Source: a virus. Taken from it: DNA of 24,764 nucleotides. The position numbers were made by a program, and so were the translations under genes. The stretch spans positions 1-24,764 of the IMG/VR virus record IMGVR_UViG_3300035698_002680; one strand, given 5' to 3'. Below are positions 1 to 24,764 of the stretch, piece by piece; positions within the stretch are counted from its first letter, which is position 1, and the number at the start of each line of letters is the position of its first letter. Under the pieces are notes generated by a model. The model had not been told where the DNA came from. It did not search any database and was given only the letters and a program-made list of their open reading frames with translations.

Positions 1-328
1 TTCGATTTGGTGACGTGAGCAGGTCGAGATGCTCGTCGAGCTGATGACATAGACGACTGAGTCATACTGATGCATGATGCGAGAACGCACGCGTGCATGC
101 CAGACATGAGCAGAAGAGATAGCTTGGTAACGATCCTGTACCAGATAGGGTTGACACTAATTCCGTATATACACGGATGCTGATTTCGTATATACATGGA
201 ACGTTTTGTACACATATACATTGATGTGTGTACGTACAGATTCGACCCTCCGAGGTTCCCGCGCATACTATTTGCAAGCCACATCCGCGTGTACGCGCCG
301 ATGCGGGGCTGCCCGGAAGTGACTTAGG
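1..328. other. Non-coding left control region
   Basis: No credible gene is seen here. A reverse-strand open frame covers part of it, but it runs into the opposite strand of the first real gene and its residues look like antisense noise. The first 120 bases contain several GAG/CTC trinucleotides, unlike most of the window, and a perfect 10-base palindrome GCACGCGTGC at 87-96. Bases 151-156 are TTGACA, a perfect -35 box, but no good -10 lies 16-18 bases downstream. The three repeats at 161-224 follow. A hairpin CGCGT-GT-ACGCG lies at 286-297. The region may be a divergent promoter/operator zone for this arm and for genes to the left of the window; that is inference. Confidence 0.6.
161..224. 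repeat. Three operator- or iteron-like 17-base repeats
   Basis: Copies start at 161, 184 and 208. The first two read TTCCGTATATACACGGA and TTTCGTATATACATGGA. The third, 208-224, is weaker (about 12 of 17 matching the second copy) and keeps the ATATACAT core. Copy 1 has inverted arms TCCGT/ACGGA, so each copy could bind a dimeric protein. The period is 23-24 bases. They lie just downstream of TTGACA (151-156) and upstream of the first gene. Repressor operators or replication iterons are both possible. Confidence 0.5.
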
Positions 329-340
329 TAGACTGTAGGC
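329..340 (+). promoter_or_regulatory. Leaderless promoter -10 for the first HNH gene
   Basis: TAGACT at 329-334 is followed by six bases and then ATG at 341. Transcription starting about 7 bases after a -10 would begin on the A of the start codon. There is no purine-rich ribosome site upstream. No convincing -35 is seen. Confidence 0.55.
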
Positions 341-679
341 ATGGCAATCCCGAAGAAGATTCTGAAACAGGTTCAAGGGCGTGATCCGTACTGTTGGCAT
401 TGCGGGCGCGAGGATGACCTGGTGCCACACCATCGAATCAATCGGGGCATGGGTGGATCGAAATTGTTGGACACGGTTGACAACCTGATGATGGTGTGCG
501 CGTTGTGGAACGGTCGCATGGAATCGGATGCGGGTCAAGCGGTGACGGCGCGTGAACTAGGTCACAAATTGTCTGCATGGCAATCGACTAGGTTGCCGGT
601 GTTCGATTCGGTGTCGTGTGAATGGTTCGAATTGCAAGATGATGGGTCGAAGGTGGTAGTGTCTGAAGCCACATTCTAG
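341..679 (+). CDS. HNH endonuclease-like protein
   Basis: This 112-residue protein carries the HNH (His-Me finger) pattern: a CWHCG zinc-knuckle start near residue 18, the first histidine pair in LVPHHRINRGMGGS at about 29-43, then DNLMMVC and WNGRMESDA. The last metal-ligand position is Asn rather than His, as I recall for the actinophage family that also ends with the ARE-G-KLS-WQ segment seen here. It would nick or cut DNA. It is the first gene of the left arm and seems leaderless (ATG right after TAGACT plus 6 bases). Role is uncertain: a free-standing homing-type nuclease or a replication helper. The fold assignment is good, the cutting activity inferred. Confidence 0.72.
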   Translation: MAIPKKILKQVQGRDPYCWHCGREDDLVPHHRINRGMGGSKLLDTVDNLMMVCALWNGRMESDAGQAVTARELGHKLSAWQSTRLPVFDSVSCEWFELQDDGSKVVVSEATF

Positions 680-691
680 GAAGGAACCATT

Positions 692-979
692 GTGGATTAT
701 GCGAAGCAGTACGGCATCGACATTGATGCGTTGTGGATGGAACATCCGTCACATCCGGATCAGTTGAAGTTCGCGAAACGTTGGCGGAAAAAGGCTGACG
801 TGTATTGGCTGATGAACATGTTGGCGCAACGTTCGGAACCGACTGGCGTGCAAAATAAGCGTCGGAACATGTCGCCAAAAACGCCACGGAAAAAGTATGT
901 GGCGCAAACCGAATTTGAAGATTGGCAACTGCAAATTGCGATCAATAGTTTGATGCGGCAGGCAAAATCTAATGACTGA
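692..979 (+). CDS. Hypothetical protein, 95 residues
   Basis: I do not recognise this family. The GTG start at 692 is chosen because a strong AGGAAGGAA ribosome site ends a few bases before it. The protein is charged, with a basic middle (KRRNMSPKTPRKK, about residues 55-67) that could touch nucleic acid, and predicted helices on both sides. Its 3' end overlaps the next gene by 8 bases, so it is probably translated with the replication initiator. No membrane segment or signal peptide is seen. Confidence 0.7.
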   Translation: MDYAKQYGIDIDALWMEHPSHPDQLKFAKRWRKKADVYWLMNMLAQRSEPTGVQNKRRNMSPKTPRKKYVAQTEFEDWQLQIAINSLMRQAKSND

Positions 980-1712
980 ATCAATTACGACGGACATTCG
1001 ATTCAGCATTGTTCCGGAATGGGTGTTGGATGCGCCGGTGTCGGATCGTGCGATTCGTGTCTACACAATTTTGGCGCGGTATGCGGACAACGATACGTTG
1101 CAGGCGTTCCCATCACGGTTGTTGTTATCGGAACGGTGTCGGTGTTCGGTGAAATCCGTCGATCGTGCCGTTGAAGAACTGATGACGGTTGGGGCGATTG
1201 ACAAACAACGTCGCGTCAAAGACGGTCACTATCAATCATCGTTATATACGGTGAAGCGGGTGGCGGCGTCACCCGTGACGCTAGGCGGCGTCACCCGTGA
1301 CACTAGGGCGGCGTCACCCGTGACGCATAGAACTAGAACCATTGAACTAGAACCACATAATGAGAACGACATCATTCAACACTTCAACACATTTTGGGAT
1401 TTGTTTCCCCGGAAACTTGGAAAGGGCGAAGCGAAACAGGCGTTTGCAAAGGCGGTGAACACCCACGGACATGATGTGGTCCTGGATGGGTTGCGACGTT
1501 TTGTTGATGATCCCAATTTGCCACCCAAACAATTCATTCCACGCCCGGCGACCTGGTTGAATCAAGAACGTTGGGACGATGAACCATATCCGGAAGAAGC
1601 AAAAAAACCGTGGGAGCGTTTAGCGATCACACCCGGCACGCGGGATTGGGTGGAACAAATGCACAACATTGGGGAGCATTGGGAATGTCGACCCGGTGAA
1701 TTTGGACACTAG
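972..1712 (+). CDS. Replication initiator / replisome organiser with winged helix
   Basis: The 246-residue protein has two parts. Residues about 5-90 look like a winged-helix DNA-binding domain (RAIRVYTILARYAD, then SVKSVDRAVEELMTVGAI as recognition and following helices). Residues about 130-205 carry the phage initiator tail pattern FWDLFPRKLGKGEAKQAF ... PATWLNQERW. Between them, residues about 97-118 are encoded by the tandem DNA repeats at 1262-1328, an arrangement like the lambda O gene, where the origin sits inside the initiator gene. It would bind the origin and recruit the host helicase; that job is inferred from the family. Start ATG 972 overlaps the previous gene by 8 bases. The ribosome site is weak, suggesting translational coupling. 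Confidence 0.75.
   Translation: MTESITTDIRFSIVPEWVLDAPVSDRAIRVYTILARYADNDTLQAFPSRLLLSERCRCSVKSVDRAVEELMTVGAIDKQRRVKDGHYQSSLYTVKRVAASPVTLGGVTRDTRAASPVTHRTRTIELEPHNENDIIQHFNTFWDLFPRKLGKGEAKQAFAKAVNTHGHDVVLDGLRRFVDDPNLPPKQFIPRPATWLNQERWDDEPYPEEAKKPWERLAITPGTRDWVEQMHNIGEHWECRPGEFGH
1262..1328 (+). repeat. Three iteron-like repeats inside the initiator gene (candidate origin)
   Basis: Three 22-base copies start at 1262, 1284 and 1307, each beginning GGCGGCGTCACCCGTGAC. The core GTCAC-CC-GTGAC is an inverted repeat. The step from copy 2 to copy 3 is 23 bases. Copies 1 and 3 are read as AASPVT while copy 2 is read in another frame as GGVTRDT, so the DNA, not the peptide, is what is conserved. This is what a protein-binding origin would look like. 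Confidence 0.6.
1330..1354 (+). repeat. Short direct repeat next to the iterons
   Basis: GAACTAGAACC occurs twice, at 1330-1340 and 1344-1354, a 14-base period, directly after the three larger repeats. It is followed by an AT-richer stretch that could be an unwinding element. Function is inferred only from position. Confidence 0.4.
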
Positions 1713-1723
1713 GAAGGAATGTC

Positions 1724-2350
1724 ATGGGTTTGGAAGGGTATGAAGTTCATCCGATTGGGTATTCGGAAGCGGTCGACATGATTGTCAAAAATCATTATTT
1801 GCATCGACGTGGACCGGCATCACATTCGTTTGGGTTGTTCAACGAACACGGGACGATTGTCGGTTGCATCACATACGGAACACCGGCGTCGAATAGTTTG
1901 TGTATTGGGTTGGCGGGTGCGGACGAAGCGCCACATGTGATCGAACTGACACGGTTGTGGATTGCGGACGTGACACCGAAAAATGCGGAATCGTTTTTGA
2001 TTGGTCGATCGTTGCGCATGTTGCCGGATGAAAAAAACATTGTGGTTTCGTTTGCAGAAATTCAAGCGGGTCATCGTGGGACGGTATATCAAGCGACGAA
2101 TTGGATATATACCGGGATGTCCGATCGTCATTCGCAATGGTCATTGGATGGGGAACCGACAAACAAACATTCGCGCCACTTGTGGGATCAGTATGGCGGG
2201 ATTGAAAACGCGAAGCGTGTGTTGGGTGATCGAATGGTGAAATCGGAACGTCCACGGAAGCATCGTTATGTGATGATCCGGGGTTCGCGTCGTCGTCGAA
2301 ACGAATTGATTTCGAAACTTCGGTATGCGCCACAGTCTTACCCGATTTGA
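1724..2350 (+). CDS. Mom-like DNA modification protein (GNAT-related), copy 1
   Basis: The 208-residue protein matches the pattern of phage Mu Mom relatives: NHYLHRRGP near residues 23-31, SFGLF, GCITYGTPAS, then ELTRLWIADVTPKNAESFLIG, then VVSFAEI and GTVYQATNWIYTG. Mom uses an acetyltransferase-like fold to place a carbamoyl-type group on adenine, protecting phage DNA from restriction. The C-terminal third is basic and contains RGSRRRRNE, suitable for DNA contact. The core is shared with the protein at 7126-7878, so the phage has two paralogues. ATG 1724 follows AGGAAGGAATGTC. The substrate and the modified base cannot be read from sequence. Confidence 0.72.
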   Translation: MGLEGYEVHPIGYSEAVDMIVKNHYLHRRGPASHSFGLFNEHGTIVGCITYGTPASNSLCIGLAGADEAPHVIELTRLWIADVTPKNAESFLIGRSLRMLPDEKNIVVSFAEIQAGHRGTVYQATNWIYTGMSDRHSQWSLDGEPTNKHSRHLWDQYGGIENAKRVLGDRMVKSERPRKHRYVMIRGSRRRRNELISKLRYAPQSYPI

Positions 2351-2374
2351 TTTTTTTCGATTATCGTGTAAAGT
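2347..2374 (+). promoter_or_regulatory. Early-type promoter before the papain-like gene
   Basis: TTGATT (2347-2352) and TAAAGT (2369-2374) are 16 bases apart, with GTG just before the -10. The leader TAGTCACAACGAAGGAAGGA and the following ACACAATG are shared with the reverse-strand gene starting at 13834. The -35 overlaps the end of the Mom-like gene. Confidence 0.6.
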
Positions 2375-2401
2375 GGTAGTCACAACGAAGGAAGGAACAC
2401 A

Positions 2402-2818
2402 ATGACAAAATTCATCCAAACCGACGGCGGTCGATCCGACGCTGGTTTCAAAGGTGAAGCAAATGATTGCGTTGCCCGTGCGGTCGCAATCATCACGTGC
2501 CGACCATATGCCGATGTCTACAAAGAATTGTCACGGTTCATGAAAGACAACGGTCAACAAGGATCGGCACGAAACGGCATCCCCAACAAACTGACCAAAA
2601 AGTATTTGGACGCGTTGGGTTTTGAATGGGTGCCAACGATGCACATCGGTTCCGGGACCACCGTCCACTTGCGTGGGGACGAACTGCCATCCGGTCGCAT
2701 CATCGCCAACGTGACGCGCCACGTGGTCGCCATGATTGACGGCACCATCCACGACACCCACAACCCGGACCGCGGTGGCACACGCGCCGTCTACGGGTTT
2801 TGGCGGTGGATTGCGTAA
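2402..2818 (+). CDS. Papain-like (cysteine peptidase-fold) phage protein
   Basis: The 138-residue protein has the layout of a small papain-like fold found in many phages: Cys23 in NDCVARA at the start of a helix, His107 in TRHVVAMIDG, and Asp118/Asn121 in IHDTHNPDRGG. These could form a Cys-His-Asp/Asn triad. Its target is unknown; a host protein or an amide bond in another substrate are both possible. It has its own promoter at 2347 and a strong hairpin terminator after it, so it is a single-gene unit. Catalysis is inferred, and the protein could have lost activity. Confidence 0.6.
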   Translation: MTKFIQTDGGRSDAGFKGEANDCVARAVAIITCRPYADVYKELSRFMKDNGQQGSARNGIPNKLTKKYLDALGFEWVPTMHIGSGTTVHLRGDELPSGRIIANVTRHVVAMIDGTIHDTHNPDRGGTRAVYGFWRWIA

Positions 2819-2837
2819 CGATTACCGCGACGGAAGG

Positions 2838-2865
2838 AAACCCGCTTAGGCGGGTTTTCTTTTTG
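2838..2865 (+). terminator. Rho-independent terminator
   Basis: AAACCCGC and GCGGGTTT form a perfect 8-base stem with a TTAG loop (2838-2857), followed by the T-rich run TTCTTTTT. It ends the transcript of the papain-like gene and sits just before the leaderless promoter of the next gene. Confidence 0.85.
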
Positions 2866-2870
2866 TCCGT

Positions 2871-2882
2871 TACCATTGGGGC
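2871..2882 (+). promoter_or_regulatory. Leaderless promoter -10 for the zinc-ribbon gene
   Basis: TACCAT at 2871-2876, six bases, then GTG at 2883. No ribosome site is present. The T-run of the preceding terminator ends just upstream. Confidence 0.45.
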
Positions 2883-3164
2883 GTGCCGATCATCACATGT
2901 CAACGTTGCGGATTCGAATGGACTGTCAATTCCATCCGACGCAATTCCAAAACGTGTTCGTCATGCCGGGCACGGAAGGTTCAAACGGTTCACACGGTCA
3001 CGGGAAAATGCATTCCGTGGCATGGATTTTTCGCCGTCGATCAAATCACGCCGATGGGCGATGACGGTTTGCCAATGATGCCGGGTGTCCGGATTTGTGG
3101 GAACGAAGATTGTGTCGCCAGTTCCCACGTTGTCCCCCGTGTCGGTAGTTCTGCTATAGAATGA
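2883..3164 (+). CDS. Zinc-ribbon protein, possibly His-Me finger related
   Basis: The 93-residue protein has two CXXC pairs (Cys6/Cys9 and Cys25/Cys28), forming a likely zinc ribbon, and a second half with Cys43 in GKCIPWHG and CGNEDCVASSHV at about 72-83. That last segment resembles the C...DCVNP.H motif of phage His-Me finger nucleases, but the usual CGH histidine is Asn here, so the site may be degenerate. GTG 2883 is the start because it follows TACCAT plus six bases; no Shine-Dalgarno is seen. Its last codons overlap the promoter of the SSB gene. Function unknown; nucleic-acid binding is the best guess. Confidence 0.62.
   Translation: MPIITCQRCGFEWTVNSIRRNSKTCSSCRARKVQTVHTVTGKCIPWHGFFAVDQITPMGDDGLPMMPGVRICGNEDCVASSHVVPRVGSSAIE
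3152..3162 (+). promoter_or_regulatory. Promoter for SSB
   Basis: TGCTATAGAAT contains an extended -10 (TG-C-TATAGA) and, shifted by two, the TAGAAT box used elsewhere in this genome. TTGTCC at 3130-3135 is a possible -35 but 19 bases away. The SSB ribosome site CGGAAGGAA lies about 20 bases downstream. Confidence 0.5.
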
Positions 3165-3191
3165 ATCGATAACGTTCACGGAAGGAACATC

Positions 3192-3566
3192 ATGGCAATT
3201 CAAATTCAGTTCGAAGGATTCATCAACGAAGTGAAGGCGTTCGATTGGGGCACCGTCTACGACGTGGCGCACACACAATTCACGAAGGGACATCAAGGCG
3301 ATTGGGAAGTCGCCGGGAAAGATTATTTTTCCGTAATTGGTGATCCGGGTTTCGAAAAGGATCAACGGGTTTCAATCACCGGTCGCATGAAAACGAAACG
3401 GTATGACAAACGTGACGGCACAAAAGGGGTGAAATTGGAAGTCCGTGCCGAAGAAATCAAGTTGGTTCCCAAAGGGTCCAAGAATGAAGACAAAGTCGGT
3501 CACGCCGCCGTGAACGCCGTGTGGGACGTCACACCGGTCCCAATCAATGAAAGCGCACCTTTCTAA
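3192..3566 (+). CDS. ssb: Single-stranded DNA-binding protein (OB fold)
   Basis: The 124-residue protein has the SSB strand pattern near residues 55-95: QRVSITGRMKTKRYDKRDG followed by VKLEVRAEEIKLV. The C-terminus ends in an aromatic tip, NESAPF, like the DDDIPF-type tails that recruit partner proteins, although less acidic. It would coat single-stranded DNA during replication and recombination. It has its own promoter (3152) and a GGAAGGAA ribosome site. The stop codon overlaps the next start (TAATG). The N-terminal half is divergent from bacterial SSB, so confidence is moderate. Confidence 0.68.
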   Translation: MAIQIQFEGFINEVKAFDWGTVYDVAHTQFTKGHQGDWEVAGKDYFSVIGDPGFEKDQRVSITGRMKTKRYDKRDGTKGVKLEVRAEEIKLVPKGSKNEDKVGHAAVNAVWDVTPVPINESAPF

Positions 3567-3721
3567 TGGCAACCGGTTCACGGATCGTCGCAACGGTCAT
3601 GATTGCGTTGCTAGCGGTTCTTTCATATCAGGCGGAACCAATCACCGGGACAATTGGATGGATTGCAACCGCATTGTTGACGATTTCGTTCATCATGTCG
3701 TTTAGGCGTCAATCCCGCTAA
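3566..3721 (+). CDS. Small two-helix membrane protein, 51 residues
   Basis: ATG at 3566 overlaps the SSB stop as TAATG, and the frame stays open to TAA at 3719-3721. The product begins MATGSRIVATVMIALLAVLS and has two hydrophobic segments, about residues 7-20 and 27-45, joined by a short polar turn (YQAEPITG), ending in a basic tail RRQSR. That layout fits a two-pass inner membrane protein with both ends in the cytoplasm. I do not recognise the family. It is odd in a replication cluster. Its stop codon is part of the -10 box of the RusA gene. Confidence 0.65.
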   Translation: MATGSRIVATVMIALLAVLSYQAEPITGTIGWIATALLTISFIMSFRRQSR

Positions 3722-3729
3722 ACTGAAGC
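3719..3729 (+). promoter_or_regulatory. Leaderless-type -10 for rusA
   Basis: TAAACT at 3719-3724 is followed by five bases and the GTG at 3730. The TAA is also the stop codon of the membrane protein gene. No ribosome site is seen. Confidence 0.4.
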
Positions 3730-4176
3730 GTGGTCAAATTCTTCGTGCCCGGTCGACCGGCGCCGCAAGGATCGAAACGTTCGGTCGGTCATGGACGATT
3801 CATCGAAGCGTCAAAGTACCTTCCCGCATGGCGTAAGGCGGTCACGGAATTTGCAATCTACGAAACCACAATGACATCGTGGGACACCATTCACGGTCCC
3901 GCACGATTGATTGTCAGTTTCTATTTGGAGCGACCATCGTCGATCAGCAAACGAAAACGACCGTTTCCGATTGTGCCACCCGATTTGGACAAGTTGTGTC
4001 GCGGCGTCGCGGACGCATTGTCGGATGCGGGCGTGTGGGGCGACGATAGTCAGGTGGTCGAATTGATTGCGACAAAGCATTATGCGGACACAAGTGAAAC
4101 CGGTGTGATGATTGAAGTGACGGAATTGAACACGCCGGAACATGATTCAAAGTTGCCAATTGAAATATTGCTATAA
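3730..4176 (+). CDS. rusA: RusA-like Holliday junction resolvase
   Basis: The 148-residue protein matches RusA: an N-terminal strand FFVPGRPAPQGSKR, then PPDLDKLCRGVADALSDAG followed by VWGDDSQVV. Asp85, Asp87 and Asp105/106 fit the metal-binding aspartates of the family, and Arg91 sits where RusA has its essential lysine. It would cut four-way junctions and debranch DNA before packaging. The GTG start at 3730 is favoured by the TAAACT box five bases upstream and because the first strand begins straight after it. It forms a recombination group with SSB and the phosphoesterase. Confidence 0.85.
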   Translation: MVKFFVPGRPAPQGSKRSVGHGRFIEASKYLPAWRKAVTEFAIYETTMTSWDTIHGPARLIVSFYLERPSSISKRKRPFPIVPPDLDKLCRGVADALSDAGVWGDDSQVVELIATKHYADTSETGVMIEVTELNTPEHDSKLPIEILL

Positions 4177-4192
4177 ACTGATTTCAAATCAG
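4172..4192 (+). promoter_or_regulatory. Possible promoter with operator palindrome
   Basis: TATAAACT (4172-4179) runs into the perfect inverted repeat CTGATTT-C-AAATCAG (4178-4192), directly before the AGGAAGGAAA ribosome site of the gene at 4206. A protein bound there would block transcription or the start region. TTGCCA at 4153-4158 is a weak -35 at 13-15 bases. The same inverted repeat could instead form an RNA hairpin. Confidence 0.35.
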
Positions 4193-4205
4193 GAAGGAAA
4201 CAAAA

Positions 4206-4436
4206 ATGCTTGAAGATATGAAGTTGGAACAAACATTGTTGCCATGCATCGTTCGGACAATCATTGAATCACTTGACGATAATGACCGACATATTTTGTC
4301 GGAAGCGTTGGACAATTCGTCATGGGGAGATTTGCCGTTGTCAAAGGCGTTGACGAAACGCGGATTGCGGGTGTCGAATTTTTCAATCAAAAAACATCGC
4401 GACAAAGAATGTTCGTGCAGGTTGATCAATGCTTGA
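4206..4436 (+). CDS. Small HTH-like protein, 76 residues
   Basis: The protein is helical with the pattern DDNDRHILSEALDNSSWGD, then LPLSKALTKRGLRVSNFSIKKHR and a cysteine-bearing end. This looks like a helix-turn-helix of a type common in actinophages (LSRALKARG ... S..TI.RHRR). DNA binding is likely, its target unknown. ATG 4206 follows AGGAAGGAAACAAAA, and it lies just below a 15-base palindrome that could be its own operator. The end overlaps the phosphoesterase start by 8 bases. Confidence 0.6.
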   Translation: MLEDMKLEQTLLPCIVRTIIESLDDNDRHILSEALDNSSWGDLPLSKALTKRGLRVSNFSIKKHRDKECSCRLINA

Positions 4437-5586
4437 AAACCTGAAGCCAGCGGACAAGGTTGTCGCACCACCGAACTTTCGTCCCGGTGTTGAATTCGAT
4501 GGATCGCAAGGAACTGCGACGACACCCGGATATGACAACGAACCGGAAAATTTTGATGAATTCTTACGTGATGCCGGATTGGACCCGGATGGAATCGATG
4601 TCATTCCACCCGTACGCACGTCACGATGGCAACAACAAAAGGATGGTGAATTGGTTTGGTTGACGTCGTACCGGTTCACGTTCCGTCAAAAAGCGTCGGA
4701 CATCAATTTGCCGGTGTTGTTAGCGGAAGCACAAAAGAAAATTCGCAAACCGAAGGCGGTCACAACCCAACCGCGTGCCCTGGTGATTATGTGGTCCGAT
4801 TTGCAGGTCGGGAAAGTGGATTATCGGGGCAATAGTGTTTCGCTATTGGAACGTGTGGCGTTGATGCAGGATCGTTTGGTCGATCAAATCAAACGCGAAA
4901 AACCTGATCGTGTCATATTTGCCGACTTGGGCGATACGGTTGAAAACTTCTACAACGCTAATAGCGCACAACAAATGATGACGAACGATTTGTCAATCAT
5001 GGAACAAGTCGATGTCGCGACCACGTTGGCATTTCAAACAATGAAACGCGTCCACGAACATGTTCCTGACATCACCTATGCGTCCGTAGGTTCAAACCAT
5101 TGTCAATTCCGGATGAACGGGAAAACGGTGGGGAAACCGACCGACGATTGGGGCGTGTTCATCGGACGTCAAATTGCACGATTGTCACAAGAAGCCGGGT
5201 TTGGATGGAAATTCGTTGAACCACAACCACACGATGAATCATTAGCGGTTGACGTATTCGATGACGGGTTCCACATTCTAGGGATCGCTCACGGACACCA
5301 AGCGCGTCGACCGGACATGATGGCAACATGGTGGCGTCAACAAGCGTTTGGCAAACAACCCGTCGCGGACGCAAACATTTTGATTCACGGGCACTTCCAT
5401 CACCTGCGTGTTACCGAACTAGGGTCAACATCACGTGGCACGTCACGATTCCTCATCATGGCTCCCACAATGGACAACGGGTCCGGATGGTTCAGGTTGA
5501 CGACGGGTGAAGATTCCGTCCCCGGACTTGCCACCATGATCCTTGAAAAGGGTGTGGACTATACGGGAACGGTGTTCAAACTATGA
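4429..5586 (+). CDS. Calcineurin-like metallophosphoesterase
   Basis: The 385-residue protein carries the five blocks of the metallophosphoesterase fold: SDLQVGK (Asp124; the usual His of DXH is Gln126), ADLGDTVEN (Asp166/Asp169), GSNHCQ (Asn223-His224), AHGH (288-290) and IHGHFHH (320-324). About 110 residues precede this core and include an acidic, disordered-looking segment (residues 22-60). Members act as nucleases or phosphatases; in this replication and recombination cluster an SbcD-like nuclease role is plausible. Its start overlaps the preceding gene by 8 bases and its stop overlaps the next start by 4 (ATGA), so it is read as part of an operon. Confidence 0.82.
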   Translation: MLENLKPADKVVAPPNFRPGVEFDGSQGTATTPGYDNEPENFDEFLRDAGLDPDGIDVIPPVRTSRWQQQKDGELVWLTSYRFTFRQKASDINLPVLLAEAQKKIRKPKAVTTQPRALVIMWSDLQVGKVDYRGNSVSLLERVALMQDRLVDQIKREKPDRVIFADLGDTVENFYNANSAQQMMTNDLSIMEQVDVATTLAFQTMKRVHEHVPDITYASVGSNHCQFRMNGKTVGKPTDDWGVFIGRQIARLSQEAGFGWKFVEPQPHDESLAVDVFDDGFHILGIAHGHQARRPDMMATWWRQQAFGKQPVADANILIHGHFHHLRVTELGSTSRGTSRFLIMAPTMDNGSGWFRLTTGEDSVPGLATMILEKGVDYTGTVFKL

Positions 5587-5867
5587 CCGACAACAAACCG
5601 ACCGCATGGACACCACGCGACGACATCCATTTGGAAGTGTGGAAATATCACAAGCACGTTGCGGAACTTGCCAATTCCAACGCGGTTGTCCATTTTGCCC
5701 GTGACCTATTGGAAGAAGAACACGGGTTAGACGACTACGAAATGGACACATTGGAAACGTTGATTGACGTGGCAATTGACGCGGACAAAGTAATTCAAAA
5801 ACATTTTGGCGAAAATTACGTTGCGGAATACGTTGAACAAATCGATGAAGGGAATCATGATGGATAA
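5583..5867 (+). CDS. Hypothetical acidic protein, 94 residues
   Basis: Starts at ATG 5583, overlapping the phosphoesterase stop by four bases (ATGA). The protein is strongly acidic and helical, with EVWKYHKHVAELANSN and LLEEEHGLDDYEMDTLETLID. No cysteine cluster, membrane helix or known motif is seen. Acidic small early proteins of phages are often DNA mimics or host inhibitors, but nothing here proves that. The next gene begins inside its last codons. Confidence 0.65.
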   Translation: MTDNKPTAWTPRDDIHLEVWKYHKHVAELANSNAVVHFARDLLEEEHGLDDYEMDTLETLIDVAIDADKVIQKHFGENYVAEYVEQIDEGNHDG

Positions 5868-6006
5868 CGCAGAACAAGTGCTGACCGTTGCAGCACAATA
5901 CCGGGAACAGTTATCGGAAGCGATAACACGTGACGACATCCGCGAACGCATGGAATGGTATCGGCACGAAGGCATCCCATTGTTCAAACCACCCGCCACC
6001 GACTAA
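5857..6006 (+). CDS. Hypothetical protein, 49 residues
   Basis: The start is ATG 5857 or, more likely by ribosome-site spacing, ATG 5860, each after GAAGGGA. An upstream ATG at 5806 in the same frame lies deep in the previous gene and lacks a ribosome site. The product (MDNAEQVLTVAAQYREQLSE and on) is helical and charged, ending LFKPPATD. Family not recognised. It overlaps the previous gene by 11 bases, which suggests coupled translation. Confidence 0.55.
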   Translation: MMDNAEQVLTVAAQYREQLSEAITRDDIRERMEWYRHEGIPLFKPPATD

Positions 6007-6038
6007 TCGACCATCGAAACAAAAAAAGAAAAAATATT

Positions 6039-6389
6039 ATGGCACCCGCCTATGGGTTCAACCGCCCATGCTTGACATGCGGACAACTGGCACGTGAATC
6101 GTACTGCGAACAACACAAACCAAAACGGAAACGTGGACCGGAATCGTCACGACGACGCGTGAAGAAGTCCACCCTGTACGGGGGCGACTACAAACGTCGC
6201 GCAAAAATTGTTCGCGCAACCGCACAACAATGTCATTTATGTGGGGGAGGGGCGAAGGCGGGCGACCCGTGGGAAGCCGATCACATACACCCGGAATTAG
6301 GATCACAATCCGTTTTGCTACCGGCACATAGGTCATGCAACCGCAAACGCGGAAACCGACCAATGACCACACAACCACCACGCACATAA
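6039..6389 (+). CDS. HNH endonuclease
   Basis: The 116-residue protein starts at ATG 6039; the frame is open further upstream but that part overlaps the previous gene and reads as noise. Residues about 8-25 hold a CLTCGQLARESYCEQH zinc finger, followed by a basic linker (KPKRKRGPESSRRR). The HNH site is CHLCGGG ... WEADHIHPELGS ... LPAHRSCNRKRGNR. All three key positions (DH, N, H) are kept. HNH proteins next to terminase genes help generate packaged ends in several phages, and this one lies shortly upstream of the packaging operon. The ribosome site is only A-rich (AAAAAAAGAAAAAA). Confidence 0.8.
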   Translation: MAPAYGFNRPCLTCGQLARESYCEQHKPKRKRGPESSRRRVKKSTLYGGDYKRRAKIVRATAQQCHLCGGGAKAGDPWEADHIHPELGSQSVLLPAHRSCNRKRGNRPMTTQPPRT

Positions 6390-6512
6390 CCGACCACACC
6401 CACCCACCGCCGGGCACAAACTAGGGGTGGGATCAAACATTATTAGCAAAACGATGCACCCCGTCAGCCCCATCCATGCGTAAAGCCGCGCAAAATTATC
6501 AGTTTTTCCGGC

Positions 6513-6524
6513 TAGGCTGGTGGC
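6513..6524 (+). promoter_or_regulatory. Leaderless promoter -10 for the packaging operon
   Basis: TAGGCT at 6513-6518, six bases, then ATG 6525. The 123 bases before it (6390-6512) hold no gene; they begin C-rich and end with an AT-richer stretch. This gap between an HNH gene and the packaging genes is a reasonable place for a cos or pac site, but no proof is visible. Confidence 0.5.
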
Positions 6525-7136
6525 ATGAAGAAAATGACGGTGGAACGTTTGTCGATTGCGGTGTTGACGCCGGACCCGGAAAATGCGCGAACACATGATG
6601 ATGCGAATGTGCGGGTGATCGCGGGAAGCCTTGAACAGTTCGGTCAACGCAAACCGATTGTGATCACGGCGGACAATGTAATCGTCGCGGGTAATGGTAC
6701 GGTGCGGGCGGCGCAGTCGTTGGGTTGGTCGGACATTGATGCGGTGCGTGTTCCCGCGGATTGGTCGGACATGAAAGTCAAAGCGTTTGCGCTTGCGGAT
6801 AACCGGACGGCGGAAATGGCGGAATGGAACGTCACGGTTTTGGACGAACAATTACAGGCGTTGACGTTTGACGGTTTTGAAATTTCCGCGTTTGGTTTTG
6901 ATTCTCAGGAATTGCCCGCGGAATCAGAGTGGTCGGACTTGAACGATGCGGTCAAGGATCGTAGCGGGACGCAACAAATGACGTTCGTCGTGTCCGATGA
7001 TCAGGTGGAAACGATACAACAGGCGTTGAGAGTGTCAAAGTCTTTGGGGGAATTCGATCAATCGGAAAATGTGAACGGAAACGGAAACGCGTTGGCGCGG
7101 GTTTGCGAAATGTTTTTGGGCAATCATGGGGGCTAA
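6525..7136 (+). CDS. ParB/sulfiredoxin-fold nuclease-like protein
   Basis: The 203-residue protein has a ParB N-terminal domain in residues about 8-105: LTPDPENARTHDDANVRVIA, LEQFGQRKPIVI, then IVAGNGTVRAAQSLGW and AFALADNRTAE. The GNGTVRAA box corresponds to the CTP/nucleotide-binding GERR-type motif. The rest is a less conserved tail that is probably phage-specific. In phages this domain often sits with DNA modification genes just before the terminase, as here. The start overlaps no other gene and follows the TAGGCT box by six bases. The 3' end overlaps the Mom-like gene by 11 bases. Function, nuclease or modification partner, is not settled by sequence. Confidence 0.78.
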   Translation: MKKMTVERLSIAVLTPDPENARTHDDANVRVIAGSLEQFGQRKPIVITADNVIVAGNGTVRAAQSLGWSDIDAVRVPADWSDMKVKAFALADNRTAEMAEWNVTVLDEQLQALTFDGFEISAFGFDSQELPAESEWSDLNDAVKDRSGTQQMTFVVSDDQVETIQQALRVSKSLGEFDQSENVNGNGNALARVCEMFLGNHGG

Positions 7137-7878
7137 AGATTTAGTGTTGCGACGGATTTCGTCAACGGATGCAAACGCGGTTGTTCGCAAATATCATTAC
7201 AGCGGAAAAGTTGTTCCGAATTCCCAAATCCACATTGGCGTTTTCTATATGGGCAAACTGGAAGGGGCGATGCAGTTTGGTCCGTCAATCGACAAACGCC
7301 GGGTTTCCATGCTGGTAGAAGGAACTGGATGGAATCAGTTTGTGGAATTGAACCGGATGGCATTCAGTCCCGCCTTACCGAAAAATAGTGAATCGCGTGC
7401 AATTGCAGTTTCGATGCGGTTGTTGAAAAAACACGCACCCAATTTGAAATGGTGTGTTTCGTTTGCAGACGCAACGCAATGTGGCGACGGGACTATATAC
7501 CGGGCATCGGGATTTTTGTTGACGCAAATCAAACCCAATAAGCAAATGCTTTTGTGGAAGGGGAAAGTGATTGCAAAAAAAACGTTGGACAATGAAAACT
7601 TCCCCCGGATAGGTGGGAAATACTATTCGCGTCATTTGATTGAAACTGGGGCAGCGGTTCCGTTGCAGGGTTTCCAACTTCGCTATGTCTATTTTTTGGA
7701 TCAATCATGGCGGGATCGTTTGAAATCAGACATTATTCCATTTGATGAAATTGAAAAAGTCGGTGCAACAATGTATCGTGGGAATCGCCCTGGAAGCATT
7801 GCTAGCGATGCGTCTGACTTCCGGTCAGAAGAAGGAAGTGCAAATCTTACCTCAGGGCTCGAAACGCGAGAGCAATAA
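7126..7878 (+). CDS. Mom-like DNA modification protein (GNAT-related), copy 2
   Basis: The 250-residue protein shares the core layout of the protein at 1724-2350: KYHYSGKVVPNSQ (about 22-34), GVFYMGKLEGAMQFG, ELNRMAFSPALPKNSESRAI, then CVSFADATQCGDGTIYRASGF. The PKN-ES and SFA ... GT-Y-A blocks line up between the two. This copy has an added C-terminal part, including a YSRHLIETGAA segment and a serine-rich tail SIASDASDFRSEEGS. It is placed between the ParB-like gene and TerS, overlapping the first by 11 bases and the second by one. It probably modifies phage DNA, possibly with the ParB-like protein as targeting partner; this is inference. Confidence 0.7.
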   Translation: MGAKDLVLRRISSTDANAVVRKYHYSGKVVPNSQIHIGVFYMGKLEGAMQFGPSIDKRRVSMLVEGTGWNQFVELNRMAFSPALPKNSESRAIAVSMRLLKKHAPNLKWCVSFADATQCGDGTIYRASGFLLTQIKPNKQMLLWKGKVIAKKTLDNENFPRIGGKYYSRHLIETGAAVPLQGFQLRYVYFLDQSWRDRLKSDIIPFDEIEKVGATMYRGNRPGSIASDASDFRSEEGSANLTSGLETREQ

Positions 7879-8324
7879 TGCCAGCCGGACGACCGTCGAA
7901 ACCTATTGAACAGAAGCGGGCGCTAGGCAATCCGGGACGTCGCCCGTTGCCCGATGAAAACGCGGTGCAATTGATTCCCGCGATTGATGCGGTTCCGGAA
8001 CCGTCACGTCCGTTGCTGAAGTATGGTCGCGAATTGTGGGATCGCGTTTGGGGGATGGGTGTGACATGGATTTCACCGAACAGCGATTTCGAAATTTTGT
8101 TGATGACGTGCGAATTGGTCGATGAACGTTGGAACTTACGCATTCAGGTGATGCAATCGGGTGATCCGAAACAGCGTCGAGGGTTGCGTGAATTGGATCG
8201 ACAAATTGTTTCGAACTTGTCGTTGTTGGGTTTCACACCGTCGGATCGTTCACGGTTGGGTGTTGCGGAAGTCAAGGCGCGTTCAAAGTTGGAAGAATTG
8301 ATGTCGCGACGGGATGAATGGTGA
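7878..8324 (+). CDS. terS: Terminase small subunit, P27 type
   Basis: The 148-residue protein opens with GRPSKPIEQKRALGNPGRRPL, the hallmark start of P27-family small terminases. It is followed by a helical body and a C-terminal helix GVAEVKARSKLEELMSRR that likely makes oligomer contacts. It would recognise the packaging site and regulate the large subunit. ATG 7878 overlaps the stop of the Mom-like gene by one base (TAATG). The end overlaps TerL. Length is normal for the family. Confidence 0.85.
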   Translation: MPAGRPSKPIEQKRALGNPGRRPLPDENAVQLIPAIDAVPEPSRPLLKYGRELWDRVWGMGVTWISPNSDFEILLMTCELVDERWNLRIQVMQSGDPKQRRGLRELDRQIVSNLSLLGFTPSDRSRLGVAEVKARSKLEELMSRRDEW

Positions 8325-9841
8325 TGGAAAAGATTGATGGTTGGGCACCGCAATGGTTGACGAAGGCGACGGAAGAATCATTGAATTCGAACCGTGCGGA
8401 TATGGCAATCAAGTTCATTGAAGACTTTGGTGTGATCACAAAAGATTCGGTGTCCGGCAAAACGGGCGAACGTCTGGTGTTGCGTGATTGGCAGAAAGAA
8501 TTGGTCCGTCATATTTATGCACAAGAATCGGGCGGGTACAAGTACAAACTGGCTTTGTGTGGTTTGCCACGTAAGAACGGAAAAAGTGCGTTAGCGTCCC
8601 ATCTGGCGCTATTTGACACCATATTTGGACCGGGTGGCGGGGAAACGTATTCGGTAGCGGCGACACGTGATCAGGCACGAATCGTTTTTGGGGAAGCGAA
8701 AAAAATTATTTCCGCGGATGAAGAATTATCGGCGCTTGCGAAACTGTATCGGGACGCCATTGAAATTCCCGCAACGGGTTCCGTCTATCGGGTTTTGTCC
8801 GCAGAAGCGGGTGCCGCCGAAGGCTTGAATAGCACCGCCGTGTGGATCGACGAATTGCACGCACAACCCAATCGGCGCATGTTCGATGTCATGCAATTGT
8901 CGATGGCGGCGCGTGGAAACAAAGCGCACATGGTTGCAATCACAACCGCGGGTGTGAAGTCGGATTCGTTAGGGCATGATTCAATTTGTTTCGATCTGTA
9001 TCAGTACGGAAAAAAAGTTGTTCGTGGTGAAATGGATGATCCGAATTTCATGTTGGCGTGGTGGGAATCGGATGGCGATCACAGACTGCCGGAAACGTGG
9101 AAGGAAGCAAACCCCGGTTTTGCGGATTTGAATGACGAAGCGGATTTCGAAGCGGCGGTCCGTCGCACACCGGAACCGGAATTCCGGACCAAACGTTTGA
9201 ACCAATTTGTGTCGTCTGCAATGTCATGGTTGCCGGTCGGTGCGTGGGATGAATGTCAAACGGAAATGTCGATCACACCGGACGATGAAATCATTTTAGG
9301 ATTCGATGGTTCTTTTTCTGGGGACTGTACCGTCGTGGTTGCGGCGACGGTTGCGAAGGATGGTTCCCCGGTACGCGTGGAATTGGTGAAGGCTTGGGAA
9401 AAAAATTTGGAACAAGACGATGATGATTGGCGTGTGGATATTGCAGACGTGGAACAAACAATCATCAACTATTGTCAAACCCATCCGAAGGTTTTGGAAA
9501 TCGCGTGTGACCCATTCCGGTGGCAGCGTTCGATGCAGGTGTTGGAAGAACGTGGATTGCCGATTGTAGAATATCCGTCTACTTCCCCGCGAAGAATGGT
9601 GGGTGCTTGCGCCAAATTTTTTGACATGACGATGGACAAAGAAATTCAACACAATGGTGATCCCACGATTGCCCGGCATTTAGAAAACGCGGTTGTCAAA
9701 AACGACAATGTTGGTCCCCGCATTGTGAAGGAATCGCGAAATAGTCCCCGCAAAATTGACGCAGCGGTTGCCGTTGTGATAGCAGTGGACCGCGCCACAG
9801 TCGCTAGAATGGAAGAAGTTGTCCCGCAATTTTTCGGATAG
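8318..9841 (+). CDS. terL: Terminase large subunit
   Basis: The 507-residue protein has an N-terminal ATPase with Walker A GLPRKNGKS (82-90), Walker B AVWIDE (174-179) and a coupling motif ITTAG further on, then a nuclease domain opening ILGFDGSFSGD near residue 328 and later acidic sites such as ACDPFRW. It is the motor that pumps DNA into the head and cuts it. ATG 8318 or ATG 8324 could be the start; the latter overlaps the TerS stop as TGATG, the junction style used repeatedly here. The gene contains no GAG or CTC trinucleotide in either strand. Confidence 0.93.
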   Translation: MVMEKIDGWAPQWLTKATEESLNSNRADMAIKFIEDFGVITKDSVSGKTGERLVLRDWQKELVRHIYAQESGGYKYKLALCGLPRKNGKSALASHLALFDTIFGPGGGETYSVAATRDQARIVFGEAKKIISADEELSALAKLYRDAIEIPATGSVYRVLSAEAGAAEGLNSTAVWIDELHAQPNRRMFDVMQLSMAARGNKAHMVAITTAGVKSDSLGHDSICFDLYQYGKKVVRGEMDDPNFMLAWWESDGDHRLPETWKEANPGFADLNDEADFEAAVRRTPEPEFRTKRLNQFVSSAMSWLPVGAWDECQTEMSITPDDEIILGFDGSFSGDCTVVVAATVAKDGSPVRVELVKAWEKNLEQDDDDWRVDIADVEQTIINYCQTHPKVLEIACDPFRWQRSMQVLEERGLPIVEYPSTSPRRMVGACAKFFDMTMDKEIQHNGDPTIARHLENAVVKNDNVGPRIVKESRNSPRKIDAAVAVVIAVDRATVARMEEVVPQFFG

Positions 9842-9851
9842 GTTCAAAAAC

Positions 9852-9980
9852 ATGTCAAACTTTTTGCAGGTGGCGGGGGTTGTGGCGATAACCGTGGGCG
9901 TGTGCCTTGTGTCAATCCCGCTTGGAATTATTGTTGGTGGCGTGTTGATTACCGTCGCCGGTTATGCGTTAGGGCGATAA
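9852..9980 (+). CDS. Small membrane protein, 42 residues
   Basis: ATG 9852 opens a frame to TAA at 9978-9980, directly followed by the portal ATG. The product (MSNFLQVAGVVAITVGVCLV and on) is almost wholly hydrophobic, with two membrane spans at about residues 6-20 and 22-38 joined at Pro23, and ends ALGR. Small membrane proteins between terminase and portal are seen in other actinophages; function unknown. No strong ribosome site is visible, so translation may be coupled to TerL 10 bases upstream. Confidence 0.6.
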   Translation: MSNFLQVAGVVAITVGVCLVSIPLGIIVGGVLITVAGYALGR

Positions 9981-11348
9981 ATGGTTTTCAATAAGTTATT
10001 CGAACAACGTGGTGTCAGTTACCAATCAATTTTTGCCGCCGGTGATGACATTGCGTTTGGAACCTATGCCGGAACAAATATCAATTCGGACACCGTCTAC
10101 ACAGTCAACGCAATTTTTTCCGCGGTCAACATTATTTCCACCACGTTGTCGACGTTGCCGTTGGATGTTTATATTCGCAACGATGGCACCCGCAAACCAT
10201 TCCGTCCGAAACCTGATTGGGTGAACCGTCCGGACGTATCATTCCCGTCCTATCACCCTTTCTATTCGGCGGTGTTCGCGTCTATGTTGATGGAAGGAAA
10301 TGCGTTCATCCGTGTCTTCTCCAATAACCGCAACGAAGTCGTGAACCTAGTTGTGCTAAACCCGTTGACGGTTGAAGTGAAACGCAATGGTTTGGGTGGA
10401 TTGATTTTCAACGTCGAGGGCGAAGACGAACCGTTGACATCGGACGACATGATTTTCATTCCCGATTTGGTTCGACCCGGTCACGTTCGTGGGATTGCGC
10501 GATCGTCAGCGTTGAAAGAATCGTTTGGTTTGTCATTAGCGTTGGACCGTTGGGCACAACAGTTCTTCGGAAGCGGATCGACCATGAATGGCGTCATAGA
10601 GTTTCCGGGGGCGTTGACTTCGGATCAGGCGTCGGATTTGCAATCCGGGTTCGATCAACGTCATACCGGATGGCAGAAGGCGCACCGCACGGGCGTGTTG
10701 ACCGGTGGCGCGACGTTCAAAGCGACACAGTTGGATGCGGAAAAAGCGCAGGTCATCGAAGCGCGTCGCATGGCGGTTGAAGATGTGGCGCGTGCGTTCA
10801 ACATTCCACCGCACCTTTTGGGGTTGCCGGGGACAAATAGTTATGCGTCCGTAGAACAAAACAACCTTGCTTGGGTGACGCACAATTTGCGTCCGCTTGC
10901 GTCGAAGGTCGAATCGAGCATGTCGATTTTGATGGATCGTTACCGTGGGGGAACCGAAGCGTTTTTGCGTTTCAACCTTGACGGGTTATTGCGTGCGGAT
11001 TTGCAATCCCGGACAACAAGTTATTCAACAATGTTGCAGGCGGGGGCGTATAGCATCAACGAAGTTCGTGCGATGGAAGACATGCCACCGATTCAAAACG
11101 ATGCGGCGCAATTGCCACGCGTCCCGTTGGCGAACGTGAACATTGCTGATTCCACGGTCAAGGCTGACATGGAACGCGTCCGAATGGTGCAATCGCTTGT
11201 CTATGCTGGGTTCACACCGGAACAAGTTTTGAAGGTTATGGGGTTGGACCCAATGGATCACACCGGGTTGCCGTCCGTGCAATTGCAGGGTGTGGCGCAA
11301 GTTGATCCGGAAAACCCTGATTCCGTATACAAAGACGCGGTGACCTAA
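9981..11348 (+). CDS. Portal protein, HK97 type
   Basis: The 455-residue protein fits the HK97 portal family: VNAIFSAVNIISTTLSTLPLDVY near residues 43-65, MEGNAFIRV, then the helical RMAVEDVARAFNIPPHLLGLPGTNSYASVEQNNLAWV stretch at about 267-303, where the clip and stem usually lie. It forms the dodecameric ring through which DNA enters and leaves. The ATG lies next to the preceding stop. The next gene begins at its stop (TAATG). Length is normal. The last 60 residues are a flexible, acidic tail. Confidence 0.92.
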   Translation: MVFNKLFEQRGVSYQSIFAAGDDIAFGTYAGTNINSDTVYTVNAIFSAVNIISTTLSTLPLDVYIRNDGTRKPFRPKPDWVNRPDVSFPSYHPFYSAVFASMLMEGNAFIRVFSNNRNEVVNLVVLNPLTVEVKRNGLGGLIFNVEGEDEPLTSDDMIFIPDLVRPGHVRGIARSSALKESFGLSLALDRWAQQFFGSGSTMNGVIEFPGALTSDQASDLQSGFDQRHTGWQKAHRTGVLTGGATFKATQLDAEKAQVIEARRMAVEDVARAFNIPPHLLGLPGTNSYASVEQNNLAWVTHNLRPLASKVESSMSILMDRYRGGTEAFLRFNLDGLLRADLQSRTTSYSTMLQAGAYSINEVRAMEDMPPIQNDAAQLPRVPLANVNIADSTVKADMERVRMVQSLVYAGFTPEQVLKVMGLDPMDHTGLPSVQLQGVAQVDPENPDSVYKDAVT

Positions 11349-11467
11349 TGCCTATTGTTTCCGGACAAACCATTTATTTGACATTGCGGGCTGGTGACCG
11401 TTTGTTTGCGGTTTCCGATCCCGGTGGACTTGAACTAGGTGTGACGGATATTCGGAAGAATGACTGA
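11348..11467 (+). CDS. Hypothetical protein, 39 residues
   Basis: ATG 11348 overlaps the portal stop (TAATG), and the TGA at 11465-11467 overlaps the protease start (TGATG). The peptide starts MPIVSGQTIYLTLRAGDRLF and ends LGVTDIRKND. It looks like a single small beta-rich unit. I do not recognise it, but the tight overlap on both sides argues that it is a real gene or a linker reading frame kept for coupling. Confidence 0.5.
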   Translation: MPIVSGQTIYLTLRAGDRLFAVSDPGGLELGVTDIRKND

Positions 11468-13017
11468 TGCCGTATTTTGTGACAGATCAACATCCTGATT
11501 GCCCGTCGTTTGCGACCGTGAAGGAAGACGGCGAACTGGTGGCGTGCCACGATACGGAACAGGATGCGATCGATCAAATGGTAGCAATCAGTATTTCGGA
11601 AGATATGGAACCGGGTGGCACCTACAACGGCGACACTTACCGTTCATTAGACGTTCGTGCCGAACCGGGCGAATTGTCGGTCGGTGATTTTGTTCGGTGG
11701 GATTCATCTGGCGGAACCGCACGTGGACGCATCGAACGCATTTTGACCGAAGGTGTTTTGAATGTGCCAGACACCGATTTCACAATCAACGCTTCGGGAG
11801 ACGACCCGGCGGCGTTGATTAGGATTTACCAGCCCGAAGAAGACGAATGGGAAGAAACGGAAACGCTTGTCGGACATCGGTTCGGAACGTTGACGAAAAT
11901 TGATTCGTTGATCCGTTCGGAAATGCGTGACGTCAATTTGGTTGCACCGGCGTACATGCGTGCCGCGGCGCGTCAAGGGTTGCGGTACTACGACCAGGGA
12001 TTAGCGGGCGACGGGTTGGAACAACGCACCGTCACGGAAGCGCGTCAAATGGCACGTGGTGACGCGTTGACACCGGACAAATGGGTGCGCATATCTGCAT
12101 GGATCGCCCGTCACCTTGTCGACTTGGACGCACCGGCGGCGGACCCGGACAATGATGATTATCCGTCGGCGGGTGTTGTCGCTCATTTATTGTGGGGATC
12201 GGGGTCGTCGAAACGTTCCGCGAACCGTTCGATGGAATACGCGCAAGGGGTAGTTGCTAGACTTGAAGAAGAAAACGAAGGTCGCGCCAAAGGGGAAGCC
12301 GTGAAAAAGTTGGAAACTAGAACGCATGTTGTCGATTTCGAATTGCGTGATTTGGATGACGGCGGGATGGCGTTCGAAGGTTATGCCAGCGTGTTCAATT
12401 CACGTTCGGAAAATTTGGGTGGCTTCACGGAAACGGTTGCGCCGGGTGCGTTCAAACGTTCATTGCGTGCCCGCAATGACATCAAATTACTTTGGAACCA
12501 TGACACCGGATCGGTGCTTGGATCGACGCGTGCCGGAACCGTGACGTTGATTGAGGATGAACGCGGGTTGAAGGTTCGCGCAGATTTGGCACCGACGACG
12601 CTTGGAAAAGACGTGGCGGTGTTGCTGCGCCGCAAGGACATTGATGCGATGTCGTTTGGTTTTTCTGTGATCAAAGACACGTGGGATTCGTCCGGCGCGG
12701 AACGCACATTGAATTCGGTGCGGTTGCACGAAGTCAGCATTGTTGCATTTCCGGCGTACACGGGCACCGCGGGCACGACATCCGTTCGCGGGTTGGACAT
12801 AATTGCGAAACGTGCGAACGTGGATTCGGATGCGCTTGCCGATGTGTTGTTGAAACTTGAAGAAGGCGCGGACATGGATGCGACCGAAGTGGAATTGTTG
12901 TCCCGTGTCGTGGATGAACTGAAGCCGGAAACCGAACCGGTGGCGGATCAACCCGTTGGCGATTTGGCGATGTTGGCTTTGAAGAAAAAGAAACTAGAGA
13001 TTTTGGAGAAATTCTGA
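11467..13017 (+). CDS. Prohead protease (S78 family) with long N-terminal extension
   Basis: This 516-residue protein has four parts. Residues 1-50 form a small unit (YFVTDQHPDCPSFATVKEDG). Residues about 68-130 look like a Tudor/SH3-like DUF2945 domain (VGDFVRWDSSGGTARGRIE). Residues about 155-265 match a phage helical domain (AYMRAAARQGLRYYDQGLAGDG ... VVAHLLWG). Residues about 285-435 are the HK97 protease: EGYASVFN, His345 in LWNHDTGS, Ser396 in AMSFGFSV, and LHEVSIVAFPAY. The remaining C-terminal tail is helical and may act as scaffold. It would cut the capsid delta domain during maturation. Family proteases usually have about 200 residues, so this is a fusion. The start overlaps the previous stop (TGATG). 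Confidence 0.85.
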   Translation: MPYFVTDQHPDCPSFATVKEDGELVACHDTEQDAIDQMVAISISEDMEPGGTYNGDTYRSLDVRAEPGELSVGDFVRWDSSGGTARGRIERILTEGVLNVPDTDFTINASGDDPAALIRIYQPEEDEWEETETLVGHRFGTLTKIDSLIRSEMRDVNLVAPAYMRAAARQGLRYYDQGLAGDGLEQRTVTEARQMARGDALTPDKWVRISAWIARHLVDLDAPAADPDNDDYPSAGVVAHLLWGSGSSKRSANRSMEYAQGVVARLEEENEGRAKGEAVKKLETRTHVVDFELRDLDDGGMAFEGYASVFNSRSENLGGFTETVAPGAFKRSLRARNDIKLLWNHDTGSVLGSTRAGTVTLIEDERGLKVRADLAPTTLGKDVAVLLRRKDIDAMSFGFSVIKDTWDSSGAERTLNSVRLHEVSIVAFPAYTGTAGTTSVRGLDIIAKRANVDSDALADVLLKLEEGADMDATEVELLSRVVDELKPETEPVADQPVGDLAMLALKKKKLEILEKF

Positions 13018-13181
13018 TGGCTACTCATGAACAAATCCGTTCCGCGATCATGAAGGTTGCGGGCAATCCGGAATCGGGTTCAATCCGTGACCTTGCTGAC
13101 GCGATGGCGTCCGCCGTTGTTGCGCTTGATTCTGAGCCGACGAAAGAGAACCGCGTCATGAAAGTCGCCGAAAAGCGATAG
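13017..13181 (+). CDS. Hypothetical protein, 54 residues
   Basis: ATG 13017 overlaps the protease stop (TGATG) and the frame ends at TAG 13179-13181, nine bases before a strong terminator. The peptide (MATHEQIRSAIMKVAGNPES and on) is helical with IRDLADAMASAVVALDS, ending in a basic tail. It resembles small scaffold-like or head-associated phage proteins but has no firm family. It is the last gene of the packaging and early head operon. Confidence 0.6.
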   Translation: MATHEQIRSAIMKVAGNPESGSIRDLADAMASAVVALDSEPTKENRVMKVAEKR

Positions 13182-13189
13182 ACGGTTCG

Positions 13190-13230
13190 CCCCTGCCACC
13201 GACCCTTCCCGGTGGCAGGGGTTTTCGTTT
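13190..13230 (+). terminator. Strong rho-independent terminator
   Basis: CCCCTGCCACCG (13190-13201) pairs perfectly with CGGTGGCAGGGG (13210-13221), a 12-base stem with an 8-base loop, followed by TTTTCGTTTT. The T-run is on the forward strand only, so it stops forward transcription from the packaging operon just before the reverse-strand cassette. Confidence 0.92.
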
Positions 13231-13491
13231 TCAATCCCGGACGACCGGGTATCCGATCACGCCGTACATTTCACCGTAGAGCGTTGACGCGGGTTGACGA
13301 CATTCAGACGTAACCGCGATTCCGGAATACCGTCCGGCGTGTGGGGATTCCCACGACAATCCATCGGGCAACGTGATTTCCACCCGTGTGTGATCGCGGG
13401 AACCACAATCGTCGCATGTCACTTTTTCGATTGCCATGTTTGCGTTTTGGATCGTCACCAGGTCCCGCAATTGTTGTTTCATCGTGGTCAT
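13231..13491 (-). CDS. Hypothetical zinc-knuckle protein, 86 residues (reverse strand)
   Basis: The start is at 13491, preceded on the reverse strand by GGAAGGAAAACTG; longer upstream frames belong to neighbouring genes. The protein starts MTTMKQQLRDLVTIQNANM and contains CDDCGSRDH (about residues 25-33), a half zinc-finger, followed by strands RVEITLPDGLSWES and ending GYPVVRD. A third cysteine occurs in SECRQP. Family not recognised; a small nucleic-acid or protein-binding factor is possible. Last gene of a three-gene antisense cassette, it ends just before the forward terminator. Confidence 0.65.
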   Translation of the reverse strand: MTTMKQQLRDLVTIQNANMAIEKVTCDDCGSRDHTRVEITLPDGLSWESPHAGRYSGIAVTSECRQPASTLYGEMYGVIGYPVVRD

Positions 13492-13661
13492 CAGTTTTCC
13501 TTCCGGATTGGGTGTTCCGCCCGCCAAGATTGCATGACTTCTTTTTTTGTGTAGTACATATAGAAGTGGTACGGGTGATCGTGACGTCCGCCACAATCCA
13601 AACGGTGAAATCCGCTGGATGTCATTTCGATGTCTTTTTCTGTTGGTCGCATGATTTTCAT
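13491..13661 (-). CDS. Hypothetical protein, 56 residues (reverse strand)
   Basis: The frame runs from ATG at 13661 to TGA at 13493-13491. The start overlaps the previous stop (ATGA) and the stop overlaps the next start (TGATG), a tight operon layout. The product begins MKIMRPTEKDIEMTSSGFHR and has LDCGGRHDHPYHFYMYYTKK, rich in His, Tyr and aromatic residues, with one Cys. A metal or nucleic-acid site is possible. I do not recognise the family. The other-frame open reading on this strand looks like noise. Confidence 0.6.
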   Translation of the reverse strand: MKIMRPTEKDIEMTSSGFHRLDCGGRHDHPYHFYMYYTKKEVMQSWRAEHPIRKEN

Positions 13662-13834
13662 GATGCAACCAATTCCACGCGGTAGTTGACGCCATCCTGC
13701 ATTCCCATTTTTTGGTTCCTGCTGTGGATTGCGGAAACCTTTTCGGTTGCCGATTCTTCGCTGAATGCGGGGTACGCGATGGTCGCGACGATTTCGTCGG
13801 TTTCGGTAATTAGTATTTCGTTGACGGTGATCAT
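13658..13834 (-). CDS. Hypothetical protein, 58 residues (reverse strand)
   Basis: ATG at 13834 follows AACGAAGGAAGGAACACA on the reverse strand, the same leader as the papain-like gene at 2402. The protein starts MITVNEILITETDEIVATIA and ends YRVELVAS. It looks like a small alpha/beta unit with a conserved-looking middle (FSEESATEKVSAIHSRNQK). Function unknown. First gene of the three-gene antisense cassette. Confidence 0.65.
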   Translation of the reverse strand: MITVNEILITETDEIVATIAYPAFSEESATEKVSAIHSRNQKMGMQDGVNYRVELVAS

Positions 13835-13855
13835 TGTGTTCCTTCCTTCGTTGTG

Positions 13856-13890
13856 ACTATAACTATACACACAGACATGGGGTTGCGCAA
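13856..13890 (-). promoter_or_regulatory. Early-type promoter for the antisense cassette
   Basis: On the reverse strand: TTGCGC (13890-13885), 17 bases, TATAGT (13867-13862), directly repeated as a second TATAGT at 13861-13856. GTG precedes the -10. The same arrangement occurs at 17800-17834. Transcription runs away from the capsid gene. Confidence 0.7.
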
Positions 13891-13911
13891 CATCCATGAC
13901 ACGCCGGACGG

Positions 13912-13917
13912 TAGAAT
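13912..13917 (+). promoter_or_regulatory. Promoter -10 for the major capsid gene
   Basis: GGTAGAAT with TAGAAT at 13912-13917 starts a leader of about 80 bases before the AAGGAG ribosome site (13997-14002). GGTAGAAT recurs at 17871 and 19762. No good -35 is seen. The leader contains a short GTTGA-GCG-TCAAC hairpin (13956-13968). Confidence 0.55.
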
Positions 13918-14004
13918 TGACATATCCGATCGTGCGGTCAGCCCCGTCGGAAATAGTTGAGCGTCAACGCCACTAAACAAATAACCGTAACTAACTAAGG
14001 AGAA

Positions 14005-15132
14005 ATGATGAGCGAATTCATCAAGCGTTCCGAAGAGTCACGGGCTAACCTGATTTCTCAGGTTCGCGAGGTCATCGACCACGCTGAATCAGAAAGTCGC
14101 GGCCTTGACGCTGGAGAACTAACCAAAATTGACAACATCGAGGGTGACATTGCACGCCACGATGAAGCCATCGCAGTAGCGACCCGTAACGAAGCACGTT
14201 CCGCCGAAGCCGCTGAGGCATCGCGTGGATTTGTTCCCGCCACGGAATCGCGTTCCGCCGATGACATTTTCCGCGCAATGTTTGAAGGCGAAGTGCGCAA
14301 CCACACGTTCGCCCCTGAGAAGCGTGCCACCCTGGTGCCTTCCGCTAACACCGTTCCCGTTGACTTCTACAACCAGGTGTTTGAAGTAGCGCGTTTGGTC
14401 GGACCATACCTTGATGTGGCAGATGTGATTCAGCGCACTAGCGGCGCAGATTTGCGTATCCCCACAATGACCGCTTACAGCACCGCGGCTGAATTTTCCG
14501 CTGGTTCTGCAATCGATCAAAGTGAACCAACCTTCAGCAGCATTTTGCTGCAGCCTGCAAAGCAAGCATTTCTTGTTCAGGTTGCAAACGAATTGCTCAC
14601 AGATGCAGGATTTGACATTCAGTCGACGATCGCTTCTCAGGCTGGGAACGCAATTGGTTTCCGCGCTAACGCCGTCATCCACGCAGCCGTCACCGCGGTT
14701 GCCGGAACTGGTGTGACCGCAGGAACCACGAACGCTATCACCACGGACGAACTGATCGAACTGGCTTACAGCATCGACGGCGCAGCCCGCATGATGGGTG
14801 CCGCGTACATGGTCAACACTTCGACCCTTTCCGCAATCCGGAAACTGAAGGATGGCAATGGCGCATATGTTCTCGATCCCGTAGTCGGTGGACCTGACCG
14901 TCTTCTCGGATACAACATTTTCGAGAACAGCGCACTTGAATCAATCGCCACCGGCAACAAGCCCGTGTTCTTCGGAAACTGGGCGTCGGTCAAAGTTGCA
15001 ACCACCGGTTTGGATGTTGCCACTTCTAGCGACTACGCATTCAACGAGGACGAAACCGCTTACCGTTTCGTTTACCGTTTGGGCGCAGGCGTCACCCACG
15101 GTTCGCACATCAAGTTCATCAAGATGGCGTAA
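14005..15132 (+). CDS. Major capsid protein, HK97 fold
   Basis: The 375-residue protein has an N-terminal helical delta-like domain (about residues 1-105, LISQVREVIDHAESESRGLD) that the protease would remove, then VPVDFYNQVFEVARLVGPYLDVADVI, ADLRIPTMT, and the P-domain helices with LTDAGFDIQSTIASQAGNAI, ending HIKFIKMA. A cut near KRATLVPS (about 107-114) is a guess. The start is ATG 14005 or, more likely by spacing from AAGGAG, ATG 14008. It uses GAG and CTC/CTG codons that the neighbours avoid. It has its own promoter and a strong terminator, fitting very high expression. Confidence 0.93.
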   Translation: MMSEFIKRSEESRANLISQVREVIDHAESESRGLDAGELTKIDNIEGDIARHDEAIAVATRNEARSAEAAEASRGFVPATESRSADDIFRAMFEGEVRNHTFAPEKRATLVPSANTVPVDFYNQVFEVARLVGPYLDVADVIQRTSGADLRIPTMTAYSTAAEFSAGSAIDQSEPTFSSILLQPAKQAFLVQVANELLTDAGFDIQSTIASQAGNAIGFRANAVIHAAVTAVAGTGVTAGTTNAITTDELIELAYSIDGAARMMGAAYMVNTSTLSAIRKLKDGNGAYVLDPVVGGPDRLLGYNIFENSALESIATGNKPVFFGNWASVKVATTGLDVATSSDYAFNEDETAYRFVYRLGAGVTHGSHIKFIKMA

Positions 15133-15149
15133 CCTAAAATCACAACGCG

Positions 15150-15188
15150 AAACCCTCGTCGTCCTAGCGGATGGCGGGGGTTTTCGTT
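15150..15188 (+). terminator. Terminator after the capsid gene
   Basis: AAACCCTCGTCGTCC (15150-15164) pairs with GGATGGCGGGGGTTT (15169-15183) with a few G-U pairs and a TAGC loop, then TTCGTT. The T-run ends on the -10 box of the next promoter. Confidence 0.85.
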
Positions 15189-15200
15189 ATGCTGGGGCGC
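15188..15200 (+). promoter_or_regulatory. Leaderless promoter -10 for the GT4 gene
   Basis: TATGCT at 15188-15193, seven bases, then ATG 15201. It begins at the end of the capsid terminator, so this gene needs its own start. An upstream ATG at 15171 lies inside the terminator stem and is not the start. Confidence 0.5.
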
Positions 15201-16388
15201 ATGGGACAATATGAAAAATTGACGGGTGTCGTGTCAATGGTCACAAACACACCGGGGACCAGTACCGGTTACGGTGTGCAAGCACAATTTTTGATGGATC
15301 GGATGATGCGTCATGGGTTGAACGTCGCCGTCCAATCAAACTATGGTTTGGAAGGTCGGTTCGAAAAAATCAAAACCAAGTGGGGCGATGTCGCACACTA
15401 CCCCAAAGGGTTCAAACCGTATTCGGATGATGTCATCAAATTGTGGCATGACGATTTTGTGACAAAACATCCCGGCAAAAAAAACGCCGTGTTCACGTTG
15501 TATGACGTTTGGGTTTACAACCAATTGGAACACGATGGTCCGATCATCAGTTATGTCCCATTGGATCATGTGACGGTTCCGCCGGGTGTGAAGAAATTTT
15601 TGATGCGTGACAATGTGACACCGGTGACGATGGCACCACATGGACAACGGTTGTTGGAATCGCGTGACATCAAATCGCATTATGCGCCACACATGCTTGA
15701 CGCGAAAATTTACAAACCGACGCAAAAAATCAATGGTGTTCCCACGCGTCAGTTCATGGAAATCGGTGACGATGATTTCCTAGTGTCGATTGTCGCAGCG
15801 AACAAAAGCAACGGGATTATGCACCGTAAGGCTTTGGCAGAACAGATTGTTGCGTTTTCATTGTTTTTGAAAGATGTCCCCAACGCGAAACTTTATTTGC
15901 ACATGGAAGGTTCGAAGGTGTTTGGCGGGTTCAACATTCCGGTGTTGTTGCAGGCGGTTGGGTTGACGAACAAGAATGTGATCATCGCTGATGCGACGAC
16001 GTTGCGGGTCGGTTATCCCGCGGAACAGTTGGCGGCGATATATACGGCATCGGATGTTGTGATGAATGCGACTTATGGCGAAGGGTTCGGTGTTGTGAAC
16101 ATTGAATCGCAGGCGTGCGGCACCCGTTTGATTACGTCGTCGTGGACGGCTAGTGAAGATTTAGCGGGACCGGATTCTTTTCAGGTTGCCGGTCAACCGT
16201 TGTGGGATGAACCGCAATCAAGTTTCTACAACATCCCGTCGATCCCGTCATTGTATGAAGCGCTGAAATTGGCTTACGATGCGCCACGTGGGATTAGCCA
16301 CGACAACATTCAGTTCGCCCGGCAATTCGAAGTCGAACATGTGTGGGATACGTATTGGATGCCGTTCTTCAAAGAATTTTTCGCTTGA
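15201..16388 (+). CDS. Glycosyltransferase, GT4 / GT-B type
   Basis: The 395-residue protein starts with GVVSMVTNTPGTSTGYGVQAQ, a GT-B N-terminal nucleotide fold with the glycine turn. The C-terminal half has the GT4 signature YGEGFGVVNIESQACGT (about 291-308), where the E...E pair contacts the sugar nucleotide, and a preceding TASDVVMNAT strand. It would move a sugar from a nucleotide donor to an unknown acceptor. Being right after the capsid gene, a virion protein is a sensible acceptor, but DNA or cell-surface targets remain possible. It overlaps the reverse-strand methyltransferase tail to tail by 20 bases. Confidence 0.85.
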   Translation: MGQYEKLTGVVSMVTNTPGTSTGYGVQAQFLMDRMMRHGLNVAVQSNYGLEGRFEKIKTKWGDVAHYPKGFKPYSDDVIKLWHDDFVTKHPGKKNAVFTLYDVWVYNQLEHDGPIISYVPLDHVTVPPGVKKFLMRDNVTPVTMAPHGQRLLESRDIKSHYAPHMLDAKIYKPTQKINGVPTRQFMEIGDDDFLVSIVAANKSNGIMHRKALAEQIVAFSLFLKDVPNAKLYLHMEGSKVFGGFNIPVLLQAVGLTNKNVIIADATTLRVGYPAEQLAAIYTASDVVMNATYGEGFGVVNIESQACGTRLITSSWTASEDLAGPDSFQVAGQPLWDEPQSSFYNIPSIPSLYEALKLAYDAPRGISHDNIQFARQFEVEHVWDTYWMPFFKEFFA

Positions 16389-16902
16389 TCCCGTGGAAGT
16401 ATAGATCGCACGAATTCGGATTGTATTCGAACGAATGTTCGATGAATAGTTCGTCTAGGTCGAACATTTGTTCGAAGTCGTTTTGGTTTAGGTTGCGATA
16501 GTAGTCCCATCGGATCGTGTGTGGGGATGATCCGGGATCGGTCCGTGATGTCCCGTGTTCCGCACGCCCGTCGCTTGCGCATGTCATGATCACGTGTTTG
16601 TTTGTCATGCGGATCATGTTCGCGAATGTGCGTTCCCATTCTGGGTTGTGTTCGAAACATTCGGCGCTGATGGCGGTGTCGAACGATCCGTCCGGATAGT
16701 CAACGTCTTCCCCTAATGCGACGACGTCGACGCCGGGTCCGGGTCCGACGTCGATGCCAACGTATTCGGTGGCGCTGAAAAAGTCGCGCACGGTGCCGTT
16801 GATGTTTAGCGATCCGATTTCGATGACGCGCACATTGTCAAATGCGTCCGGGTAACGGTTGCGGATTTTGTTCATGAAGTCGCGTTGTTGGATGTGTGCC
16901 AT
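16369..16902 (-). CDS. SAM-dependent methyltransferase (reverse strand)
   Basis: The 177-residue protein starts at ATG 16902 (reverse), chosen because TATTCT stands six bases before it; an upstream start at 16998 would overlap the GT2 gene. It shows the class I fold: VIEIGSLNINGTVRDFF (motif I), YVGIDVGPGPGVDVV (acidic strand end), FDTAISAECFEHNPEWERTF and the strand VIMTCAS. It resembles the Methyltransf_11 type that acts on small molecules or sugars. It stands antisense between two glycosyltransferases, so a methylated glycan is a natural guess. Its last 20 bases are antisense to the GT4 gene end. Confidence 0.8.
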   Translation of the reverse strand: MAHIQQRDFMNKIRNRYPDAFDNVRVIEIGSLNINGTVRDFFSATEYVGIDVGPGPGVDVVALGEDVDYPDGSFDTAISAECFEHNPEWERTFANMIRMTNKHVIMTCASDGRAEHGTSRTDPGSSPHTIRWDYYRNLNQNDFEQMFDLDELFIEHSFEYNPNSCDLYFHGIKRKIL

Positions 16903-16919
16903 GTCACTAGAATATCGGA
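16903..16919. promoter_or_regulatory. Two overlapping divergent leaderless promoters
   Basis: The 17-base gap holds TAGAATA (16908-16914). Read forward, TAGAAT (16908-16913) plus six bases leads to ATG 16920. Read backward, TATTCT (16914-16909) plus six bases leads to the ATG ending at 16902. A forward -35 TTGTTG (16885-16890) sits 17 bases upstream inside the methyltransferase gene. Polymerase could serve only one direction at a time. Confidence 0.6.
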
Positions 16920-17567
16920 ATGCTTCCAAACATGATTGTGCCGGTGTTGAATCGGTACGACCTATTGCAACGGTTGTTGGATTCAATCGATTTCCCAATC
17001 CGTGACCTTTTGATTGTGGACAATGGGGATGGTGTCGATCAGTTGCATTTCCCGGACTATGTTTTGAATTCGCACATTTTGCCGTTGCCGTCGAACTTGG
17101 GTGTGGCTGGTTCGTGGAATTTGGGGATCAAGTTGTTTCCACACGATGACATGTGGATTTTTGCGTCTAATGATGCGTGGTTTCGACCAGGCGCCCTTCA
17201 ACGGCTACAGAACGCCCGTCGGGACGAAATAACATTGTCTGATGTGTTTCCCCATTGGCAGGTGTTTTCGGTCGGTGACGTGGCGCACACGGCGCTGGGT
17301 TTGTTCGACGAAGGAATTTATCCGGCATTTTTTGAAGACAACGACATGGCGCGACGTGCGGAACATCATGATGTGCCAATCCGCATGATCGACATGGGTG
17401 TGGAACACGACAATTCATCGACGATCCATTCCGATGCCAAATTAGGTTTGGCTAATGCGCGAACGTTTGTCCGGAATCGGGATTATTATTTCGACAAGAT
17501 TGCGCGGGATGATTTTGGGGAAGGCGGTTGGTCGTTGTCGACGCGTCGCGTCAATCGTTGGGACTAG
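16920..17567 (+). CDS. Glycosyltransferase, GT2 / GT-A type
   Basis: The 215-residue protein follows the GT-A plan: NMIVPVLNRYDLLQRLLDSI (1-23), DLLIVDNGDG, then SNLGVAGSWNLGIKLF, MWIFASNDAWFRP (the usual metal-binding DXD is reduced to ND), and AFFEDNDMARRAEHHDVPI with acidic catalytic-type residues, ending VEHDNSST. It transfers a sugar from a nucleotide donor; the acceptor is unknown. ATG 16920 is leaderless-style. It forms a probable decoration cassette with the GT4 protein and the methyltransferase. It is followed by a terminator that serves the opposite strand. Confidence 0.8.
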   Translation: MLPNMIVPVLNRYDLLQRLLDSIDFPIRDLLIVDNGDGVDQLHFPDYVLNSHILPLPSNLGVAGSWNLGIKLFPHDDMWIFASNDAWFRPGALQRLQNARRDEITLSDVFPHWQVFSVGDVAHTALGLFDEGIYPAFFEDNDMARRAEHHDVPIRMIDMGVEHDNSSTIHSDAKLGLANARTFVRNRDYYFDKIARDDFGEGGWSLSTRRVNRWD

Positions 17568-17568
17568 C

Positions 17569-17596
17569 AAAAATCCCCCATCGAAATGGGGGATTG
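17569..17596 (-). terminator. Terminator for the reverse-strand gene at 17613
   Basis: AATCCCCCAT (17572-17581) and ATGGGGGATT (17586-17595) form a perfect 10-base stem with a CGAA loop. The T-run (GGGGGATTTTT) is on the reverse strand, so it ends the antisense gene; on the forward strand it would be weak. Confidence 0.8.
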
Positions 17597-17612
17597 TTGC
17601 CACAACCCGGTG

Positions 17613-17777
17613 TCAGATTCGGTCGTTCAAAATTTTGATCATGTCGGAAATTTCTTGAACCTTTATCAGGTGCATTTCCCGTTCGGTTTCGGACGTTGCG
17701 GTTTCAGCAAGTTCAACCCGGATTTTCATCGACTTGATTAGTTTGCGGAAGTTGATGTCGTTTCGTTTGGTGTTCAT
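17613..17777 (-). CDS. Hypothetical helical protein, 54 residues (reverse strand)
   Basis: ATG at 17777 follows AACGAAAGGAAACACA on the reverse strand. The product begins MNTKRNDINFRKLIKSMKIR and continues as one long amphipathic helix (VELAETATSETEREMHLIKVQEISDMIKILNDRI), suited to a coiled coil. Family not recognised. It has its own early-type promoter and terminator, standing as a single-gene unit between the GT2 gene and the connector operon. A small regulator or host-interaction peptide would fit. Confidence 0.65.
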   Translation of the reverse strand: MNTKRNDINFRKLIKSMKIRVELAETATSETEREMHLIKVQEISDMIKILNDRI

Positions 17778-17799
17778 TGTGTTTCCTTTCGTTGTCGTG

Positions 17800-17834
17800 T
17801 CTATAACTATACACACCTAACGAATGAAATGCAA
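17800..17834 (-). promoter_or_regulatory. Early-type promoter for the 17613 gene
   Basis: On the reverse strand: TTGCAT (17834-17829), 17 bases, TATAGT (17811-17806), then TATAGA (17805-17800). It copies the promoter at 13856-13890 in spacing and sequence, with a leader ending AACACAATG style. Confidence 0.72.
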
Positions 17835-17872
17835 CAACACACACAAACTTTTTTCCGCCACACGGTCCCCGG

Positions 17873-17878
17873 TAGAAT
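17873..17878 (+). promoter_or_regulatory. Promoter -10 for the connector and tail operon
   Basis: GGTAGAAT with TAGAAT at 17873-17878. A GTG five bases downstream (17884) opens a seven-codon frame, and GGTGGAGG (17883-17890) is a ribosome site for ATG 17898. No clear -35. Confidence 0.55.
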
Positions 17879-17883
17879 AGAAG

Positions 17884-17907
17884 GTGGAGGCTTACACATG
17901 GCAATAA
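17884..17907 (+). other. Possible leaderless mini-ORF before the connector gene
   Basis: GTG-GAG-GCT-TAC-ACA-TGG-CAA-TAA would encode a 7-residue peptide whose stop lies just after the connector start (17898). A similar arrangement precedes the gene at 19792. It may be a real upstream ORF used for coupling, or the GTGGAGG may only be a ribosome-binding site. Confidence 0.35.
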
Positions 17908-18509
17908 GCAACGGCTACGCAACATTGACCGACGTCAAATCCGCATTCCGCATCCAAGATGACGTCGACGACCTATTGTTGGAACTCAGCATCGAATCAG
18001 CGTCACGAGAAATCGACGGATGGTGTGAACGCGTTTTCTATAGCATCGGAACCGCGACCCGCATTTATGTCCCAACCGACCCATTCCTTACGGAAATTGA
18101 TGACCTGCAATCCGTGACCACGTTGAAAACATCATCGACGGGTGACACGTTCGATCAGACATGGGCGACCACCGATTATCAGTTGGAACCATTGAACGGT
18201 GTCATTGGCGGAATCATCGAAACACCATTCACACGCATTCGTGCGATCGGTTCATATTTGTTCCCATTGTGGGAACCACGAAATGTCAACGCACATGAAG
18301 CGACCGTGCAAGTCGTTGGCGTGTTCGGTAGGGCTACCGTACCGACCGCGGTGAAACAAGCGTGCATCATTTTGTCCATGCGACAGTTCAAACGGTATGA
18401 CACGCCGCTGGGAATTTCGTACGACGAATTGGGATCGTTGCGTGTCGGACGTGTCGATCCTGACGTCGAAAAACTTTTGTCGCCATATAAGAAATGGCGG
18501 ATGGCGTGA
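17898..18509 (+). CDS. Head-tail connector / adaptor protein
   Basis: The 203-residue protein starts at ATG 17898 after GGTGGAGG. It opens with YATLTDVKSAFRIQDDVDDLLLELSIESASREIDGWCERVFY, the helical start of HK97 gp6-like adaptors, followed by a beta-rich middle and a C-terminal helix PTAVKQACIILSMRQFKRYDTP. The tail end VDPDVEKLLSPYKKWRMA is typical. It docks on the portal and closes the filled head. The 3' end overlaps the next gene by 16 bases. An earlier in-frame ATG (17829) is upstream of the promoter. Confidence 0.8.
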   Translation: MAISNGYATLTDVKSAFRIQDDVDDLLLELSIESASREIDGWCERVFYSIGTATRIYVPTDPFLTEIDDLQSVTTLKTSSTGDTFDQTWATTDYQLEPLNGVIGGIIETPFTRIRAIGSYLFPLWEPRNVNAHEATVQVVGVFGRATVPTAVKQACIILSMRQFKRYDTPLGISYDELGSLRVGRVDPDVEKLLSPYKKWRMA

Positions 18510-18910
18510 GCATCACCGCGCTACGCGATGGGCTAGCGAACCGCATCGGCACAATTTCCGGACTACGCACCGCGTCAGAAGTTCCGGACAACGTCAACCC
18601 ACCAATTGCAATCGTTCAATTGTCCAACGTGGATTACTTCGGGGCGATGGCAAATGGGATGACCACGTACACATTCACGGTCACGGTGATCGTGGGACGC
18701 GCTGCGGAACGATCCGCACAATTGAAATTGAACGGCTACGCGTCATCGGGTTCCGGTGGCATCCGTCAAGCGATTGCAGGCGATGGAACGCTAGGTGGTG
18801 TCGCATACGATTCAAAGGTCGAATCAATGACAAACATCACTGCGGTATCATTAGGGGGAGATGTTTCTTACCTATCGGCGGATTTCGTCGTGACGGTTTA
18901 CGCAAACTAA
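18494..18910 (+). CDS. Tail terminator / tail completion-like protein
   Basis: The 138-residue protein begins with a helix (ITALRDGLANRIGTI), then PPIAIVQLSNVDYF and the strands TTYTFTVTVIVGRAAERSAQ, and ends with VSYLSADFVVTVYAN. That alpha-beta pattern and its position before the tail tube gene match tail terminator proteins, which cap the tail tube at the head side. The family link is by layout, not by exact motif. It overlaps the connector by 16 bases. Confidence 0.6.
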   Translation: MADGVSITALRDGLANRIGTISGLRTASEVPDNVNPPIAIVQLSNVDYFGAMANGMTTYTFTVTVIVGRAAERSAQLKLNGYASSGSGGIRQAIAGDGTLGGVAYDSKVESMTNITAVSLGGDVSYLSADFVVTVYAN

Positions 18911-18920
18911 GGGGAAAAAA

Positions 18921-19337
18921 ATGAGCCGCTTCGTAGCGACTGATTACAAAATCACAATCAATGGCACCGATTTCTCTAACAGTATCGCTGCCGTCACAAT
19001 GGACATCAGTTCCGAAGAACAGGACGTTACCGCATTCGGCGGCAGCGGATACCGCACAAGAATCGGCGGCTTGAAAGATGCAAGCGTCACGCTTGACTTC
19101 CACCAAGATTTCGGCGCAGCAGCGGTTGACGCCACATTGTTCCCATTGTTGGGATCGAACGCAACCGTCACCGTGTTCCCAACTTCGGCAACCGTGTCCG
19201 CAACCAATCCGTCTTATACCGGCGAATTTTTGGTTTCTTCCTATTCTCCATATTCGAGTACGGTCGGGGATTTGGCTACGCTTAGCGTTTCCTGGAACCT
19301 TGCTGGAACCGCTGGGATTGCACGCGCCACAGCCTAA
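18921..19337 (+). CDS. Major tail (tube) protein
   Basis: The 138-residue protein is rich in beta strands with the tube-protein pattern KITINGTDFSNSIAAVTMD, EEQDVTAFGGSGYRTRIGGLKDASVTLDFHQDFG, and ends with VGDLATLSVSWNLAGT. These match small siphophage tail tube proteins that stack as hexamer rings. It lies just before the frameshifted chaperone gene, as expected. The ribosome site is AAGGGGAAAAAA before ATG 18921. Confidence 0.8.
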   Translation: MSRFVATDYKITINGTDFSNSIAAVTMDISSEEQDVTAFGGSGYRTRIGGLKDASVTLDFHQDFGAAAVDATLFPLLGSNATVTVFPTSATVSATNPSYTGEFLVSSYSPYSSTVGDLATLSVSWNLAGTAGIARATA

Positions 19338-19344
19338 TTTCGGC

Positions 19345-19356
19345 TAGACTGGCGTC
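19345..19356 (+). promoter_or_regulatory. Leaderless promoter -10 for the tail chaperone gene
   Basis: TAGACT at 19345-19350, six bases, ATG 19357. The hexamer is the same as at 329-334. No ribosome site upstream of the ATG. Confidence 0.5.
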
Positions 19357-19608
19357 ATGAATTTCACACTAGCCATTCATTACGTCGGACAATCCGAACC
19401 GAAGGTCGTCAACGGCATGGCCGCGGACATCGTTGCATTCGAAACCAAATTCGATATGTCGATGTCCCGGTTGCAAAAAGATGCCAAGTTGACGCACTTG
19501 ATGTTCCTAGCGTGGTCGGTTGAACACCGGACGAAGGCGACGGGGAAACCATTTGAAGAATGGTTGAACGACGTCGAAGCGGTCGAAGCGGCTGACCCAA
19601 AAAAATAG
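19357..19608 (+). CDS. Tail assembly chaperone, short form (G-like)
   Basis: The 83-residue protein has a beta-rich start (FTLAIHYVGQSEPKVVNG), then a helical part (DIVAFETKFDMSMSRLQKDAKLTHLMFLAWSVEHR) with the FE-F .. LA-L pattern of phage tail assembly chaperones. It stops at TAG 19606-19608 directly after a slippery run. It would coat the tape measure protein during tail assembly. A longer form is made by frameshift. The start is leaderless-style. Confidence 0.78.
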   Translation: MNFTLAIHYVGQSEPKVVNGMAADIVAFETKFDMSMSRLQKDAKLTHLMFLAWSVEHRTKATGKPFEEWLNDVEAVEAADPKK

Positions 19609-19766
19609 TTGGCATCGGGGATGACTCGATGCATTGGCTCATTGCCACGCTTGCGGTGGAAACGGGTTTGTCACCGACGGAATTGATGAACATGGAACCA
19701 CGCATGTTGTTCACGATCCAACGTTACGTGATGGGGCAATCCCGTCGACAACAACGTCGCCGGTAG
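19357..19766 (+). CDS. Tail assembly chaperone, -1 frameshift form (G-T-like), 136 residues
   Basis: Slipping back one base at CCCAAAAAAA lets ribosomes continue as ATA-GTT-GGC into a 53-codon frame that ends at TAG 19764-19766. The added part contains DDSMHWLIATLAVETGLSPT and ELMNMEPRMLFTIQRYV, ending in RRQQRRR, the classical T-domain with a basic tail. The T domain links the chaperone to the tail tube. This -1 part has no strong ribosome site of its own. The terminal TAG is the same TAG as in the downstream TAGAAT box. Confidence 0.75.
19596..19605 (+). other. Programmed -1 frameshift slippery site
   Basis: C-CCA-AAA-AAA in phase gives two overlapping X-XXY-YYZ heptamers, CCCAAAA (19596-19602) and AAAAAAA (19599-19605), immediately followed by the TAG stop. 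Both fit known slippery sequences. Confidence 0.78.
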
Positions 19767-19769
19767 AAT
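19764..19769 (+). promoter_or_regulatory. Promoter -10 for the tail gene at 19792
   Basis: GGTAGAAT with TAGAAT at 19764-19769, the same motif as before the capsid and connector genes. Its TAG is the stop codon of the frameshifted chaperone. Confidence 0.5.
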
Positions 19770-19774
19770 TGTAG

Positions 19775-19795
19775 GTGGGATTGGAGCCACCTTGA
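19775..19795 (+). other. Possible leaderless mini-ORF before the 19792 gene
   Basis: GTG-GGA-TTG-GAG-CCA-CCT-TGA, starting five bases after TAGAAT, encodes six residues, and its stop overlaps the TTG start of the next gene. GGAG at about 19783 could instead be a ribosome site. Confidence 0.35.
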
Positions 19796-20415
19796 AAATC
19801 GAAGCGTCTGTGAACAAAACGGATTTGTCCCGTGTTGTGCGTGAACTAAAACAGATCGACAATGATTCGATCAAAATGTTGCGCCTAAAGTTGAAGACGG
19901 GTTTGACACCGGTCGCGGCGGCGGTTGATGGTGCGATCCCGAAGGAAGCACCGATTTCCGGGATGCAACGTTCCCGTCGTGGAACGAAACTTCAGGGGCG
20001 CACGAAGTGGCGTGGTGCGAACAAAACAAGGATTGAATTCTATCCGGGGCGTTCACAAAAGGGTTGGGCAAATCTTGTTGTGATGACGGTGACGGGTGGG
20101 AAACGTGGTGTTGGTTTTGACATGGCGGAATTGGCTGGTGTTCGGAAACAACCGGGGAACGTTTATTCGCGACCGTACACACGGCGCACGGGGCGGGGAA
20201 CAATGACGCGTGAGTATTCGCACCGTGTCACGACGCAGGGTGATCAATTCATCAACGCGTTGCAGGCGGCGAAACCAATCAAAGGCAAAGCGGGACGATA
20301 CGCATATGACGCATTTTTGAAACAACGACCCGCAACAATCCGGATCGCGACCGGCATCATCAATGACGTAATGAAATCCTACAATCGCAAATTCCAAATC
20401 AAAGGCGGTGCCTAA
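19792..20415 (+). CDS. Basic tail-region protein, 207 residues
   Basis: A TTG start at 19792 is preferred because GGAG is 5-6 bases upstream and a mini-ORF stops on it; a GTG seven codons in is an alternative. The protein is strongly basic, with RSRRGTKLQGRTKWRGANKT (about 61-80), and its middle (FYPGRSQKGWANLVVMTVTGG) looks beta-rich. This recalls HK97 gp10-like head-tail joining proteins, but it sits between the chaperone and tape measure genes, where those are unusual. Assignment is open. The stop overlaps the tape measure start. Confidence 0.6.
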   Translation: MKIEASVNKTDLSRVVRELKQIDNDSIKMLRLKLKTGLTPVAAAVDGAIPKEAPISGMQRSRRGTKLQGRTKWRGANKTRIEFYPGRSQKGWANLVVMTVTGGKRGVGFDMAELAGVRKQPGNVYSRPYTRRTGRGTMTREYSHRVTTQGDQFINALQAAKPIKGKAGRYAYDAFLKQRPATIRIATGIINDVMKSYNRKFQIKGGA

Positions 20416-22664
20416 TGGCTGGCGGTCCAATTCGTCTTCCAATTGTTTCGAAGTTCGATCCGAAGGGTGTCAACAAAGCGCAATCATCGTTGAAAAACTT
20501 TGGTGCCGTTGCCGGAAAAATAGGACTTGCTGCGGTTGCTGCGATCGCTGGTATTGGCACGGCGGCGTTGAAAATGTCGTCAGAATTCGAAACATCGTTT
20601 GCGAAGATTCAAGGTTTGGTTGGCGTGTCCGCGGATCAACTTGGGGCATTGGAAGACGCTGCCAAAACGTTGGGTCCACAGTTCGGTAAGTCCGCGCAAG
20701 AAGCGGCGGACGCGTTGTTCTTCATTACGTCGGCGGGTTTGCGTGGGAACGATGCAATCACAGTTCTTGAAGCGTCGCTGAAGGGTGCCGCTGCCGGGTT
20801 GGGTGACACAAAGACAATTGCGGATTTGGCAACGTCCGCGGTCAACGCTTATGGCGTGAATGTTTTGGATGGTGCCAAAGCGGTTGACGTTTTGACCGAA
20901 GCGGTCCGTGAAGGAAAGTTGGAACCGGCAGAACTGGCTGGGGCAATGGGGCAAGTGTTGCCCATTTCGTCCGCGTTGGGTGTTGGGTTTGATGAAGTCG
21001 GTGCGGCGATGGCTGCGATGTCCCGCACGGGTACGGATGCGTCCACCGCGGCGACACAGTTGCGTCAGATTTTGGCGACGGTTGCAAAACCTACAGGCGA
21101 AGCAAACGAAGCACTTGCCAACATGGGTTTGTCCGCCGCGGGTTTACGTGAACAAATCAAAGAAGAAGGTTTGTTCGCAACACTTCAAACGCTGACCGAA
21201 GCGTTCGACGGAAACATCGAAGCAACGTCGGCGGTGTTCGGTAACATCCGGGCGTTGTCTGGTGTGCTGGACCTGATGGGTCCAAACGTTGAAGGCACCG
21301 CGCAAATTTTTGCAAACATGACTGACGACGTGGGTGCGTTGGATGATGCGTTTGCGGCGATGGAAGACACCGCTGGTTTCAAAATGAACAAGGCGTTGGA
21401 AACGGCGAAGGTTTCGTTGTTGGGTGTCGGTGACATTTTGTTGCCGATCGCCGCCCGGTTGTTGGATTCGTTGATGCCGGTCATCGATTCGTTGGGTCCG
21501 TTGTTGGAAGACTTGTTCACAAAATTGGAACCGGTCATCGGGGAATTGTTGGGCATGTTGCCCGCTTTGTTGGAATCATTGTCCCCGTTGTTCCCAATCA
21601 TCGGTGACATTGCCGGGGTGTTTTTGGATTTGGTCAAAACGGCGTTGCCACCGTTGATCGCATTGTTCGACATTTTGTTACCCGTCATTGCGGAAATCAC
21701 GGGCGTACTTGCCGAATTTATTGGGAACGCGTTGGAAATGATCGCCCCATTGTTGGTTGACATTGTGGAAGCGTTCCGACCATTCATTGAAGCGTCGTTG
21801 CCGATATTCATGGAACTGTTTGAATTGCTTATTCCGATCGTGCTGGAACTGATTGAAATGTTTTTGCCGTTGTTGGACTACGTGTTGCCCGTTCTGGAAG
21901 CGTTACTGATGGATGTGGTGTTGCCCGCGCTGGAAATGTTCGCGGAAATGATGGGCGTGTTGTTGCCGTTGGCGATGGAAATTTTCAAGGAAATGGGGTT
22001 GGGGAAACTGCTCACATCGTTGGGTGCGTTCTCTGACCAATTTAGCGACATCGTGTTTGCTATCCGCACGTTCTGGGCGACCGGGTTCAACCTGATGTTG
22101 GACCGTCTAGAATTTTTCATCAACGAATCAATCAAGGGTTTGAACTGGTTTATTGACAAAGCGAATTCGTTGCCGGGTGTGGAAATTGATTTCCGTGCTA
22201 GTGAAGTTTCGTTTGACCGGTTGGCTATCCCCGGCAAATTCGACAACATGCGTTTCGCGGATAAGGATGTGTCCGGCATTTCGGACACGGGTCGTCGTGG
22301 TGGTGGCGGTATCGATGCGATCGTCCAACAATACACAAGCACTTATGACACGGCGATGGTGAACGCGATGCGGAACCGGGCAGGGTTTGACGGGCAGGCG
22401 ATGGCTGCGAAGGTTTTGGCGGATCGGTTCGGTATGCCGGCGATGGCGGATGGTGGCATTGTGAACCGTCCCACGTTTGCGTTGATTGGCGAATCGGGTC
22501 CGGAAGCGGTTGTGCCGCTGGGTGGACGCGGTGGCATGGGGAACACGTACAACATCACGGTCAATGCTGGGATGGGTTCCGATGGGGGACGTGTCGGTGA
22601 AGAAATTGTGAAGGCTATCAAGCGCTATGAACGGACGTCCGGTCCCGTGTTTGCGAGCGCATAA
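20415..22664 (+). CDS. Tape measure protein
   Basis: The 749-residue protein has a basic start, then the TP901-type core (SSEFETSFAKIQGLVGVSADQ, residues about 55-260, with the KSAQEAADALFFITSAGL segment). About residues 345-525 form a hydrophobic, proline-punctuated zone with a repeated P--L--L pattern (MPVIDSLGPLLEDLF, EPVIGELLGMLPALL), a probable membrane-active tail. The end has MADGGIVNRPTFALIGESGPEAVVPL, a usual tape measure ending. It sets the tail length, near 110 nm by the 1.5 angstrom per residue rule. It starts one base into the previous stop (TAATG). Confidence 0.92.
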   Translation: MAGGPIRLPIVSKFDPKGVNKAQSSLKNFGAVAGKIGLAAVAAIAGIGTAALKMSSEFETSFAKIQGLVGVSADQLGALEDAAKTLGPQFGKSAQEAADALFFITSAGLRGNDAITVLEASLKGAAAGLGDTKTIADLATSAVNAYGVNVLDGAKAVDVLTEAVREGKLEPAELAGAMGQVLPISSALGVGFDEVGAAMAAMSRTGTDASTAATQLRQILATVAKPTGEANEALANMGLSAAGLREQIKEEGLFATLQTLTEAFDGNIEATSAVFGNIRALSGVLDLMGPNVEGTAQIFANMTDDVGALDDAFAAMEDTAGFKMNKALETAKVSLLGVGDILLPIAARLLDSLMPVIDSLGPLLEDLFTKLEPVIGELLGMLPALLESLSPLFPIIGDIAGVFLDLVKTALPPLIALFDILLPVIAEITGVLAEFIGNALEMIAPLLVDIVEAFRPFIEASLPIFMELFELLIPIVLELIEMFLPLLDYVLPVLEALLMDVVLPALEMFAEMMGVLLPLAMEIFKEMGLGKLLTSLGAFSDQFSDIVFAIRTFWATGFNLMLDRLEFFINESIKGLNWFIDKANSLPGVEIDFRASEVSFDRLAIPGKFDNMRFADKDVSGISDTGRRGGGGIDAIVQQYTSTYDTAMVNAMRNRAGFDGQAMAAKVLADRFGMPAMADGGIVNRPTFALIGESGPEAVVPLGGRGGMGNTYNITVNAGMGSDGGRVGEEIVKAIKRYERTSGPVFASA

Positions 22665-23845
22665 TGACAACCGTTGTTGAAATTGGCGCGGTCGAAGGTT
22701 TCATCCTCGACAACCTAACCGCGGGCGTGTTGGATCAAAACGAATTGGGTGGGGTTTCGTTCAAAGACATCACATCAAAAATCAAAGACGTCACAATCAC
22801 CCGTGGCAAAAACCGTGACTTAGATCGTTTTTCCGCGGGCGCATTGTCGGTTGTGTTGGACAACGAAGATCGTTCGTTCGATCCGTTGTATTCTGCCGGA
22901 CCATATTTCGGTGACATCATTCCCCGCCGTGATGTGCGTGTGACGGTTGATGGTGTCCGTCAATACACGGGTGTGATTGATGACTGGAATTTTGAATATG
23001 ACCCATCGGGGGAATCGCGTGCGCAATTGGTTGCGGCGGATGATTTCACGGTGTTGGCTAGGCAAGCGCTGACGGCGGGGACGGCGACACCGGAATCGTC
23101 TGGGGATCGTGTGACGGCGGTGTTGGACATGGAATCGGTGCAATGGTTGAAGGGTCGAAACATTGATGTTGGGGCGTCCACGTTGGGCGCTGACGTGTTT
23201 GATGGCAACGTTTTGGAATACTTGCAGAAGGTTGAACTGTCTGAGCAGGGCGCATTGTTCATTTCGAAGACGGGGGATTTGACATTCCGTGGTCGGTTGG
23301 ATGCGACACCGACATCGGGTTCGTTGATTACGTTCGCGGATAACGGCACCGGTATTCCTTACACGCGGGTAGCGGTGAACTATGGGACCGAATTGTTATT
23401 GAACACGATACAGGTGGAATCGGGTGCGGGTGTTGCGATGGCGTTGAATGAAACGTCACGCACCCAATACGGTGTGATCGAAACATCGTTGGACACTTTG
23501 GTTTCAACGACATCACAGTTGCAAAACCTTGCAGATTTCAATGTCAAAAAATATGCCGATCCGGAATATCGGATTGGTTCGATCGGGATGAACATTGACA
23601 CGTTGTCGGTGTCGGATCGTGCGACCGTGTTGGCGATGGAACTTGGTGATGTTTGTTTGCTACGTTTCACACCTAACGGGGTGGGCGATCCCGTGGAACA
23701 ATATGGCGAAATAATCAAACTGGATTCTCAGATCACACAGGAACGCCATGATGTGACGATTGGTTTGGCATCGTTGGATTGGACGTTCCTTGTGTTGGAC
23801 GACGCGGTGTTCGGTATACTTGACACAGATCACTTAGCCTTCTAA
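22664..23845 (+). CDS. Minor tail protein (distal tail / baseplate hub-like)
   Basis: The 393-residue protein is mostly beta, opening with GGVSFKDITSKIKDVTITRGKNRDLDRFSAGALSVVLDNEDRSFDP, a pattern of the actinophage minor tail proteins that follow the tape measure. A TVDGVRQYTGVIDDW segment near residue 100 and SEQGALFISKTGDLTFRGR near 190 fit the hub fold. It would form the ring at the tail tip and anchor fibres. The start overlaps the tape measure stop by one base. In most siphophages a separate Dit precedes such a protein; here none does. Confidence 0.75.
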   Translation: MTTVVEIGAVEGFILDNLTAGVLDQNELGGVSFKDITSKIKDVTITRGKNRDLDRFSAGALSVVLDNEDRSFDPLYSAGPYFGDIIPRRDVRVTVDGVRQYTGVIDDWNFEYDPSGESRAQLVAADDFTVLARQALTAGTATPESSGDRVTAVLDMESVQWLKGRNIDVGASTLGADVFDGNVLEYLQKVELSEQGALFISKTGDLTFRGRLDATPTSGSLITFADNGTGIPYTRVAVNYGTELLLNTIQVESGAGVAMALNETSRTQYGVIETSLDTLVSTTSQLQNLADFNVKKYADPEYRIGSIGMNIDTLSVSDRATVLAMELGDVCLLRFTPNGVGDPVEQYGEIIKLDSQITQERHDVTIGLASLDWTFLVLDDAVFGILDTDHLAF

Positions 23846-23856
23846 GGAGCAACGCC

Positions 23857-24123
23857 GTGGCAATTCCCGCAGGTTTCAAAACGTTCGTCGCGGGCGACGT
23901 CCTTACCGCTGAGCAGGTGAACACGTTTTTGATGTCGCAATCAATTCCCGTGTTTGCTGATGCAACGGCGGCGGGTTCGGCTATTGCGTCACCGCAGGAA
24001 GGTCAACACCGATTCTTGAAGGACACGGATGCGTTTGAATACTATACGGGTTCGGCTTGGGTTGCTGCTGGTGGTGCCGGTGGCGGTGGTTTCGAAACAA
24101 ACTTTCTATTGATGGGGGCATGA
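23857..24123 (+). CDS. Small tail-tip / fibre-associated protein, 88 residues
   Basis: A GTG start at 23857 follows a strong AAGGAG site (23844-23849). The sequence AGFKTFVAGDVLTAEQVNTFLMSQ followed by DATAAGSAIASPQEGQHRFLKDTDAFEYYTGSAWV is a frequent virion protein pattern of actinophages, often found at the base of tail fibres. A glycine-rich linker ends it. Structural role in the tail tip is likely; its exact place is not known. Confidence 0.7.
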   Translation: MAIPAGFKTFVAGDVLTAEQVNTFLMSQSIPVFADATAAGSAIASPQEGQHRFLKDTDAFEYYTGSAWVAAGGAGGGGFETNFLLMGA

Positions 24124-24124
24124 C

Positions 24125-24463
24125 ATGGCTACGGCTTACAAAACATTAGGTCAATTGGACATGACGTCCGCAACGTTGACAACACTTTACACTTGCCCGG
24201 CGTCGACGGAAACCGTGATTAGCACGGTGATCATTGCGAACCGCGCAACATCCGCGGACACGTTCCGTCTGGCATTACGTACTGATGGGGACGCCATCAG
24301 CGATAAACATTTCCTTGCGTACGATGTTCCCGTGGCGGCGTCAGATTCGACCACGTTGACGTTGGGGATCACTATGGCGGCGACGGATGTTCTTTCGGTC
24401 GCTGCGGCAGGCACGGCGTCCGAACTGTCCATCAATGCTTTCGGTGCTGAAGTAACCGTCTAG
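24125..24463 (+). CDS. Virion tail protein, 112 residues
   Basis: A beta-rich protein with the pattern TLGQLDMTSATLTTLYTCPASTETVISTVIIANR, then strands FRLALRTDGD and DVLSVAAAGTASELSINAFGAEV. This all-beta small protein is common next to fibre genes in actinophages. It starts one base after the preceding stop and has GGGGG as a weak ribosome site. Function as fibre accessory or decoration is inferred. Confidence 0.65.
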   Translation: MATAYKTLGQLDMTSATLTTLYTCPASTETVISTVIIANRATSADTFRLALRTDGDAISDKHFLAYDVPVAASDSTTLTLGITMAATDVLSVAAAGTASELSINAFGAEVTV

Positions 24464-24475
24464 GGGGGGCTTGTT

Positions 24476-24764
24476 ATGGCTGTAACAAGTATGAGCACCA
24501 GTTCTTTGAGGGACTTTACGAAGTTCAACCGTATGTCTGGGACTTTTGGTGCGCCACCGTTTGCGTGTGAGTATGTTGTTATCGCTGGGGGCGGTGGGGG
24601 CGGACAGAGCGTTGCCGGTGCGGGTGGTGCTGGCGGGTATCGTTCAAATGTTTTTGGTGAGTCCTCTGGTGGTGGTGCTTCGGCTGAAAGCGCGTTGAGC
24701 CTAGAGGCTGGCACTTACACGGTGACGATTGGGGCTGGTGGGGCGGTTACTGCTGCCGGAACAA
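24476..24764 (+). CDS. Glycine-rich tail fibre-like protein (partial, cut by window end)
   Basis: ATG 24476 follows AGGGGGGGCTTGTT. About 96 codons are visible and the frame is open to the last base. After a short N-terminus (MAVTSMSTSSLRDFTKFNRM) comes FACEYVVIAGGGGGGQSVAGAG and YTVTIGAGGA, the glycine-rich repeat domain of receptor-binding tail fibres. Codons GAG, AGC and GGG are frequent here, in contrast to the upstream genes, which suggests a different history. It probably sets host range. The C-terminus lies outside the window. Confidence 0.75.
   Translation, partial: MAVTSMSTSSLRDFTKFNRMSGTFGAPPFACEYVVIAGGGGGGQSVAGAGGAGGYRSNVFGESSGGGASAESALSLEAGTYTVTIGAGGAVTAAGT

Follow-up and report, generated by a model that had tools for sequence, protein, structure and literature searches.

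Phages are known to escape host systems by losing the targeted sites, as happens with restriction sites and, to a milder degree, with PAMs. In the portions of Rusinov et al. 2018 (PMC6286503) drawn on here, the vast majority of cases of phage site avoidance concern orthodox Type II sites, almost only palindromic ones, and neither "3 bp" nor "trinucleotide" occurs in its main text. For PAM depletion, the excerpts cited report phage cases with types I-C, I-E, II-A and I-F (PMC4246573; PMC12174588). Enzymes with 3-bp sites do exist, namely the chlorovirus nicking endonucleases Nt.CviPII (CCD) and Nt.CviQXI (R/AG) (PMC7019647), and the same paper covers a methyltransferase through a reference titled "M.CviQII methylates AG sequences". 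The described phage phiPsal1 (MG835450), a Pontimonas phage, belongs to the same family as the virus studied here and shares its gene order, with a terminase large subunit (TerL) that is 67% identical; for the related host Pontimonas salivibrio, the part of the published account used here reports a restriction system and no CRISPR (PMC6106888).

The analysis of the window, the whole 24.8-kb stretch of 24,764 nucleotides, reveals a pronounced loss of GAG/CTC, with 88 copies seen against about 346 expected from dinucleotides under an order-1 Markov model (0.25). This bears out the near-absence of the word that an earlier note had read by eye from the letters. The relevant features are as follows, with ratios given as fractions of expectation.

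341..24463, no strand assigned: stretch strongly reduced in GAG/CTC
8318..9841, plus strand: TerL gene, 0 GAG and 0 CTC
15158..17886, no strand assigned: block free of GAG/CTC, bounded by sites at 15155 and 17887
341..679, plus strand: small HNH endonuclease gene, candidate for self-avoidance
1724..2350, plus strand: Mom-family gene 1, 0 GAG and 0 CTC, AG 0.20
7126..7878, plus strand: Mom-family gene 2, milder reduction (GAG 0.19, AG 0.55)
14005..15132, plus strand: major capsid protein gene, relatively spared (GAG 0.37, AG 0.73)
18921..19337, plus strand: tail-tube gene, partly spared (GAG 0.29, AG 0.69), named from position and likeness to the phiPsal1 tail tube
1..340, no strand assigned: non-coding end of near-normal composition (GAG 0.94, TA 1.13)
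24464..24764, plus strand: end stretch of near-normal composition (GAG 0.76)

Excluding the capsid and tube genes, the core stretch 341..24463 holds 52 copies against 291 expected. On the plus strand of these 22,580 bases there are 35 GAG and 17 CTC, whereas phiPsal1, over 31,069 bases, has 509 and 304, and both strands lose the word alike. TerL (8324-9841) has no copy where about 20 are expected under the same Markov model. The absence from 15185-17885 likewise stands, although the figure of about 80 expected copies given for it earlier presumed equally common trinucleotides and falls to about 30 under order-1 Markov. The block around it carries two glycosyltransferase genes on the plus strand and one minus-strand gene (16369-16998), itself without GAG or CTC. 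A longer hidden word behind GAG was rejected, because none of the 16 NGAGN contexts exceeds 0.48 within the core of the window; in a second avoiding lineage (L367) the contexts are uneven, from 0 to 0.60, and those of phiPsal1 equally so (chi-square 121 for L367 vs 110). Scans of the window with Rfam at gathering threshold and for tRNAs gave no matches.

Codon usage does not account for the loss. When 28 ORFs were shuffled synonymously 300 times, 184.1 codon-spanning copies of GAG/CTC were obtained on average against 28 seen (z -15.2); such shuffles, of a kind proposed earlier as a check on the avoidance, do not reproduce the low counts, and the contention that more than codon choice is involved holds. 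A related remark on serine codons in TerL extends well past that gene, as none of the 157 fourfold codons preceding TC in 25 pooled genes ends in C. Glutamate codons in the window outside the capsid and tube genes stand at 347 GAA to 15 GAG, vs 195 to 246 in phiPsal1. These observations were further strengthened by a model of synonymous choice, fitted for the window to its genes other than capsid, tube and Mom-2, in which GAG is lowered by a further 2.3 log units past all dinucleotides (log-likelihood +173 to +175); the same model gives -1.99 (+88) in locus L423, -2.69 (+312) in L367 and -0.25 (+6.7) in phiPsal1. For the window, the likelihood rises slightly more when a positive CTA/TAG term is added to the dinucleotide model (190.4) than with the GAG term (175.1). 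The ribosome sites do not follow the earlier description of most of them as GGAAGGAA: GGAAGG lies within 20 bases upstream of 4 of 29 called starts, and AGGAG or GGAGG of 2.

Avoidance of GAG/CTC is real but forms part of a wider pattern, and not of a loss of GAG alone as first described. Relative to mononucleotide expectation, AG/CT stands at 0.41 and TA at 0.39 in the window, and the 4-bp palindromes TTAA (0 vs 19), GGCC (2 vs 60) and AGCT (2 vs 21) are nearly purged against expectation at maximal order. Strong avoidance of such palindromes is seen across the family, affecting TTAA in 111, GATC in 80 and GGCC in 51 of 319 loci. Thirty of the 319 loci, the window counted, have lost both GGCC and TTAA, and 12 of these avoid GAG; L353, L355 and others have lost both palindromes and not GAG, and the joint loss may be chance. 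In L423 the loss of GGCC is partial (18 vs 46). In L367, AG remains at 0.89, and deficits of AG/CT and TA are absent or weaker than in the window and L423, whose own AG/CT and TA deficits an enzyme acting at GAG does not account for.

The ends and two structural genes depart from this pattern. Positions 126-340 are 87-88% identical in DNA to loci L366 and L356, and both AGCT copies of the window sit within 1..340; the opposite end, 24464..24764, is 87% identical in DNA to locus L281 and probably represents a recent exchange. The motif had been called common at both ends and in the capsid gene, which is accurate for the ends (0.94 and 0.76) and not for the capsid gene, reduced to 0.37 of mononucleotide expectation. 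The capsid and tube genes are nonetheless the least affected genes, and the reduction in the capsid gene is comparatively mild in each avoiding branch (the window, the L367 lineage and L423). Recent import was rejected as the cause of this sparing, since capsid DNA is 72% identical to its nearest relative, like other genes. The spared genes are still poor in GGCC, TTAA and AGCT; since the capsid gene is relaxed for GAG/CTC and not for GGCC and TTAA, the pressure on GAG/CTC differs from theirs in kind or strength.

Comparison with relatives suggests repeated origin. The bias was not common to relatives, which the earlier note had offered as a further ground for refutation: near relatives of the window do not avoid GAG/CTC, and elsewhere in the family avoidance is confined to two branches, namely the L367 lineage and L423. 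GAG stands at 0.11 of expectation in the window, 0.13 in L423 and 0.20 in L418. Trees of TerL (71 rows) and portal (47 rows), thinned for near-copies with rows kept at 57% identity or more, each need three changes, and a single change sufficed in 0 of 200 bootstrap trees; the capsid tree was a quick version. Three is the minimum on the tree, and a gain followed by losses may account for the distribution instead of three separate changes. Among 457 viral loci of at least 4 kb, GAG/CTC is the sole trinucleotide below 0.30 of expectation, counting words with at least 40 expected copies; single relatives avoid other trinucleotides (ACG, GGA, TCA, CCC), and weaker GAG-low loci were not scored as avoiders (L314 0.39, L338 and L058 0.42, L523 0.47). 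The counts over 319 and over 457 loci cover loci of 4 kb or more, without the genomic loci L113-L192 (80 in number) and without the re-extracts L001, L111 and L266-L269, and the locus counts are not independent because some records are duplicated (L367/L418, L003/L009). Flank preference varies by branch, as the form GAGC is rarest in L367 (0.03) and not in the window (0.38). Six contigs of the window virus differ at nine positions, too few to count, none of which creates or removes GAG/CTC. The host is probably a small aquatic actinobacterium; in the genomic-contig search, no actinobacterial title appeared among 80 of the 304 TerL relatives.

The bases that replace the lost ones point to selection. 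Judged against phiPsal1 and against other contexts within the same phage, the base completing GAG/CTC is replaced mostly via transversions in the window, L423 and L367, with A gaining most both at CN followed by C and at N followed by TC. In the former context T falls to 2-3%, C is unchanged (0.13-0.15 vs 0.16 in phiPsal1) and A rises; before TC, C falls to 0-1%, A rises most and T a little. Such a spectrum points to selection and not to mutation bias, under which a lost base would pass mainly to its transition partner. Selection against a 3-base site, as suggested earlier, is thus supported at the level of DNA by strand symmetry, codon independence, recurrence in three branches and transversions.

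The loss of the same short word in two further branches suggests that something in the hosts attacks or marks it. We propose, with about even confidence, that the phages are escaping a system of their hosts that targets DNA at a 3-bp site, in addition to the usual avoidance of restriction sites. The phage genome would be under selection to shed GAG/CTC, and its hosts would most likely carry a restriction or nicking enzyme with a modification partner, acting whichever strand carries the word. Each site would be under a modest pressure, one that codon choice for strong expression probably outweighs in the genes for the capsid and tail tube, and this pressure would act alongside pressure on the ordinary 4-bp sites GGCC, TTAA and AGCT. 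We predict, more tentatively, that Pontimonas-like aquatic actinobacteria hold an undescribed defence reading this non-palindromic word, common enough to drive its purging in three phage branches from nearly all genes except the capsid and, where seen, the tail tube. If so, the phages would reveal what a defence recognises ahead of its discovery, and the capsid genes, being spared, offer a yardstick for weighing this pressure against selection on codons. Several results weigh against the proposed reading, namely the differing flanks among branches, the AG/CT and TA deficits, the likelihood gain of the CTA/TAG term in the window, the unequal relaxation in the capsid gene and the almost exclusively palindromic sites of published cases.

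Among the alternatives, self-avoidance is unlikely but the least so: a phage nuclease of 3-bp specificity, such as the HNH product of 341-679, would nick or degrade host DNA and spare a phage that lacks the word. An HNH gene does occur in the window, L363, L365 and L367, an HNH nickase that recognises 3-5 bp has been described from a phage in the excerpt consulted (PMC8845596), and the other trinucleotides shunned by single relatives would fit. The HNH gene was nevertheless rejected as the cause, since homologues 63-69% identical occupy loci that do not avoid GAG (L366, L356, L346, L409, L374), whereas that of the avoiding L367 is just 47% identical to the window's. Moreover, no gene exclusive to avoiders was found among the loci, which are fragments; the sole accessory candidate, a minus-strand ORF at 13231-13695, is present in non-avoiding L193-L200.

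Context-dependent mutation bias of the phage or host lineage, with selection on codons opposing it in the genes for capsid and tube, is improbable. It would fit the trinucleotide context, the strand symmetry, the relaxation in presumably highly expressed genes and the unbiased state of 24464-24764, which appears recently exchanged, but it predicts mostly transitions, while T falls at CN followed by C without C rising, and L367 loses GAG without losing AG. Equally improbable is a host CRISPR type using GAG or CTC as its PAM. A PAM is short and active on both strands, and its depletion has the precedents cited above; however, a nearly tenfold genome-wide loss would presumably demand very broad spacer coverage, the loss of GGCC and TTAA would be left unexplained, and the account of P. 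salivibrio cited above detected no CRISPR.

The core context of Mu Mom is C/G-A-C/G, which GAG matches, and the window carries two Mom-family genes, so that modification of A in short contexts by the phage itself could be imagined to drive loss of its target. This is very unlikely, and Mom was rejected as the cause because the association is inconsistent, leaving the link raised in the earlier note without support: a C/G-A-C/G word is the lowest trinucleotide in 31 of 107 loci that bear Mom, in 28 of 68 viral loci free of it and in 14 of 77 genomic loci. Splitting the loci by G+C gives no uniform trend, with somewhat lower GAG and CAC in the presence of Mom at 52-66% and higher GAG at 45-52%. 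The trait does not track Mom genes: GAG is not avoided by close relatives that carry a Mom-2 homologue (L194, L195, L197, L199, L200, L249), and the avoiders L363-L365 and L367, like the 14.7 kb of L423, yielded no Mom gene. A cause in codons or mRNA, be it tRNA supply, Shine-Dalgarno-like words in genes or an RNase of 3-base specificity, would suit the glutamate codons but is scarcely credible, since both the loss of codon-spanning copies and the behaviour of the two strands contradict it (GAG and CTC are equally lost despite nearly all genes lying on one strand, and the minus-strand gene lacks both), with the capsid and tube genes moreover the least affected.

The phage relative phiPsal1, so alike in gene order, has GAG at 1.00 of Markov expectation, no Mom match, an annotated N6 DNA methylase and AATT as its lowest 4-bp palindrome (0.54). 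The avoidance in dsDNA phages covered in the cited portions of Rusinov et al. shares the loss of short sites at the DNA level; GAG/CTC (0.25), TTAA, GGCC and AGCT are all under-represented beyond their sub-words, and the last three fit orthodox Type II sites (4-8 bp palindromes) by sequence, whereas GAG/CTC is a 3-bp asymmetric word lost about tenfold in three branches. PAM depletion, as excerpted from Kupczok and Bollback 2014 (PMC4246573) and Ortega-Sanz et al. 2025 (PMC12174588), likewise removes a short asymmetric word under host immunity, and differs in that the P. salivibrio account reports no CRISPR. The loss predicts an enzyme specificity for which the algal-virus nickases are the only precedent found in the literature portions consulted. 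Nt.CviPII and Nt.CviQXI resemble it in having 3-bp asymmetric sites, one containing AG, yet they are encoded by algal viruses and not by bacteria, and R/AG also covers AAG, which of all NAG words is the least reduced in the window (0.73) and in L423 (0.62) and is in excess at 1.36 in L418, so that the pattern is not that of an Nt.CviQXI-type target.

The window holds 88 copies of GAG/CTC, a 3-bp word counted with its reverse complement, against about 346 expected from dinucleotides, and the next lowest trinucleotide, TAA/TTA, stands at 0.58 (expected counts vary with the model, and both figures are given where models differ). The earlier note's reading that the large terminase gene (TerL) and positions 15185-17885 lack the word was borne out by counting (0 seen against about 20 and about 30 expected, respectively), and so was its claim that codon choice is not the only cause: codon-spanning copies numbered 28 against 184.1 when synonymous codons were shuffled within each of 28 ORFs (z -15.2). 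On the plus strand, with the ends, capsid and tail-tube genes left out, 35 GAG and 17 CTC copies were found in 22,580 bases, compared with 509 and 304 in the 31,069 bases of phiPsal1 (Pontimonas phage MG835450, of the same family). Since both words are reduced alike and codon-spanning copies are lost, the trait belongs to the double strand, not to codons or mRNA, which argues against codon effects as a rival explanation.

The viral record, 24,764 bases without a host genome, carries tailed-phage genes and one non-coding element as follows.

126-340, non-coding, upstream of the HNH gene
HNH endonuclease
replication initiation protein
1724-2350 and 7126-7878, two Mom-family genes
SSB-like gene
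RusA
exonuclease
ParB-like gene
terminase subunits
portal
protease
capsid
two glycosyltransferases
connector
tail genes

From the small terminase onward the gene order is the same as in phiPsal1, with TerL 67% identical; according to PMC6106888, phiPsal1 was found in association with Pontimonas salivibrio, a marine actinobacterium. We infer that the host of the window's virus is an aquatic actinobacterium. The two Mom-family genes of this single phage are about 28% identical to each other, and two per locus also occur in 11 of 109 other Mom-bearing loci. The 126-340 element, perhaps regulatory or an origin, is 87-88% identical in DNA to the related loci L366 and L356, above the 68-69% identity of their HNH proteins to that of the window.

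A deficit as deep as the window's was not found in phiPsal1 or in the first two sets of TerL relatives (57-77% identical), whose GAG lies at 0.34 to 1.13 of mononucleotide expectation versus 0.11 in the window. When TerL, tape measure, exonuclease, portal and capsid served as queries, the scans revealed two further avoiding branches, the L367 lineage (ten loci: L363-L365, L367, L415-L418, L520 and L526) and L423; L367 and L423 are fragments, and gene absence from either is weak evidence. In this lineage GAG/CTC falls to 0.17-0.32 of what dinucleotides predict and AG is near 0.9; GGCC is lost in all ten loci and TTAA in eight by the cut-off, the other two being only 4.1 and 5.3 kb long. L423, whose TerL and portal are 62% identical to those of the window, has GAG/CTC at 0.28, AG at 0.39 and TA at 0.31 (TTAA 1 vs 27, AGCT 0 vs 8, GGCC 18 vs 46). 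GATC runs at about twice expectation in L363, L364, L365 and L367 (255 vs 128 in L367); L201 has no copies and L275 one. Trees built from 71 TerL rows and from 47 portal rows place the three avoiding branches apart, requiring a minimum of three changes, and a single change was recovered in 0 of 200 bootstrap trees. The exonuclease tree (63 rows) likewise separates the window from L367, and a quickly built capsid tree again calls for three changes; one gain with losses afterwards is a possible alternative.

Among 457 viral loci no shorter than 4 kb, excluding the window, GAG/CTC fell below 0.35 in 18: 7 belong to the window's virus and 10 to the L367 lineage, and the last is L423. The loci are related to each other, and some records occur twice. 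At or below 0.40 were otherwise GAG in L314, CCC in four loci, and TAA, AAT, AAA, ACG and TCA in one each; such scattered low words indicate that other relatives softly avoid other words, none so strongly or in so many loci. Soft avoidance of single trinucleotides was seen in L374, L375, L361, L373, L316, L319 and L311 (ACG 0.38, with ACGT 0/21; TCA 0.40; GGA 0.50 and 0.52; CAC 0.49 and 0.44; CCC 0.37). A search of literature listings returned no earlier report of phage-wide GAG/CTC loss, which is not proof of absence.

The loss is one part of a larger composition pattern in the window, where AG/CT reaches only 0.41 and TA 0.39 of the level expected from mononucleotides, and TTAA (0 vs 19 or 61), GGCC (2 vs 60 or 82) and AGCT (2 vs 21 or 14) are nearly absent under two models. 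In a conditional model of synonymous codon choice, the penalty is about 1.2 log units for AG/CT, with 2.3 more for GAG/CTC; atop all dinucleotides, the GAG term gains 173 to 175 in log-likelihood in the window versus 6.7 in phiPsal1. It is the largest gain in L423 and L367 (88.2 and 312.0), and in the window a positive CTA/TAG term added alone gains slightly more (190.4). Despite the avoidance of both AG and TA, the codon model favours CTA/TAG (about +2.1 to +2.2) in the window and L423, and CTAG is abundant there (39 vs 6 expected and 14 vs 3, respectively). Possible further avoided sites are AGACC (0 vs 15), CCWWGG (0 vs 14) and RGATCY (0 vs 12) in the window, and GCWGC (0 vs 20.5) and CCSGG (0 vs 16.7) in L367.

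The replacement spectrum points to selection and not mutation, a process from which mostly transitions are expected as replacements. At fourfold sites of all three branches the word-completing base is almost gone, with C before TC dropping to 0/157 in the window and to about 1% in L423 and L367, and T in CN|C at 2-3% versus 43-45% in [GT]N|C. This missing T is replaced mainly by A (0.44-0.53 vs 0.29 in phiPsal1), and the C share (0.13-0.15 vs 0.16) does not make up for it; before TC, A rises most and T less when compared with the remaining N|T sites within each phage. Part of the A increase is seen at the window's third positions in general.

Avoidance is weaker in some segments. Relative to mononucleotide expectation, GAG/CTC reaches 0.37 in the window's capsid gene, 0.29 in its tail-tube gene and 0.94 and 0.76 at its ends; in L423, capsid and tube stand at 0.42 and 0.47 versus 0 to 0.24 in the remaining segments. 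Capsid genes are similarly spared in L416 (0.70 vs 0.22 in 1-6700), L520 (29 vs 49.3 expected; outside, 18 vs 96.8) and L526 (28 vs 47.9; outside, 28 vs 126.1). TTAA (0 vs 4.7) and GGCC (1 vs 9.2) stay rare in the window's spared parts summed, and both are absent from L367-lineage capsid genes, so those sites do not return there. In the spared genes, codon choice for high expression may outweigh a modest per-site pressure. Recent import was ruled out for the window's capsid gene; 24464-24764, 87% identical in DNA to L281, probably is one.

Among the explanations considered, which included mutation and codon effects as well as PAM depletion, self-avoidance and the link to Mom that the earlier note called speculative, a host system that would nick, cut or mark DNA at GAG/CTC is the best, held at about even confidence; it is in keeping with both strands losing the word alike, with the word's shortness and with its loss in several branches. 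The strong avoidance of 4-bp palindromes in many of 319 loci (TTAA in 111, GATC in 80, ACGT in 56, CATG in 56, GGCC in 51) indicates heavy restriction pressure as the setting. PMC7019647 describes chlorovirus nickases with 3-bp sites, Nt.CviPII (CCD) and Nt.CviQXI (R/AG), and cites a paper whose title names a methyltransferase that methylates AG. R/AG itself does not fit: of the NAG words, AAG is the one least reduced in the window and L423, and L418 has an excess of it.

Follow-up and report, generated by a model that had tools for sequence, protein, structure and literature searches.

A candidate phage replication origin, with iterons and a 14-mer array, inside the gene of its own initiator

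We analysed a stretch of viral DNA of 24,764 nucleotides, called the window throughout, in which a gene on the plus strand (972-1712) encodes a protein of 246 residues. The first-pass annotation had taken this gene for a replication initiator, and profile searches agree: the phrog_270 "replication initiation protein" profile covers residues 8-213, including both domains of the protein (E 2.3e-35), Pfam HTH_36 matches with E 4e-7, and 72 divergent relatives, described below, could be collected. Weak matches to "replication initiation O-like" profiles (phrog_678, E 2e-5; phrog_391, E 4e-5) fall mainly in the N-terminal half. A sequence search of solved structures gave no meaningful match for the initiator. 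The AlphaFold2 model, built from an input of the window and of viral and genome loci only, with two phage-database records left out, has a mean pLDDT of 84 and contains a winged-helix DNA-binding domain at residues 16-94 (1017-1253), with pLDDT above 90 over most of its length and a recognition helix at about residues 57-70. The top Foldseek matches against the PDB (4pql, 5kbj, 4pt7 and 4pta) are N-terminal domains of plasmid RepA initiators, one of them in a Rep-DNA complex; the E values (7e-4 for 4pql, 1e-3 for 5kbj) and a TM-score of about 0.5 by target indicate a similar fold and are not proof of family membership.

The winged-helix domain is followed by a linker predicted to be disordered (residues 101-126, 1272-1349, pLDDT below 50) and, from residue 128, by a helical domain (1353-1592) carrying the motif FxxFWxxYPRKxGK...TWLNQERWDDE. 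This C-terminal domain matches phrog_9327, annotated as a primosomal protein, and phrog_9474, and we propose it as the contact with the replisome. The protein ends in a conserved tail, RxWVxxMHxxGEHxECxxGEFG(C/H), at 1641-1709, which was found in 30 of the 72 relatives and may bind a helicase or a metal. In the window a histidine replaces the final cysteine of this motif, as though one metal ligand had been swapped for another.

Repeat finding confirmed the three 22-base copies with an inverted core, spaced 22 and 23 bases and followed by a 14-base repeat, that had been noticed at first reading. The copies, which we call iterons, lie on the plus strand at 1262-1283, 1284-1305 and 1307-1328, with 100, 95 and 91% identity to the first. 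The core GTCAC-CC-GTGAC is exact at 1268-1279, 1290-1301 (GTCACCCGTGAC in iteron 2) and 1313-1324, and the dyad extends to GCGTCAC-CC-GTGACGC in iterons 1 (1266-1281) and 3 (1311-1326). The position first given to the repeats, in the linker between the DNA-binding and C-terminal domains, also holds in the structural model, whose disordered residues 101-126 are encoded by the iterons together with the first part of the 14-mer array. The start of the region, 1262, stands as well, whereas its end has to be moved from 1354 to about 1373, where the array terminates. This array (1332-1373, plus strand) consists of ACTAGAACCATTGA (1332-1345), ACTAGAACCACATA (1346-1359) and a degenerate third unit, ATGAGAACGACATC (1360-1373). 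A+T makes up 62% of 1329-1373 and 28% of the iterons; a value of only 62% for the 14-mers counts against reading them as an unwinding element of an origin.

To weigh these repeats against the coding sequence, we re-drew synonymous codons for the same peptide. The 22-nucleotide repeat score of 21.5 compares with a best value of 14.5 among the re-draws (0 of 5000 as high), and the 14-nucleotide score was likewise reached by 0 of 5000, so the repeats are neither chance nor imposed by the protein sequence. In the window as a whole, the linker repeat is the strongest tandem signal of its period. The middle copy is indeed read in another frame (GGVTRDT, against AASPVT from copies 1 and 3), but the conclusion first drawn from this, that selection must act on the DNA, does not follow, since the repeats would look just like this after a recent tandem duplication; it is the comparison of relatives that supplies the argument.

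Relatives were gathered by protein searches and by a DNA-only pattern search, which yielded 72 two-domain initiators with less than 85% identity. Each linker was compared with its synonymous re-draws for repeats at lags of 18-30 (P<0.01), with equal-length segments of the two domains as controls. Of the 72 linkers, 55 had significant tandem repeats, compared with 1 of 144 control segments, and in 45 of the 55 the lag was 22 or 23, neither of which is a multiple of the codon. The genes fetched by protein searches gave the same picture when taken alone (31 of 46 linkers, 1 of 92 control segments, lags mostly 22 and 23). About a quarter of the 72 showed no significant linker repeat in this test. 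The repeats themselves differ from one relative to another (GTCACCAGTGAC, TACTGACA..GTCAGTA, GGGACAAAAATGTCCC, GCGACAAAAACGACCC and others), and the exact iteron of the window is absent from the relatives except for the near-identical L001. In cultured phages, linker repeats of Arthrobacter phage Kuleana (gene 46) and of Prairie reach P<0.01, the Kuleana linker having GGGGTGCAC about every 22 nucleotides and then GAACCGTCCTT; the initiators of psageK9 and BrutonGaster (read by eye) and of phiPsal1 (repeat finder, period 15) also have linker repeats of their own.

Across 41 relatives aligned at the first 14-mer, dyad symmetry has maxima at -57.5, -34.5 and -12.5 from it, with spacings of 23 and 22, and mean complementarity at -12.5, -34.5 and -57.5 was 0.56, 0.52 and 0.48 against a shuffle maximum of 0.345. 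Two extra peaks lie midway, at -46 and -23.5, and all five exceed every shuffle. The dyad centres of the window itself are at -58.5, -36.5 and -13.5. In these alignments, then, the repeats keep a fixed distance from the 14-mer. In four relatives (L008, L009, L146 and L154) the iterons appear reversed relative to the 14-mers (GACCCCGCGTCAC against GGGGTxGTCAC), with the orientation of the 14-mers unchanged.

The absence of the exact iterons from relatives looks at first like a lack of conservation, and is explained by their co-variation with the DNA-binding domain. A search for the same repeats in relatives with other linkers, suggested by the first-pass annotation, found the arrangement kept and the sequence following that domain. 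In 47 relatives, the k-mers of the iteron stretch were more similar the more alike the DNA-binding domains were (Spearman 0.444), and identity of the C-terminal domain showed no correlation (-0.006); partial correlations were 0.447 (P 0.0005) for the DNA-binding domain given the C-terminal domain and 0.060 (P 0.19) for the C-terminal domain, and the recognition helix added signal beyond the rest of its domain (0.323, P 0.0005). Individual pairs behave as natural swaps. The window and L102 are 74% identical in the helix-turn-helix (HTH) domain and 91% in the recognition helix, with iterons 0.57 alike, and only 44% identical in the C-terminal domain, while L012 and L004 have 97% identity in the C-terminal domain, 30% in the HTH and iterons 0.08 alike. 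Similarly, L142 and L131 have the C-terminal domain in common and not the HTH and iterons, and L142 and L144 show the reverse. In L004 and L007 the C-terminal domain is 94% and the HTH 76% identical, with the helix at 27% and the iterons at 0.06. Physical linkage of the HTH to the adjacent linker DNA could account for part of the co-variation; we argue that binding specificity also contributes, because of the helix-specific signal and the L004/L007 case.

These comparisons bear on three other explanations of the iterons. Functionless slippage, as in a minisatellite, would suit copies 91-100% alike in a disordered linker that tolerates change, but it is hardly credible given relatives with unrelated repeats at the same place, in the same 22/23 spacing and register, that track the DNA-binding domain, and given the conserved codons of the 14-mer described below. 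We consider it just as improbable that the region is a parS-like partition or packaging site: a ParB_N-type protein is encoded at 6525-7136, yet this protein has similarity to phage methyltransferase-associated proteins as well, the repeat sequence tracks the DNA-binding domain of the initiator itself, and the exact core has no other site in the window than the linker. Operators through which the winged-helix protein would control its own transcription, with no origin involved, are very unlikely too. Winged-helix proteins often bind dyads and many of the PDB matches are repressors, but the sites lie 290 bp inside the gene, away from a promoter position, the profile assigns the gene to replication initiators, and an operator leaves no role for a 14-mer array at fixed distance.

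The 14-mers carry a constraint of their own. A DNA-only pattern for the 14-mer pair, AACTANAACCANNGAACTAGAACC, matched 64 times among 2.9 million viral contigs, and all 64 matches fall inside open reading frames that fit the initiator profile at E 1e-10 or better, in the same frame each time and with repeats directly upstream. In 34 protein-fetched genes encoding TxTxELEP at this place, the codons ACT, ACC, GAA, CTA, GAA and CCA are nearly invariant; CTA was used in 31 of 34 against a frequency of 0.144 elsewhere in the same genes, and CCA in 34 of 34 against 0.189, counts that are not independent since the genes are mutually related. This codon choice points to constraint on the synonymous sites of the 14-mer. 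In more distant relatives its place is taken by other arrays, AACC-rich and of period 12-15. Repeats of period 12-16 adjoining the C-terminal domain reach P<0.01 in 38 of 72 relatives and P<0.05 in 47, 46 of them with lag 14 or 15, and AACC-type words at the place of the 14-mer number 149 against 63.7 expected.

In chimera pairs, the change in DNA identity comes at the 14-mers; these are themselves 92-100% identical even though both flanks are unrelated. This coincidence of breakpoint and repeat would fit 14-mers kept mainly as a recombination joint for exchanging initiator halves rather than as an unwinding element, with the iterons still acting as origin binding sites. We regard this as rather unlikely, as the AACC-rich arrays of distant relatives are too different to serve a shared joint, and plasmid RK2 cannot do without the direct repeats of its unwinding element (PMC4081077). 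A possibility that we advance tentatively is that the array is both things at once: a sequence-specific strand-loading element (ACTAGAACCACTGA, or distantly AACC every 12-15 bp), read by something that stays the same when iterons and DNA-binding domain are exchanged, for instance a host protein or a conserved segment of the initiator, and a joint where initiator halves are swapped between phages, which would give a plug-in origin with interchangeable specificity.

Taken together, we consider it very probable that positions 1262-1373 are a phage replication origin of the lambda-O/RepA type within its own initiator gene. This reading, made from sequence, is well supported by the comparison of relatives, and the candidate origin of the first-pass annotation has accordingly gained the initiator profile, linker repeats beyond protein constraint and co-variation with the DNA-binding domain as support. 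The winged-helix domain would bind the three dyad iterons, probably as one dimer each, 22-23 bp apart; such binding is strongly indicated, because the repeats co-vary with that domain. The complex would then strain and open the adjoining 14-mer array as an unwinding element, presenting a single strand, and the C-terminal domain and tail would recruit the host's DnaB-type helicase, either by direct contact or with the help of a loader. We infer opening and recruitment by analogy with lambda O (PMC7466680), SPP1 gp38 (PMC6316719), pSK41 RepA (PMC5703833) and TrfA of RK2 (PMC4081077). The part of the protein encoded by the origin is a predicted flexible linker, which would allow the DNA to evolve in its role of binding site. 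It counts against this reading that, of the window proteins scanned, none could be recognised as a helicase or a loader. GC skew is uninformative on the origin, being positive almost throughout this 24.8-kb linear fragment with its mostly plus-strand genes.

Origins inside initiator genes and separable specificity of initiator halves are textbook knowledge. The likeness in layout to lambda O and its origin, proposed at first reading, holds: in lambdoid and Stx phages, imperfect inverted-repeat iterons and then an unwinding tract lie midway along the initiator gene (PMC7466680). The profile relation is weak, however (the phrog_678 and phrog_391 matches), the lambda tract is AT-rich without the 14-mers seen here, and lambda has a separate loader gene, P, whereas the gene following the initiator in the window (1724-2350) is Mom-like. 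RepA_N plasmid initiators (pSK41, pSK1 and pTZ2162) share with the window protein a winged-helix N-terminal domain and a separable C-terminal domain, and have four Rep boxes centrally within rep, in the segment that codes for a dispensable linker, as in pSK41 (PMC5703833); in PLE RepA, semi-palindromic direct repeats serve as iterons (PMC7145576). The C-terminal domain of the window protein nevertheless belongs to another family, Pfam RepA_N (PF06970) did not match this protein and was absent among the 25 families listed for 59 relatives, and the papers on these initiators do not describe a 14-mer array (PMC5703833, PMC7145576). SPP1 also has direct repeats and an AT-rich unwinding element (oriL) within the gene for its initiator, gp38 (PMC6316719), but differs in a second origin, oriR, and in its own loader gp39 and helicase gp40. 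At oriV of RK2, iterons and 13-mer direct repeats in the unwinding element are all required, and TrfA binds the latter single-stranded (PMC4081077); TrfA is another type of initiator, and the RK2 system does not include an in-gene origin.

The RepO of Pontimonas phage phiPsal1 is 61% identical to the window protein over 74 residues of the C-terminal domain, and its linker (L267:4107-4235) has the same layout, with TTCCACTGTGGA dyads and then TAAGACCAA repeats. It differs in the period of both arrays (about 15-16), in another N-terminal domain and in the tail motif, which lies on the next, separate small ORF; this ORF weakly matches helicase-loader profiles (phrog_2289, E 0.011; Pfam G39P, E 0.23). 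The phiPsal1 paper does not discuss replication (PMC6106888).

What is new here is the initiator family and how widely it extends, together with a strict register of 22/23 and the persistence of the 14-mer across swaps, the 14-mer hinge being the unusual part; a search of the open-access literature found no description of such a family or 14-mer arrangement. The family offers dozens of divergent natural pairs of initiator DNA-binding domain and putative iterons, for which the natural domain swaps are internal controls; this makes a recognition code for winged-helix proteins of this family directly testable. It also permits origins to be predicted from sequence alone in many phages that are uncultivated and in some that are in culture, actinobacteriophages among them. 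In mycobacteriophages, RepA origins have been placed within or beside repA and repeats were not found (PMC7157519); the layout described here suggests where they might be sought. Named phages among L251-L266 (BrutonGaster, psageK9, Azospirillum phage Cd and Gsput1) have, in the linkers of their related initiators, different tandem arrays with purine- or AC-rich repeats after them, and these too are candidate origins.

Elsewhere in the window, the large terminase (8318-9841) is 67% identical to that of phiPsal1, on which we base what is only a guess at an aquatic Microbacteriaceae-type host; a scan of cellular genomes found no close prophage (best identity 35%). Two Mom-like DNA modification proteins are encoded at 1724-2350 and 7126-7878 (PF25680, E 2e-40 and 6e-54). 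Finally, three imperfect copies around GTATATACACGGA, spaced 23-24, lie at 157-226 upstream of the first early gene and beside TTGACA, and are candidates for operators or the promoter of the early operon.
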